Shown here: in pieces, positions 1 through 64,000 of the stretch
Position numbering within the stretch: the first letter of the stretch is position 1
Layout of the letters: the number at the start of each line of letters is the position of its first letter
NCBI GenBank assembly: GCA_937944245.1
Contig: CALDYY010000072.1
Span: 1 to 64,000, forward strand
Length of the DNA: 64,000 nt
From: an uncultured Saprospiraceae bacterium
GTDB taxonomy: Bacteria > Bacteroidota > Bacteroidia > Chitinophagales > Saprospiraceae
Reading direction: 5' to 3'
Program-made: the position numbers and the translations under genes
The notes under the pieces: generated by a model
Told to the model about the DNA's origin: nothing
What the model saw: the letters and a program-made list of their open reading frames with translations, nothing else
Database searches by the model: none

Positions 1-318
1 GTGAGGTTCATAAAATATCGGGTTTCAGTAGTTAAAAATTTAAATATGCTCTAAGTCTTCTACTCCAAAAAATCACTTTTTTTACTCATCATATTTTGAT
101 TCATACCAAGTGCTAAAGGCTTCTATTTTGATATTAAAGTAGGTTGTATGTATAAATTTTGAAATTTTACATCTAAAATATCAAAAAAATCAGATAAAAA
201 GTAATGAATGATACATATGAGTAAACGTATGTTACATATAGAAATAATGGATAATAATGCTTAGCTTACATTTACAACTGTAAAGAAAATCATTACTAAT
301 ATTTATTTACAGTAAGTT

Positions 319-2256
319 ATGAGCGATATTTTACAATTAGTTCTAATAGTAAAATACTCCTATAGACGTAGAAAATGTTTCTGTAAAGTTTTCATCGTTT
401 CATTCATTTTATGGTTACCGTCATTAGGCTGTATTGGTCAGAAGGTGCTAGACCTGAGAGAATACGATATTGAAAATATTAAAGACGCTACTCCTATCGT
501 AGTTAAAGCCTTGAAGAAGTGTAAGGAGGAAGGATTCAGTAAGTTGGTTTTTCCAAAAGGAACGTATCATTTCTACTCAACATTTGCTCAAGAAAGATTT
601 TGTGAAATCACAAACAACGACAATGGATTAAAAAGAACTGCATTTCCATTAATTGGATTTAACGACTTTATTATTGATGGCAACGAATCGGATTTTATTT
701 TTCATGGCAAGATGATACCATTTATAATAGAAGAATCTAGGAATGTTAAAATTACTAAGCTAAATATTGACTGGGAAGTGCCATTTACTTTAGAGGGATT
801 GGTTGTCGCCTTTGATGAAGTCAATCACACCTTTGACATTCAGGTAAAAACGCCTTATGTTGTGGAGTTTGGTCGCTTGTTCTTATCGTTAGAAAGAGAA
901 GATTCTCCATATGAAAGAAAGTATGGTCAGAGATTTGCCACTATGGAAAATTACAATATTGAGGTAGGGCAAAATATATTTTGGGATTCAAAGACAATGG
1001 CGCCTCTGTACAATACTAAGTTATATCAAATGCCGGAAAGTGGCATATATGCTAAAGAGTTAGAAAAAGGGCTGATAAGGATATCTACCAAAATCGAAAA
1101 ATTACCGCCTATTGGTTCAGTAATGGTTTCAAAGGGTAAATACTTACAGAATAGAACTAGTCCTGCGGTAAGGGTATTTAAGGCAAAAAATTTAGAATTT
1201 AAAGACATCAATGTTTACCATGCAGGAGCTATGGGATTGATAGCAGAGCGATCAGAAGACATCACATTGGACGGGTTTAATGTTGTGCTCAGAAAAGGAT
1301 CGGGTAGAATGGTGACAACGACGGCTGATGCAACACATTTTTGTAATGTGAAGGGAAATGTTACAATCAGAAATTGCACTTTCGAAAACATGCTTGATGA
1401 TGCAACGAATATACACGGTACTTATGTGAGGGTGAATAAAATAATAGATGACCATACTTTAGCTGTCGAAACTTATCATCCACATCAAAATGGATATTTA
1501 TTTGGTGAGGAGGGGGATACCATTAGGATAATTGATCAACATACTTTACAGCCTACTACCACTCTTTTGATAATAAAAAGAATAGAAAGGGTGAATGAAA
1601 AAATCTCTTATGTAACATTTGATAAACCTATATCCAATAAAGTTTCGCTCTATGACGGAGTTGAAAATGTATCATGGCATGCTTCCGCTGTAATAGAAAA
1701 TAATATAGTGAGAAACAATAGAGCAAGGAGTTTTTTAATATCTACTCCGAGAAAAGTAGTGATTAGAAATAATTATTTGTCCTCTCAAATGGCTAATTTC
1801 AGAATTACTGGCGACTTGGGGTTGTGGAATGAATCAGGACCGTGCGACGACTTAATAATTGAGAATAATCTTATTGAAAATTCGGGATATGGAGGCAATG
1901 GCATACAAGCTGTATTCTTGATAGACCCACAATATAATGACACCAGTAGGGTCGAAGGGTTTTACAGCCGCAATCTAACAATTAGAAATAACATAATAAA
2001 AACGTTTGATAATCCTATCTTACTTGCTATATCTGTTGATGGATTGGTTTTTGAGAATAATGAAATTATTCAAACAAATGCTTACAAACCCATTTTCCCG
2101 AATGCGAAGAATCTGAGAATTATAAACTGTAGTAATGTCAATATTAGTGGGAATATCTACAGAAGCATAAATGGTAAATCTAAGGGAACACTTACAGTAG
2201 ATAAAAAATCAAAAGATGTAAAAATTGGCAATAAAGATGATTTTGAATTAAAGTAA
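319..2256 (+). CDS. Right-handed beta-helix glycoside hydrolase, GH110-like (alpha-1,3-galactosidase family)
   Basis: Motifs matching GH110 as I remember the family: MGLIAERSEDITLDGF, ADATHF, MLDDATNIHGTY, RNNRARSFLISTP. Paralogue of 24747..26690. Confidence 0.82.
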   Translation: MSDILQLVLIVKYSYRRRKCFCKVFIVSFILWLPSLGCIGQKVLDLREYDIENIKDATPIVVKALKKCKEEGFSKLVFPKGTYHFYSTFAQERFCEITNNDNGLKRTAFPLIGFNDFIIDGNESDFIFHGKMIPFIIEESRNVKITKLNIDWEVPFTLEGLVVAFDEVNHTFDIQVKTPYVVEFGRLFLSLEREDSPYERKYGQRFATMENYNIEVGQNIFWDSKTMAPLYNTKLYQMPESGIYAKELEKGLIRISTKIEKLPPIGSVMVSKGKYLQNRTSPAVRVFKAKNLEFKDINVYHAGAMGLIAERSEDITLDGFNVVLRKGSGRMVTTTADATHFCNVKGNVTIRNCTFENMLDDATNIHGTYVRVNKIIDDHTLAVETYHPHQNGYLFGEEGDTIRIIDQHTLQPTTTLLIIKRIERVNEKISYVTFDKPISNKVSLYDGVENVSWHASAVIENNIVRNNRARSFLISTPRKVVIRNNYLSSQMANFRITGDLGLWNESGPCDDLIIENNLIENSGYGGNGIQAVFLIDPQYNDTSRVEGFYSRNLTIRNNIIKTFDNPILLAISVDGLVFENNEIIQTNAYKPIFPNAKNLRIINCSNVNISGNIYRSINGKSKGTLTVDKKSKDVKIGNKDDFELK

Positions 2257-2290
2257 AACATAATTTTTCAAAATATTAAAATAAAGGATA

Positions 2291-5200
2291 ATGAAAAGAA
2301 TATTACTAATCTATGTAATTGTTGCATTATGTGTACAATTTGCATATTCACAAAAAAATGTTTCCGGTATAGTGACGGATAATACGGGTAATACGCTACC
2401 CGGCGTAAATATTTTAATTAAAGGTACTGACACTGGAGGGATTACTAATTTTAATGGAGCTTATAGCCTTGATGTAAAAGAGGCAGAATGTGTCCTAATA
2501 TTTTCTTACACAGGTATGAAATCAAAAGAGATTTTTTATAATGGGCAAGAAAAAATTAATGTTATCTTAGAAGAAGAAGCCAATATTTTAAATCAAGTAG
2601 TAGTTATTGGCTACCAAGAGGTTAGAAAAAGAGATTTGACTGGATCTATCAGTTCTGTGGGTGATAGCTTAATTCAAGTGTCAAAAACGCCTAACTTGTT
2701 TGATGCCATTCAAGGACGCATTGCGGGGGTCAATATTGTGTCGTCTTCGGGAGAGCAAGGAGCTGCGGTGAATTATAATATTAGAGGTTCTAATTCTGTC
2801 TTTAGTGCAGGTTCGCCATTGTTTATCATTGATGGTGTACAAATTGATATCAATCAGAATGAAGTTGCGAGCGCTGGTGTAGGTTCGGTCGCTCCTATGG
2901 ACCCGCTTGCTACTATAAACCCTCTTGATATACAATCAATAGAAGTTTTAAAAGATGCTTCCGCCACTGCTATCTATGGTTCACGAGGGGCGAATGGTGT
3001 TATCATTATCACTACCAAAAGTGGAAAAGAGGGTCAACTAAGATTTGAATACATGGGGTCTCTTGGTTTTGCAAATGCGGTCAACAAAATAGAGTTAATC
3101 TCACCAGAGGAATATTTGACTTATAGAAACCTTCGAGATCCTGGAAATCCATTTACAAACTTAGCTGATGGTACGCCGAGAGACTTCTCTAACATATCTA
3201 GTGTAAACTGGCAAGATAAAGTGCTAAGAACGGCAAAGGTTCAAAATCATAATATTAACGCAAGTGGAGGCTCAAAAAATACAAATTTTTCGGCTAGCCT
3301 TGGATTGTTACAACAGGAAGGAATTATTATAGATAATAGTTATGATAAATATAACTTTAGGATAAATACATCGCATAGGCAATCTGAGAAGTTGAACTTT
3401 GGTTTCACACTCAATAGCTCCTTTACCGAATCGCGAGGAGTAGCCAACAGCGGTGGTGGAGGGGACGAATTTAATGGCGTAGTACAATTTTTAGTGCTTT
3501 CAAATCCTTGGGAACTTACCGATTTAACGCAACAAGAAGAAACCAGTCAAGATTTTCTTTCGCCATTGTCATTAATCTATGAAGGTGAGAAAAAGCTAAG
3601 GTTGAATAGAACTATTGGTTCTTTCTTTGGGGAATATGACATAACCAAACATCTAAAATTTCGGTCTCAAGTCGGCGCTAATTTCAGTAATTCTAAATTA
3701 CAAGAATTTCATTCATCAAATAGTTTATTTGGTTGGCGATGGAACGGAAGAGCCTTGCTAAGACAAACTGAAAGTTACAGCTATAATTATACAAGTACCT
3801 TACGTTATACCAAAACCTTTAATAGAAAGCATTGGGTGAATGTCTTAGGTGGCTTTGAATTATCAAGCTATAATAATGAAACTTTCTTTAATGATATTAT
3901 AGATTTTGACAATCAGGGGGTGGGTTATAATGACATAAGTGTAGGTCAAGTATTTAAAAGTTATGGCTCCGATCGAATTTTTTCTAACAGAATATCTGCA
4001 TTTTCACGCCTGAACTATACCCTAAAAGGAAAATATCTTTTTACACTTAATCTAAGGGCTGATGGTTCGGATAGACTCGGCAGGGACAATAGGTGGGGCT
4101 ATTTTCCGGGAGGCGCTTTCGCGTGGAGAGCTAGCAAAGAAAATTTTTTGAAAAATATTTCACAAATCAATGAATTAAAGTTTAGAGTTAGTTACGGACA
4201 AACAGGTAATGAAAGGATACCTCCTTTTAGCTATGCAGCAAGATTAAATAATGCTTTTTATGCAGATAATGACAACCTCATATTAGGGCTAGCTCCAAGC
4301 ACTTTAGAAAATCAGAGTCTTAAATGGGAAACAACAAGCCAATTCGATATTGGATTTGATTTAAACTTATTTAACAACAGAATGAATATTGTATTTGATT
4401 ATTACAATAAATTAACATTTGATATGTTAGTTAATGCTCCAATTCCGGCACAAACGGGCTTTAGTGCACAATGGCAAAACTTAGGTAAACTACAAAATAA
4501 AGGTGTGGAATTAACCATAAGTACCGTAAATGTGCAAACACCTAAATTAAGATGGTCAACAGATTTCAATATCTCACATAACGCAAACAAGATAAAGGAT
4601 TTAGGAAACGTACAATTTATCCCTACAATAATACCTGGAGGATGGATTACCAATCCTGGAAGAGTAGTAGTAGGACAACCTATCGGTACAATGTATGGAT
4701 ATGTATTCGATGGCATTCATCAAATTGACAATAAAGAAGGTGCTGTGCCAGGTACAATTAGATACAAGGATTTAAATAACGATGGCAAGATTGATGATAA
4801 AAATGATAGAACCATCATAGGGAACTCTAACCCTTTACATACAGGCGGTATAAACAATAGCTTCTCTCATAAAAATATTACTCTTTCTATGTTTTGGCAA
4901 TGGAGCTATGGCAATGATGTCTTTAATGCAGCTTTATTAAGAGTAAATGGATTCCAACCATTTATGAATATTACTAAAAACTATTATGAAAATGCCTGGA
5001 CAAAAGATAATCCATCAAATACAGCACCAGCTTTTGGTAAGGTCGCACCAGTGCCTTCGAGTTATTTTGTAGAAGATGCATCCTTTTTAAGGCTAAAGAC
5101 TGCAAATTTATCTTATGATTTTCCTGGAAAAATCTTTAAAGGGTATCAAGTCAGTTCTCTGAGTTTGTTTTTGTCTGCTAACAATTTATTGACTTTTACT

Positions 5201-5317
5201 AAATACTCAGGCTTTGACCCAGAAGTGAGCTCAAATAATGTTTTATTAAGAGGCTTTGAAAGGTTTTCCTATCCTAGAAGTAGAACTATAATTTTTGGTT
5301 TAAATTTAAAATTCTAA
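2291..5317 (+). CDS. SusC/RagA-family TonB-linked outer membrane protein
   Basis: Signal peptide, N-terminal carboxypeptidase-like domain (GIVTDNTGNTLPGVNILIKGT), plug motif IEVLKDASATAIYGSRGANGVIIITTK, followed by SusD. Confidence 0.97.
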   Translation: MKRILLIYVIVALCVQFAYSQKNVSGIVTDNTGNTLPGVNILIKGTDTGGITNFNGAYSLDVKEAECVLIFSYTGMKSKEIFYNGQEKINVILEEEANILNQVVVIGYQEVRKRDLTGSISSVGDSLIQVSKTPNLFDAIQGRIAGVNIVSSSGEQGAAVNYNIRGSNSVFSAGSPLFIIDGVQIDINQNEVASAGVGSVAPMDPLATINPLDIQSIEVLKDASATAIYGSRGANGVIIITTKSGKEGQLRFEYMGSLGFANAVNKIELISPEEYLTYRNLRDPGNPFTNLADGTPRDFSNISSVNWQDKVLRTAKVQNHNINASGGSKNTNFSASLGLLQQEGIIIDNSYDKYNFRINTSHRQSEKLNFGFTLNSSFTESRGVANSGGGGDEFNGVVQFLVLSNPWELTDLTQQEETSQDFLSPLSLIYEGEKKLRLNRTIGSFFGEYDITKHLKFRSQVGANFSNSKLQEFHSSNSLFGWRWNGRALLRQTESYSYNYTSTLRYTKTFNRKHWVNVLGGFELSSYNNETFFNDIIDFDNQGVGYNDISVGQVFKSYGSDRIFSNRISAFSRLNYTLKGKYLFTLNLRADGSDRLGRDNRWGYFPGGAFAWRASKENFLKNISQINELKFRVSYGQTGNERIPPFSYAARLNNAFYADNDNLILGLAPSTLENQSLKWETTSQFDIGFDLNLFNNRMNIVFDYYNKLTFDMLVNAPIPAQTGFSAQWQNLGKLQNKGVELTISTVNVQTPKLRWSTDFNISHNANKIKDLGNVQFIPTIIPGGWITNPGRVVVGQPIGTMYGYVFDGIHQIDNKEGAVPGTIRYKDLNNDGKIDDKNDRTIIGNSNPLHTGGINNSFSHKNITLSMFWQWSYGNDVFNAALLRVNGFQPFMNITKNYYENAWTKDNPSNTAPAFGKVAPVPSSYFVEDASFLRLKTANLSYDFPGKIFKGYQVSSLSLFLSANNLLTFTKYSGFDPEVSSNNVLLRGFERFSYPRSRTIIFGLNLKF

Positions 5318-5321
5318 TAAA

Positions 5322-6950
5322 ATGAAAAAAATAAAAATTTCTTTTCTAGCTATAATTTCTTTTATGGCATTCTCATGCCAAGATTTTATTGACACTGAGC
5401 CGTTTTCTTTTGTTAGTGTTGATAACTTTTACAAAACTCCTAGCGAAGTCGAACTTGCACTAACTGGTGTTTATAATGTATTGAGTGCTAATGAAGTAGG
5501 TCAAGGATTCGGCAATAATTCAACTTTTTCGAGAAATCTAATGCTTATGCTTAACGGTGCCACTGATGAGGTACTTGGTAGAGATAACAGTTTAAACCCA
5601 GATTATGTAGTATGGGGCAACGCAACGTTTACTGCGCAAAGCAACTTTTTAAATGAGGCTTGGATATTTTTGTATTCAGGAATTGCTCGAGCTAATTATC
5701 TCATAGAGCGAATTGAGCCTGTAGAAGGATTCCAAGGGGATAGAAAAAAAGAAATCATCGCAGAAGCTCGATTCTTGAGAGGGTTTTATCATATGATGCT
5801 TTCCATGATGCATGGTGGTATTCCTTTGGTTACCTCTACAAATGAAAATCCAAAAAAACCGCGCAATTCCATTCAAGAAGTATATAAGCAAATAATCGAA
5901 GATTATGAATTTGCTTACAACAACTTGAAAAATAGAGCTGCAATGCCTAGCCGAGTGAATAAGTGGACTGCTGCTGGCTTCTTAGCTAAGGCGCATACTT
6001 ATTTAGCGAGCAACAAAGTGTCAAAATCTAATAGCTTCATTACTATTAATAGTTTTGATTGGGTTGATAGTGATTTGCACTACTCAAAAGCATTAAGTTA
6101 TACCGAAGATATTATTGCGAATAGTGGTTATCAGCTAATACCTAATTATGACTACTTATTTAGAGAATCTACGAAGAAACAACAATACCAAGAAACGTTA
6201 TTATCTGCTGAGGCTAGTTCTAATTCTACTGTTAAAGCAATAAACCTCCTTTCTTACACATTTACGCCACTAGGAAATGTAAATGTCACAGGTGGTGGTT
6301 ACGGTTGGTTTCGACCAACTCATGAGTTATACGCATTATACAATAGCGGTGATTTTAGGCGTAATCATAACTTAACAGGAAATATTAACAATACCAATAA
6401 TGTGGAAATAATCGAAGGTGTACGGTACTATGCACCTAGACCAATACCGAATACCAACGTAGCTTTTTATTGTACTGGCAAATATAGAACGATTGATCCA
6501 GCAGCCAAAACAATTCCTAATTGGGCTTCAAATATCAATTTACCTATCTTGAGATATGCAGACATATTATTATTACACGCTGAGGCTCTTTATTTTAAAG
6601 GTAATGAAGCAGAGGCAAGAGATGTACTTTCAGAGATTAGAAAGCGTGTTGTACTTAATAGTTCTTCACTGGAACAACTCAATGATGCCTACAGAAGGGA
6701 TAATTTCTTAGATGAATTACTTGAAGAGCGTTCTCGAGAATTATGTTTTGAGAGTTGGAGAAGAATAGATTTGGCTAGATTTAACAGATTTAATCAAACA
6801 ATTGAGAATATGTCAACGACAGAAGGTTTTTATAATAAAGCTATCGTTCCAACGATTAAAAGTAACTGGATGCCTGAACGTGTTTGGTTACCAATACCAA
6901 TTATTCAGATTGACTTAAACCCTAATTTAGTTCAAAATCAAGGATATTAA
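5322..6950 (+). CDS. SusD/RagB-family nutrient-binding lipoprotein
   Basis: Lipobox (FSC), N-terminal SusD pattern, LRYADILLLHAEAL motif; directly follows SusC. Confidence 0.96.
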   Translation: MKKIKISFLAIISFMAFSCQDFIDTEPFSFVSVDNFYKTPSEVELALTGVYNVLSANEVGQGFGNNSTFSRNLMLMLNGATDEVLGRDNSLNPDYVVWGNATFTAQSNFLNEAWIFLYSGIARANYLIERIEPVEGFQGDRKKEIIAEARFLRGFYHMMLSMMHGGIPLVTSTNENPKKPRNSIQEVYKQIIEDYEFAYNNLKNRAAMPSRVNKWTAAGFLAKAHTYLASNKVSKSNSFITINSFDWVDSDLHYSKALSYTEDIIANSGYQLIPNYDYLFRESTKKQQYQETLLSAEASSNSTVKAINLLSYTFTPLGNVNVTGGGYGWFRPTHELYALYNSGDFRRNHNLTGNINNTNNVEIIEGVRYYAPRPIPNTNVAFYCTGKYRTIDPAAKTIPNWASNINLPILRYADILLLHAEALYFKGNEAEARDVLSEIRKRVVLNSSSLEQLNDAYRRDNFLDELLEERSRELCFESWRRIDLARFNRFNQTIENMSTTEGFYNKAIVPTIKSNWMPERVWLPIPIIQIDLNPNLVQNQGY

Positions 6951-6981
6951 TTAAACTAAAATAATTTAAAACACTAACGTT

Positions 6982-8265
6982 ATGAAAATAAATTATCTTA
7001 TACTGCTTTTTTTACTATTTAAAGTAGGTCTGTTTGCACAAAACAACGATTTTACTAATGCTAAAGAGAACAAGCTCTGGTCTGATGCTGAAAATTGGTC
7101 GCTTAAAGTTGTACCTGATACACTGAATACAGCGGCTGTTCGACTACCACTTTTGGTTGAGTCAATGGTGGACTTGGATGTTAGTGTCAAGAAAATTCAG
7201 AATCTCTTTGGAACTGCTGGAAGAGTATCTGTTGCTGGTGATAAAACCTTGACCATTAATCCAAAAGCAGCTAATGCCATAGGAATAGAAAATGTATCAA
7301 ACAATAACACCAAATTATCATTTAAGGGCAAAGTTACCATCAGCAATTCGGCTGGGTTTACACGTTTGAAACATACAAATGGAACAGCAAACATTATTGA
7401 ATTTGAAGATGGTTCATTGCTAACACTCAAAACGCCTTTAGAAGTATTTTCTGGTTCAAGTAATGACTTTAAATTTAATGGCAAAATTGTAGGTAGTGCT
7501 AACTTGAGATTAGCTGCCAATACCGAATCTACATTTGGTAAGACCTCATCCAACGATGGCTATTTGGGAGAGATTGTTTTCTTGCTTAATTCTAAATTGA
7601 TTGTCAATACAGCAGATGACAGTATCTTTTACAATGGACCTAAATTACAAGTCAACGGTAATAATGCATCCATTGTACTAAATGGGGCTAACGTTTTTGC
7701 TTCAAGTATCATAGTTGGAGGTGCTAATACATTTACGGTTAATGCTAACAAGAACCAAAGTAATATGCGTAACATAGGATTTTCTGCTAATGGAATCCTC
7801 AACCTTGTGGTTGCTGATAGCGTAACCAACCTTTCATTTAAGGATAATTCGGAATTAGATTGGAATGCAGGCACTCTTAAAATAACAGGATTTAAAGATG
7901 GTGTTATTCGTTTTGGGACAGATAACAAAGCACTAACGGAAACACAATTATCTAAGATTATGGCGGACAATGATGTTAAGAATCTAGCACTGGATAGTAA
8001 CGGGTATTTGGTGGATAAAAGCACTTTATCAAATATTACTTTTGAGAGTAAAGTTGCAATGCCAATTATTCAGTCAACTCTAACATCCAACACACTTAAT
8101 TTTAATACACCACAAGATAATGTTAGAATAGTGGATTTGAACGGTAGAGTCGTTTTCAATAAAAGAGCACAACATCTTTCAGAGGTAGATATTAATTTTT
8201 TATTGCCAGGTCTGTACTTCGCTATTTTTGACAACAACAAAGTAGAACGATTTATTAAAAATTAA
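6982..8265 (+). CDS. Secreted protein with T9SS type A C-terminal sorting domain; probable beta-solenoid, function unknown
   Basis: Signal peptide; C-terminus VRIVDLNGRVVFNKRA...LLPGLYFAIF..KVERFIKN is a T9SS tail; repetitive strand-like body. Confidence 0.8.
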   Translation: MKINYLILLFLLFKVGLFAQNNDFTNAKENKLWSDAENWSLKVVPDTLNTAAVRLPLLVESMVDLDVSVKKIQNLFGTAGRVSVAGDKTLTINPKAANAIGIENVSNNNTKLSFKGKVTISNSAGFTRLKHTNGTANIIEFEDGSLLTLKTPLEVFSGSSNDFKFNGKIVGSANLRLAANTESTFGKTSSNDGYLGEIVFLLNSKLIVNTADDSIFYNGPKLQVNGNNASIVLNGANVFASSIIVGGANTFTVNANKNQSNMRNIGFSANGILNLVVADSVTNLSFKDNSELDWNAGTLKITGFKDGVIRFGTDNKALTETQLSKIMADNDVKNLALDSNGYLVDKSTLSNITFESKVAMPIIQSTLTSNTLNFNTPQDNVRIVDLNGRVVFNKRAQHLSEVDINFLLPGLYFAIFDNNKVERFIKN

Positions 8266-8271
8266 AATCTT

Positions 8272-10947
8272 ATGCGGCAATTCATTTGCGTTATCTTATT
8301 ACTTTCAGCGTGGCATTCTTACAGTCAATTAGGAAAGGTGCCATCCTTTTTCAATATTCAACGAGATACACCGTTAGTAGAATTAACTACAACAATTACA
8401 GTATCCGTTGCAGATTATGATGCAAGGGTAGATGATGGAGTAGATGATATTGCCGCTATAAAAAAAGCTATTGATGCTGCTGCAATATTAGCCTCTTTAC
8501 AGAATCCTGTGCGATTACTTTTTGAAAAGGGTACATATGACCTGATGCCTGATTTGAGCAGCTCCCATGCTATTGAAATGAAAGATGTTAATGGTTTAGT
8601 ATGGGACGGACAGGATGCAGTATTTTTGTTGCACAATCCGAGTGTTGGTTTTTTGAGCCTTTTGAGATGTAAAAATACGATTATCCGAGATTTTTCGGTA
8701 GATTATGCTAGTTTACCTTTTACACAAGGCAAGATAACTAAAGTAGAGGCTGCAAGTGGTTATTTTGAATTTAAAGTGGATGACGGTTTTCCATTGCCCA
8801 CCGAAAGTGTTTTTGCGGACGCGCCTGAGCGATGGGGAATGATAAAAAACGCTAATGGTTCTCTCAAAAAAGGAACACCCAATCTCATTGCTCATAAAAG
8901 ATTTTTTGAATTGGTCGCTCCAAGAACATATAAGTATGCCAATCAATTAGGAAACTTAAATAATGTCGCTGTTGGTGACTACTTCGTTCACATAGCAAGA
9001 AATAATGGAAGAACTATCATTAGGAATAATAGTGGTAAAAATTTAACATATTTCAATATCACTGTACATGCGAGTCCCGCAGGAGGATTTAACGCCTTCA
9101 ATAGCGAAGAATGGAATATCATCAATTCAAAAATCAAACTTAAAGAAGGTAGAGTGCATACTTTAAATGCTGACTGTATTCATGTGAATGGAGGATACAT
9201 AGCACCTTGGGTAGAAAATTGCCTTTTTGAGGGAAATGCTGATGATTGTGTAAATCTGAAATATACAAAAAGAGTGATTAAAGCAGTTCATAGCTCAACA
9301 CAACTTACAGTAGAAGGTAACGTTTTTTTACAGGAAAATATAGAATTTTACAATCCTAGAGATGGATTGATTTTAGGAAATGCAGAGGTAACTAAAGTTG
9401 AAAATCTTGGAAGTAATTTATACAAAATCACGCTATCTAACCCTATAAATATTACAACTATTAGAGACCCAGACCATCAATCTACTGATAAAGCCTATGT
9501 AGAAAGCCGTTCTAATCAATCTTTTATTTTTAGAAATAATATAGTTCGCAATACAAGAAGATATGGGTTATTGATTCAAAGTAAATATGCACTAATAGAG
9601 AATAATCTTTTTGAAAATTTGAGTAGTGCTGCAATATCAATACAAAATGGAGTGGATTGGGGGGAAGGATACCGAGCGACTGATATTGTGATTGATAAGA
9701 ATACCATGATAAATTGTGGTTTTGATACTTCATATAAAAAAGAAGAAAACTCCGCTGCTATAAAAGTAGATTTTATGAAACTTGGACGGCCTTGTAATAC
9801 ATCCACTAGATGGTGCGGTGATGTAACTTCAGACGCGCAAGGGCACAGTAACATTATAATAACTGACAATAAAATTATTTATAATAAAAAAGGAGTTTAT
9901 TTAAAAAATATAAATGGTTTAAAACTTCATAATAATTTTATATGCCACTCAGGACAAGATATTAATCTTGGTAGTAATGACAGATCCATTCCTCAGACTA
10001 TTCTGAATAGTAGCAATGTATCAATTATAGATTTTAATTATACATTGCCCAACGCAGATTTACATTTCGTTTTAGACGAGATAAGTTCTGATGAGACAGT
10101 AATCAACAGAGGTGCTAACAGCAATATAAATTTAAAAATTAATACTCAAAGCAATGAATTCATTATTCAGGGGCATATTGATAGAGAGGTTGGTTATTGT
10201 ATGGCAGTAAAGACCGAAGGAAATGGAAATCTAACTTTAGTGGATAGCACTACCGGACAGGCATTTGTAGGAGCTACATCAAATGCGGCAAGGTCTTATG
10301 CCTTTTGGTTAAAACCCGAAAAAAAAGTTTTTCAGACATTACTATTTAGTGGAGGTCCTTCTGAAGGAGAGGTATTTTCTATACAGATGCAGTCAAATAT
10401 GGTAGTAAGGGTAACTGATAACAATAATAATTTTGTATTGATGGCAGATATGCCTTTGGATATAAATGCTTGGAATCATATTGTTGTTAGTGTACCAGAA
10501 GGAGGTAATATACAGGATATTTCTCTGTATAAAAATGGCATTCCTTCTTCTGAAACATACATTGGATTTAATGATAAAATCAATACCACTGCACGCCCCA
10601 TACTCTTTTTTCCCAGATTTGAAGGAAAGATAAGTGATATTAGGTATTTTGAATATAGCCTGTGCAATGGTGAGGTGAATGAAATATTTAAAGATAGATA
10701 TATCTCTGAGATGACAAGTTTACCTACTACAAAAAAACATACCATTGGAGTGTATCCAACGATTGCTACTAATAGTATTTTCTTTAGTGATCCGATTACT
10801 TCGGTTGAAGTTTTTGATTTACAGGGTAAATCGGTATTGAAAAAGGAGGGTTTAGCTCTTGAATTTACAGATATTACTACTATTGATGCTGGTTTTTATA
10901 TTGTAAAAATTAATAAATCACAAATTGTGAAAATAATAAAAAAATAA
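8272..10947 (+). CDS. Right-handed beta-helix protein with LamG-like domain and T9SS tail; distant GH110-like
   Basis: Beta-helix repeats; NADCIHVNGG...FEGNADDCVNLK motif; LamG-like segment (SYAFWLKP...WNHIVVSV...LYKNG); T9SS tail VEVFDLQGKSVLKKE...GFYIVKI. Confidence 0.8.
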   Translation: MRQFICVILLLSAWHSYSQLGKVPSFFNIQRDTPLVELTTTITVSVADYDARVDDGVDDIAAIKKAIDAAAILASLQNPVRLLFEKGTYDLMPDLSSSHAIEMKDVNGLVWDGQDAVFLLHNPSVGFLSLLRCKNTIIRDFSVDYASLPFTQGKITKVEAASGYFEFKVDDGFPLPTESVFADAPERWGMIKNANGSLKKGTPNLIAHKRFFELVAPRTYKYANQLGNLNNVAVGDYFVHIARNNGRTIIRNNSGKNLTYFNITVHASPAGGFNAFNSEEWNIINSKIKLKEGRVHTLNADCIHVNGGYIAPWVENCLFEGNADDCVNLKYTKRVIKAVHSSTQLTVEGNVFLQENIEFYNPRDGLILGNAEVTKVENLGSNLYKITLSNPINITTIRDPDHQSTDKAYVESRSNQSFIFRNNIVRNTRRYGLLIQSKYALIENNLFENLSSAAISIQNGVDWGEGYRATDIVIDKNTMINCGFDTSYKKEENSAAIKVDFMKLGRPCNTSTRWCGDVTSDAQGHSNIIITDNKIIYNKKGVYLKNINGLKLHNNFICHSGQDINLGSNDRSIPQTILNSSNVSIIDFNYTLPNADLHFVLDEISSDETVINRGANSNINLKINTQSNEFIIQGHIDREVGYCMAVKTEGNGNLTLVDSTTGQAFVGATSNAARSYAFWLKPEKKVFQTLLFSGGPSEGEVFSIQMQSNMVVRVTDNNNNFVLMADMPLDINAWNHIVVSVPEGGNIQDISLYKNGIPSSETYIGFNDKINTTARPILFFPRFEGKISDIRYFEYSLCNGEVNEIFKDRYISEMTSLPTTKKHTIGVYPTIATNSIFFSDPITSVEVFDLQGKSVLKKEGLALEFTDITTIDAGFYIVKINKSQIVKIIKK

Positions 10948-10950
10948 ATC

Positions 10951-12711
10951 ATGATGAACTATAAAATATTTTTGATAATTCTTCTTTTTAACGCTATTAT
11001 TGGTAATGCTCAATATAACTTCACATTACCTTCCCATTTTAGGGCGCAAAGGAATCTACCATTAATTGACTTAGAAAGTAAGATGGATATTATGCTAAGT
11101 AATTATGGGGCAAAACCTAATGATGGTAAAGATGATGCAAAAGCAATTTCCAAAGCTTTAGAGACTTGCAAAAAATTATCCAGCTCGGGAGTAAATGTAA
11201 GATTGGTTTTTGAAAAAGGTACATACGATTTATTTTCCAACACCAATAATACTCACATTATAGAATTACAAGAAGCTAACAATATTGTAATAGACGGTAA
11301 TGGTGCAGAGATTATAGTGCATGACCCACTCATGGGTTTTTTATCTATTATGAAAAGTAGTAACATAATAGTAAAAGACTTATTTATTGACTATAATCCA
11401 CTACCATTTACTCAAGGCAAAATCGTGGCAGTAGATGTAAATGCTCAAACTTTTGATTTAAAAATAGATGAAGGTTTTCCGAAACTGAGTGAACCCATGT
11501 TCCAGAAAGCAACAAGAGTGTGGGGAATGCTTATGGATTCAAAAATACCAGGCAAGCTAAAGGATAATGCACCAAGTCTTTTTAATTCAAAAACGTTCGA
11601 GGATTTGTCATCAGGTGTTTTTAGAGTTAAGTTAGAAGGTAAAGGGTTACTCAAATACATTGAAGTGGGTGATTTATATGTGCATATCGCACGTTCTAAT
11701 GGCAAAACTATTTTTAATACAAACAATAGTAAAAATGTTACCTATTTGAATGTGGTGAATTACACAAGTCCGGCAGGAAGTTACTCTGCTTATAATATGC
11801 AAGAATGGAATATTATAAATTGTCAAGTGAAACTTAAACCCGGTAGAATTCACAGTGCTAATGCGGATTGCATACACGCAAATGGAGGAAAGTTTGGTCC
11901 GTGGATAGAGAACTCACTTTTTGAAGGGTACAGCGATGATGCTATTAATATGAAAGCGACTAAGGCACATATTCTACAACAACTCTCCCCTACGGAAATC
12001 ATTGTCAAACAAGGAGTACGCAAAGGCGATGTCATTAAGATATTCAATCCTCGTGAAGGCGTGTTAATCGGACAATTCGAGGTAATTGCTAATAAATTTT
12101 TGGGGGAAGGCAAAATGCACATCACATTACACAAAGCCATAGAGCAAAAACTGGAGGTAGGTGAAAATAAAAGGAATGATGTCGCCTACGTGGATACCCA
12201 ATCAAACGAATCTTTTGTAATCCGGAATAATACCTTTAGAAATGCAAGGAGGTATGGGATTCTTATACAAAGTACAAATGGTATTATAGAGCGAAATATG
12301 TTTGAGAACTTGAGTCAAGCTGGTATTAGCATTATTAATGGAGTAGATTGGGGAGAAGGTTTTATTGCTAATAATATAGTAATAAACAATAATATCTTCA
12401 ATAATTGTGGCTACGACACTGAATATTTTAATCAACAGAATGCAGCTACTATTCGACTGCAAGTTACAAAACTTAAAGATTTAGAGGCAAAAGGTAAGTG
12501 GAATGGAGTGGCTAGTGCTGACTGGCAAGGCATCGAGAATGTGACGATTACTAACAATATCTTTTCCTATAACAAACGGGCTTTAGCCATAGAATGCTCT
12601 GTCAATACAGTTGTGAAGTCTAACAAATTCATAAGAAATTCAAAGGACTTATCGCCAGATCATGAAATTATATTAGAAAGTAACAATACTAATTTGGTTT
12701 TCGAGAAGTGA
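10951..12711 (+). CDS. Right-handed beta-helix protein, paralogue of the preceding gene; distant GH110-like
   Basis: Shares RRYG[IL]LIQS...NGVDWGEG, NADCIHANGG and FEGYSDDAINMK with 8272..10947; no T9SS tail. Confidence 0.8.
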   Translation: MMNYKIFLIILLFNAIIGNAQYNFTLPSHFRAQRNLPLIDLESKMDIMLSNYGAKPNDGKDDAKAISKALETCKKLSSSGVNVRLVFEKGTYDLFSNTNNTHIIELQEANNIVIDGNGAEIIVHDPLMGFLSIMKSSNIIVKDLFIDYNPLPFTQGKIVAVDVNAQTFDLKIDEGFPKLSEPMFQKATRVWGMLMDSKIPGKLKDNAPSLFNSKTFEDLSSGVFRVKLEGKGLLKYIEVGDLYVHIARSNGKTIFNTNNSKNVTYLNVVNYTSPAGSYSAYNMQEWNIINCQVKLKPGRIHSANADCIHANGGKFGPWIENSLFEGYSDDAINMKATKAHILQQLSPTEIIVKQGVRKGDVIKIFNPREGVLIGQFEVIANKFLGEGKMHITLHKAIEQKLEVGENKRNDVAYVDTQSNESFVIRNNTFRNARRYGILIQSTNGIIERNMFENLSQAGISIINGVDWGEGFIANNIVINNNIFNNCGYDTEYFNQQNAATIRLQVTKLKDLEAKGKWNGVASADWQGIENVTITNNIFSYNKRALAIECSVNTVVKSNKFIRNSKDLSPDHEIILESNNTNLVFEK

Positions 12712-12757
12712 TAATCAACTTGAATATATTAAGGAAATGATAGATTAAAATTATAAT

Positions 12758-14152
12758 ATGAAAGTTCTAAATTTTATAAATATTCTATTGGTATTATTAG
12801 TTTTACTGCTTTTTTCATGTAAAACTTATAAATCAGAAATAACACAACAGAAAACGGCTAAACCTAACATTATTTTATTTTTTGTTGACGATTTAGGTTG
12901 GTCAGATTTGGGTTTCCGAAATCCTGTATTTGAGTCGCCCAATATTGATGCGCTTTCAGAAGCGGGTATCAATTTTAATCAAGCATATATAGCAAGTCCA
13001 ACTTGTAGCCCAAGTAGAGCGACCTTACTCACGGGGAAACATCCGGCTAGGCTCAAATTAGTACGGCATATTCCTGGCGAACAAATATATGGCTATAACG
13101 AATTGGGTCAAACTAAGGAAGAATTTCATGTATTACAAACAGACCCAGCTAAATTCCCTTCTCGAAATTGGCTGCCTTTAGAGCATGAAACCTATGCCGA
13201 AGCTCTGGCTAAACAAGGATATTACAATATATTCGTTGGGAAATGGCATTTAGGTTCTGAGGAATACCATCCTATTCAGCAAGGCTTTCACAAGCAAGTG
13301 GGCACATCTAATTTTGGACATCCTAAGTCATATTACCCTCCTTACTTCAAGCAAGATTATATTTATCCTGATGACAAAGAGACGTACCTGACAGATAAAC
13401 TTACTAAGGAGGCTGTGGATTTTATAAAAAATTATGATAAGCAATCCCCATTTATGTTGACTTTATCGTACTATTCTGTACATACGCCACATCAAGGAAG
13501 AAAAGATTTGGTAGAGCACTTCAAGAAAAAAGGTTTGGAAGATCGCTATGCTAACTATGCTGCTATGGTTAAATCTGTTGATGAGTCTGTCGGAAATGTA
13601 TTAAAAGCAGTCAATGACAAGGGGATTCAAAAAGAGACAATTATTATTTTCTTATCAGATCAAGGAGGCTTTTTTAAAAATAATCCATTGAGAGGAGGCA
13701 AAATGGCTGAAACTTTATTTGAGGGAGGCGCTCGTGTTCCATTTTTTGTTTATTGGCAAGGCGTGACCAAACCCAATAGTATTAATAATTCAATAGTTCA
13801 ATCAACAGATTTATTCCCCACTTTTGTAGATATTGCTGGTGGTGATATTTCACAATACAAAGATTTGGATGGTATTTCTTTGTTATCTACAATAAAAAAG
13901 AATGATAATCTGGTAAGAGAACCGATATTTGGCTACCGTGCTTATGAGGATTTGTATGCCTCTGTACGCGATGGCGATTGGAAGTTATTAGCTTACCGAA
14001 GTGGTAAGTTAGAACTTTACAATATCGAGCAGGATAGGGGTGAGATGAATGATTTATCTAAAAATGAACCAGAGATAGTAGCCAAAATGGTTAATCAACT
14101 CAAGGAGTGGGAGAAGAAGGTTCAAGTTGAAACATATTCAGGTGTTCAATAA
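12758..14152 (+). CDS. S1-family sulfatase, lipoprotein
   Basis: NIILFFVDDLGWSDLG; Cys-type motif TCSPSRATLLTGKHP; GKWHLG; lipobox FSC. Confidence 0.96.
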   Translation: MKVLNFINILLVLLVLLLFSCKTYKSEITQQKTAKPNIILFFVDDLGWSDLGFRNPVFESPNIDALSEAGINFNQAYIASPTCSPSRATLLTGKHPARLKLVRHIPGEQIYGYNELGQTKEEFHVLQTDPAKFPSRNWLPLEHETYAEALAKQGYYNIFVGKWHLGSEEYHPIQQGFHKQVGTSNFGHPKSYYPPYFKQDYIYPDDKETYLTDKLTKEAVDFIKNYDKQSPFMLTLSYYSVHTPHQGRKDLVEHFKKKGLEDRYANYAAMVKSVDESVGNVLKAVNDKGIQKETIIIFLSDQGGFFKNNPLRGGKMAETLFEGGARVPFFVYWQGVTKPNSINNSIVQSTDLFPTFVDIAGGDISQYKDLDGISLLSTIKKNDNLVREPIFGYRAYEDLYASVRDGDWKLLAYRSGKLELYNIEQDRGEMNDLSKNEPEIVAKMVNQLKEWEKKVQVETYSGVQ

Positions 14153-14160
14153 AATGTAAA

Positions 14161-15762
14161 ATGAATAAAATGAGATTAAATAGTATATATTTTCTGTCTT
14201 TTTTTCTAGTTGTAACAATTGGATCGGTCGCATCTTTTACAGCTAAAGAAAAGGAGGTAAAAAGGCGACCAAATATTTTATTTTGCCTTGCTGATGACGC
14301 TACTTGGAAGCACATGAGCGCATATGGTACTGAATGGGTAAATACACCATTTTTTGATAGGATAGCCTCAGAGGGTTTACTTTTTATGAATGCCTATACT
14401 CCTAACGCGAAGTGTGCTCCTTCGCGAGCCATCATATTAACGGGAAGAAATTCATGGCAATTGGAAGAAGCGGCTAATCATTTAGCGTATTTCCCTACGA
14501 AATTCAAATCATTTCCAGAAGCATTATCTGAAAATGGTTATGATGTAGGGTACACTGGTAAAGGTTGGTTGCCTGGCACTGCACTCAATTCCGATGGTAC
14601 AAAACGAGAATTAATCGTCAAACAATACAATCAAATAAAGAAACAAACGCCGACAAAAGCTATCAACACAGTTGATTATGTGGAAAATTTTAAGCTTTTT
14701 ATGAAGGACAGAAAACCGAATACCCCATTTTTCTTCTGGTATGGCGGTTTTGAGCCGCACCGTGCCTATGAATATGGTACTGGAGTGAGCCTTGGCAATA
14801 AAAAATTAGCTCAATTAGATTCTGTTTTCCCCTATTGGCCACAATCAGACGTGGTTAAAAATGATGTGTTGGATTATGCCTACGAATTGGAATATTTTGA
14901 TCAACAAATAGGAGGAATACTCAAGGTGCTTGAGGAAAATGGGGAATTAGAAAACACTATTGTAGTAGTAACAGCGGATAATGGGATGCCCTTCCCACGT
15001 ATTAAAGGTCAAAGTTACGAACATTCTAACCATATGCCATTGGCTATCATGTGGAAGAACGGTATTAAAAAAACGGGTCTAGTAATAGAGGATTACGTAA
15101 GTTTTACGGATTTCGCAGCCACTTTTTTGGATATTTCAGGCAGCTCTGCTAAGGAATCGGGTATGCAACCGATACAAGGTAGCAGTCTAGCAAGATATTT
15201 CAAAACATCAAAATCTAAACTGAAAGCACCTAAAGACAATTATGTATTGCTGGGGCAAGAAAGACACGACGTGGGAAGACCTAATGATGTGGGGTATCCT
15301 GTTAGGGGAATAGTAAAAGATGGATTCCTATATTTAATTAACTACGAAAATGATAGATGGCCAGCCGGAAACCCTGAAACAGGCTATACAAACACAGATG
15401 GGAGTCCTACAAAGACCGAAATTTTAAATCTAAATAGAAGTGGTGAAAATAGCTACTATTGGAATTTGAATTTTGGTAAACACCCAAAAGAAGAATTATT
15501 TAAAATCAGTGTGGATGAAAACTGTTTAAATAATTTGGCACTCGACAATCAATATAAAAGCATAAAACTAAAACTCAGAAAATTACTAGAATCAGAGTTG
15601 AGAAAGCAAAAAGACCCTAGAATCTTTGGTAACGGGGCTATTTTTGATAGATATGTTCCTGATAGAGGTGCAAATTTTTATGAACAATATATGCGAGGAG
15701 AGAAAGTATCCTCGGGCTGGATAAATGATACAGATTTTGAAAAGCATTGGAATCAGAAATAA
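14161..15762 (+). CDS. S1-family sulfatase (heparan-N-sulfatase-like)
   Basis: NILFCLADDATWKHMSAYG; KCAPSRAIILTGRN; VVTADNGMPFPR. Confidence 0.95.
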   Translation: MNKMRLNSIYFLSFFLVVTIGSVASFTAKEKEVKRRPNILFCLADDATWKHMSAYGTEWVNTPFFDRIASEGLLFMNAYTPNAKCAPSRAIILTGRNSWQLEEAANHLAYFPTKFKSFPEALSENGYDVGYTGKGWLPGTALNSDGTKRELIVKQYNQIKKQTPTKAINTVDYVENFKLFMKDRKPNTPFFFWYGGFEPHRAYEYGTGVSLGNKKLAQLDSVFPYWPQSDVVKNDVLDYAYELEYFDQQIGGILKVLEENGELENTIVVVTADNGMPFPRIKGQSYEHSNHMPLAIMWKNGIKKTGLVIEDYVSFTDFAATFLDISGSSAKESGMQPIQGSSLARYFKTSKSKLKAPKDNYVLLGQERHDVGRPNDVGYPVRGIVKDGFLYLINYENDRWPAGNPETGYTNTDGSPTKTEILNLNRSGENSYYWNLNFGKHPKEELFKISVDENCLNNLALDNQYKSIKLKLRKLLESELRKQKDPRIFGNGAIFDRYVPDRGANFYEQYMRGEKVSSGWINDTDFEKHWNQK

Positions 15763-15789
15763 ATGATTACGCAGGTATTAAGAATTCAA

Positions 15790-18700
15790 TTACGATGTTG
15801 GTTTTACAACTTGTTCTTTTAGATTTTCAATATATTTACTAGGGGTCATTCCCTTTTCTTTTTTGAAAAGAATGATAAAGTGTGCATAGCTGGTGATACC
15901 TACTGCGTACATAGCTTCTTGGACTCTATCACAACCTTTGTCAAACATATTGATAGCTGTATTTATCCTAATAGAATTGATAAATGCTGTAGAACTTTGA
16001 CCTATCAAAGCATTAATCTTTCTATGTAACTGCATCCTACTTAGACCCAATTCTTTAGCTAAGGCTTCCACAGAAAAGTCTGGGTCTGAGATTTTTCTGG
16101 ATATTACTTCTTTAGCATTTTGAATAAATTTTTGGTCATAAGAAACATAATTATTTTTAGTTTTTTCTATTGATCCGTTTTTTAAATGCTGCCTAAAATT
16201 ATTTCTAGTAGAGATAATGTTTTTAAGCTTTTGTAGAAGTTGATAACTATTAAATGGCTTCGAGATATAGTCCCAAGCACCTGCACGCAGACCAATATCG
16301 CTAAATTCATCACCAGTTTTAGCTGTTAACATTAATACCGGTATATGTGATATCAATATATTTTTTTTGATAAGATTACACAACTCTATGCCGTTTAACT
16401 CAGGCATCATTACATCTGTAATAATAATATCTGGCAATTCTTTGATGGCTAATTCTAAGCCCTCTTTACCGTTACTAGCCTCTATAACAGAGTAATCAGC
16501 TAAGAGTACGTTTTTGAGATATTTTCTTAAATCTAGGTCATCTTCAACGATAAGAATTTTTTCTTTCTGATCAGCAGCGATATCCACAAATGATTCTGGC
16601 ATGTCACTAAGCAAGTAATTTTTTCTTACTTCTGGTGTCATGTCCTCAGTGGACAAAAATTCATTTATTGTAAAAGCGTTGTAAGACACGGGCAGCGTAA
16701 TCATAAACTCTGTACCACCTATTGCACTATCTGAGACACTAATTTCTCCCTTGTGTGCATGAACAAGTGTTTCTGATAGATGTAAACCAATCCCTGACGA
16801 AGACCTTTCTTTTCCATGAAAATGTCGCTCAAAAATTTTTCTTTTATCTTCTTGGGGGATTCCTTTTCCGTTATCTTTAATTGCAATAATTACATATTCT
16901 AAGTCATTTTTCCATATTGGTTTTAGTTCAATTTCTATTATTCCTCCGAATGGGGTGTATTTAAACGCGTTTGATAATACATTAAATACTACTTTTTCAA
17001 CAATATCTTTGTCAAAATAACATAAAAAGCTATCTGGTGTAATTGTTCTAAAATTAATATTTGAATTTTTAGCTTCCCAGTCAAAATATCCTGCTATATC
17101 TCTAATTTGGGTACATATATCGCCTGATGATATTTTTAATATATTTATACCAGAACTAATTTTTCTGAAATCCAATAATTGATTAATAAGATGGAGCATT
17201 CTATTGGTATTGCGCGACAGAACGTGATAGCAGAATTCTCGGTGTTTAACAGATATATTACCCCTTATCAAATCTTCAATTGGTCCAATAACAAGAGATA
17301 GTGGAGTTTTAAACTCGTGAGCTATATCAGTAAAAAATGTAAGTTTCAACTCATTAATCTCCTTTTCTTGTTCATTTTTTAATTTGGAAAGTTCTACTTG
17401 ATTTCTAAGTTTTTCTTTGTTAAGCCAGAAGTAAAGTAAGGTAAATATTATCGTTGATGAAATAATAAAGTACAATACATAAGCCCACCAAGTATTCCAA
17501 GGCGCGGGTTGAATTTTTATGGTGATGGTTTTAGGATGACCAGACCATTCGCCCGTTGGATTGTTTGCCTCAACCACAAATTCATAATTACCGCTTGGTA
17601 TGTTAGAGTAACTAGCAAAGCGATTGTTGTTACTAACCTCTATCCAATCCTTATCGTAATTTTTAAGTTTGTATCTATATTTGTTAACTCTAACATTTGC
17701 ATAATTTGTACTTGAAAATTGTATTGCGAAGTCATTTTGTTTGTGATTAAAATGCAGATGATTGGAATTGTTGAGGGTCTTTGTCAATACGGTTGAGCCT
17801 GATAATTTTTGGTTTACTTGTATGGGTACATTATTTACAATTAGCTTGGTAAAAGAAATTTTAGAGGGATATTGGTTGTATTGTAATGCTCCACTTTTAA
17901 AGTAGTTTATGCCTAAGAGGTTACCAAAAAATAGCTCTCCATTTTTATTTCTTGATATTGCTTCCGTAAATGTATTCGTCAGCAAACCGTCGTGGCTATT
18001 GAATTTCTTGGTGTAACCACTTTTAGGCGAGTACCAAATAATTCCTTGAGAATTACTAAGCCATAGGTCTGATGCATCATCAGCAAGAATACCCATTATT
18101 TTTTTATTTTTTATGTTCTCAATTTGTACGGGTACAATTTGAGATTGGTTTGATTTTTTTAGTAATAATCCCGTATCTGTGCCGATATATAATGCCCCCT
18201 CCTTATCTTGATAAAAACACCAAATGGAATTGTTGGGAATATTGTATGCTCCTACCATTTGCTCATTATATCTTTCCATAGACAAAATTCTTCCTTTTTC
18301 ATCAAGATTGATTTTAAACAAGCCATCGGATATTGTACCTACCCAAACACAATTTTCCACATTATCCACTTTTAATGTAAACACTCTTACATTTCTGAGA
18401 CTCTCTAAGTCTTCAAAGAGCTGATTGATGAAAGAGGTTTGGTTTTTTGTTTTGTAGATTAATCCCTTTAAAGTTCCAAAATAATAATGACCAAACCTAT
18501 CTCGACAAAAACTTGTTACTATTAATGATTTATCTTGATTAGGGTCATCAAAAATTGGAGCTCTAATAAAAGCGTTGCGACTTAGGTTTTCTTCTCTAAA
18601 CAGTCCAGATGTTGTAGCTAGGTGTAATTTACCATTAAGTGTATCTACTTTAAAGGGTTTTGCATTCTCGGGAAGGTCAATAGATTTTTCAGATTTTGTC

Positions 18701-19776
18701 TTAAAATCATATTTATAGAATTTATCACCACGAAATCCAAACAAGACGTACTCATTAGTTGAAAACATGGTTCTCACATGTTTTTTATCTTTAAGCGGTA
18801 AACTTTGGAATTTTTTTTCATCAAGATTGGTGTAAATGACTCCTAATTTATTTGATACCCAAAGTGTGTTTGTACCATCTTTATAGATACAATTTAGATT
18901 GTTATTGGAAAGTGTGTATTGGACTTCATCAATAAAAGTTTCGGCTTTTGTGAAAATCTTGTCGCCTAATTTGAAATTTATTAATCCATCACTAGAGGTA
19001 GATAACCATAAATCATTATCATTACCTTCAGCCATGCAAAGTATATTTGATTTTTCTAAACTTTGGATTGACGTAAGCTCATTCCCTACCAACAAGTACA
19101 AACCTTGTGCACCACCGACCCATATCTCCCCTTTATTAGTGACTGTAATCGTATTAAAATTCTTATTTTCTGAACCATTTACCAAGACATAGTTATTTTG
19201 TTGTTCTATCCAAAGTCCATTATTGGCGGCATAAATAACGTCTCCGTTTTTACGTACTTTAATTTTTCTTATGCCAAAGCCTGTTAAGGGATTTTGCATA
19301 ATTTCCACATTAAATGATTGATCTTTTTCAACTACTGTTAGTAAACCTTGATTTGTAGCCACTAAAATATTGCCATCAGCCGTTTGGGTAATGTCATTAA
19401 TTAGTTTAAAATTACTAGGAATAACTACTCTTCTCATTATTCCGTCCTCAAGGGTGTAATAATTTAAGCCATACCCATCCGTTCCTACCCAAATACGCTT
19501 TTTGTTGTCTTCAAAAAGACATCGAATCCTATTACTAGATAAACTTAATTTATTTTCATTGTCGTGAAAGAAGTTTTCGACGCTGTAACCATCAAATCTA
19601 TTTAATCCATCATAAGTCCCCATCCAAATGAACCCCTCTGAATCTTGAATTATAGAACTTACATCATGTTGAGATAAACCATCTTGAACAGTCAGTGTAT
19701 TGAAATGTAGTCTTTGCCCAAGTGCATAGGCATACGTCAAAACAAGAAATATACCACTGATTGAATACCTAAACAT
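15790..19776 (-). CDS. Hybrid two-component system regulator (HTCS): Reg_prop propeller, Y_Y_Y, HisKA/HATPase, receiver, AraC HTH
   Basis: Propeller repeats; DIAHEFKTPLSLVIGP; IPQEDKRKIFERHFHG; receiver IIITDVMMPELNGIEL; C-terminal AraC HTH. Confidence 0.97.
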   Translation of the reverse strand: MFRYSISGIFLVLTYAYALGQRLHFNTLTVQDGLSQHDVSSIIQDSEGFIWMGTYDGLNRFDGYSVENFFHDNENKLSLSSNRIRCLFEDNKKRIWVGTDGYGLNYYTLEDGIMRRVVIPSNFKLINDITQTADGNILVATNQGLLTVVEKDQSFNVEIMQNPLTGFGIRKIKVRKNGDVIYAANNGLWIEQQNNYVLVNGSENKNFNTITVTNKGEIWVGGAQGLYLLVGNELTSIQSLEKSNILCMAEGNDNDLWLSTSSDGLINFKLGDKIFTKAETFIDEVQYTLSNNNLNCIYKDGTNTLWVSNKLGVIYTNLDEKKFQSLPLKDKKHVRTMFSTNEYVLFGFRGDKFYKYDFKTKSEKSIDLPENAKPFKVDTLNGKLHLATTSGLFREENLSRNAFIRAPIFDDPNQDKSLIVTSFCRDRFGHYYFGTLKGLIYKTKNQTSFINQLFEDLESLRNVRVFTLKVDNVENCVWVGTISDGLFKINLDEKGRILSMERYNEQMVGAYNIPNNSIWCFYQDKEGALYIGTDTGLLLKKSNQSQIVPVQIENIKNKKIMGILADDASDLWLSNSQGIIWYSPKSGYTKKFNSHDGLLTNTFTEAISRNKNGELFFGNLLGINYFKSGALQYNQYPSKISFTKLIVNNVPIQVNQKLSGSTVLTKTLNNSNHLHFNHKQNDFAIQFSSTNYANVRVNKYRYKLKNYDKDWIEVSNNNRFASYSNIPSGNYEFVVEANNPTGEWSGHPKTITIKIQPAPWNTWWAYVLYFIISSTIIFTLLYFWLNKEKLRNQVELSKLKNEQEKEINELKLTFFTDIAHEFKTPLSLVIGPIEDLIRGNISVKHREFCYHVLSRNTNRMLHLINQLLDFRKISSGINILKISSGDICTQIRDIAGYFDWEAKNSNINFRTITPDSFLCYFDKDIVEKVVFNVLSNAFKYTPFGGIIEIELKPIWKNDLEYVIIAIKDNGKGIPQEDKRKIFERHFHGKERSSSGIGLHLSETLVHAHKGEISVSDSAIGGTEFMITLPVSYNAFTINEFLSTEDMTPEVRKNYLLSDMPESFVDIAADQKEKILIVEDDLDLRKYLKNVLLADYSVIEASNGKEGLELAIKELPDIIITDVMMPELNGIELCNLIKKNILISHIPVLMLTAKTGDEFSDIGLRAGAWDYISKPFNSYQLLQKLKNIISTRNNFRQHLKNGSIEKTKNNYVSYDQKFIQNAKEVISRKISDPDFSVEALAKELGLSRMQLHRKINALIGQSSTAFINSIRINTAINMFDKGCDRVQEAMYAVGITSYAHFIILFKKEKGMTPSKYIENLKEQVVKPTS

Positions 19777-19942
19777 AGTCTTGGATGAAAAGAATTTGTT
19801 AACAATTTTTTGTTTTACATAGATTAATGTCTAACTCAAAACAGTAGAATATTAAGATAGACAATCTATGTAAGAATAAATGTACAAAATAAGTTTGTAT
19901 GTCGAATAAAAAATTTGAATTTTCAAAGAACTATAAATAAAA

Positions 19943-19965
19943 ATGGGGATATTTTACATCCCCAT
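19943..19965 (-). terminator. Rho-independent terminator of the minus-strand susCD operon
   Basis: Perfect hairpin ATGGGGAT-attttac-ATCCCCAT; on the minus strand followed by TTTTTATTTAT; downstream of the SusD stop at 20031. Confidence 0.8.
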
Positions 19966-20030
19966 CTATAAACTTTCTAGTATTGTATTAAGCTCAGCTA
20001 TAACTAAAATTTCATGCTTAAATCACATAA

Positions 20031-21548
20031 CTACTTTATTCTAAATCCTTTAGGATTTTGTTCCAATTTACTCAAATTGATAGATGAGAAAGGTATAGGT
20101 GCAATATATTGAGCTTCCGTAGGCTGTCTCAATAAGGTAACCGGCTCTGCTGGGTCTCTTTTAGCTGCCATTTCTGCTACCCTCTCTGTTCTAACTAAGT
20201 CAAACCATCTTTTGTATTCCCCAGCTAACTCCCAACCTTTTTCATCAACAATTTCGTTTGGCGTTGCAGAAGTGACATCCACTGTTGGATTTGCAACTGC
20301 AAAAGGTAAACCAGCAGCCCTTCTTCGTACTTGATTTAAAGCCTCCAAAGAACTTGCATTTTGTCCGCCTCCTCGTGCTTGAGCCTCTGCATGGATGAGG
20401 AGTACCTCAGCGTATCTGTAAAGTTCTATTGGTCTAAATGAGGCAGGTCTTGGTCCGAATGTTAAATCTTCGGCTAACACAAATTTCCTGTACATTGGAT
20501 GCGCTCTATCTGATTTATCCCAAGGTGTTGTGGCTGGATTTTTATTGGTGATTACGCCGCCAGTAATTACCCTATTAGGAATGTCCAACAAGAATGTGAA
20601 ATTTTTTCTCGGTCCTTCTGGGAAGTCTCTGAAAAATTGTAATTCAGGAAAGCAATCAGAAAATCCAAGTCCTTGGTGAAATGTAAAAGCAGTTGCCATT
20701 TCACCAGTAATGCTTTTATCTGTCGCATATCTTAGCGAAAAGATAGTTTCTTTACTTTGACCACCAGCCAGTGTCCATAATTGCTCAATAGGTAGAAGTG
20801 TGTAATAATTGTAATCAATAACTTCTTTTGCTTTTGCAGCTGCTAATGGATATTTACTGGCATCTTTTACAGGCCAGCCCGCCCAAGTGAGGTATAAGTC
20901 TGCCAATATAGTTTTTGCAAATCCAGCAGAGGCTCGCCCTACTTCTTCTGTACCCGGTTTAGGTAAAGATTGCTCCGCGATTAGCAAGTCGCTTTCAATT
21001 AACTGATAATTTTGCAAAACCGTAGCACGCTCTTCTTTTCCAGTAGGTAATACGCCATCCACAATCAACGGTACATTACCATACGTTTTTACCAACTGCA
21101 AATAGCATAACGCTCTAAAAACCCTAGCCTCCGCATCAGCTAGGTCAACCACTGCCTTTGGGGCTTTTGAAGTTTTAAGACCGTCTATAAGTGTGTTACA
21201 GTAATATATCGTTCTCCAATAAAAATCCCAAGCATGAGGTAGCCATATAATATCGGCATTTTCTCCATTACCATAATCAAATCGGTCAAAAACCCTTAGA
21301 GGAGCTTTATTTCCTCCTATCCATGTAGTGATGTCGTCAGCCCCATAGGTTGCTGTTCTAGTAAAGTGGGGTCTGATGTGCATGTTAAGTAAATTCCTAT
21401 ATATTGGAGCTACATTTGCAGCTACGTCTCCAGCATTATTGAGCTGTCCTACGGTCAATAAGCTACTGGTATCTTCTTCTAGTTTTAGACAAGATTGATT
21501 TGAAAAAATCAGTAATGTTAGTATGATAAGTTTAGCAAAATATTTCAT
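20031..21548 (-). CDS. SusD/RagB-family lipoprotein
   Basis: Lipobox QSC; RPIELYRYAEVLLIHAEAQAR; downstream of SusC. Confidence 0.96.
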   Translation of the reverse strand: MKYFAKLIILTLLIFSNQSCLKLEEDTSSLLTVGQLNNAGDVAANVAPIYRNLLNMHIRPHFTRTATYGADDITTWIGGNKAPLRVFDRFDYGNGENADIIWLPHAWDFYWRTIYYCNTLIDGLKTSKAPKAVVDLADAEARVFRALCYLQLVKTYGNVPLIVDGVLPTGKEERATVLQNYQLIESDLLIAEQSLPKPGTEEVGRASAGFAKTILADLYLTWAGWPVKDASKYPLAAAKAKEVIDYNYYTLLPIEQLWTLAGGQSKETIFSLRYATDKSITGEMATAFTFHQGLGFSDCFPELQFFRDFPEGPRKNFTFLLDIPNRVITGGVITNKNPATTPWDKSDRAHPMYRKFVLAEDLTFGPRPASFRPIELYRYAEVLLIHAEAQARGGGQNASSLEALNQVRRRAAGLPFAVANPTVDVTSATPNEIVDEKGWELAGEYKRWFDLVRTERVAEMAAKRDPAEPVTLLRQPTEAQYIAPIPFSSINLSKLEQNPKGFRIK

Positions 21549-21569
21549 AAGACTAATTTTTAATTTTTT

Positions 21570-24500
21570 TTAAAATGAAATTGTTAAACCAAATGTGACG
21601 GAACGATTGATAGGGTAGGAGTTATAATCAATCCCTACATCAGCATCTTGATTATTGACTGATAGCGGCGTTGCCGTTGATTCTGGATCAAAACCAGTAT
21701 ATTTGGTGAGAATAAATACATTTTCAACACTAGCGTAAATTCTGCATTTACTCAAACCTACCTTACTCAAAAGTTCATCACCTACGTTGTAGCTTAACGC
21801 AATGTTCTTCAAGTTTGTGTAAGAACCGTCCTCTACAAATTGGGAAGACAAAATTTGTGTTCCATTTCTGCTGGAAGGTATATTGCTAGGATTGGTCGGC
21901 GTCCATCTATTATTGAAATCAGCATGTACAGCGTGAAACTGTTCCGCACCTAAGCCCATTAATCTAGCTCTTTGTAAATTGTATATTTGATTGCCTTGAG
22001 CACCTGTGAACAGAAAGTTTAAGTTCCAATTTTTAAAATTGACATCCCAGTTCCAACCCCAAACATAATCTGCATTACCATCTCCAATTGTTGTAATATC
22101 ATCCGTAGTGATTTTTCCATCAGGAATGCCATTTGGACCACTCACATCTCTATATTTGGCTTGTCCAGGAGTACCGTCAGTTTCTCCTGTTTGATAAACA
22201 CCTTCAAAGATGTAACCTCTAAATGAACTTATGGGTAACCCAACTTCTACTCTTGTGGGGTTAACAGGAAAAGTATTTTCTCTAATTCTGTCGCCCACTT
22301 CAATTGCTTTTACATCATCAAATAATGCCAATACTTTATTCTTGTTGCTCGCCAAACTTAGTGTAGCGTTGATACTCCAATTTTTGTTTTGGATTATTCT
22401 CGTACCTAATGTCGCTTCAAATCCTTTGTTTTCGACTTCACCTGCATTCACAAATTTACGAGTTGGACCAACAAAAGAGGGTAGTTGGGTATCCAACAAC
22501 AAATCAGTGGTATTTTTTTTGTAGTAATCGAAAGATAAGGTGATAGCGGATTCATAAAGTCCTAAGTCAAATCCCGCATTAATCTGCGCTGTTTTTTCCC
22601 ATGTTAAATCTGGATTAGCCACTCTGTTTGAAGGAGCTACCCCCGTTGACAAAGTGCCGTTGAATGGATAATTAATCGCTTGATTTATTACTGCTCGTGA
22701 GCGAGTACCAAAAACACCAATAGCTTGGTTACCCACTTGCCCATAACTTACTCTGAATTTTAGGTTATCAATGGTCTCAATATTTTTAAGGAAAAGTTCC
22801 TCAGATACCCTCCAAGCTAAGGATGCTGATGGAAAATATCCCCATTTATTATTTTGAAAAACGCTAGTTCCATCTGCTCGCATAGATAATGTCAATAAGT
22901 ATTTATTGTACAATGAATAGTTGATACGTCCTAAAAATGATTCCAATTCTCTATTTGACTCTCTGGTGTCGGTACGCTGCACTGCTGCGATGGACAAATC
23001 TTTATAGGTTACTAAATCTGTAAAAAAGTTACTAGCTTCCAAAATGGCTGTATTACTTCTCTCTTGAACCATTTCGTGAATTGCATCAATCTTGATATTA
23101 TTATTTTTGTTAATGTCAAAATTATATGTGAGTCTATTGGTGTTGAATAAATTTGTAGCATAGAGATTTTCTACCGTAGCCAAACCATTCCTTGAAGAAA
23201 TAATGGGCTGGTATCTGTTGTTTTGTCTAAGATTATTTACAACGCCTGCCGAGCTATTTAAAACAAGATTTTTGGTAATCTGGTAATTAAAGTATCCCGT
23301 AATATTCAGTCGGTTTAAATTATTATTCCTAGAATTGAAATTAGGAGCAATTAATGGGTTAACTTGTGAAGTAGCTACATTTTTTAATGAATTAAAATTG
23401 TAGTTACCATCTTTGTCAAAGGCTGGAGTAGTAGGGTCAAACGAAAGACCAACACCCAAGTCTGCTCTTTCACCCTCTAACACCTCATTGCGCACGTTAA
23501 AGTTTAAACCTACTTTAACTTTCTGGTTAAGTTTTGTATTAAAATTAGCCCTTAAGTTTAAGCGTCTAAAATATTGGTCGAGCACAGTTCCTGTTGTCTC
23601 ATAAAAATTACCTGAAATATAATAATCTGTACTTTCATTACCGCCACTGGCAGCAATTTGAGCATTATTAAATCTAGCTGTTTGGAACAATCGTTTTTGC
23701 CAATCTTCGCCCCCATTTGTACGTAGTGCATCAAGTTCTGCTTGGGAATAGGCTTGTGAAAACGGCAGGTTTGGATCATTTGGATCTCTACCTTCTGCAA
23801 AATTTACACCGAGAGCAAAATCGTACGCATTCATTAATGGTAACTTTTGAGTGACATCGGCATATCCCGAAAAAGCATCAATCGTAATTTTGGCTTTGCC
23901 TTTGCTGCCGCTTTTGGTAGTGATTAAGACCACTCCATTGGCTCCTCTTGTTCCATAGATAGCTGTAGCCGAAGCATCTTTTAACACTTCCATAGAAGCT
24001 ATATCATTCACATTGACTGCCGATATATCAACAAACTGACCATCTACAACATACAGCGGCTCGTTGCCTCCTGTAATGGAGTTGGCACCTCTAATGCGTA
24101 TTTTAAAGCCACCTCCAGGTGCACCACTTGTCTGGGTAACTTGTACACCTGCCGCTCTACCCTGCAATGCTTGGCTTACATTGTTTAATGGTTGTTTATC
24201 AAAATCCTTCGCCGAAATAGATGTTAAAGCCCCCGTCAAATCACTTCTTCTGGCTGTACCATACCCAACCACAACTACTTCGTCTAATTTTGTGGCATCT
24301 TCTACTAATGATACATCAATAGTGGTTTGGTTATCCACTACTTTTTCGACAGTTTTAAATCCCAAAAAGCTAAAAATAAGTGTTTGTCCTGATGAAGCAT
24401 TGATAGTGTATTGACCATCAATATCAGTAATAGTCCCCTGAGAAGTACCTTTTACAATAATACTTACACCAGGCATTGTTTCGCCATCAGCATTGGAGGT

Positions 24501-24602
24501 AACTTTTCCTTGTATGGTCATTTGACTAAATGCGGATGAGAAACCAAAAAGCAAAATTTGAGCAACCCAAAGTTGTTTTTTTAGTAAATAATTTTTTTTC
24601 AT
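21570..24602 (-). CDS. SusC/RagA-family TonB-linked outer membrane protein
   Basis: N-terminal carboxypeptidase-like domain; DEVVVVGYGTARRSDLTGA; IASMEVLKDASATAIYGTRGANGVVLITTK. Confidence 0.97.
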   Translation of the reverse strand: MKKNYLLKKQLWVAQILLFGFSSAFSQMTIQGKVTSNADGETMPGVSIIVKGTSQGTITDIDGQYTINASSGQTLIFSFLGFKTVEKVVDNQTTIDVSLVEDATKLDEVVVVGYGTARRSDLTGALTSISAKDFDKQPLNNVSQALQGRAAGVQVTQTSGAPGGGFKIRIRGANSITGGNEPLYVVDGQFVDISAVNVNDIASMEVLKDASATAIYGTRGANGVVLITTKSGSKGKAKITIDAFSGYADVTQKLPLMNAYDFALGVNFAEGRDPNDPNLPFSQAYSQAELDALRTNGGEDWQKRLFQTARFNNAQIAASGGNESTDYYISGNFYETTGTVLDQYFRRLNLRANFNTKLNQKVKVGLNFNVRNEVLEGERADLGVGLSFDPTTPAFDKDGNYNFNSLKNVATSQVNPLIAPNFNSRNNNLNRLNITGYFNYQITKNLVLNSSAGVVNNLRQNNRYQPIISSRNGLATVENLYATNLFNTNRLTYNFDINKNNNIKIDAIHEMVQERSNTAILEASNFFTDLVTYKDLSIAAVQRTDTRESNRELESFLGRINYSLYNKYLLTLSMRADGTSVFQNNKWGYFPSASLAWRVSEELFLKNIETIDNLKFRVSYGQVGNQAIGVFGTRSRAVINQAINYPFNGTLSTGVAPSNRVANPDLTWEKTAQINAGFDLGLYESAITLSFDYYKKNTTDLLLDTQLPSFVGPTRKFVNAGEVENKGFEATLGTRIIQNKNWSINATLSLASNKNKVLALFDDVKAIEVGDRIRENTFPVNPTRVEVGLPISSFRGYIFEGVYQTGETDGTPGQAKYRDVSGPNGIPDGKITTDDITTIGDGNADYVWGWNWDVNFKNWNLNFLFTGAQGNQIYNLQRARLMGLGAEQFHAVHADFNNRWTPTNPSNIPSSRNGTQILSSQFVEDGSYTNLKNIALSYNVGDELLSKVGLSKCRIYASVENVFILTKYTGFDPESTATPLSVNNQDADVGIDYNSYPINRSVTFGLTISF

Positions 24603-24746
24603 TGTTTTAAATGCTTTTACGTTAAGTTTAAATTGTGAAAAATCAAAAGCTGCTTTACTAGGACTGTAATGGTTAACCCATCTTGATTAATGTATTTTAG
24701 TTCTAGATAACATTGTTCCTTTCTCAAACTTAGGTTTATGGCTTAT

Positions 24747-26690
24747 TCAAGGGTTTTTACTAAAGGCATCGCCATTCACTACTTTTACATTGGTTGACTT
24801 CGGGTCTATTGATATTGTACCCTTTTTCCCATCCAGACTTTTGTAAGTGTTTCCTTTAATGACTACATTGTTGCAGTTGATGATTTGCACATTTTTGGCA
24901 TTAGGGAATATTGGCTTGTACGTATTGGTTTGAATTATTTGGTTATTTTCAAAAATTAACCCATCAACAGACATAGCAACTAATATGGAATGGTCAAACG
25001 TTTTAATGACATTATTTCTAATCGTAATATTCTTGCTGTATTTGCCTTCAAAATTATCTACGTCCACATATTGAGGGTCTATTAAAAATATAGCTTGTGC
25101 ACCATTACCTCCATAGACACAATTTTCGATTACATTATCTTCTATGAGTAAGTCATTACAAGGACTTGATTCGTTCCACAAATTCAAATCTCCTGTGATT
25201 CTAAAGCATGCCATTTGAGAGGAAAGGTGATTTTTTCTTACGATAGCTTTCTTGGAAGTTTTGATGATAAAACTTCTAGCCCTATTATTTCTTACTATAT
25301 TTTTTTCTATTATTGCTGAAGCCTGCCAAGATAAGTTTTCCACACCGTCATAAAGGGCTACTTTACCTGTAATTGCTTTGTCAAATGTAATTAAGGTTAT
25401 CTTTTCATTTATCCTTTTCACTCTTTTTAGTATGAGCGGTTCTGTGGTGGGTTGTAAGTTTTTCTGATCTACAATTTGCACCGTATCGCCAGCCTCACCA
25501 AATAAAAAACCATTTTGATGTGGATGGTAAGTTTCTACGGCGAGGGTATAATCGTCAATAATTTTATTCACTCTTACGTAAGTGCCGTGTATATTCGTCG
25601 CATCATCAAGCATGTTTTCAAAAGTGCAATTTCTGATAATGATAGTACCCTTTACATTACAAAAGTGAGTAGCATCAGCAGTGGCAGTAATCATTCTTCC
25701 AGAACCTTTTCTCAATACGACATTAAACCCATCAAGCGTAATATCTTCTGACCTTTCAGCAATCAACCCCATTGCGCCTGCATGGTAAACATTAATGTCT
25801 TTAAATTCTAGGTTTTTAGATTTCAATACTCTGAACGCAGGGCTAGTCCTGTTTTCTAAATAGTCGCCTTTACCAACCAATACTGAACCAATAGGAGGAA
25901 GTTTTTTGATTGAAGTTGAAATCCGAACCAATCCTTTTGCTAGTTCTTCTGCTCTAACGCCTCTTTCAGGTATAGCATATTGGTTCGTGTGATACAATGG
26001 AGCCATTGTCTTTGGGTCCCAAAATATATTCTCACCAATCTCTAAATTGTCGTGTTCCCAAAAGGCAAATCGTTTACCATACTTTCTTTCATATGGAGAA
26101 TCTTCTCTTTCCAAACAAAGGTATAAATGTCCAAATTCAACAGTGTATGGTGTTTTGATTGCTATATCAAAAGTGTTTTTATCGGCATCAGTGGCTACTA
26201 CTAATCCTTCTAATGTAAATGGAACTTCCCAGTCTATGTTTAGATTAGTAATTTTAATATTGCTACAATGCTCAATCATAAATGGCACCATTCTGCCATG
26301 GAAAATAAAATCTGAACCATTCCCATCTATCACGAAATTATGAAAACCAATCAGTGGGAATGCGGTGCGCTTCAAGCCATTATCATTATTGGTGATTTCA
26401 CAAAACCGCTCGGGTGCGAAGGTAGGGTAGAAATGGTAAGTACCTTTTGGAAAAACCAAAGTGCTAATCCCTTCTTCCTTACACTGCTCAAGGGCAGCAA
26501 CCACGATTTCAGTTACATCCTTAGCTTCGGAGATGTTAAAATGTTTTAAGTCAAGGACTTTTTGACCATAACTTACAAACACTTGGCTTAAGAAAATGAA
26601 ACCAAAAATTATTAGTTTGATGGAGATGAATGTGGGGAATCGAAGAGATACATTTTCCGCATGGACAATTTTACTTGCTCTGTTTACCAT
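24747..26690 (-). CDS. Right-handed beta-helix glycoside hydrolase, GH110-like
   Basis: Same motifs as 319..2256 (MLDDATNIHGTY, ADATHF); long identical blocks such as KNLEFKDINVYHAGAMGLIAERSEDITLDGFNVVLRKGSGRM. Confidence 0.82.
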   Translation of the reverse strand: MVNRASKIVHAENVSLRFPTFISIKLIIFGFIFLSQVFVSYGQKVLDLKHFNISEAKDVTEIVVAALEQCKEEGISTLVFPKGTYHFYPTFAPERFCEITNNDNGLKRTAFPLIGFHNFVIDGNGSDFIFHGRMVPFMIEHCSNIKITNLNIDWEVPFTLEGLVVATDADKNTFDIAIKTPYTVEFGHLYLCLEREDSPYERKYGKRFAFWEHDNLEIGENIFWDPKTMAPLYHTNQYAIPERGVRAEELAKGLVRISTSIKKLPPIGSVLVGKGDYLENRTSPAFRVLKSKNLEFKDINVYHAGAMGLIAERSEDITLDGFNVVLRKGSGRMITATADATHFCNVKGTIIIRNCTFENMLDDATNIHGTYVRVNKIIDDYTLAVETYHPHQNGFLFGEAGDTVQIVDQKNLQPTTEPLILKRVKRINEKITLITFDKAITGKVALYDGVENLSWQASAIIEKNIVRNNRARSFIIKTSKKAIVRKNHLSSQMACFRITGDLNLWNESSPCNDLLIEDNVIENCVYGGNGAQAIFLIDPQYVDVDNFEGKYSKNITIRNNVIKTFDHSILVAMSVDGLIFENNQIIQTNTYKPIFPNAKNVQIINCNNVVIKGNTYKSLDGKKGTISIDPKSTNVKVVNGDAFSKNP

Positions 26691-26940
26691 AAAGAAGAAG
26701 AATAGCTTATAATTTAATTTAAACTGCGAACTAAAACTACGTAAAGGTATGTAGCAATTTTAAAACCAATGTTTTCATATGTAGCATAGCGTTACTGTAA
26801 TGTAACATTTGCAATTTTTTTTGGTATTCGTTATTAAATTCTTTTTGTAGAAAGTTATTTTTGAGATGAGTTGAAAGTGTTGTAGGGTAGAAATGTTTAA
26901 ATAGACTCAAATTTGTTAATTAATCATAAAAATTGTTTTA

Positions 26941-28503
26941 ATGAGATTAATTGTTTATTCCAGAATAGCACTATGCTTATTTTTAGCCACATTATTAACC
27001 AATTGCGAAATAGAAGATGCTAGTGAAGAAGGTGAGCTTAGTTTACCAAACATACTAATAATTTACACCGATGATTTAGGCTATGGCGATGTGAGTTGCT
27101 ACACAGCTACGGAGTTAAAAACGCCTAACATTGATGCCTTAGCAAAAGGTGGAATAAAATTTACCAACGGATACGCTACTTCAGCTACCTGTACACCAAG
27201 TAGATACGCTATACTAACGGGTATGTACCCATGGAGGAATACAGAAGCAAAAATATTACCAGGTTCGGCACCATTACTTATTGATACCAATCAAATGACA
27301 GTGCCAAAAATGTTAAAAACAAAAGGTTATCACACTGGTATAGTCGGTAAATGGCATCTAGGACTTGGCACTGGTGTTGTGAACTGGAATGAGCGGGTTT
27401 CTCCAGGACCAAATGAAGTTGGCTTTGATTATGCTTACATCATGGCTGCCACACAAGATAGAGTACCCACTGTTTACATTAAAGATGGTTATGTGGAGGG
27501 GCTTGAAAAAGACGATCCTATTTATGTAGATTATGAAAATAATTTTGAAGGGCAGCCTACTGGCAAAGATAACCCTGAACTTCTAAGAATGAAGTGGCAT
27601 CATGGTCATAATAGCAGCATAGTCAATGGCATACCAAGAATTGGATACATGAAAGGGGGAGAAAAAGCCAAATGGGTTGATGAGGATATGGCGGATAATT
27701 TCTTGATGAAGGCACAAACATATATTAAAGAAAAAGCCAAAGACAAAAAGCCTTTCTTCTTGTATTATGGTATGCAGCAGCCTCATGTCCCAAGAACGCC
27801 ACACCCAAGATTTGTGGGTAAATCAGGTATGGGACCAAGAGGAGATGTGATTATAGAAACTGACTGGTGCATTGGTGAATTGATAAAAACTTTGGAGGAA
27901 CAAGGAATCCTCGAAAATACTTTGGTTATATTTACTTCTGATAATGGTCCTGTGCTCAATGATGGATATTATGATGATGCAGTAGAACTACTAGGAAAAC
28001 ATGACCCAAATGGTGGTTTGAGGGGTGGAAAATACAGTCTTTATGAAGCAGGAACAAGAGTTCCTTTCATCACTTATTGGAAAGGTAGAATCAAGCCAGG
28101 AGTGAGTGATGCCTTAGTTTGTCAGATAGATTTTCTATCGTCTTTTGCTAGTCTTGTAAATAGTGATATTACAACGAGTGATAGTCAAAACTTTATAGAT
28201 TTATTGCTGGGAAAAAGTAATATCGGTAGAGAAGATCTTGTTATTGAGGCTACTACACGTACAGCATACAGAAAGGGGGATTATGTAATGATTCCACCAT
28301 ATGAGGGGGAAGAATTGAACAAACTGGTTAATATTGAGGTAGGGAATACACCTAATTTTCAACTCTTTAATTTAAGACTCGATCCAGGGCAAAAGAAAAA
28401 TATTGCTAAAGAAGAACCAGAAAGACTAGAAGCGATGATTACAGGTTTTAAAGCCATCAGAGGGGAAGATTATAATAAATTTGAAAAACTTATCCTCAAA
28501 TAA
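26941..28503 (+). CDS. S1-family sulfatase, lipoprotein
   Basis: NILIIYTDDLGYGDVSCY; TCTPSRYAILTGMYPWR; GKWHLG; SDNGPV; lipobox TNC. Confidence 0.96.
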   Translation: MRLIVYSRIALCLFLATLLTNCEIEDASEEGELSLPNILIIYTDDLGYGDVSCYTATELKTPNIDALAKGGIKFTNGYATSATCTPSRYAILTGMYPWRNTEAKILPGSAPLLIDTNQMTVPKMLKTKGYHTGIVGKWHLGLGTGVVNWNERVSPGPNEVGFDYAYIMAATQDRVPTVYIKDGYVEGLEKDDPIYVDYENNFEGQPTGKDNPELLRMKWHHGHNSSIVNGIPRIGYMKGGEKAKWVDEDMADNFLMKAQTYIKEKAKDKKPFFLYYGMQQPHVPRTPHPRFVGKSGMGPRGDVIIETDWCIGELIKTLEEQGILENTLVIFTSDNGPVLNDGYYDDAVELLGKHDPNGGLRGGKYSLYEAGTRVPFITYWKGRIKPGVSDALVCQIDFLSSFASLVNSDITTSDSQNFIDLLLGKSNIGREDLVIEATTRTAYRKGDYVMIPPYEGEELNKLVNIEVGNTPNFQLFNLRLDPGQKKNIAKEEPERLEAMITGFKAIRGEDYNKFEKLILK

Positions 28504-30125
28504 TGATAAATACTCAATCTAAAAAGTCCATGATTTTAAAAAACATCACAATGCTTTTAGTATTTCTCATGGCTACGTCATCTACTAACATAAGAAATCC
28601 CATAGAAATCACCAAAATTCAAAAACCAAACATACTATTCATATTAGTTGATGATTTGGGTTACCACGACTTAGGCTTTACTGGGAGTAAATATTACGAA
28701 ACGCCCAACATAGATGCCTTGGCAAAAAGAGGTACGGTATTTTCGCAAGGATACGCTAGTAGTAGAGTATGCAGCCCATCCCGTGCAAGCATAATGACTG
28801 GTAAATTTACAGCAAGACATGGTATCACAGACTGGATAGGGGCAAAAACGGGTAGCGAATGGCGAACGCTGAATAGGCACGACAAACTATTGCCTGCCGA
28901 CAATGTAGCTGAATTGCCTGCCGCTGAGGTTACCCTTGCAGAGGCTATGAAAGCGGGTGGATACAAAACATTTTTTGCCGGCAAATGGCATCTCGGAGGA
29001 GAAGGCTCTTCGCCTGAAGATCACGGTTTTGACATTAACAAAGGCGGATACCATAGTGGCAGTCCACTAGGAGGCTATTTTGCACCATTTAATAATCCAG
29101 TTTTAGATGATGGACCAAGTGGCGAAAATCTTACCATGCGATTAGCTATGGAGACCATGTCATTTATGAAGCAAAATCAAAATACACCTTTTTTTGCATT
29201 GCTATCCTTTTATGCTGTTCATAGTCCCATTCAAACTACTCAAGAAAAATGGAGTAAATATCGAGATAAGGCAGAAGCTCAAGGCATAAAGGAAACTGGG
29301 TTTAACATGGAAAGAAAACTTCCGATACGCCAAAATCAGGATAATCCTGTTTATGCTGGATTGGTGGAAAGTGTGGATGATGCTGTCGGTTTGGTTATGA
29401 ATGGACTACAAGCACTGGGATTGGATAAAAATACCATTGTTATATTTACTTCTGATAATGGTGGCGTAGCATCAGGGGATAATTTTTCTACTGCTAACCT
29501 GCCACAACGAGGAGGTAAGGGGTATCAATGGGAGGGGGGCATTAGAGTACCTTACGTCATTTATGTACCATGGGCTAACAAAAGTGGCAACGAAATTGAA
29601 TATCCTGTTACAAGTGCTGATTTTTTCCCTACAATTTTACATTATGCTAATCTTAATTTATTATCTAATCAACATATTGATGGCATCAGTCTAAGACCGC
29701 TCATAGAAAAAGGCAAAAAACCGAAAGAAAGAGCACTTTACTGGCATTATCCGCATTATGGTAATCAAGGTGGCGATCCTTCATCCATCATTCGCAAAGG
29801 AGATTGGAAGTTGATACACTATTATGAAGATGGGAAAAATGAGCTTTATAATCTCAAAACTGATTCTTCTGAAAAAATAAACCTCGTGGATATTCACCCT
29901 CGAATCAGTAATCAATTATATGCTAATCTAAAAAAATGGTTGGTCAGTGTAGGAGCAAAATACCCAATTCCTGATCCTGATTTCGACCCTGAAAAGAGAA
30001 AGGAGTACGAAAAGTCAGTAGTTGAGAAATTGTTGCCAAGATTAGAAAACGAAAGAAAAAATATGTTATCTAAAGATTTTCAACCTAATGCTGACTGGTG
30101 GGAAAGCAAAGCAACTAAAAATTAA
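28503..30125 (+). CDS. S1-family sulfatase
   Basis: NILFILVDDLGYHDLGF; VCSPSRASIMTGKF; GKWHLGGEG; TSDNGGVASG. ATG overlaps the previous stop (TAATG). Confidence 0.96.
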   Translation: MINTQSKKSMILKNITMLLVFLMATSSTNIRNPIEITKIQKPNILFILVDDLGYHDLGFTGSKYYETPNIDALAKRGTVFSQGYASSRVCSPSRASIMTGKFTARHGITDWIGAKTGSEWRTLNRHDKLLPADNVAELPAAEVTLAEAMKAGGYKTFFAGKWHLGGEGSSPEDHGFDINKGGYHSGSPLGGYFAPFNNPVLDDGPSGENLTMRLAMETMSFMKQNQNTPFFALLSFYAVHSPIQTTQEKWSKYRDKAEAQGIKETGFNMERKLPIRQNQDNPVYAGLVESVDDAVGLVMNGLQALGLDKNTIVIFTSDNGGVASGDNFSTANLPQRGGKGYQWEGGIRVPYVIYVPWANKSGNEIEYPVTSADFFPTILHYANLNLLSNQHIDGISLRPLIEKGKKPKERALYWHYPHYGNQGGDPSSIIRKGDWKLIHYYEDGKNELYNLKTDSSEKINLVDIHPRISNQLYANLKKWLVSVGAKYPIPDPDFDPEKRKEYEKSVVEKLLPRLENERKNMLSKDFQPNADWWESKATKN

Positions 30126-30287
30126 GATTTTGTCTAAATTTACAAGAAATGGAACAAGGAATCAGTGTTGTGAACTTTATAAACTCTTAAAATTGAAAAA
30201 TGCACAAGAACAATACAAAAGATTATCTCATTGCCAGTGGGGGAGATGTACAGGATTCCGAAAAGCATAATCATCACTAATAAAAAA

Positions 30288-30319
30288 AGCCCATAAAGTC
30301 TTCAAAGACCTTATGGGCT
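30288..30319 (-). terminator. groEL terminator hairpin
   Basis: AGCCCATAA...TTATGGGCT stem; minus strand followed by GCTTTTTTTA. Confidence 0.8.
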
Positions 30320-30343
30320 AAAATTTACTTTCTTGAATTTAGA

Positions 30344-31987
<1,644 letters not shown>

Positions 31988-32043
31988 TTAGGTGAACGAA
32001 AATAAATTAGTTGGAAAAATAAAATGATGCGTTAAAGAGAAAA

Positions 32044-32319
32044 CTAATCCTCTAAAACTACAAGAATATCGTCCTCACGCATGATGAGGTATTCCTCTCC
32101 ATCGTAAGTCAACTCTTGTCCGGCGTATTTGCCGTAAAGTACAATGTCTCCAATAGTAACCGTCATCATGTTACCATCTTTGCCGGAGCCAACTGCCACC
32201 ACTTGCCCTCTTTGTGGTTTTTCTTTAGCTGTGTCAGGAATGATGAGTCCTCCTTTTGTTTTTGTATCTGCGGGAGCTGGTTTTACGACTACCCTGTCGT
32301 TAATAGGCTTCATCTTCAT
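32044..32319 (-). CDS. groES: Co-chaperonin GroES
   Basis: [33 protein letters not shown]; directly upstream of groEL. Confidence 0.99.
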
Positions 32320-32405
32320 TGCTAATCAAATTTTTTATAATGAAAGAATAATTTTTGCTTTTTTTATTTGGTTGCTTGTTTCTTATTTAGCAACAACATG
32401 ATAGT

Positions 32406-32422
32406 AGCATAGAATGTGCCAA
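32406..32422 (-). promoter_or_regulatory. Candidate sigma54-type -24/-12 promoter upstream of groES
   Basis: Minus strand TTGGCACATTCTATGCT, with exact GG-N10-GC spacing; about 85 bp upstream of the groES ATG. Confidence 0.4.
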
Positions 32423-32679
32423 CTTTTTGAAACTGACATTTTTGCATCCTAAAACTTGATTCTGACTTTTTTAGGCACATAAAATGGAAGACATGGTCAT
32501 AATGAAACGCCAAAATGACACTTTAGTACAAGAGTAATTTTTTAGGCAATGGACTTCATGCAGTAAAGCCAACTTTAATAAATGATGTTAACATCTCCTA
32601 TTACACTAAATGTCTTCAAGCCGACAGCATCATATTTCCTTTAGCGACGTTCTTTGTAGTAGAAACAATCGAACAAGAA

Positions 32680-33600
32680 ATGATGAAATTAATGTTCCCT
32701 TACACCACTTTGTTGGTAGTATTATTGCTCAATAGCTGCATCAATACTGAAATTGTGCCAGAAATTCTCCAACCTAAGTTGTCCATCACACCTAAGAGTG
32801 TGAGCCTTACACTTGGTCAGACCACTCGACTAGATGCCATTTATGTGGATGAAAAAAATATAGAACGTCCCGAACTGGTGCAATGGAAAAGTAACCTACC
32901 TGCTATTGCTGACATTGCTATTGATGGAGTGGTTACAGCAAAAGCGATTGGTCAGGTTTGGATAGTCGCTCGTGTAGGTAGCGCTTTAGCAGATTCAACT
33001 TTGGTAACCGTAGTAACTGACCCAAATGCTGTGGCAAAGGTGGAAATTACAGCACCTAATAACACGATTGCTGTTGGGGCAAATCTTCAATTTGCAGCTA
33101 ATGTGCAAAACATGAACAATCAAGCTATTCAAGGTAAAACAGTAGTTTGGCAAAGTTCCAATAGTGCTGTGTTGAGCATTAATAATAATGGTTTAGCTAC
33201 TGCAGTGGCTTTAGGTACAGCGCAAGTAACAGCTACTGTGGATGGTATCAAGAGTGTCCCTTTTGTAGTAACAGTAAGTGCTAGTAGCACTAGCCGAAGT
33301 GGCACATTCAGAGGTAATGCAAGTTACAACGTGATGGGAGATGCTACTTTTGAAGTAGGCAAAGTAAGCTTTGCCAACAACTTCCGTACTTCAAACGGTC
33401 CTGGATTAAGGGTTTATTTAGCTAAAAACGCTCCAGGTGTATTGACTTCATCTAACAGTGTGGCGTTAGGTAACTTGAAAATGACTTCTGGCGCACAAAC
33501 CTATGATGTCCCTACCAATGTATCATTAACAGATTTTGATTTTGTGGTAGTTTATTGTCAACCTTTTAACGTAGCTTTTGGGTTCGCTCGCTTAGATTAA
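32680..33600 (+). CDS. Lipoprotein with two Ig-like (BIG2) domains and C-terminal DM13 domain
   Basis: LSITPKSVSLTLGQTTRLDA and VTATVDGIKS (BIG2-like); GTFRGNASYNVMGDATFEV...DFDFVVVYCQPFNVAFGFARL (DM13-like). Confidence 0.8.
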   Translation: MMKLMFPYTTLLVVLLLNSCINTEIVPEILQPKLSITPKSVSLTLGQTTRLDAIYVDEKNIERPELVQWKSNLPAIADIAIDGVVTAKAIGQVWIVARVGSALADSTLVTVVTDPNAVAKVEITAPNNTIAVGANLQFAANVQNMNNQAIQGKTVVWQSSNSAVLSINNNGLATAVALGTAQVTATVDGIKSVPFVVTVSASSTSRSGTFRGNASYNVMGDATFEVGKVSFANNFRTSNGPGLRVYLAKNAPGVLTSSNSVALGNLKMTSGAQTYDVPTNVSLTDFDFVVVYCQPFNVAFGFARLD

Positions 33601-33627
33601 CATAAAACATTAAAAGCATTATTTATT

Positions 33628-34488
33628 ATGAAAAATTGCCTAAAACTAATCCTCACTTCAATATTCATTATTACTACTTTTAGTATTGGTCTTGCAGGTG
33701 GCTGGCCTCAGCCTAAAGGGAATGGGTTTTTTAAACTTGATTTCACCGCTATCCATGCACGAAAATTATACGGCGCTGATGGTAGTATTTTTAATCTCAA
33801 CGGTGCTGGTACACAACTTGGTTACTACAACACGTCTTTTTACGGCGAATATGGCATTACTAATCGTTTGACGGTGGTGAGTTATGTTCCGTTTTTTGTG
33901 CGCAATAAAGTCAACGAAGGTATTGGCGCTATCACTGGTGAAATTTTACAACCCGGTTTATCCAATAATTCCATTGGCGACATTGATTTGGGCTTGCGTT
34001 ATGGGCTATTTTCCAAAGGAGGGGTATCCATTGCTGCCTTGTTATTCTTGGGTTTGCCTACGGGCGACGCTACTAATGAAAATTTGCTCTTCACAGGCGA
34101 CGGTGAATTTAACCAACTGCTTCGCTTGGAGGCGGGGGTTGGAGCAGCTAAATGGTATGCCACAGGCTATGTAGGTTTCAATAACCGCACCAACAATTTT
34201 TCTGATGAATTTCGCTACGAAATAGAGTTTGGGCATAAATTTCTAAACAATCAACTCATCGCTGGTGTCAAACTTGCAGGCATAAAATCCTTCAATAACG
34301 GCGACCCCACTAATGGCGGCAATGGTTTATTTGCTAACAACGTAGAATTCCTTTCGCCTCAGGCTTTCTTAGCGTATGAATTTAAAAATAATTTTGGCGT
34401 AAGTGCGCAAATTGCGGGTGTGTTAAATGGTCAAAATGTACTTGCTGCTCCTTCGGTTTCTTTTGGTGTATATCGAAAATTGAATTGA
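33628..34488 (+). CDS. Outer membrane beta-barrel protein, MetA-pathway/transporter-like
   Basis: Signal peptide; alternating strands; IGDIDLGLRYGLF...LFLGLPTGD. Confidence 0.6.
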   Translation: MKNCLKLILTSIFIITTFSIGLAGGWPQPKGNGFFKLDFTAIHARKLYGADGSIFNLNGAGTQLGYYNTSFYGEYGITNRLTVVSYVPFFVRNKVNEGIGAITGEILQPGLSNNSIGDIDLGLRYGLFSKGGVSIAALLFLGLPTGDATNENLLFTGDGEFNQLLRLEAGVGAAKWYATGYVGFNNRTNNFSDEFRYEIEFGHKFLNNQLIAGVKLAGIKSFNNGDPTNGGNGLFANNVEFLSPQAFLAYEFKNNFGVSAQIAGVLNGQNVLAAPSVSFGVYRKLN

Positions 34489-34568
34489 AATAAAAGGTAT
34501 AACATATAATCGGAACTTACACTTGCTTTTTATTTTGCTTTGGTTACCTTTAGCAAAAAAATATACTT

Positions 34569-35318
34569 ATGTATTTTAGATTACTATTTTTATTCTTGAT
34601 TAGCTTTTTCTTTGTGTTATCTTGCAGCCCTGTCGTTACTTCGTCTAACAAAATGACGAACACTATTTTGCAGTACAAAATGAAGGAAGCACTGAGAATG
34701 TGGGAAGGAAATGCCATCAGACAGGATACTTCTTACACTGATGCATATTACGAAAAGTTTAATACATTTATCAATAACGGGCTTCGGTACAATTATGCCA
34801 TTCTCAATGAGATGGCTTCTGTTTCTATCTTGGAAGCGGCAGTAGGCAAAAAAATATTTCTTTCTGGTCCTCATGAAAAAGAACTCAACTTTTATTCCAC
34901 CAAAAGTTTTGGATACTACAACCCTGAGTTTATTGCGAAAGCAGCAAAAGTAATTGACTATAGTTTGTCTAACGACAAAGTATTTACTCAACTAGGAAGA
35001 TACGTTTACAATAGGCAATTACAGCAAATGATGCGCTTATATCATCAAAGCTATCAACATTTGAAAGCTAATCCTGCTATGACTAAGCAGATTATTGCAG
35101 ATTACAAAGCAGCTATGCAAAATGGTGATGAGGCAGGAGCGTTTATTCAGTCAGTATTTACAGCATTTGCCGATGAAAAAGAAGAATTGGGTAGGGACTG
35201 GTACGTTGCTAACACAGCACCCGGATTTTGGGTTAGAAGAATCATAGACGGCACTGCCGACCAAATCTACGATGTACTCAAAACAGTAATGACAGTTTAT
35301 GATAAAGAAGCCTTGTAA
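34569..35318 (+). CDS. Lipoprotein of unknown function
   Basis: Lipobox LSC, complete ORF, no recognised domain. Confidence 0.7.
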   Translation: MYFRLLFLFLISFFFVLSCSPVVTSSNKMTNTILQYKMKEALRMWEGNAIRQDTSYTDAYYEKFNTFINNGLRYNYAILNEMASVSILEAAVGKKIFLSGPHEKELNFYSTKSFGYYNPEFIAKAAKVIDYSLSNDKVFTQLGRYVYNRQLQQMMRLYHQSYQHLKANPAMTKQIIADYKAAMQNGDEAGAFIQSVFTAFADEKEELGRDWYVANTAPGFWVRRIIDGTADQIYDVLKTVMTVYDKEAL

Positions 35319-35394
35319 GTAATTGATTACAAGTTGATTAGTATGGAAATTGCCAAAATCTATTTTAGGACAAAGTTGTAATTGATATTAATGC

Positions 35395-35402
35395 TACTTT
35401 TG
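35395..35402 (+). promoter_or_regulatory. Bacteroidota -7 element (TACTTTTG) for the sirtuin gene
   Basis: Exact TAnnTTTG 22 bp before ATG 35424, with TTG elements upstream. Confidence 0.5.
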
Positions 35403-35423
35403 TATGCCTTAAATAATTATAAA

Positions 35424-36122
35424 ATGAACCAAAAAATAGTAGTCCTTACAGGTGCAGGTGTTAGTGCAGAAAGTGGTATTCAAACATTTCGCGATGCTGG
35501 TGGGCTTTGGGAAGGGCATGATGTTCAACAGGTTGCTAGTCCAGAAGGGTTTAAAGAAAATCCAGCATTGGTACTTGAATTTTACAATCAACGTCGTCGA
35601 ATGATGCACACCGTAGTACCCAATGCGGCTCACTTGGCGTTGGTTAAATTAGAGGAAAAGTATGACACCCAAATTATTACCCAAAATGTAGATGATTTAC
35701 ATGAACGAGCAGGTAGCCAACACATTTTGCATTTGCACGGCGAACTCATAAAAGCGCGAAGCAGCAAATACCCTGATTTGATTTATCATTGGGAAAACGA
35801 TATTGTCATTGGTGACCTATGCGAGCGTAGCGCGCAGTTGCGTCCGCATATCGTGTGGTTTGGAGAGGAAGTACCTTTGTATCCTCATGCAGCTAACCTG
35901 ACTTCAGAAGCAGATATTGTCATCATTATTGGGACTTCCATGCAAGTGTATCCTGCTGCAGGTTTAGTTGCTTTTGCTAATCCAGATGCGCTAATTTATT
36001 ACATTGACCCCAAACCTCACATTAGCTACGAATTGAAAATCGCTAAGAATCTAATTGTAATCGCTGAACCTGCCACTATGGGTGTACCCAAAGTAGTAGA
36101 TGAGTTATTAAAAAAGGCTTAA
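35424..36122 (+). CDS. cobB: NAD-dependent protein deacylase, Sir2 family
   Basis: VVLTGAGVSAESGIQTFRDAGGLW; ITQNVDDLHERAG; HLHGEL; start moved from ORF-track 35382 to MNQKIVV. Confidence 0.93.
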   Translation: MNQKIVVLTGAGVSAESGIQTFRDAGGLWEGHDVQQVASPEGFKENPALVLEFYNQRRRMMHTVVPNAAHLALVKLEEKYDTQIITQNVDDLHERAGSQHILHLHGELIKARSSKYPDLIYHWENDIVIGDLCERSAQLRPHIVWFGEEVPLYPHAANLTSEADIVIIIGTSMQVYPAAGLVAFANPDALIYYIDPKPHISYELKIAKNLIVIAEPATMGVPKVVDELLKKA

Positions 36123-36172
36123 ATTTCCCAACATCTAAAACCCAATACCTAAAACTTAAAACAACAACATAC

Positions 36173-36634
36173 ATGATTACACCCATCACTAGAATGGCTA
36201 CTTTAGAAGATTTGCCTATGTTGCTGGAATTTGAGCAAGGCATTATTCAAGTAGAACGACCATTTGACCCAACTCTGAGAAAAGGAAAAATTCATTACCA
36301 CGATTTTAAAGCAATCCTACTCGACAGCAATGCAGCAGTGATGGTAGGAGAAATTGATGGCGAAGTGATTGCCTGCGGATTTGCCCAAATTAGAACCGCT
36401 AAAGACTACTTGCAGCACACGCATTATGCGCATCTGGGCGCAATGTTTGTGCAGGAAGACTATCGTGGAAAAGGCGTTAACGCACTGATTATAAATGCGT
36501 TAATGGATTGGGTGAAAACAAAAGACATTACCGAAGTCCGACTGGAGGTCTATGCCGATAATCTATCTGCTATTAAAGCCTACGAAAAAATAGGCTTTAA
36601 TGCGCATTTGCTGGAAATGAGGTTGGGATGGTAA
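36173..36634 (+). CDS. GNAT-family N-acetyltransferase
   Basis: LGAMFVQEDYRGKGVNALIINALMDWV acetyl-CoA binding pattern. Confidence 0.92.
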   Translation: MITPITRMATLEDLPMLLEFEQGIIQVERPFDPTLRKGKIHYHDFKAILLDSNAAVMVGEIDGEVIACGFAQIRTAKDYLQHTHYAHLGAMFVQEDYRGKGVNALIINALMDWVKTKDITEVRLEVYADNLSAIKAYEKIGFNAHLLEMRLGW

Positions 36635-36737
36635 GGCTAATTGCACTTACTTTCCTATATCAATATTGATGAAAAGCCTGAGAAACAAAGGCTAACTTTG
36701 AACACTTGCTTTTTTATATGCAGACTTAAAGTCTTCA

Positions 36738-36875
36738 TCATTGCTCAGGTACAACTTCAATGTTTTCAGCATTTTTAATGGAGTATATCGGTTTTTCAGT
36801 TAGGGTTTTAAGTTCATGTAGTTCTTTATTGAATTTTGGCAACTCAATAAAGTTAAGCTCTAACAAATTTAACAT
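36738..36875 (-). pseudogene. Remnant of an Rpn/PD-(D/E)XK nuclease-family transposase gene
   Basis: Peptide MLNLLELNFIELPKFNKELHELKTLTEKPIYSIKNAENIEVVPEQ* resembles the FIYLEMPNFNKRENELETLYDKWLYVLK region of 50789..51709. Confidence 0.6.
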
Positions 36876-38137
36876 ATTACCTCTGCTGGAGTAAATAATT
36901 TGCAGGTTAGCACCGTCAAATCATCGGGATAATCTTGTTGCTCGCCAATGAATTGATTTGCCATTTCTACCAATTCCTTATTGAATAATTTGGCAGTGAG
37001 TTTATAATGGTCTTTAACAAATTGCTCTAAAAAGTTCAAATCCAAGTAGTTGCCTTGTTGATCTTGAATATCAGTTAACCCATCTGTGTAAATAAGTACC
37101 ATCGCTTCTTCCTCAATTTTCACTTTACCAATTTCTAAGAAAGGTAATTCTTCAAACGCCCCCAATATGGTAGTGCCCTCGTTAAGCATATGTGCTTTCC
37201 CTTGCTGTACCAAAATGGGAGGGTTATGTCCAGCATTAACATATCGAAGTTTTTTGGTGTGCATATCATATTCTGCTACGAAAAAGGTCATGTGGCGCTC
37301 GCCATTTGTAATTCTAAACAGTGCTTGGTTGACATCGCGCACGAAGTTTCTCATCTTGGATTGCTTATCTACCAAAGTGCGGAAAATGCCATGAAAATTT
37401 GCCATAAGCAGTGCTGCTGCCAAGCCTTTGCCAGAAATATCACCGATGCAAAATACAATTCGCCCATCACCAAATTCCATGAAGTCAAAATAGTCGCCGC
37501 CTACGCTAAGGTGTGGTTGATAGATACTGTCAAGTTCATAGCAATCTTTTGATGGCAAATGCTTAGGCACTAGACTACGCTGCATGGAGCTAGCTAATTC
37601 CATTTCTCGTCGTAGTTTTTCTTGCTCAATTTGCCTTTTAAACAATCGTTTATTTTCGATGGCTACAGCAATAACATTAGTTAAAGTAGTGATAAACTGT
37701 ACTTTATCGTACATGTCATCTTCTTCTTCAAAGCCCCCTAAGAAAACATAAGCAATGGGAGAGTCTTTGTGAGAAACAGTGATAACTATATCAAATTGGC
37801 TAATTAAAGGATGCTCTGAATCACTCAAACGATCCATTGAGGTATAGTTTTTCAATAGATGACGAATGTCCATTTGAAGCAACTTTGCATCCATCCCGAT
37901 AGAAGAGGTACAAAGCCACATGTTGCCCGATTGAACATACAAACCCATTTTTTTGATGCCCATTTCGTAGCTCAAAAAGGACTTGTACATATCGAACAAT
38001 TCTTTCGCCGATACATTATTATTAATCGCTTGGGTAATGCTTAACAAGCGAGTAATTTGAACCTGTTTGAGGTTTAATTCTTTTTCTAGTTGTTCTATCC
38101 TGCTCAATTTTCTCTTCAGTTCTATGAAATTATTCAT
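36869..38137 (-). CDS. PP2C-family (SpoIIE/RsbU-type) serine phosphatase with N-terminal sensor region
   Basis: SVGGDYFDFMEFGDGRIVFCIGDISGKGLAAALLMA; YTDGLTDIQD. Confidence 0.92.
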   Translation of the reverse strand: MNNFIELKRKLSRIEQLEKELNLKQVQITRLLSITQAINNNVSAKELFDMYKSFLSYEMGIKKMGLYVQSGNMWLCTSSIGMDAKLLQMDIRHLLKNYTSMDRLSDSEHPLISQFDIVITVSHKDSPIAYVFLGGFEEEDDMYDKVQFITTLTNVIAVAIENKRLFKRQIEQEKLRREMELASSMQRSLVPKHLPSKDCYELDSIYQPHLSVGGDYFDFMEFGDGRIVFCIGDISGKGLAAALLMANFHGIFRTLVDKQSKMRNFVRDVNQALFRITNGERHMTFFVAEYDMHTKKLRYVNAGHNPPILVQQGKAHMLNEGTTILGAFEELPFLEIGKVKIEEEAMVLIYTDGLTDIQDQQGNYLDLNFLEQFVKDHYKLTAKLFNKELVEMANQFIGEQQDYPDDLTVLTCKLFTPAEVIC

Positions 38138-38296
38138 AAAAGATATATTACTATCATATTTTCACTTGTTTCAAAGGTAAGTTAGATTTATGGAATCGTA
38201 AATTCTTTTCCTTTTTTTCGGACAATAAATTAGCTAATTACCTTTTAGATAGGACAAATGGTCGAAAGAGGAGGATTAAGGAAGTTGTTCGCTCGT

Positions 38297-38998
38297 CTAA
38301 TTACTCAAAATCATGGCTTCTTTAGCCAATAGCTTCAAGTCGCGTATGAGTAGTCGGCGACGATTAAAGGTGATGACATTCTTGGTTTTCAATTCGTTAA
38401 GTACAGTGGTTACCGTTTGGCGAGAAGTAGCGGTCAAGTTTGCAATTTCTTGATGCGTCATAAAGCCTTTTACTAAAGTTTCGTAGCCGACAGGTTGACC
38501 ATGTTTTTCTGCTAATTCTAGCAAAAAATCAATCACTCTCGTGCGAGAATCTTTAAATATTAAAGACTCCAGTCGCTGCTCTAACTTCAATACACGAGCA
38601 CCTATCATTTGCATAAAAAATAAACTTAACTTACTGTAATGCTGCAAGAGCATGTTGACTTCATTTTTGTTGAGTATGCAAACCGTTGTTTCCTCAACGG
38701 CAATAGCAAAGTCAAGGCGTTTTTCTACACCCATTAGTATCATTTCGCCAAATACTTCTCTTGGATTTAGAATGGCTTTTGTAATTTGTTTTCCAGAATC
38801 GCCGTAAGCACCTATTTTTACTTGTCCATTCGTAATGAAGTAAATTTTATCCGCATGTTCATTGGGCATGTAAATAAAATCTCCTTTTTTGAAGGTTCTA
38901 GTATGATGATTTTCATGAGCGTGTTTGGTTCTTATTGGGCAAAAAAGATTCATAATATCGGTATCTTCTAAATACCAAAATGCTTTTTCGTGTGACAT
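38297..38998 (-). CDS. Crp/Fnr-family transcriptional regulator
   Basis: Cyclic-nucleotide-binding fold; C-terminal HTH THQEIANLTATSRQTVTTVLNELK. Confidence 0.94.
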   Translation of the reverse strand: MSHEKAFWYLEDTDIMNLFCPIRTKHAHENHHTRTFKKGDFIYMPNEHADKIYFITNGQVKIGAYGDSGKQITKAILNPREVFGEMILMGVEKRLDFAIAVEETTVCILNKNEVNMLLQHYSKLSLFFMQMIGARVLKLEQRLESLIFKDSRTRVIDFLLELAEKHGQPVGYETLVKGFMTHQEIANLTATSRQTVTTVLNELKTKNVITFNRRRLLIRDLKLLAKEAMILSN

Positions 38999-39100
38999 TG
39001 GACGCGATGTTTCTCTAGTTTTTTAATGAATGATATACGAAATTAATAGATTATTTGGTAATAATAAAAGGTAGTTTCTTTGAGTCAAATTTGTTAATTA

Positions 39101-39337
39101 GTGAAATGCACAATGAAAAAAAATAAATACAAAGCAATAAAACGATTTTTAATCGGTGTATTTTTTATCGTTATATTTATCTTTTGGCTATCGCCCTACT
39201 TGCAGCATTCCAAAGTAAACCAATACATTCGAGAAAACGATATTGATGCCAAAGCATTGTTTTACACGGAAAGCCCAACCAGTAGAAACGCTACCTTCCA
39301 AATGGAACAGAAAAGAATTGGAAAGAAAGATAAGTAA
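39101..39337 (+). CDS. Small single-TM hypothetical protein
   Basis: Short ORF with TM segment FLIGVFFIVIFIFWLSPYL. Confidence 0.5.
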   Translation: MKCTMKKNKYKAIKRFLIGVFFIVIFIFWLSPYLQHSKVNQYIRENDIDAKALFYTESPTSRNATFQMEQKRIGKKDK

Positions 39338-39359
39338 AAAAAAGCATATGCTAAAAGGG

Positions 39360-40460
39360 CTACACTAATTCACTGTTAACTGTTGTTAACGCTGCTGTTG
39401 TTAATTGATGTGCTTTATTGATTAATGGCAGTAACACGCTGAACTGGCTACCATCGTCTTGCACTATCACTAATTCATTAGTAATCAATCGATAGCGATT
39501 TTTTATATTGGCTAAACCAACTTTTGTGGAGTCTATCACTTGCTGTTTCCTTTGTAAATTATTGGCAACGACCAATTGATGTGCTTCGTTAACGTAAACT
39601 TGAATGTATAGTGGCTTTTTAGTAGAAATAACATTATGCTTAATAGCATTTTCAAATAAAATTTGCATGGAAAAGGGAACAATTTTATATTGTAAATAAA
39701 GCATCGGCACATCAATATCCACGATTAGATTTCTTTTGAAACGTTCTTGTTGTAAGAAAACATAAGACTGCAAAAAGTCTAATTCATCCGACAATGGCAC
39801 TAAAGGAGCTTCTTTGACTTCCAAAATATAGCGATAAACATGAGAAAGTTGATTCAAAAAACGAATGGCTAAATTTGGGTCTTCCGTAATGATATTGACT
39901 AGCGTATTCAAACTATTGAACAAAAAATGTGGATTTACTTGATTGCGAAGCCCTTCCAACTGCGATTGTAAGTGATCGCGCTTGGCTTTTTCTTTTTCTA
40001 TAATAGATTCTTTAAGTTGATTATAAAAATAGACCCCTTCGTAAACAGCTAGACAAAAAAGCGTGATAAAAGTGGCAGCAACAATAGAGCGGCTATCAAA
40101 AGGCGGTGCGCCAAATTGTGTCATAATGGGCGAGCAAACATACTTACCAAATAAAATACCAATTAATACAATGGCAAAGAATAATATGGTAGGTACTTTA
40201 AAGAAAAGTCGTTTTTGTGTGTCTTTGAATTGAGGGAATCGCTTTCTGAATAGGATAGTAATTCCTCTTGCTCCTTCCCAATAAATGAAAGTATATAGCA
40301 TACTCACTACAGAGAAAAAGATATAGTCGGTAAGACCTTTCCATTCATAGTTCAGAAAAGTGATGGGAATAAGAAAACCAATAATTGGCACACCAAAAAT
40401 GCGAAGCCAAAAATCGTTAAACCCCAAATAAAAGCAAGTTTGATTAAACCGACGAAACAT
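39360..40460 (-). CDS. LytS/YehU-type sensor histidine kinase
   Basis: QLEGLRNQVNPHFLFNSLNTLVNII; PFSMQILFENAIKHNV. Confidence 0.94.
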   Translation of the reverse strand: MFRRFNQTCFYLGFNDFWLRIFGVPIIGFLIPITFLNYEWKGLTDYIFFSVVSMLYTFIYWEGARGITILFRKRFPQFKDTQKRLFFKVPTILFFAIVLIGILFGKYVCSPIMTQFGAPPFDSRSIVAATFITLFCLAVYEGVYFYNQLKESIIEKEKAKRDHLQSQLEGLRNQVNPHFLFNSLNTLVNIITEDPNLAIRFLNQLSHVYRYILEVKEAPLVPLSDELDFLQSYVFLQQERFKRNLIVDIDVPMLYLQYKIVPFSMQILFENAIKHNVISTKKPLYIQVYVNEAHQLVVANNLQRKQQVIDSTKVGLANIKNRYRLITNELVIVQDDGSQFSVLLPLINKAHQLTTAALTTVNSELV

Positions 40461-40490
40461 AAGCCATAAAGGTTTTTGTTTGGTACAAGT

Positions 40491-40536
40491 GTTGAGTTGT
40501 TGAATTATTTGCTTGCAAACAACTCAACAACTCAAC
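40491..40536. repeat. Inverted repeat with GTTGAGTTGTTG arms between the TonB receptor and kinase genes
   Basis: GTTGAGTTGTTG 40491-40502 and CAACAACTCAAC 40525-40536; second partial arm at 40518-40528. Confidence 0.7.
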
Positions 40537-40541
40537 AACCA

Positions 40542-43016
40542 TTAAAACTGCAAGCGATACATAAAGTCTGGGAAGAAACCAATTTGATAAACCGTGTTCA
40601 CTTGATTGGTCAAACGATTGTATCGGTCAACAAATATATTCTGATTATTGGTAACATTCTGAATATCAAAGTAAAATTGATGCGACAGTTTTCGTTTTGC
40701 GCTATTCATACGCATTCCGAATTTGACATCCCAGCGCAAGTAAGGTGCATATTGCAAACTAAATGCCTCTTCTTCCAGCCTCACTTCTCTGCCAATTGCT
40801 TTGGATGCCGTCAGGTCAATCGGCGTGTAATAGCGACCACCTGCTGTTGTGAATTTAGTATCAAAAGTAAGCGAAATGCGCTTGCTCAATGTAATTTCTT
40901 TGCCTGCTAAAAAATTCAGCACATATTGGTTATTGAAGGTTGTGTTGCGCTCCACACCGTCGCTGCCTTTGTATTTGGAATCGAATAAAGAGGCAGTCAG
41001 TAGGGTATAATAACCTTTACTATAAAATTTCTCAATGGTTAGCTCTACTCCTGTGTTGTAGCCTGTGCCTTCGTTTACCAAGCCATAAGCATCACTAGGA
41101 AAGCCAAAATCTGCACCAACATTGAGAATAGAAAAACTAGAAAGCGTTGCTTCTATCGGTACACGGTCAATAGCTTGGTAGTAAGTTTCGATTTTCCCTC
41201 GCCATTCTTTACCCAATTTTATGTCGTAACCCAATACAAAATGATTACTTCTCGTGAATTTTAAATCGCGGTTCGATTCCACAAAACCACCTGTGGAAGT
41301 AGGTTCTTGGATAAGCAAAATGGGAAGTGGCTGATTTTGTTGATGCAAACCGTACCCTATATTGATGCTTTGGTTTGCAGCCACATTCCAACTCAATGCC
41401 AGTCGAGGTTCTAATGCAAAATTATCATTCAAATTCAGATATTGTCCATGTAAACCTGCATTTAAAGTCAAAGTAGGATTGATTCGGTATTTTGCTTGTG
41501 CAAAAGGTTGCACTATGGTTGCTCCTCCCTCAAAGCCATACACTAAGAAAGCATCGGGTAAGCCATCGCCATCCAAGTCGGGAGTTTCGTCGCGCGTAAT
41601 GTTTTCTATAGTAAGTTGCTCTCGTTCTAGCAACACCCCCGAGCGAAAGGTAAGCCTAGCACTAGCCTTATGATTAATACAACTTGAAAGAGAATAGCGG
41701 TTACTGGTGTTATCAATATCAAAAATGCGAAGTGCTATTTCTTTGTTTTCATCTAGAGGTAAAAAACGGTCTTGCGTGAAGATATTTTGTGAGTTGGAAG
41801 CAGCAATTACGGTACGAATATAAGTTTTGTTGCCAATCAAATAATTGTGTTTTAAACCAATGACCCCAAATTGAGATTCGGCGTATGAGTTTTCATCAGG
41901 TGCTGCAAATAAATCTGTCTCATCCACATCATTGCGGTCAAAATCAATGTCACTTACGCCACCGATACCAAATAAGCTGAATTTACCTAGTTTTGAATCG
42001 CCGAAGTCAATTTTAAAAGCAATATCTCGATAATTAGGAATAGCATTTGTGCCAACATTTAAACCTACTTCCTGTGCTAAGCTAACAAAAGAATAACGTC
42101 CTGCTACAAGATAAGAACTGCCATTGCCTTTCTTGAGCGGTCCTTCCGCCATCGCTTCCATACCTGTAAATGCGCCCATTTGAAGCATAAACTCCGAACG
42201 GTCGCGGTTGCCACTCCTAAAGCCTAAGTCAAAAACACCAGCCAGTGCATTGCCATATTCCGCAGGAAAAGCACTCGTCATAAAATCGGAGTTTTTCAAT
42301 AAATTAGTGTTCAAAGCACTTACAGGTCCGCCAGTTGTTCCCAATGTAGAAAAATGATTAGGATTGGGAATAGGAATACCCTCTAGTCGCCAAAGCACAC
42401 CAGTAGGCGAGTTTCCGCGAATAACAATGTCGTTCCTAGAATCATTGGCAGTAGATACACCAGCAAAATTACCTACCAAACGCGCCACATCGCCACGCCC
42501 ACCAGAGTAGCGATTGACTTCCTCTAGGCTAAATGTGCGAGCAGAAACCGCTGCCATTTCGTTGATGGCTTTGTCTTTTTCCGCATCAGCGGTAACCACA
42601 ACTTCTTGAAGCGATTCCAGCGATTCTTCCAAAGTCAGTTCCAAAACGACTTCTTTTCCAGCCGTAACCACGACGTTAGGAATAGTCATGGAAGAATAAC
42701 CTAAGTAATTGATTTGCAGCGTTTGCCTGCCTAATGGAACGTTCTCTAATCGGAAATAGCCATTAGCATCGGTGGTTGTCCCCATAGGCGTTTCTCCTAT
42801 TAAGGCAACGGTAGCGCCAATCAATGGCACTTCTGATTGTTTGTCTAAAATAGTTCCTTTAATGATTTGTGTTTGTGCCAACAAAGTCGCACTCAAAAAC
42901 AGCAAGGCAAACCAAGAGCATAATTGCTTTTTCATCATTATTTTTTTAACAAGGTGAATAAAAACGGGTGATTTCTTTTCTTGACTCAAAAGTGATGGAA
43001 AAAGCAGTACGCTCAA
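40542..43016 (-). CDS. TonB-dependent receptor with carboxypeptidase-like regulatory domain
   Basis: IIKGTILDKQSEVPLIGATVALIGE; plug and barrel pattern; true start probably the MMKKQL methionine. Confidence 0.92.
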   Translation of the reverse strand: MSVLLFPSLLSQEKKSPVFIHLVKKIMMKKQLCSWFALLFLSATLLAQTQIIKGTILDKQSEVPLIGATVALIGETPMGTTTDANGYFRLENVPLGRQTLQINYLGYSSMTIPNVVVTAGKEVVLELTLEESLESLQEVVVTADAEKDKAINEMAAVSARTFSLEEVNRYSGGRGDVARLVGNFAGVSTANDSRNDIVIRGNSPTGVLWRLEGIPIPNPNHFSTLGTTGGPVSALNTNLLKNSDFMTSAFPAEYGNALAGVFDLGFRSGNRDRSEFMLQMGAFTGMEAMAEGPLKKGNGSSYLVAGRYSFVSLAQEVGLNVGTNAIPNYRDIAFKIDFGDSKLGKFSLFGIGGVSDIDFDRNDVDETDLFAAPDENSYAESQFGVIGLKHNYLIGNKTYIRTVIAASNSQNIFTQDRFLPLDENKEIALRIFDIDNTSNRYSLSSCINHKASARLTFRSGVLLEREQLTIENITRDETPDLDGDGLPDAFLVYGFEGGATIVQPFAQAKYRINPTLTLNAGLHGQYLNLNDNFALEPRLALSWNVAANQSINIGYGLHQQNQPLPILLIQEPTSTGGFVESNRDLKFTRSNHFVLGYDIKLGKEWRGKIETYYQAIDRVPIEATLSSFSILNVGADFGFPSDAYGLVNEGTGYNTGVELTIEKFYSKGYYTLLTASLFDSKYKGSDGVERNTTFNNQYVLNFLAGKEITLSKRISLTFDTKFTTAGGRYYTPIDLTASKAIGREVRLEEEAFSLQYAPYLRWDVKFGMRMNSAKRKLSHQFYFDIQNVTNNQNIFVDRYNRLTNQVNTVYQIGFFPDFMYRLQF

Positions 43017-43135
43017 AACGAATTATAATTGAATTGTCAAAAATGAGGGTTGAATTGTAAGGCAGAAATTCTTTGAGAAGATATTGTGGGATTACAAATA
43101 AAAATTCAATCTATAATCCTCTAAATTTGAATTGT

Positions 43136-44119
43136 TTAATACTCGTATTTCTGAATTTCCAATTCAATTTGCTTACTGAGGTAACTAAAAAATTCATTGC
43201 GGTTTTTCAAGGAATGATTGGTGATGCCATTGCTTTGATGGATTAAATTCTTTAGCCACAAAGAAGCCCTGTTACAAAGTGCGGGGTCTTGGCTCATCAC
43301 ATAATCGGGGTCGCAAAAAGTCCAACTTACAAAGGACAACTCGTTTGATTCCACATAAAACACATTGTTAGTGGAGTTGAATAGTTCCGATTGGTAAAGT
43401 TGAAATGCTGAGGCTTGACTGCCCCACATTTTCTTGCCAGTATCCGTCAATTTCTTTGCCTCCAACAACACCTCGTTCAATTCTTGCAAAATCTCAACCA
43501 CAAGTTGAGTATCGTCTAAACAACCAACAGATCTCAAGTAGTTGATTTGCTCAAAGGTGCTTTCTAGTATGGTTTTGCTCCAAATTTCATAGCTGGGAAT
43601 ATTGCCATAGCATTGATAAATTTCATTTGCCATCTCAAGATGTCGCTCATTGAGCCAATCGGTATTGAACTTGTATTCGTGTATTTTTTCGGCATTCCAA
43701 GAGCCTACTTCCCAAACAAATAGCTTGAAAGCCAACAACTTAGGTGAATTTAGGAAAATAAAAAAAGGTAGCCCTTTGGAAGAATAAAACAACTTGATGT
43801 TTTTCAAATGAACCGTCTTGCGGAATGTATGTAGCGTGTCTGTCAAAAAAGCCTCTAGCGCGTTGTCGTTTTTGTCGTAAAGACGGTGCGTACAACTGAC
43901 AACGTTATTTTGCTTTTGAATAAATTGATCCAACGAAATTCCTGTGGCTTGCGCCAAAGTACAAACTTCCTCAAAAGTAAAATCAGTATCACCACGAAGT
44001 CTTCGATATACTGAATTTTTATTCAAGAAAAGGGCTTTTCCTATGGTGTCCACCATTTCTTCCTTGTTCGAGAAACGATTTTTGATACTATCGAGGAATG
44101 CACTGCCAAATTTTGTCAT
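43136..44119 (-). CDS. XRE-like HTH transcriptional regulator
   Basis: IGKALFLNKNSVYRRLRGDTDFTFEEVCTLAQATGISLDQF. Confidence 0.75.
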   Translation of the reverse strand: MTKFGSAFLDSIKNRFSNKEEMVDTIGKALFLNKNSVYRRLRGDTDFTFEEVCTLAQATGISLDQFIQKQNNVVSCTHRLYDKNDNALEAFLTDTLHTFRKTVHLKNIKLFYSSKGLPFFIFLNSPKLLAFKLFVWEVGSWNAEKIHEYKFNTDWLNERHLEMANEIYQCYGNIPSYEIWSKTILESTFEQINYLRSVGCLDDTQLVVEILQELNEVLLEAKKLTDTGKKMWGSQASAFQLYQSELFNSTNNVFYVESNELSFVSWTFCDPDYVMSQDPALCNRASLWLKNLIHQSNGITNHSLKNRNEFFSYLSKQIELEIQKYEY

Positions 44120-44439
44120 AAGTGTTAGCTTTTTTTGCCTGCTGTATCAAAAAGTGATACTGAACGCTAATCCAATATCATTTTTTCAACATAGCTACTT
44201 GTAAATTTAACATTTTTTCATAAAGTGTATCCTTCTTTTTTTATTTCCCCTTTTTGTGCGATTATTTGATTCTTTGTTTTGATGTGTATTAAATACCTTT
44301 ATTGTCATAATGAACGACGACTACAATTACGAATTTTATCAAGTTAAGTTGGTTTTATTTCGTTACAATGTGTATTGTTTAGGAAAGAAAAATCAACTGA
44401 TAAAAGTCCGATTACTAATCAAATTCAAATCTATTTCTT

Positions 44440-44757
44440 ATGGACAAAATAACAATTGCTTTTTCCTTATTCCTTGTTTTACTTGGAATGACCGCCTGCT
44501 CCCTAGAAGAGCTATTCGAGAAAGAAGAAAAACTACCTGAGATTACGCCTGAAACGCGAAAAGCCTTTGGTTTCTTGCTGGATGGAAAGGTATTGTCTTA
44601 CAAGAGTCTGCTGTTGCGCTACCCAATGCTACCCAAGCATTTTTAGGACTTACCAATAACCACTTTCAAATGAGAAACTCAGAAGGTACTAGCTTCTTTT
44701 TATTACGACTATATCGGGGACGAATTGATGCTTTTTTTAAACTTGAAGAATTATGAA
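44440..44757 (+). pseudogene. Frame-disrupted small lipoprotein gene
   Basis: Normal lipoprotein start (MDKITIAFSLFLVLLGMTACS) ends at 44646, but the adjacent frame stays open (GIVLQESAVALPNATQAFLGLTNNHFQMRNSEG...). Confidence 0.45.
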
Positions 44758-46036
44758 AAACAATAAAATGATAATAGGATTATACTTATCCCTGCTTGTA
44801 CTAGGTTGCTTCAAAGAAGAAGACCTACACAAGCAAACTGATTGCTGCCCTCCAACCGAAAAAGAGGAAGTAAAACTAGAAAGCCCAGTAGAAATAATTT
44901 GGAAGCAAGCGATTGAAGATACTACTAGGCGTAGTTCCATGGGTACTCCATTGCTTATAGGAGATGGGGTGTTTGTACCATCCAATGAAACTACGTTCTT
45001 GGTCAAACATAAAATGCTAGATAAAAAAACAGGGGCTTTACGTTGGGAGTGGCTAGACCCCTTAGATAGACTTGTATCAGATACTGGTGATGGGGTTAGA
45101 AATTATTTAGATCAATATATCTTAATGATTACCAACTCAGACAGAGGTATTACTGTGTTGAATACCCAAGGAGAAGTGGTTTGGAGAGCGCACCTCGACC
45201 GTAATCAGAATCAGTATTCTAGTAATTCGTTTAACCTATTAGGAGATACTGTATATTATGTGCACAAAAACAGTTACAATCGTTCTACTAAGAGTCATCT
45301 GATTCGTTTTACCATAGACAACTGGCAGGAAATTGATACCCTATTCACCTTAGAATGGCAGTATCCTTATTTTGTTGTGTTTACTCCTCCCGCAGTCTGG
45401 AAGAATGGAGTGGGCGATGAGATTTTAATTTTTCAGGATAGAAAATTTGGTCAAAGGCATTCAGAACGAGTAGAATACTTAGCCTACAATGCTACTCAAA
45501 AGCAACTGCTTTGGAAACAAGACAGTTTGCACGAAATGCCAAGGCAGTTGCCGCTTCACTCTACTCTATCTATTCCGAAAGTGAAAGGAGATTTGGCTTA
45601 CATTATGTCTGGGCTATCTGTATTGTGCTTTCATATTCCGACTGGAGCTTTAATTTGGGAAAGCGAGTTGGACAATAAATCAGATGCATTATGGAGCTCT
45701 ACACTCGAAATGGTGGATGGAAAAGTAATTGTGATGTCTCAGATAGGGACTAGTTATGGGTTTGATGAAAAAACAGGCAAGAGAATTTGGAGAACGACGG
45801 GGAAGACCTTTATTAAATGTAAAAGCTCAGCCGCCTATCGTGATGGGGTACTGTACTATACTTGTGAGCAAGAGCTTAGAGCTATATCCACCACCAATGG
45901 AGAAATACTGTGGAGCATTCCTAGCCCAGCGCACCCTTATGGAAAAATGTATAATGGTTTAGTGATGGACCCCGAAACAGGCTATCTTTATTTAAGCGAT
46001 GGTAGGTTTATTATGTGCCTAAAAGTAAAAAAGTAA
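44753..46036 (+). CDS. PQQ-like beta-propeller lipoprotein
   Basis: Lipobox LGC; repeated W-containing blades (KTGALRWEWL, TQGEVVWRAHL, PTGALIWESEL, TNGEILWSIP). Confidence 0.85.
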   Translation: MKNNKMIIGLYLSLLVLGCFKEEDLHKQTDCCPPTEKEEVKLESPVEIIWKQAIEDTTRRSSMGTPLLIGDGVFVPSNETTFLVKHKMLDKKTGALRWEWLDPLDRLVSDTGDGVRNYLDQYILMITNSDRGITVLNTQGEVVWRAHLDRNQNQYSSNSFNLLGDTVYYVHKNSYNRSTKSHLIRFTIDNWQEIDTLFTLEWQYPYFVVFTPPAVWKNGVGDEILIFQDRKFGQRHSERVEYLAYNATQKQLLWKQDSLHEMPRQLPLHSTLSIPKVKGDLAYIMSGLSVLCFHIPTGALIWESELDNKSDALWSSTLEMVDGKVIVMSQIGTSYGFDEKTGKRIWRTTGKTFIKCKSSAAYRDGVLYYTCEQELRAISTTNGEILWSIPSPAHPYGKMYNGLVMDPETGYLYLSDGRFIMCLKVKK

Positions 46037-46040
46037 ACAA

Positions 46041-46448
46041 ATGCTTACACAAAACCATACATCGCCAATCGTTGCCATACTGGTAGTGTTTTTTGTATCC
46101 ATGTTTTATGCGCAAAGTGCATTTGCTGTGGTGGAATCTATACCCATTGAAGGAAGAAACATACAGAAAGACCATGAAAGCACAGTAAAAAAACGAGAAC
46201 AGCGGAAAGTAGAAAAGTTGGAGCGAAAAGTAAAAAGGATAACTGAGAAATCTAAAAAAAAAGGGTCTTCACTCGGTATTATTGGACTGATATTTCTTAT
46301 TATTGGATTATTGTTCTATGTAACCTATTCAATTACACTCACGGGGAGTGGGTCTTTAAGTTTTATTTTTTTTTGGAATACCTGCCCTCACTGTGGCGAC
46401 TGCTCTTTTGATTGTTTATGCCGCAAGCTAATGGATGCTTTAGGGTGA
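46041..46448 (+). CDS. Small membrane protein, possibly frameshifted at a T9 tract
   Basis: Signal peptide, Lys/Arg-rich linker, TM segment; C-terminus becomes Cys-rich after poly-T at 46366-46374. Confidence 0.55.
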   Translation: MLTQNHTSPIVAILVVFFVSMFYAQSAFAVVESIPIEGRNIQKDHESTVKKREQRKVEKLERKVKRITEKSKKKGSSLGIIGLIFLIIGLLFYVTYSITLTGSGSLSFIFFWNTCPHCGDCSFDCLCRKLMDALG

Positions 46449-46499
46449 AATAAAAAATAAAAAAAATAGAAAGTGCCACCGTTTGGCACTGAGTGTAAC

Positions 46500-46507
46500 T
46501 AAATTTG
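46500..46507 (+). promoter_or_regulatory. Bacteroidota -7 element (TAAATTTG)
   Basis: Exact TAnnTTTG 22 bp upstream of ATG 46529. Confidence 0.4.
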
Positions 46508-46528
46508 TGTAAGAAAAAAATAAAGGAT

Positions 46529-47308
46529 ATGTCAAACCAATCTATAAAAAGAAGGTCATTCATAGGTGGTAGCATTGCTACAGTTGGAGGAGTGCTCCTT
46601 TCAGGGAACATATTAGCAAATGATTCATCCTATGTTAAAACAAATAGAAAGGGATATACTTTTTTATCTGAAAGCGGTAATTTTGGGAAAGGAGGTTTAT
46701 ACGTCATTGGTTTACTAACTTGTGAGGATAATGGTGAGCAGCATGAAGAAAACATAAAGGCATTGAGGGTGAAGCATAATTACAGGACAAGAATGACTTA
46801 TAAAGATGGGGATGCTTACAAAGTTCCTTTTACAAAAGATTGTATTGACTATTTTTTCAATACGGATAGCTTGACATTCACAGCAGCTATTGTGAAGCAG
46901 GTAGAGCCTGCGAGCATGGATAAGTCAAATCTTTCTAATGAACAGTTGAGATTAGAAAAATCAAAACTAATAAAGCAACTGATTGATCTTCAAAAAGTTG
47001 AAGTAACAGATGTTGTTGCCAGAAATCAATCTCGGTACGGACCATCATATAGCTTTACAGAAAAATTTAAAGAATGGACTAGTTTAAACTACGAAGCAAG
47101 AGATATAAGAACGGGTAATAATTTGTTACAATTGGTGGATCAAATGACAGGTTCAGTAGCATCAGATATGTTGGGCAAAGTTGGCAATAAAACTAAAATT
47201 ATCTTAATAGAATACCTAAAAAATAAAGTAAATGTTTCTTCCTTTGAAAAAATAAGTAAAAAGGAAACAAAATTTAGAATTACAGAAACTAATCTCTACA
47301 AGAACTAA
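46529..47308 (+). CDS. Hypothetical exported protein with Tat-like signal
   Basis: MSNQSIKRRSFIGGSIATVGGVLLSGNILA; start moved downstream from the TTG at 46505. Confidence 0.65.
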   Translation: MSNQSIKRRSFIGGSIATVGGVLLSGNILANDSSYVKTNRKGYTFLSESGNFGKGGLYVIGLLTCEDNGEQHEENIKALRVKHNYRTRMTYKDGDAYKVPFTKDCIDYFFNTDSLTFTAAIVKQVEPASMDKSNLSNEQLRLEKSKLIKQLIDLQKVEVTDVVARNQSRYGPSYSFTEKFKEWTSLNYEARDIRTGNNLLQLVDQMTGSVASDMLGKVGNKTKIILIEYLKNKVNVSSFEKISKKETKFRITETNLYKN

Positions 47309-47470
47309 AGGTGTTGGAACTAAACGGTTCCGTTTTCTAGACCCACTCACGTATGGTAAGTGGTACAACAACAACCCTTATAAGAAAAAATATCAAAAAA
47401 AGCTGAGAACTAAAGGTGCTGGAACTAAACGGTTCCGTTTTCTAGACCCACTCACGTATGGTAAGTGGTA
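47301..47470. repeat. Two-copy tandem repeat, 105-bp period, 65-bp conserved core
   Basis: Core agaactaaaggtg[t/c]tggaactaaacggttccgttttctagacccactcacgtatggtaagtggta at 47301-47365 and 47406-47470; one mismatch in 65. Confidence 0.95.
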
Positions 47471-47530
47471 AAATAACAGCAACCTTTATAAAAAAAAGCA
47501 CCGAAACAAGCGGTGTAGTAAATTAACCCT

Positions 47531-48124
47531 CTATTTCCCTGTCCAAGCATTGCCTTTTAGTCGAAAACGCCAAGGCATTTCTTTCCATTCTTCGGCGTAG
47601 TCAATGCCTATTCTTGGGCTGGTGATGATGTCGTCTGGAGCAACCACAACGTGGCGGTCTTCAAGGTAAATTATATCGCTGTTAATCAAATTTATTCCAT
47701 GATAGGCGGTAGTAATGCCAAGTGCCTTGGTGAGTGTACCAGGTCCTGAGGTGAATTGCTTTTTGGATAGTAACATACCTCGCCTTTGCAGCATGAGGTC
47801 AATGTTTTCAGTAGGTTCGATAGCGCGGATGAGGACGGCTTGTGGCGAATCGGCTTTTCCTGTAACCACATTGAACATATGGTGCAAGCCATAGCAAAGC
47901 GTGATATAAGCCAACCCTCCTTCCTGAAACATGACTTCGGTGCGCTTGGTGCGGCGATTGTTGTAGGCGTGACAGGCTTTGTCCTCTATGCCACAATAGG
48001 CTTCCGTTTCTACAATTTTACCGACTGTTTTTGCACCGTCAGTATGAGACACTAGAAATTTGCCGAGCAATAGTGGCGCAACTTCTAGTGCCTCTTGCAT
48101 AAAAAACGCTTGTCCTAACTTCAC
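47531..48124 (-). CDS. 3-methyladenine DNA glycosylase (AAG/Mpg family)
   Basis: VSHTDGAKTVGKIVETEAYCGIEDKACHAYNNRRTKRTEVMF; GPGTLTKALGI. Confidence 0.95.
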   Translation of the reverse strand: MKLGQAFFMQEALEVAPLLLGKFLVSHTDGAKTVGKIVETEAYCGIEDKACHAYNNRRTKRTEVMFQEGGLAYITLCYGLHHMFNVVTGKADSPQAVLIRAIEPTENIDLMLQRRGMLLSKKQFTSGPGTLTKALGITTAYHGINLINSDIIYLEDRHVVVAPDDIITSPRIGIDYAEEWKEMPWRFRLKGNAWTGK

Positions 48125-48127
48125 TGC

Positions 48128-49669
<1,542 letters not shown>

Positions 49670-49699
49670 TCACCTAACTTATATTTTAATTCTAAGCCT

Positions 49700-50299
49700 T
49701 TAATTTTTAGGTAAATACAACTGCATATATTTTGCCATATACTTTCCGATAATATCAAATTCAAGATTGATGCTATCGCCGGCTTTCAATGTCTTGAATG
49801 TAGTGTGTGCATAAGTGTAGGGAATAATGGCTACGGAAAACGCATTATCATGAGGATTAACGACGGTTAAACTCACCCCATTGATGCAGATAGACCCTTT
49901 ATCCACCAGCAAATGCTCGGGAGTAGGCTCATATTCAAAGTGGTAGTACCAACTGCCATCGGCTTCTAGCACTTGAGTACATACGCCTTGTGCGTCCACA
50001 TGCCCTTGCACCATATGTCCGTCTAAGCGAGCATTAGCAAGCATGGCGCGCTCCAAATTAAGGTGGTCGCCAACGTTAAGTTTGCCCAAGTTGCTACGTT
50101 TGAGGGTTTCCTCTACCGCAGTTACCCTGTGCCAATCGTGTTCTTGCGCCACTACGGTCAAGCAAACGCCGTTGTGCGCTACGCTTTGGTCTATTCTAAG
50201 TTGATTAGAAATGCTCGATTGAACGGTGAAGTGAACGTTACGCCCTTCTTGTGCCATGGCAACGACGCTGCCTAATGCTTCTATGATGCCTGTAAACAT
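49700..50299 (-). CDS. ribE: Riboflavin synthase, alpha subunit
   Basis: MFTGIIEALGSV; VAHNGVCLTVV; duplicated lumazine-binding fold. Confidence 0.97.
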   Translation of the reverse strand: MFTGIIEALGSVVAMAQEGRNVHFTVQSSISNQLRIDQSVAHNGVCLTVVAQEHDWHRVTAVEETLKRSNLGKLNVGDHLNLERAMLANARLDGHMVQGHVDAQGVCTQVLEADGSWYYHFEYEPTPEHLLVDKGSICINGVSLTVVNPHDNAFSVAIIPYTYAHTTFKTLKAGDSINLEFDIIGKYMAKYMQLYLPKN

Positions 50300-50517
50300 A
50301 GTTTTTTCAGCTTTATTTAAATTGAGTAGCTAAAACCATGTTAGCATGGCGTTTGTTTTATGGAACTTTCAAAACTTAAATTTAAGCTCAACAAAAGCGA
50401 TATTTTTTCTTTCAAACTTGATTATAATGAATGGTTTGAACCAAAACTTATGAAGAACATAATAATTCTTGATTTGTTATAAAAGTCAATTTCAAAAAAG
50501 GTAAAAAACGTAAACTT

Positions 50518-50694
50518 ATGCCAAAGAGAACTTCTGTAAATGACGTAAAGCAAATTGAAGATTTGAATGATTTGAACAAAATAGTGTTAGATAAAAGAAA
50601 CAATAAACGAGCAGATGCCAAGAAAGAAAGACGTAACCGTCATTATGTTAAGTTGCTCATTAAACAGCAAATTAAGGATTTGACGCTAGAATAA
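50518..50694 (+). CDS. Small basic hypothetical protein (58 aa)
   Basis: MPKRTSVNDVKQIEDLNDLNKIVLDKRNNKRADAKKERRNRHYVKLLIKQQIKDLTLE*; below the ORF-track length cutoff. Confidence 0.5.
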   Translation: MPKRTSVNDVKQIEDLNDLNKIVLDKRNNKRADAKKERRNRHYVKLLIKQQIKDLTLE

Positions 50695-50788
50695 GTAGCG
50701 AAAAGATAACAAGATTTCAGTATTCACTATAACGGAAAGAAAAAAAATCGAAGAAAAGAGTTAACTTTATGGGGTAAAGAATAAGAAA

Positions 50789-51709
50789 ATGGCTCTAGTA
50801 GAGAAATACATAAATCCTTTTACAGACTTCGGTTTCAAAAAACTATTTGGAACCGAATTGAATAAAGATTTGCTTATAGATTTTTTAAATGAAGTAGTCT
50901 TACCTAAAGAACGCAGAATAAAAGATTTAACTTATCGAAAGAATGAGCATATTGGAAACACAGAATTAGACCGCAAGGCTATTTTTGATTTGTATTGCAT
51001 CGGAACAGACGGAGAACGATTTATAGTCGAAATGCAGAAAGCCAAACAAAATTATTTTAAAGATAGAAGTGTATTTTATTCAACCTTTCCTATACAAGAA
51101 CAAGCACAGAGAGGGGATTGGGATTATCAACTGTCGGAGGTTTACACGGTAGGTATTTTGGATTTTGTTTTTAGTGATGATGAGGCAAAAGATGAAAAAG
51201 GTAAAAAATCTGAGCAGACAAAACAAAATGCTGTCAGGCATGAGGTTAAACTGAAAAATGAATATTGCCAAGTTTTTTATGATAAATTAACTTTTATCTA
51301 CTTGGAAATGCCAAATTTTAATAAGCGCGAAAATGAATTGGAAACCCTTTATGACAAATGGTTATACGTTTTAAAATATCTACCTACATTTTCAGAAAGA
51401 CCCAGAAAATTACAAGAGCGTATTTTTCAACGCTTATTTGAAGCCGCAGAAATAGCTAAGTTTAGTCCTGAAGAGAAAGAACAATATGAAGAAAGTTTAA
51501 AATCGTATAGAGACCTCAAAAATGTAATTGATACAGCTTTCGATGAAGGAGAAAATAAAGGTAAGATAGAAGGTAAATTGGAAGAAAAAATTAACAATAT
51601 CAAAAAAGCATTAGTAAGGAAAAAATTGACCATAGAAGAAATAGCCGAAGATTTCGATACGACAATTGATTTTGTACTTCAAATAAAAGAAAGCCATAAC
51701 CTATTTTGA
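50789..51709 (+). CDS. Rpn family recombination-promoting nuclease / PD-(D/E)XK transposase family protein
   Basis: YINPFTDFGFKKLFGTELNKDLLIDFLNEVL; FDLYCIGTDGERFIVEMQ; LEMPNFNKRENELETLYDKWLYVLK. Confidence 0.93.
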   Translation: MALVEKYINPFTDFGFKKLFGTELNKDLLIDFLNEVVLPKERRIKDLTYRKNEHIGNTELDRKAIFDLYCIGTDGERFIVEMQKAKQNYFKDRSVFYSTFPIQEQAQRGDWDYQLSEVYTVGILDFVFSDDEAKDEKGKKSEQTKQNAVRHEVKLKNEYCQVFYDKLTFIYLEMPNFNKRENELETLYDKWLYVLKYLPTFSERPRKLQERIFQRLFEAAEIAKFSPEEKEQYEESLKSYRDLKNVIDTAFDEGENKGKIEGKLEEKINNIKKALVRKKLTIEEIAEDFDTTIDFVLQIKESHNLF

Positions 51710-51791
51710 GGTGCACATTAACTATTGATGAGGAAAGGGATTCATCTTTCTTCATCAGATTCAGCAATTCAGTATTTAGTCAATCTTTCCA

Positions 51792-54719
51792 TTAATCATT
51801 ATTGCCATCGGCGATGGCTTTTTTCTGGCGAATTTGTTCTTCCAGTTGCTTAATTTGTTGTTGTAGCTCTTGCAAGCGTTTTTGTTCTGCGGCAATTTGC
51901 TTAGCCGTATCCTCCTTCACTTTAGTAATTTCCTCTTTAGCTTGTTGGCGCGCTGCATAGATAGCCGTAGAAGATTCTTTTTCTGCCATATTAATTTCCT
52001 CTAGCGATTTTCTTCGAGCGTCTTCGGCTTCTCTAGCATATTGGGCTTTTCTTTCTGCGGTTTCTTTGCGCATCATTTCCACTTCTTGATTAGCGCGCTC
52101 TTGCGCAGCCGTTACTGCAAATCGAGCTTCGCGCTCTGCCTCTTCCATCGCACTTTTATATTCCCTAGTTTTTGTCAACATAAGTTGACGTGTTTTTTCT
52201 ATTTCGTCCGCCGCTTCTTTTTGATTGTTCGCCACTTCTTTAGCTTGACTGGACTTGATTTCCGCAATTTCATTAGCAGCTTCTTGTCGGATGCGCAATA
52301 CCTCTAAGGCAAGTGCTTCCTTTTGTTTGGCGTTATCTTCTTTTATCACTTTTAATTCGCTAGCTACCTGTTGCTGTGTAGCAGCAATTTCTCTAGCGGC
52401 TACCTCTCTGGCTTTAGCTACTCCTGCAATAAGTTCTTGCTTCTCGCTTGCTACTTTTTCGCGTAATGCTTGTAAGGCTTTTGCTTCTTCTTGTTGTATT
52501 TGTGCCATTTGCTCTGCCGTACTTTGCTTTGCTTTGGCTATTTGGTTAGCAGCTTCTTGTTTAGCTAATTCGGCTTTTTGTTGAGCTTCTGCTACTTCTT
52601 GTGCTGCTTTCAAACGCGCATTCTTGATTTCCTCATTCGATTTTTCTCTGGAGATAGCCACTTCTTCTGCCGTAGCTGTTTTGGTTTCTTTTGCCTTTTG
52701 CTCTGCCTCGGCAATGGCTCTAGCTTCTTCTGCTTTTATTGCTTTTATGCGTTCCTCAGCTGTTTTTTGCGTGTTTTGCAATTCATTGGCATATTGTTGT
52801 TTGGCTGTATTTACAGTGGAATTAGATTGCTCAATGGTTTTAGCAGCTTCCTGCTTGGCTTTTTCTATTTCCTGTTGGGCTTTTTCTCTAGCCGCAATCA
52901 CTTCCGCTGTGGATTGTTTCAAAAGCTCATTTTCTTTTTCCTTTGCAGCCACTACTTTTTGGTTCAGTTCTTCTTGAATTTTAGCGATTTCTTGACTTGC
53001 TTTTTCTCTAGCAACTTTTACTTCTTCGCTTATTTTTTGACGCTCTTCGTCTGCTTTTGTTCTAGCAGCAGCCACTTTTTCGGCTTCAGCAGCATTGATG
53101 GTTTGCAAATTTGCTGCCGCTCTTTCTCTAGCCTCCGCCACTTGTTGTGCTAAGGCTGCTTTTTCTGTTTCCGTTTGGGCTTTAGTGGCTGCAATTTCTT
53201 TACCTGAGCGTTCCTTTTCGCTACTTACTTGTTTCTGCAATTCACTAATCGTTTCTGTGGCACGTTGTCTTGATTCTGCAACTTCAATGCTAGCTACTTG
53301 TTTTGCTTTGGAAACATTTTCTTTGATAGCACTCAATTCTAATGCGCTATTCTCTTGAAGTACAGCTTTTTCTTCTGCTACTTTTCTTCTTGTTTCCGCT
53401 AAGTCAAATGCAATTCTTTCTTTTTCAATTACTGCATTTTCCCTAATCCTAGAAATGGTAGCAGCCGTTTCTTCCTGAATAGCTAAAATCTGCTCCGATG
53501 CTGTTTTTTTACTGTTAATGACATCTTCGGCTGTTTTACCTTGCTCGTTTTTAGCTTGCTCTCTAGCCTTTTGGATGGACAATGCCGTTTCTTTGCGAAT
53601 GCCAGCCAGTTCACTTTCTGCTCGTTCGCGAGCGTTAGCAACTTCATCGGCATATTCCAATTTTGCCATTTCCATTTTCTCCTTCACCGCTTGTACTTCT
53701 TTTGCTGCATTCTCACGAGCAGCAGCCACTTCCTTAGCTGATTCTAGCTTTGCGGTTTCGATTGCGGCACTTGCTTTTTGCCGAGCTTCTTGCACATTAA
53801 GGTTAATTTGCTCTAGTTCGTTGTCTGCTTTAGCCTTGGCATCTTGTATGGCTTTGGCTAGTGCCTTTCTGGCTTCCTCAATCTCTTGTTGCGATTTTTG
53901 TCTAGCTTCTAGCACCTCTTGCGCAAAAGCACTTTTTTGGTCAACAGCATCTTTTTTAGCAATGGTAATTTCCTCTTGGATTCTTGATTTTATCTCCGCC
54001 GCTTTCTTCTTTTCTTCCTCAATTTCTGTTCTTAATTGCTGTTTAGTGCTTTGCAGTTGTGCCTGCAAGTCTTTGACTTCGCCATCTGTACTTGGCACAG
54101 CTTTAGTGGTTGTGTTGCTAATTGATGCTGGACTTTCTGTGATAGGTGTGCTAGGTGAAGTCAGCGTAATAGATTTTACATCGGAATCTATTTTCACGTC
54201 ATTAACCAATTCGGGATTTAGTTTTTCTACAAAACAAATTGCCATTTGCTTCAATTCTTGTTGACGGTTTTCGATAACCGTGAATTTTCGCATTTGGTTT
54301 TCTACATTATTTTTGATGTAAACGGTAATAATAGAAGTGCTAGCTAACCATTTGGCAGCATCCAAATCTAATTGAAGTATGTTTTCAGAAATAGGTGTTC
54401 CTCCATTGTTTGAGTTATTGCCTGTCTCTACAAATCGGTAACTCTTGCGCACTTGGTTGACATCCATGAAAATAACTTCGTCATCGCGATTGAGCAATTC
54501 ACCTGCTTTGGAAATAACCTTAGCTACTACACCTTTGGGCTCATTTTGCAGGGTAATAGCATAGCTATAGTTACCACGAACCACCAATGTTGTTGGGTGC
54601 ATTCGCAGGATATTAATGTCTTTTATGGTTTTATCTTCTGCAATAAGGGATGCACAATTTTGTGCATAGGATAAGCCACAAAGCAACAAAAGAACAATAG
54701 CAGTAAACGTATTTTTCAT
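51792..54719 (-). CDS. Secreted protein with long Ala/Glu/Lys-rich coiled coil
   Basis: Signal peptide, ~200-aa N-terminal globular part, then ~750 aa of EAxxKA-type heptads. Confidence 0.85.
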   Translation of the reverse strand: MKNTFTAIVLLLLCGLSYAQNCASLIAEDKTIKDINILRMHPTTLVVRGNYSYAITLQNEPKGVVAKVISKAGELLNRDDEVIFMDVNQVRKSYRFVETGNNSNNGGTPISENILQLDLDAAKWLASTSIITVYIKNNVENQMRKFTVIENRQQELKQMAICFVEKLNPELVNDVKIDSDVKSITLTSPSTPITESPASISNTTTKAVPSTDGEVKDLQAQLQSTKQQLRTEIEEEKKKAAEIKSRIQEEITIAKKDAVDQKSAFAQEVLEARQKSQQEIEEARKALAKAIQDAKAKADNELEQINLNVQEARQKASAAIETAKLESAKEVAAARENAAKEVQAVKEKMEMAKLEYADEVANARERAESELAGIRKETALSIQKAREQAKNEQGKTAEDVINSKKTASEQILAIQEETAATISRIRENAVIEKERIAFDLAETRRKVAEEKAVLQENSALELSAIKENVSKAKQVASIEVAESRQRATETISELQKQVSSEKERSGKEIAATKAQTETEKAALAQQVAEARERAAANLQTINAAEAEKVAAARTKADEERQKISEEVKVAREKASQEIAKIQEELNQKVVAAKEKENELLKQSTAEVIAAREKAQQEIEKAKQEAAKTIEQSNSTVNTAKQQYANELQNTQKTAEERIKAIKAEEARAIAEAEQKAKETKTATAEEVAISREKSNEEIKNARLKAAQEVAEAQQKAELAKQEAANQIAKAKQSTAEQMAQIQQEEAKALQALREKVASEKQELIAGVAKAREVAAREIAATQQQVASELKVIKEDNAKQKEALALEVLRIRQEAANEIAEIKSSQAKEVANNQKEAADEIEKTRQLMLTKTREYKSAMEEAEREARFAVTAAQERANQEVEMMRKETAERKAQYAREAEDARRKSLEEINMAEKESSTAIYAARQQAKEEITKVKEDTAKQIAAEQKRLQELQQQIKQLEEQIRQKKAIADGNND

Positions 54720-54839
54720 AATTGCATCAATTTTACCCTAGTTAAACGATAAAGTTATAACAACATTATACTACTACAATATAATGTGTTTTAAAACAAG
54801 ATGCAAGTATTTGAAATAAAAATCAGGCAACTAGAAAAT

Positions 54840-55703
54840 CTACCAATTATTATTGTTAACAACTAGCTCTGCTAAGTCATAAATCATTATTTCGTTTTCC
54901 TTGTTTGCACCTGTGATGCCGTCTTGCAGCATAATGGTACAAAAAGGACAATTCACTGCCAAAATTTCAGCACCCGATTCGACAATGTCTTTCACGCGCT
55001 CTGTGTTTACACGGTGTGTACCATGCTCTTCCTCCTTGAACATTTGCGCGCCTCCAGCACCACAGCACAAACCCGTTTTTCTAGAGCGTTTCATTTCCAC
55101 TAAATCATTGTCTAGCGCTTCTAACACAGCACGAGGAGCTTCGTAAACATCATTACCTCTACCTAAGTAGCAAGAATCGTGGTAAGTAATTTTTTTACCT
55201 TGAAATGCGCCGCCTTCTTTTATTTTGAGTCTGCCTGTATCAATTAATTCTTGTAGCAACTGCGTGTGATGCACGACTTCGTAATTTCCCCCTAGTTCAG
55301 GATATTCATTCTTCAAAGTATTGAAACAATGTGGGCAAGCGGCTACTATTTTTTTGATTTCGTAGCCATTAAGTACCTGAATGTTCTGTAAGGCTGCCAT
55401 TTGAAATACAAATTCGTTACCTGCTCGCCTTGCTGGGTCGCCTGTACAACTTTCCTCATTGCCTAATATTGCAAAATTGATGCCTACTTCATTGAGTATT
55501 TTGGCAAAAGCAATCATTATTTTTTGCGCTCTATCATCATAACTGCCTGCGCAACCAACCCAAAATAAAATATCGGGTTGTTTGCCTTCGGCAGCTAATT
55601 CCGCCATTGTTGGTATCTGCATGTACTTCTTTTTTGTTGGGCGTTGAACATTGTTAAGTGCAATGCTCAACCATAAAGTTAATATATTTATGCAAATATA
55701 CAA
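54840..55703 (-). CDS. (Fe-S)-binding protein with CCG domains
   Basis: CPHCFNTLKNEYPELGG; YHDSCYLGRGNDVYEAPR; GLCCGAGGAQMFKEEE; NCPFC. Confidence 0.94.
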   Translation of the reverse strand: MYICINILTLWLSIALNNVQRPTKKKYMQIPTMAELAAEGKQPDILFWVGCAGSYDDRAQKIMIAFAKILNEVGINFAILGNEESCTGDPARRAGNEFVFQMAALQNIQVLNGYEIKKIVAACPHCFNTLKNEYPELGGNYEVVHHTQLLQELIDTGRLKIKEGGAFQGKKITYHDSCYLGRGNDVYEAPRAVLEALDNDLVEMKRSRKTGLCCGAGGAQMFKEEEHGTHRVNTERVKDIVESGAEILAVNCPFCTIMLQDGITGANKENEIMIYDLAELVVNNNNW

Positions 55704-55784
55704 GGCTTTTTAGGCTTACACTGGATTCATAAGCACAAAAAGAGGAGGAATTGTGTAAAAAAAAATATTTTGATAGCCCATTTT

Positions 55785-55843
55785 AGTAGCAACAGCCCTT
55801 TAGCTTAGTGAATTGCATTTTAGGCTAAAGCACTATTGCTACT
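55785..55843. repeat. Two-tier intergenic hairpin
   Basis: AGTAGCAA 55785-92 with TTGCTACT 55836-43; CTTTAGC 55798-804 with GCTAAAG 55824-30. Confidence 0.75.
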
Positions 55844-55856
55844 GAGTAATTATGAT

Positions 55857-56516
55857 TTAAAAAGCCAAACCAACAGAAAGCACGATTCTTGAAGGAGAAG
55901 TATCAAATTGATAGCTTCTATCGCCGATATTAATGTGGTCGCCGAAGTTGGTAAAGTTGCCTTCATACTTAAGGTCAACAAATACTTTCTTGATTTCCAA
56001 ACCTAGTCCACCTTGCCAGCCTAATGTAAGGCTTTGAAAATCTTGACGGTAACTTTCCAAATCAAATTCGGAAGAACTATTCAAAAATACATGCCCGACT
56101 AAACCAATTTGCGGCTTAATTGGACCGAGTTTTAAGCCCGCAATAATCGGAATATCCAAGTATTGGTATTTTTCAGTGAAAACTTCATTGAGGTCGCCGC
56201 GCTCAAAGTCCACTCTATTGGAATTGAAGACGACTTCAGGTTGTAGAAAGAAGAAATCCGTTAAGGGAAATTTTGCAAAAATACCTGCATGAACACCAAA
56301 TTTAGCATCATCTACTGCCAAGCTAAATTCCTGACGTGTTGCTGGATTAGTGATAAGCAATTGACTAGGTTCTAAATCGGTAGTGCTAACGCCTGCGCGG
56401 ATACCAAAGCGTGCCTGACTGAATAGAACAGTTGTAGTGATGCTAAAAAAAGCAATAAATACGATTGTTTTCTTCATAATTTTGGATTTTTTCGATATAA
56501 CGTTCTTTATGGTCAA
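55857..56516 (-). CDS. Outer membrane beta-barrel (PorT-family-like) protein
   Basis: Signal peptide; RFGIRAGVSTTDL; FFLQPEVVFNS; YQYLDIPIIAGLKLG. Confidence 0.85.
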   Translation of the reverse strand: MTIKNVISKKSKIMKKTIVFIAFFSITTTVLFSQARFGIRAGVSTTDLEPSQLLITNPATRQEFSLAVDDAKFGVHAGIFAKFPLTDFFFLQPEVVFNSNRVDFERGDLNEVFTEKYQYLDIPIIAGLKLGPIKPQIGLVGHVFLNSSSEFDLESYRQDFQSLTLGWQGGLGLEIKKVFVDLKYEGNFTNFGDHINIGDRSYQFDTSPSRIVLSVGLAF

Positions 56517-56563
56517 AATCGTTCATATCTACTTCAATGATAACCTTTAATTAATTAATGTTG

Positions 56564-56571
56564 TACTTTTG
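56564..56571 (+). promoter_or_regulatory. Bacteroidota -7 element (TACTTTTG) for engB
   Basis: Exact TAnnTTTG 40 bp upstream of ATG. Confidence 0.5.
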
Positions 56572-56610
56572 TTAAAGAATTTTGTTTGGAAGGATAAAGG
56601 GAAGTAGGTT

Positions 56611-57225
56611 ATGCAAATACATGAAGCAATTTTTATAGGAAGTTATCCCTCATTTGAGCTTTGCCCCAAAGACGATAAACCAGAATACGCTTTCATCGGT
56701 CGTTCAAATGTAGGTAAGTCTTCTCTTATCAACATGTTGTGCGACAGAAAAGGTTTGGCTAAAACATCAAACAAACCAGGTAAGACTCAACAAATTAATT
56801 ATTTTTTGATTAATCAAACTTGGTATTTAGTGGATTTGCCTGGATACGGTTATGCCATTATTTCTAAAAAAATGCGGCAGCAATGGCGACGCATGATTGA
56901 AAATTATTTGGCAAAACGTCCAAACTTGCAGTGCGCTTTTGTGTTGATAGATGCGAACATCTCTCCACAACAAAATGATATTGAGTTCATCAATTGGTTG
57001 GGGAAAATGCTTGTTCCTTATGTGATTGTGTTTACGAAAACAGATCGCTCAAAACCTTTGGAAATAGAAGAAAACATCAATAAATTCAGAAAAGCTCTTT
57101 TGGAATATTGGGAAGAATTGCCAATGCAATTTATAACTTCTTCTAACAAAGGACTAGGCAAAGCAGAATTGTTAACGTTTATCACACAAGCTAATGAGCA
57201 GATTTTAACAAATAATACAAAATAA
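56611..57225 (+). CDS. engB: Ribosome biogenesis GTPase YihA/YsxC/EngB
   Basis: YAFIGRSNVGKSSLINML; KPGKTQQINYF; DLPGYGYA; FTKTDR. Confidence 0.97.
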   Translation: MQIHEAIFIGSYPSFELCPKDDKPEYAFIGRSNVGKSSLINMLCDRKGLAKTSNKPGKTQQINYFLINQTWYLVDLPGYGYAIISKKMRQQWRRMIENYLAKRPNLQCAFVLIDANISPQQNDIEFINWLGKMLVPYVIVFTKTDRSKPLEIEENINKFRKALLEYWEELPMQFITSSNKGLGKAELLTFITQANEQILTNNTK

Positions 57226-57233
57226 GTTTAGCT

Positions 57234-57668
57234 ATGAAATTTTTATTTATTGCTTTTATCGCGCTATCACTGATGGCAACTAATTGTGCAAGCCCGAACA
57301 AAAACACTGAAGCAGCACAAAAAGCACTTGCCGAAGAACGCTGGGAAGAAATGATGGCTTTGCATGATAATGTGATGCCTAAGATGAGCGAAATCAACAA
57401 GATTTCAAGAGAATTAAAAAAAATGGAAAATATTCCTGTGGAGTTGCAAGCAGAAGTACAAAATATGCTGACAACACTAGATAAAGCCGACGAAGGTATG
57501 ATGAACTGGATGGCTGGCTTCTCGAAATACAATACCAACACTTACAGCCATGAAGACTTGATGAAAGCCTATGACCAAGAAATGGAGGCAGGCAAAGCAG
57601 TGGAAGAAGCTATTTTAGGCAGTATTGAAAAGGGAAATGAATTGTTAAAAAAATTGAAAGGAGAATAA
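57234..57668 (+). CDS. Hypothetical lipoprotein
   Basis: Lipobox-like TNC, helical; upstream of SCO1-like gene. Confidence 0.65.
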   Translation: MKFLFIAFIALSLMATNCASPNKNTEAAQKALAEERWEEMMALHDNVMPKMSEINKISRELKKMENIPVELQAEVQNMLTTLDKADEGMMNWMAGFSKYNTNTYSHEDLMKAYDQEMEAGKAVEEAILGSIEKGNELLKKLKGE

Positions 57669-57669
57669 A

Positions 57670-58305
57670 ATGAGACAGATACTAACCACTTTGTTAATAA
57701 GCTGCTTATTAGCGGCTTGTAACTTGGATTACAACAAAAAAGGTAAAGACGATAAGTTGCCTATATTAGGTGAAAAAGTAGAAGTTGCTGGGCAAATAGT
57801 TTATCATACCATCCCTGATTTTGAGTTCATTAATCAAGATAGTCAGTTGGTAAACAACCAAACTTTTGCAGACAAAATCTATATTTCAGATTTCTTTTTT
57901 ACGCATTGCCCAACCATTTGCCCGAAAATGACAAAGCAAATGAAGCGCATTTACGACCAATATGCGAATAACCCTGATGTAGCCTTTATCTCCCATTCTA
58001 TTGATCCTAAGCGCGATACGATTGGGCGTTTGCAGTGGTACGCACAAAGCATTGGCGTAACAGACGCGAGCAGATGGCATTTTGTGACAGGCGATAAAGA
58101 TGAAATTTACAGCATCGCTAACGACTATTTTAGCATTGCGCTAGAAGATAAGGAAGCACCAGAAGGTTTTGACCACAGCGGTAAAATTATTTTAGTGGAC
58201 AAAGAGCGCAGAGTGCGTTCCTTTGCTGATGGCACAAACGAAAAAGAGGTGGACCGCTTAATGAAAGATATAGATAAATTATTGGCAGAGTATGTCTTCC
58301 AATAA
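57670..58305 (+). CDS. SCO1/SenC-family copper/thiol protein
   Basis: SDFFFTHCPTICPKMTKQMKRIYDQY; FISHSIDPKRDT; conserved His in GFDHSGKIILVD. Confidence 0.94.
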   Translation: MRQILTTLLISCLLAACNLDYNKKGKDDKLPILGEKVEVAGQIVYHTIPDFEFINQDSQLVNNQTFADKIYISDFFFTHCPTICPKMTKQMKRIYDQYANNPDVAFISHSIDPKRDTIGRLQWYAQSIGVTDASRWHFVTGDKDEIYSIANDYFSIALEDKEAPEGFDHSGKIILVDKERRVRSFADGTNEKEVDRLMKDIDKLLAEYVFQ

Positions 58306-58387
58306 TTTGACTTTCAAGCATTTATTTCGCCTTTTGAGGTATGCACGCACTTCAAAAGGCGATATTTATTTTAGAAAAAACGTTCCA

Positions 58388-58969
58388 ATGAAAATTGTAT
58401 TTGCCACAGGCAATCCTAATAAAATAAAAGAAATTGATGCGCTATTAGGCGACCGATTTGAAATTATTGGCTTAGAAGCCATTGGTTGTACAGAGGACAT
58501 TCCAGAAACTCAACCTACCATACTAGGCAATGCACTGCAAAAGGCGCGCTATGTGAAGGAACACTATGGTCAAGATTGCTTTGCGGAAGATACTGGGCTT
58601 GAGGTAGAAGCACTTGATGGTGAACCGGGCGTGTACTCCGCACGATACGCAGGAGAAGAGAAAAACGCTCAAGCCAATGCAAAAAAAGTATTGACTTTAA
58701 TGGAAAAACAAACCAACAAGTCAGCACAATTCAAAACAGTAATTGCATTGATTTTAGGCGACAAAGAATATACTTTTGAAGGCATTGTTCGAGGAACGAT
58801 TGCAGATATGCCACGCGGGGAAAGTGGTTTTGGCTATGACCCAATTTTTATACCGGAGGGCGAAACACGCACCTTTGCAGAAATGAGCCTTGAAGAAAAA
58901 AATGCTATCAGCCACAGAGGAAAAGCCACGCAAATGCTCAAACAGTTTTTGTCGAAATTAAATGGATAG
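58388..58969 (+). CDS. rdgB: RdgB/HAM1-family non-canonical purine NTP pyrophosphatase
   Basis: MKIVFATGNPNKIKEI; FAEDTGLEVEALDGEPGVYSARYAG; GESGFGYDPIF. Confidence 0.96.
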   Translation: MKIVFATGNPNKIKEIDALLGDRFEIIGLEAIGCTEDIPETQPTILGNALQKARYVKEHYGQDCFAEDTGLEVEALDGEPGVYSARYAGEEKNAQANAKKVLTLMEKQTNKSAQFKTVIALILGDKEYTFEGIVRGTIADMPRGESGFGYDPIFIPEGETRTFAEMSLEEKNAISHRGKATQMLKQFLSKLNG

Positions 58970-58974
58970 TGTTT

Positions 58975-59796
58975 TTATTTGGTTTTCAGTTGCTCTATCA
59001 TCAAATCGCAAAGTGTATTGCCAAGCATTCGATGTCCTGTATCGAGTAAATAGACATGAACATTTGCTAAGTTTTGAGCAAGCAATAAGCCAGTTTTGAC
59101 GGGGATGATTTTGTCTCTTTTGCCCAAATACAGATGTGTTGGAGTTTGATACTGTTGTAAGTATTGCTTTACTTTGCTGAGTGTCAACGAAAAGTGATTC
59201 GCGGAAATCCAACACTGAAAAGCTATTTCAATACGCTCAGGGCTATCGAGCTGATGCCGAATAAACTGCCGAACATACATAGGTAAACTTTCTTTTTTGC
59301 TTTGTAGCAATAGCCATTGGCGTAATTTACCCGACTGCACTAACTTTTGGCGCAACACCTGCCTAATAGGAACAGGCACTAACATCATGGTGGATAACAC
59401 TTTGGTATTCAATCCATCTGGTGCAATAAGAAAAAGTTGTTCTATATTCGGAGCTAAATGTGGCAAAATACTCATAGCAATTCTGCCTCCGAAGCTATAC
59501 CCTAACAAGGAGAAGTGGCTTTGCTGCTCTTGCTCCAGTATAGCTTGAAAAATATGGATGAAATCTTGAAGCGTAAATTCTTCTTGTCGCCATTGCGTTT
59601 GTCCATGAAAAGGTAAATCCATAGCAACGATGGTGAATGTCTGCTCTAGTGCTGGACATATAGGTATAAAACTAGCTGCCTCCTCGCCAAAACCATGCAA
59701 TGCAATCAGTAAAGATTTGCCTTGCCCTATCTTTAAATAACTAATTGAGGATTTTTTATATATTAAATTTAATCGTTGCAAAAGCAGATGATTCAT
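58975..59796 (-). CDS. Alpha/beta hydrolase
   Basis: LIALHGFGEEAASF; LLGYSFGGRIAM nucleophile elbow; DTGHRM. Confidence 0.9.
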   Translation of the reverse strand: MNHLLLQRLNLIYKKSSISYLKIGQGKSLLIALHGFGEEAASFIPICPALEQTFTIVAMDLPFHGQTQWRQEEFTLQDFIHIFQAILEQEQQSHFSLLGYSFGGRIAMSILPHLAPNIEQLFLIAPDGLNTKVLSTMMLVPVPIRQVLRQKLVQSGKLRQWLLLQSKKESLPMYVRQFIRHQLDSPERIEIAFQCWISANHFSLTLSKVKQYLQQYQTPTHLYLGKRDKIIPVKTGLLLAQNLANVHVYLLDTGHRMLGNTLCDLMIEQLKTK

Positions 59797-59986
59797 TTTA
59801 TCGTGTCCTCAAAATGTTGGTTTTCAATAATTAAAAATTTAAATATGCTCTTAATCTATTTGCTGCTATTTACAATATGAAAATTTAAACTCTCGAAGAA
59901 AGTATAGTATTTAGCCATCGAAACAGACTAAGTACGCAAAATAGGGTATTTAGCAGTAAAACTATCTTAAACTTAAATTCATTTCT

Positions 59987-61810
59987 CTACTCCCAACGCA
60001 CACTGACCCCACTGCGAATCCATCTGCCCGGCATTTCTACCAAGTTGGTTTCTGTGTAAGTTTGGTTTAGAAGATTGCTGGCTTCCAAAAAGATGTTATA
60101 CTTAGAACTACGCCAAAGTAAACGCATATCGAGTAAGGCGTAATTATCCAAATTTATGCGGTCGAGGTAGCGATAGCGCAAACTAGGGAATAGCCGATTG
60201 CCCAAGTTGAGTTCCAAACCTGCAATGACTTGATGGCGAAGATTGTCCAACGCATATCTGGAAACAGCAACATCTGCGTTGTCAATGACAGCATCTAAAT
60301 AAGTGTAGCTCAAATCCAATGTTTGTAACCATTTGACAGTTTGGAAATTAATGGCAAGACTGTTTTCCCAACCCAAGACATTGACGGAAGAAAAATTTTG
60401 AGGCTGCCACTTCAACGAATCCACGAGGGCTTCCTTCGTCCAGTCAATCATGTTAATGCCATTTCTACGGAAAACACTAGTTTGTGCTAAAATTGATTTT
60501 TGTTGATATTTAAGACCTAGCTCATAAGTAATGGCTGATTCAGGTTGCAAACTCGGGTTGCCGAGATTAGCTCTATCCTCGTAATACAAATCCGTGAACG
60601 TAGGCACGCGATAAGTGTAGCCCGCATTAGCAAAGACTTTGACTTGATTATTGAGGGCATAACCTACATCTATACCAGGCAAAAGATTGACATCAAAATC
60701 AGAAAAATAGTTGAGGAGTACCCCTGGCGTAATATCCAAACGATTGGCTAGACTGAAACGATGTTCTAAAAAAAGACTAGTCGCCAAGCGTTGTCGCCCA
60801 CCTAGATTATTGCTACTCAAACTTACTCGATTCACGTCCAAGCCAATGCCTGTGATGCCCAAAGTGCTGTAATGACTAGCATTGACTTCTGCACCAACCG
60901 TATTGCCAATATGCAAATTTCGGTAAAGGGAAGGATTGCGACGCACAAAAAGATACTCATCTTGGTTTCTGCGCCAATACACTCTAGGTTTGACCACCCA
61001 GTTGGCTTTTGTATGTTGATATTCCACCGCACCAATACTCGTTTGAATGGCTTCGTATTGGTCTTTAAAACTAGGACTAGCATAGAAACCATTTGCGCCA
61101 AAGGCACGCTCGGTATAGCCCGCAAGAATACTTAACTGTTGATTGCCAACAGGAACTTGCGCCTGATAAAAAAAGTTGCTAATGTTGTAATCGGTGTTGT
61201 AGCGATAGCCTTCAGAGAAGTCTTTAGCAAAAGAAAAATATTGCTGGATGCCTTTATGCGTAAACGCTGAAGACACTCGAACGCCTCCTAAAGTGTGTTG
61301 CCCTGCTTGAAGACTGATTTTTACGAAAGGCGACTCAGGGGTTTTAGTGATGATGTTGATTGCGCCAGTAAACGCATTTTGACCAAACACTCTAGCTGCA
61401 GGACCTTTCAATATTTCAATGCGCTCAATATTTTCAATGTCTATGGGCAGGTTCATTAAATGATGCCCTGTTTGTGGATCGCTCATTTTAATGCCATTCA
61501 CTAACACTAGCGTTTGGTCAAAAGTACCTCCTCGAATGCTTACATCTGCTTGGACGCCATGTGCGCCACGTTGGCGGATATCCACACCAGCAGCGTAACG
61601 CAGCACCTCAGCCACACTAATAGCAGGCGAACGTTGTATTTTATCGGCAGTAATAATCTCAATGCTCCGAGAATGGGTAGAAAAAGGCAATGCCATACGG
61701 TTTTCTTGCACCACAATTTCGGATAAATTGATAGAAAGGCTATCTTGTTTTTGTGTAAATCCTTGAAGCATTAGGCTTGTGAATAAAAAAAGTAGGAAAT
61801 ATTTTATCAT
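59987..61810 (-). CDS. TonB-dependent receptor (BtuB-like)
   Basis: SVAEVLRYAAGVDIRQRGAHGVQADVSIRGGTFDQTLVLVNG; IERIEILKGPAARVFGQNAFTGAINIITK. Confidence 0.94.
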   Translation of the reverse strand: MIKYFLLFLFTSLMLQGFTQKQDSLSINLSEIVVQENRMALPFSTHSRSIEIITADKIQRSPAISVAEVLRYAAGVDIRQRGAHGVQADVSIRGGTFDQTLVLVNGIKMSDPQTGHHLMNLPIDIENIERIEILKGPAARVFGQNAFTGAINIITKTPESPFVKISLQAGQHTLGGVRVSSAFTHKGIQQYFSFAKDFSEGYRYNTDYNISNFFYQAQVPVGNQQLSILAGYTERAFGANGFYASPSFKDQYEAIQTSIGAVEYQHTKANWVVKPRVYWRRNQDEYLFVRRNPSLYRNLHIGNTVGAEVNASHYSTLGITGIGLDVNRVSLSSNNLGGRQRLATSLFLEHRFSLANRLDITPGVLLNYFSDFDVNLLPGIDVGYALNNQVKVFANAGYTYRVPTFTDLYYEDRANLGNPSLQPESAITYELGLKYQQKSILAQTSVFRRNGINMIDWTKEALVDSLKWQPQNFSSVNVLGWENSLAINFQTVKWLQTLDLSYTYLDAVIDNADVAVSRYALDNLRHQVIAGLELNLGNRLFPSLRYRYLDRINLDNYALLDMRLLWRSSKYNIFLEASNLLNQTYTETNLVEMPGRWIRSGVSVRWE

Positions 61811-61893
61811 GGATTGAAAGATTTGTCTAAAAAATGGATGGCAAAGCTATGTCTTTTGAATGTTTTTTTTGTTTGTTCGCTGTTAATTTTAGA

Positions 61894-61926
61894 TTGACAT
61901 AAAAAAGAGATAACGGCTTAATTTTG
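61894..61926 (+). promoter_or_regulatory. Bacteroidota promoter upstream of pth
   Basis: TTG 61894-61896 and TAATTTTG 61919-61926, 22-nt spacing. Confidence 0.5.
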
Positions 61927-62001
61927 CGGCATAGGCTCAAAACAAAGAGCAGGATGAAATGATTTTTTACTTTTTTACGAACAAAATCAGCACCTGATTG
62001 G

Positions 62002-62565
62002 ATGAAATACTTAATTGTTGGTATCGGTAATATTGGCGCAGACTACGAAGGCACTCGCCACAACATTGGATTTGATATACTAGACCATTTAGCCAAAAAG
62101 GCTGAAGTACAATGGTCTTCCGAAACGCTAGGCGCACTCACCCAATTCAAACACAAGGGTAGAACTTTTATCTTATTAAAGCCTAATACTTACGTCAATA
62201 GGAGCGGAAAAGCAGTTCGGCATTGGATGACTAAGCATAAAATAGAAAAAGAAAATTTATTGGTTGTGCTAGATGATTTGAACTTACCGTTCGGAAAACA
62301 ACGCCTTAGAGGAAAAGGAAGTGATGGCGGGCATAATGGATTGAAGGACATTGATGCCCTAATAGGTGGCAACGATTATGCACGCTTGCGCATCGGAATT
62401 GGTGGTGATTTTCCAAAAGGAATGCAAGCCGATTATGTGTTAGATAAATGGAAGAAAGAAGAACAAGCACAACTTAGTGAAATTATTGACTATGCTGCTG
62501 AGACGGTAAAAACTTTTGGCACACTGGGGCTGGCACAAGCCATGAGTCAAAGAAATAAAAAGTAG
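62002..62565 (+). CDS. pth: Peptidyl-tRNA hydrolase
   Basis: LIVGIGNIGADYEGTRHNIGF; KPNTYVNRSGKAV; VVLDDLNLPFGKQRLRGKGSDGGHNGL. Confidence 0.97.
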   Translation: MKYLIVGIGNIGADYEGTRHNIGFDILDHLAKKAEVQWSSETLGALTQFKHKGRTFILLKPNTYVNRSGKAVRHWMTKHKIEKENLLVVLDDLNLPFGKQRLRGKGSDGGHNGLKDIDALIGGNDYARLRIGIGGDFPKGMQADYVLDKWKKEEQAQLSEIIDYAAETVKTFGTLGLAQAMSQRNKK

Positions 62566-62818
62566 GCTAATTGTTTGTTTTTCGTAAAAAAAATATAATT
62601 TCATTTCTAAAAATATTTAAAAATACTTACATTGTTTTATTGTTAAGTAATATAATTAATACTAAATTTATCGTAATCATCTTCACGTAAGTATTTCAGA
62701 TTTTCATAGCGTTTCGATGATTCTTGTTTTTATGTAATTTCTATTTAATACGTTACTTATCATTTAGTTATGTTTTTGTATATCATTATCAATCATCTAC
62801 TGTAAACAAACATCAAAT

Positions 62819-63610
62819 ATGTTAGCCATTCTTATTTTTTTTATTTTACACTGGTACTTATCCATTTTTACCCAAACTTTCTTTTTACATCGCTATGCTG
62901 CTCATGGAATGTTCACTATGAATAAATCTTGGGAGCGATTTTTCTATGTTTTTACGTTCATCGCACAAGGGAGTAGTTATCTAAGTCCTCGTACTTACGG
63001 GCTAATGCACCGCTTGCACCATGCGCATGCTGATACAGAACGCGACCCACACTCGCCATCGCACAGCGACAATCTGTTTGACATGATGTGGCAAACACGC
63101 AGAATCTATTTGGACATCGGAAAAGGAAAATATGTAGTTGAGGAAAAATATCAAAAGAACCTACCTGACTGGTCAGCTTTTGACAAGTTCGCAGAAAACA
63201 TTTTTACTCGTATTGCTTGGTCGTTGGTATATGTGGCTTTCTATGCAACTTTTGCGCCATCCTATTGGTGGTTTTTGCTTGTGCCTATTCATATTACAAT
63301 GGGTCCAGTGCATGGTGTTATCATCAATTGGTTCTCCCATACTATTGGCTACCGCAACTTTAAAGTGAGCGATACGTCCACAAATTATCTACCTTTTGAT
63401 TTTTTGACTATGGGCGAAGGTTACCACAATAATCACCATACTTTTGGGCAGCGACCTAATTTTGGAGGCATTCGTTGGCATGAAATTGATTTGACTTGGT
63501 GGGTTATTAAAATGTTCAATAAATTAGGGGTGTTGGAACTTCGTCAAGCTAAAACAATTGACGTAAGAACAAAAGTTATTCGCCGTCAGAGAAGAGCGGC
63601 TAATATTTAA
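62819..63610 (+). CDS. Fatty acid/acyl-CoA desaturase
   Basis: His boxes HRYAAH, HRLHHAHADT, HNNHHTFGQ. Confidence 0.94.
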   Translation: MLAILIFFILHWYLSIFTQTFFLHRYAAHGMFTMNKSWERFFYVFTFIAQGSSYLSPRTYGLMHRLHHAHADTERDPHSPSHSDNLFDMMWQTRRIYLDIGKGKYVVEEKYQKNLPDWSAFDKFAENIFTRIAWSLVYVAFYATFAPSYWWFLLVPIHITMGPVHGVIINWFSHTIGYRNFKVSDTSTNYLPFDFLTMGEGYHNNHHTFGQRPNFGGIRWHEIDLTWWVIKMFNKLGVLELRQAKTIDVRTKVIRRQRRAANI

Positions 63611-63622
63611 ACGGTTGATTTT

Positions 63623-64000
63623 ATGGCGATTGACGCACCTTCAAAAAAGAAAGTTCCCTACAAAATTCAACAACCGCTAAAGGTCTATTTACAGTATTAT
63701 GGTAGATATCGCTCGTTACCGGTACAGTATGAAGACCTTGCGCGGTTTTCCATGTCCACCTCGCTACTGGATAGGAATGGTGAAGATACGCTTTGGCAAA
63801 CAGTCTATTATCCGGAATGGGAGATGGACAGATTGTATAAGGGATTGACGGAAATATATGCCTTACTAAAAACCGATGGCGATGTAAAAGTGCTGGAACA
63901 CCTTAGCATAGCTCGCATTGACTATTGTATTTTTGGTAATACACGCCCGTTTCGCATTAGGATTATCAATCGTTTAAACGATAACTATGATCATTTTTAT
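63623..64000 (+). CDS. Hypothetical protein, truncated by the window edge
   Basis: Open frame from ATG: MAIDAPSKKKVPYKIQQPLKVYLQYYGRYRSLPVQYEDL... Confidence 0.65.
   Translation, partial: MAIDAPSKKKVPYKIQQPLKVYLQYYGRYRSLPVQYEDLARFSMSTSLLDRNGEDTLWQTVYYPEWEMDRLYKGLTEIYALLKTDGDVKVLEHLSIARIDYCIFGNTRPFRIRIINRLNDNYDHFY

Follow-up and report, generated by a model that had tools for sequence, protein, structure and literature searches.

How might a bacterium open a sulfated galactan with a locus in which no chain-cutting enzyme can be recognised? Sulfated galactans rank among the major carbon stores of the sea, and how Bacteroidota degrade them is understood only in part. We examined this question on a 64,000-nucleotide stretch of Saprospiraceae DNA (the window), which carries a PUL at positions 319–30,125. 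The locus points to a GH110-sister family with intact catalysis and a putatively rebuilt sugar pocket, housed in a rare, transferable PUL yielding galactose.

Content and boundaries of the PUL

Family and PDB searches of the ORFs recovered the whole PUL, with every component named beforehand in its place: two canonical GH110s, two remote GH110 relatives (BH891 and BH586), four S1 sulfatases, two SusC/D pairs and one HTCS, together with a T9SS-exported protein of 427 aa. The Pfam, TIGR and PDB matches thus bear out the parts list of a previous sequence-only reading (two GH110-like enzymes, two distant beta-helix proteins, four S1 sulfatases, two SusC/D systems and one HTCS). Bacteroidota PULs are recognised by a SusC/SusD pair, a regulator and degradative enzymes; in this case two pairs are present, spanning 2291–6950 and 20,031–24,602. 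The first consists of the TonB-linked importer SusC1 (2291–5317, plus strand; TIGR04056, 868 bits; 70% identical to Kordia) and the surface lipoprotein SusD1 (5322–6950, plus strand; PF07980, PF14322), the second of SusC2 (21,570–24,602, minus strand; TIGR04056, 823 bits) and SusD2 (20,031–21,548, minus strand; PF07980, PF14322). The HTCS hybrid two-component regulator (15,790–19,776, minus strand) comprises Reg_prop, Y_Y_Y, HisKA, HATPase, response regulator and HTH_18 domains. All ORFs of the PUL but one have an assigned role; the exception is the 427-aa protein (6982–8265, plus strand), which carries a TIGR04183 sorting tail and matches no other family. Its orthologues in three other PULs are 49–51% identical, with invariant residues that are largely structural, and its low-complexity sequence, rich in N, G and T, suggests a solenoid scaffold or binding protein. 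T9SS sorting tails are found in the locus on this ORF and on BH891.

Base 1 of the window is also base 1 of its contig (C72), to which contig C10 joins upstream through an identical overlap of 141 bp. Next to the PUL, C10 holds only housekeeping genes, including RNR and CorA. On the right, groEL lies at 30,344–31,972, and a terminator-like hairpin located 3′ of groEL (30,288–30,319, minus strand; 14 pairs and a T-run) forms the boundary between groEL and the PUL. Since housekeeping genes flank the PUL upstream and groEL downstream, the PUL is complete, and an endo-enzyme concealed beyond the contig edge could be ruled out. The GC content of the PUL is 35.2%, versus 38.6% in the remaining window. 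Moreover, GroEL is 70–73% identical to its counterparts in Kordia, Leeuwenhoekiella and a further genome (G557), and the PUL proteins are 48–76% identical (most 63–76%) to those of Kordia. On the basis of these identities and of the lower GC, the PUL was probably acquired horizontally.

Canonical GH110 enzymes and sulfatases

GH110a (319–2256, plus strand), a predicted periplasmic exo-alpha-1,3-galactosidase, matches PF23763, PF23764 and PF13229 above cut-off, and its match to 9beh (GH110A) has an E-value of 1.5e-101. GH110b (24,747–26,690, minus strand) is a duplicate of GH110a, 71% identical and placed as its sister in the tree (support 85); in both proteins the GLAA-B barrel domains and the beta-helix exceed the Pfam cut-offs. 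The residues checked were those published for GH110, namely the catalytic D321, D344 and D345 and the galactose -1 subsite formed by N85, R265, N348, R453, W486 and E488 (PMC7939477). In the alignment GH110a and GH110b keep all of these as well as R451; both resemble PdGH110B, GH110A and AgaBb in preserving all published active-site residues. The gate at positions 480/518 reads T/D in the window enzymes, as against R/T in GH110A and E/D in GH110B, and position 480 varies. The Pfam domains, the 9beh match and the full active site uphold the GH110 identity proposed earlier, and release of terminal alpha-1,3-galactose by GH110a and GH110b is a strongly supported prediction.

All four S1 sulfatases contain the C-x-P-x-R formylglycine motif; the earlier claim of a sulfated substrate is supported. 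The S1_15 enzyme (26,941–28,503, plus strand), possibly a surface lipoprotein, matches 7ozc (BT3109, S1_15; PMC10154620) with E=8.5e-200 and S1_15A/B of the lambda-carrageenan PUL (lambda-CarPUL) at about 1e-143. The 540-aa enzyme (28,503–30,125, plus strand) matches 6ust and 9fo1, both S1_16, with E≤1e-109 and has, at +21 from the catalytic Cys, the Trp diagnostic of S1_16 (PMC11760155). Their close relatives predict 6-O (on galactose) and 4-O specificity, respectively. The 464-aa sulfatase (12,758–14,152, plus strand; PF00884), which bears a lipoprotein-type signal, has 9fo1 as its nearest match (E=1.6e-76), but was rejected as S1_16 as it has His in place of the diagnostic Trp. Finally, the 533-aa sulfatase (14,161–15,762, plus strand; PF00884) is remote: full-length but weak matches to 9bb9 (S1_8A) and 4mhx (SGSH) make it tentatively S1_8-like, with a tentative 2-O activity. 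In relatives its gene always follows BH586 directly or with only the 464-aa sulfatase gene in between.

The nearest solved relatives of the S1_15 and S1_16 enzymes include mucin-active Bacteroides sulfatases, and the founding members of GH110 were blood-group B enzymes, both of which would suit a PUL for a host or animal glycan (alpha-Gal epitope, sulfated mucin), an option retained by the sequence-only reading. On the other hand, the window GH110s cluster in the tree with marine-type sequences and separately from those of Parabacteroides, Phocaeicola and actinobacteria, and the sampled orthologous PULs showed no beta-galactosidase, hexosaminidase, sialidase or fucosidase, nor any GH2, GH16, GH20, GH29/95, GH33 or GH35. 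Host glycans are disfavoured by these absences, and we regard them as a very improbable substrate.

The GH110-sister enzymes and the chain-cutting step

No classic endo-enzyme family was recognised among the PUL ORFs. As claimed earlier, GH16 is absent from the PUL, and the single GH16 of the genome (contig C84) is glucanase-like with a Calx-beta domain, and was discarded as a carrageenase. As to GH82, judged from the roles given to the PUL ORFs, only the 427-aa T9SS protein could still accommodate it. Likewise, no GH150 was recognised among the PUL ORFs; in this and five related genomes no match was found with a query called GH150 because its gene neighbours that of GH110B in P. carrageenovora, a search with no positive-control genome. 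Neither GH2 nor any other beta-galactosidase occurs in the locus. A protein of ~700 aa encoded in the PULs of three relatives was rejected as a general endo-enzyme: it is absent from this genome and has no Pfam or PDB match. Its predicted fold has a pLDDT of 35.

The chain cutter could instead be encoded elsewhere in the genome, for instance as the very large T9SS beta-helix protein of a PUL on contig C69. This PUL also has GH39, a GH2 beside its sulfatases, and S1_16-, S1_15- and S1_8-type sulfatases, two of which are 43–45% identical to the window S1_15 and S1_16. Yet with SusC/D of its own and a regulator of the FecR type, this PUL probably forms a distinct regulon, and we consider this location unlikely.

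Within the locus, BH891 (8272–10,947, plus strand) is the only enzyme with an export tail, a T9SS tail accompanied by a LamG module (Laminin_G_3). BH586 (10,951–12,711, plus strand) is predicted to be periplasmic, and its orthologues are 63–67% identical. For both, GH110 structures are the only solved proteins with a convincing relationship (E about 1e-18), and for BH891 these are the best matches in sequence and in fold: its model, of modest confidence (mean pLDDT 57), matches GH110 at 1.6e-24, and the best polygalacturonase at 6e-6. GH87, GH49 and GH28 (clan GH-N type), some of whose members are endo-acting, share the beta-helix, three Asp and inverting chemistry with BH891, but their fold matches are far weaker than those of GH110.

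BH891 and BH586 have the same residue pattern: the catalytic Asp triad, N348, R451, W486, E488 and the beta-helix are kept, whereas the N85 loop, R265 (replaced by Asn) and R453 (replaced by Tyr) are lost in 9/9 sequences of this type and present in every true GH110 aligned. The missing loop is 14 residues long and bears Asn85, the residue through which GH110 touches hydroxyls of the galactose in subsite -1 (PMC7939477). GLAA-B barrel domains were not found above the Pfam cut-off in either protein. Position 480 was dropped as a marker of the clade, its result changing with the alignment. In the tree, BH891, BH586 and haloarchaeal proteins form a separate clade, sister to GH110 with 100% support. 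The two proteins described previously as more distant beta-helix proteins share the catalytic triad, but they are not simply more GH110, having lost three galactose-binding features. We found no description of this clade or of these PULs in the literature.

Among the GH110 relatives that share its catalytic machinery, some act in endo and others in exo fashion (GH87 alpha-1,3-glucanase, GH28, GH49; PMC7939477). Given this, the retained Asp triad and its status as the only exported enzyme, BH891 is a candidate for the missing surface cut, and the chain-cutting step, formerly left unexplained, acquires a putative agent, although no recognised chain cutter is present. Absence of the Asn85 loop could open the pocket in BH891 and BH586. 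Alternatively, loss of this loop, R265 and R453 may point to another sugar, or to exo action on galactose that bears substituents. We propose, with considerable reserve, that the two form a new GH family, sister to GH110, and that exported BH891 acts as an endo-alpha-1,3-galactanase, cleaving the alpha linkage within the chain of a sulfated D-galactan; the endo-carrageenases known so far cleave at the beta-1,4 linkage. BH891 is absent from the Aestuariivivens and Leeuwenhoekiella PULs and is, therefore, not indispensable.

Relatives, substrate and proposed route

A few Flavobacteriia have orthologous PULs, which were seen in Aestuariivivens, Kordia, Leeuwenhoekiella and two further genomes. 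In the PULs of Kordia periserrulae, Leeuwenhoekiella and Aestuariivivens (L009, L035, L010, L036, L008, L034) the orthologous genes are roughly 47–76% identical, the HTCS being lower in some, and gene order is partly shared with the window; they differ by adding GH110c, SASA-type esterases, the ~700-aa family or galactose catabolism genes. BH586 relatives were found in 1/398 genomes of its own family (itself), in 2/395 of the class (itself and one remote relative) and, as orthologues, in 3/400 genomes of the family of Kordia. The GH110 carried on a plasmid in Flammeovirga (Bacteroidota) sits in a PUL that was rejected as an equivalent, since its genes differ and include GH16s and beta-galactosidases. 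In Kordia, the S1_15 gene is followed, with no change of strand, by genes for an SSF symporter, GalK, GalT and a GalE-like protein, an arrangement that indicates D-galactose as the product, in agreement with the sugar claimed earlier. The orthologous locus of the type strain K. periserrulae DSM 25731 places induction, knockout and enzyme tests within direct reach.

The lambda-CarPUL of Pseudoalteromonas distincta U2A and P. carrageenovora (PMC12549532) shares with the window two GH110s, an S1_15 6-O-sulfatase, several S1 sulfatases and galactose as end product. Its cascade uses GH150 endo-lambda-carrageenases, a GH2 beta-galactosidase and three S1_8 sulfatases; the window PUL has no GH2, no recognised GH150 and at most one S1_8-like sulfatase, and differs further by its SusC/D, HTCS, S1_16 and GH110-sister enzymes. 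Carrageenan, as read previously, is a plausible candidate substrate, with GH150 and GH2 of the lambda pathway missing here; S1_15 (6S) and S1_16 (4S) are also compatible with alpha-1,3-D-galactans of the mu/nu or another type. The PUL might serve a carrageenan-type substrate (lambda, mu or nu backbone) as oligosaccharides pre-cut by other bacteria, with BH891 and BH586 as further exo-enzymes for sulfated or substituted galactose. Such oligosaccharides suit the SusC/D pairs, no endo-enzyme of a known family was seen, and GH110c of the relatives has the same Arg/Thr gate for 6-sulfate as GH110A. Conversely, that the PUL dedicates two proteins to export by T9SS speaks for processing at the surface, the PUL has no GH2, GH150 or GH127/129-type partner, and none of the sampled relatives combines the cassette with GH16 or GH150. 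We hold this reading to be possible, though rather doubtful.

The reading we prefer, with about even confidence, is a complete PUL under HTCS control, probably acquired horizontally, that targets a sulfated glycan of alpha-1,3-linked D-galactose, on which BH891 would act first. BH891 with its LamG module, perhaps helped by the 427-aa T9SS protein, would cut or trim the polymer at the cell surface; judging from their families, the two SusC/D systems would import the oligosaccharides. Periplasmic sulfatases would then strip 6-O (S1_15), 4-O (S1_16) and probably, on tentative grounds, 2-O sulfates at the chain ends. In alternation with them, GH110a and GH110b would use an inverting mechanism to free the alpha-1,3-galactose exposed at the terminus, a step strongly supported by their residues, while BH586 may handle a unit beyond the canonical GH110s. 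Galactose would finally enter the Leloir pathway, as the Kordia neighbourhood supports. An alternating alpha/beta galactan would require a beta-galactosidase from outside the PUL; a GH2 is present on contig C69.

Organization and completeness of the locus

The ORFs of the PUL span positions 319 to 30125 of the window, which covers the first 64000 bases of contig C72 in a genome of 3.8 Mb. The first block, on the + strand, consists in order of GH110a (319-2256), SusC1 and SusD1 (2291-6950), a 427-aa T9SS protein (6982-8265), a T9SS beta-helix protein of 891 aa that includes a LamG module (BH891, 8272-10947), a 586-aa beta-helix protein (BH586, 10951-12711) and two sulfatases of 464 aa (12758-14152) and 533 aa (14161-15762). 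It is followed on the - strand by the HTCS (15790-19776), SusD2 and SusC2 (20031-24602) and GH110b (24747-26690), and then, again on the + strand, by two sulfatases (26941-28503 and 28503-30125). A GH110 gene is the first gene of both SusC/D operons. The sequence-only reading had described these ORFs and families accurately, and to its account we add the T9SS tails of the 427-aa protein and BH891.

The first 141 bases of the window match, with full identity, the start of another contig of this genome (C10) in reversed orientation, a hallmark of overlap between assembled contigs. Genes on C10 include those for ribonucleotide reductase, CorA and NAD kinase, besides others with housekeeping roles. 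On the right, the PUL is adjoined by groEL, with a terminator-like hairpin at 30288-30319, and none of the other right-hand genes tested with Pfam encodes a carbohydrate-active enzyme. Since the PUL is thus bordered on both sides, it is complete, and a contig-edge artefact is ruled out as the reason for the missing endo-enzyme. Further right, a 975-aa ORF (51792-54719) has no Pfam match. Positions 1-56, and also about 59811-59857, are part of an abundant repeat with at least 38 further matches across the genome (86-94% identical); other copies reach about 85 bp (TAGCGGGCTAAATGACTAAGCC...GCTCTAAG), and several contigs have a copy near an end.

Canonical GH110 enzymes and their remote relatives

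Residues were mapped with P. carrageenovora GH110B as the reference; its positions agree with those numbered for PdGH110B in PMC7939477. Both GH110a and GH110b align with solved GH110s along their length and keep N85, R265, D321, D344, D345, N348, R451, R453, W486 and E488. The gate (positions 480/518) distinguishes 6-sulfate-tolerant GH110A (R/T) from GH110B (E/D) (PMC12549532); in GH110a and GH110b, however, it is T/D, so that 6-sulfate tolerance is not readable from their sequence. A third GH110, found in four relatives, carries precisely R/T at this gate and clusters with GH110A.

BH891 and BH586 keep D321, D344, D345, N348, R451, W486 and E488, while the 14-residue N85 loop is missing, R265 is replaced by Asn and R453 by Tyr; a Pfam search detected no GLAA-B domains in either. 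For BH891, the AlphaFold model (mean pLDDT 57) gave fold matches of 1e-20 to 1e-24 to GH110 structures, compared with 6e-7 or worse for other beta-helices. The two had been described as more distant beta-helix proteins: fold and Asp triad relate them to GH110, whereas a maximum-likelihood tree separates them from all GH110s with 100% support, in a group shared with three haloarchaeal proteins and two remote proteins from genome G541. Residue pattern, tree and fold match together indicate GH110 relatives that look catalytically competent but lie outside the canonical members. The lost loop residue normally contacts galactose hydroxyls at the -1 subsite; its loss could therefore make room for substituted or chain-internal galactose. 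Both proteins are testable candidates for a new GH110-sister family. The nearest non-Bacteroidota relatives found for this clade are beta-helix proteins from Halorubrum, Halovenus and Halobaculum plasmids (L102, L103 and L104), which likewise have the Asp triad and are missing the N85 loop.

Orthologous PULs and origin of the locus

A genome scan identified BH586 orthologues in Aestuariivivens sediminis, Kordia periserrulae, Leeuwenhoekiella parthenopeia and one MAG, and two further genomes of Kordia's family also contain one. In all gene orders compared, the 533-aa sulfatase gene comes next after BH586 or is separated from it by the 464-aa sulfatase gene alone; GH110a, SusC1/D1, HTCS and the S1_15 sulfatase gene are recurrent. 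Across relatives, these gene orders amount to a modular cassette. Three orthologous PULs (L010:5954-8065, L051:14643-16688, L052:1645-3747) encode a family of about 700 aa, 55-65% identical, which gave no match in Pfam and PDB searches and was not found in the window's genome; its motifs, GIGFDVNYF and ITADGW among them, point to a hydrolase. A further beta-helix-like protein with a T9SS tail and a GDDC motif (L052:8205-9905) occurs in genome G621, the orthologous PUL of which is enlarged by at least five sulfatases, SASA esterases and a glucuronoyl-esterase-like protein.

GroEL identity is 82-83% inside the family of the window's genome and 70-73% to Kordia, Leeuwenhoekiella and G557. PUL proteins, which evolve fast, reach about the same identity to Kordia as GroEL does (GH110a 75%, SusC1 70%, 533-aa sulfatase 72%, BH586 66%), with lower values for the T9SS proteins and HTCS (48-59%). 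No other carrier of BH586 was found among 398 genomes sampled from the same family. The GC content of the PUL is 35.2% vs 38.6% in the rest of the window, and it is higher in the SusC2/D2 half than in the SusC1/D1 half. The simplest reading is horizontal acquisition, possibly in two modules.

Sulfatases and putative substrate

The sulfatase at 26941-28503 belongs to S1_15 (match to BT3109 at E=8.5e-200), which is associated with 6S-Gal/GalNAc (PMC10154620). Its neighbor (28503-30125) is an S1_16 enzyme, in which the diagnostic Trp lies 21 residues downstream of the catalytic Cys. The substrates of characterised S1_16 members are 4S-Gal or 4S-GalNAc, and one is termed a 6S-GalNAc sulfatase. The 464-aa sulfatase is also nearest to S1_16, but the diagnostic Trp is missing. 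Finally, the 533-aa enzyme is far from all solved sulfatases, and because its full-length matches to S1_8A and SGSH are weak, it is only tentatively a 2-O-sulfatase.

Downstream of the Kordia S1_15 gene, and on its strand, come genes for an SSF symporter, a galactokinase, a galactose-1-phosphate uridylyltransferase and an epimerase resembling GalE, an arrangement that provides strong evidence for D-galactose as the product. Carrageenans of the lambda, mu and nu types have no 3,6-anhydro bridge, and the combination of 6-O- and 4-O-sulfatases with alpha-1,3-galactosidases matches galactans of this kind. The GH110 pocket has no room for 3,6-anhydrogalactose (PMC7939477), which makes kappa carrageenan, iota carrageenan and agar unlikely as direct GH110 substrates. 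The substrate proposed by the sequence-only reading holds in part: alpha-1,3-galactosidases, sulfatases and the galactose product speak for a sulfated galactan. A carrageenan-type galactan is the likely candidate, but GH150 and GH2, the lambda-specific partners in lambda-carrageenan systems, are missing from this PUL.

Enzyme families, predicted GH110 active sites, export tails and genomic links can be read from the sequence. We infer that BH891 would be a surface cutter of the polymer, as well as the order of the steps, the part that BH586 may take in degradation and the removal of 2-O-sulfate by the 533-aa sulfatase. The sampled orthologous PULs, whose neighborhoods are partly annotated, showed neither a beta-galactosidase nor a hexosaminidase, sialidase or fucosidase among their annotated ORFs. 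GH29 and GH97 are present at the G541 locus, which is more remote, and the Kordia genome has a single weak match to GH2. That no beta-galactosidase turned up in the sampled PULs is notable: the polymer may consist mostly of alpha-linked galactose, or else enzymes from other loci cleave its beta bonds, for which a GH2 on contig C69 of the window's genome is an example candidate. C69 carries a second sulfatase PUL with SusC/D, FecR, GH39, GH2 and three sulfatases (S1_16-, S1_15- and S1_8-type), which adjoin the GH2. This PUL also encodes a T9SS protein of very large size, whose modules are pectate-lyase-like, CBM96, LamG and CBM6, and a Na/sulfate symporter lies nearby.
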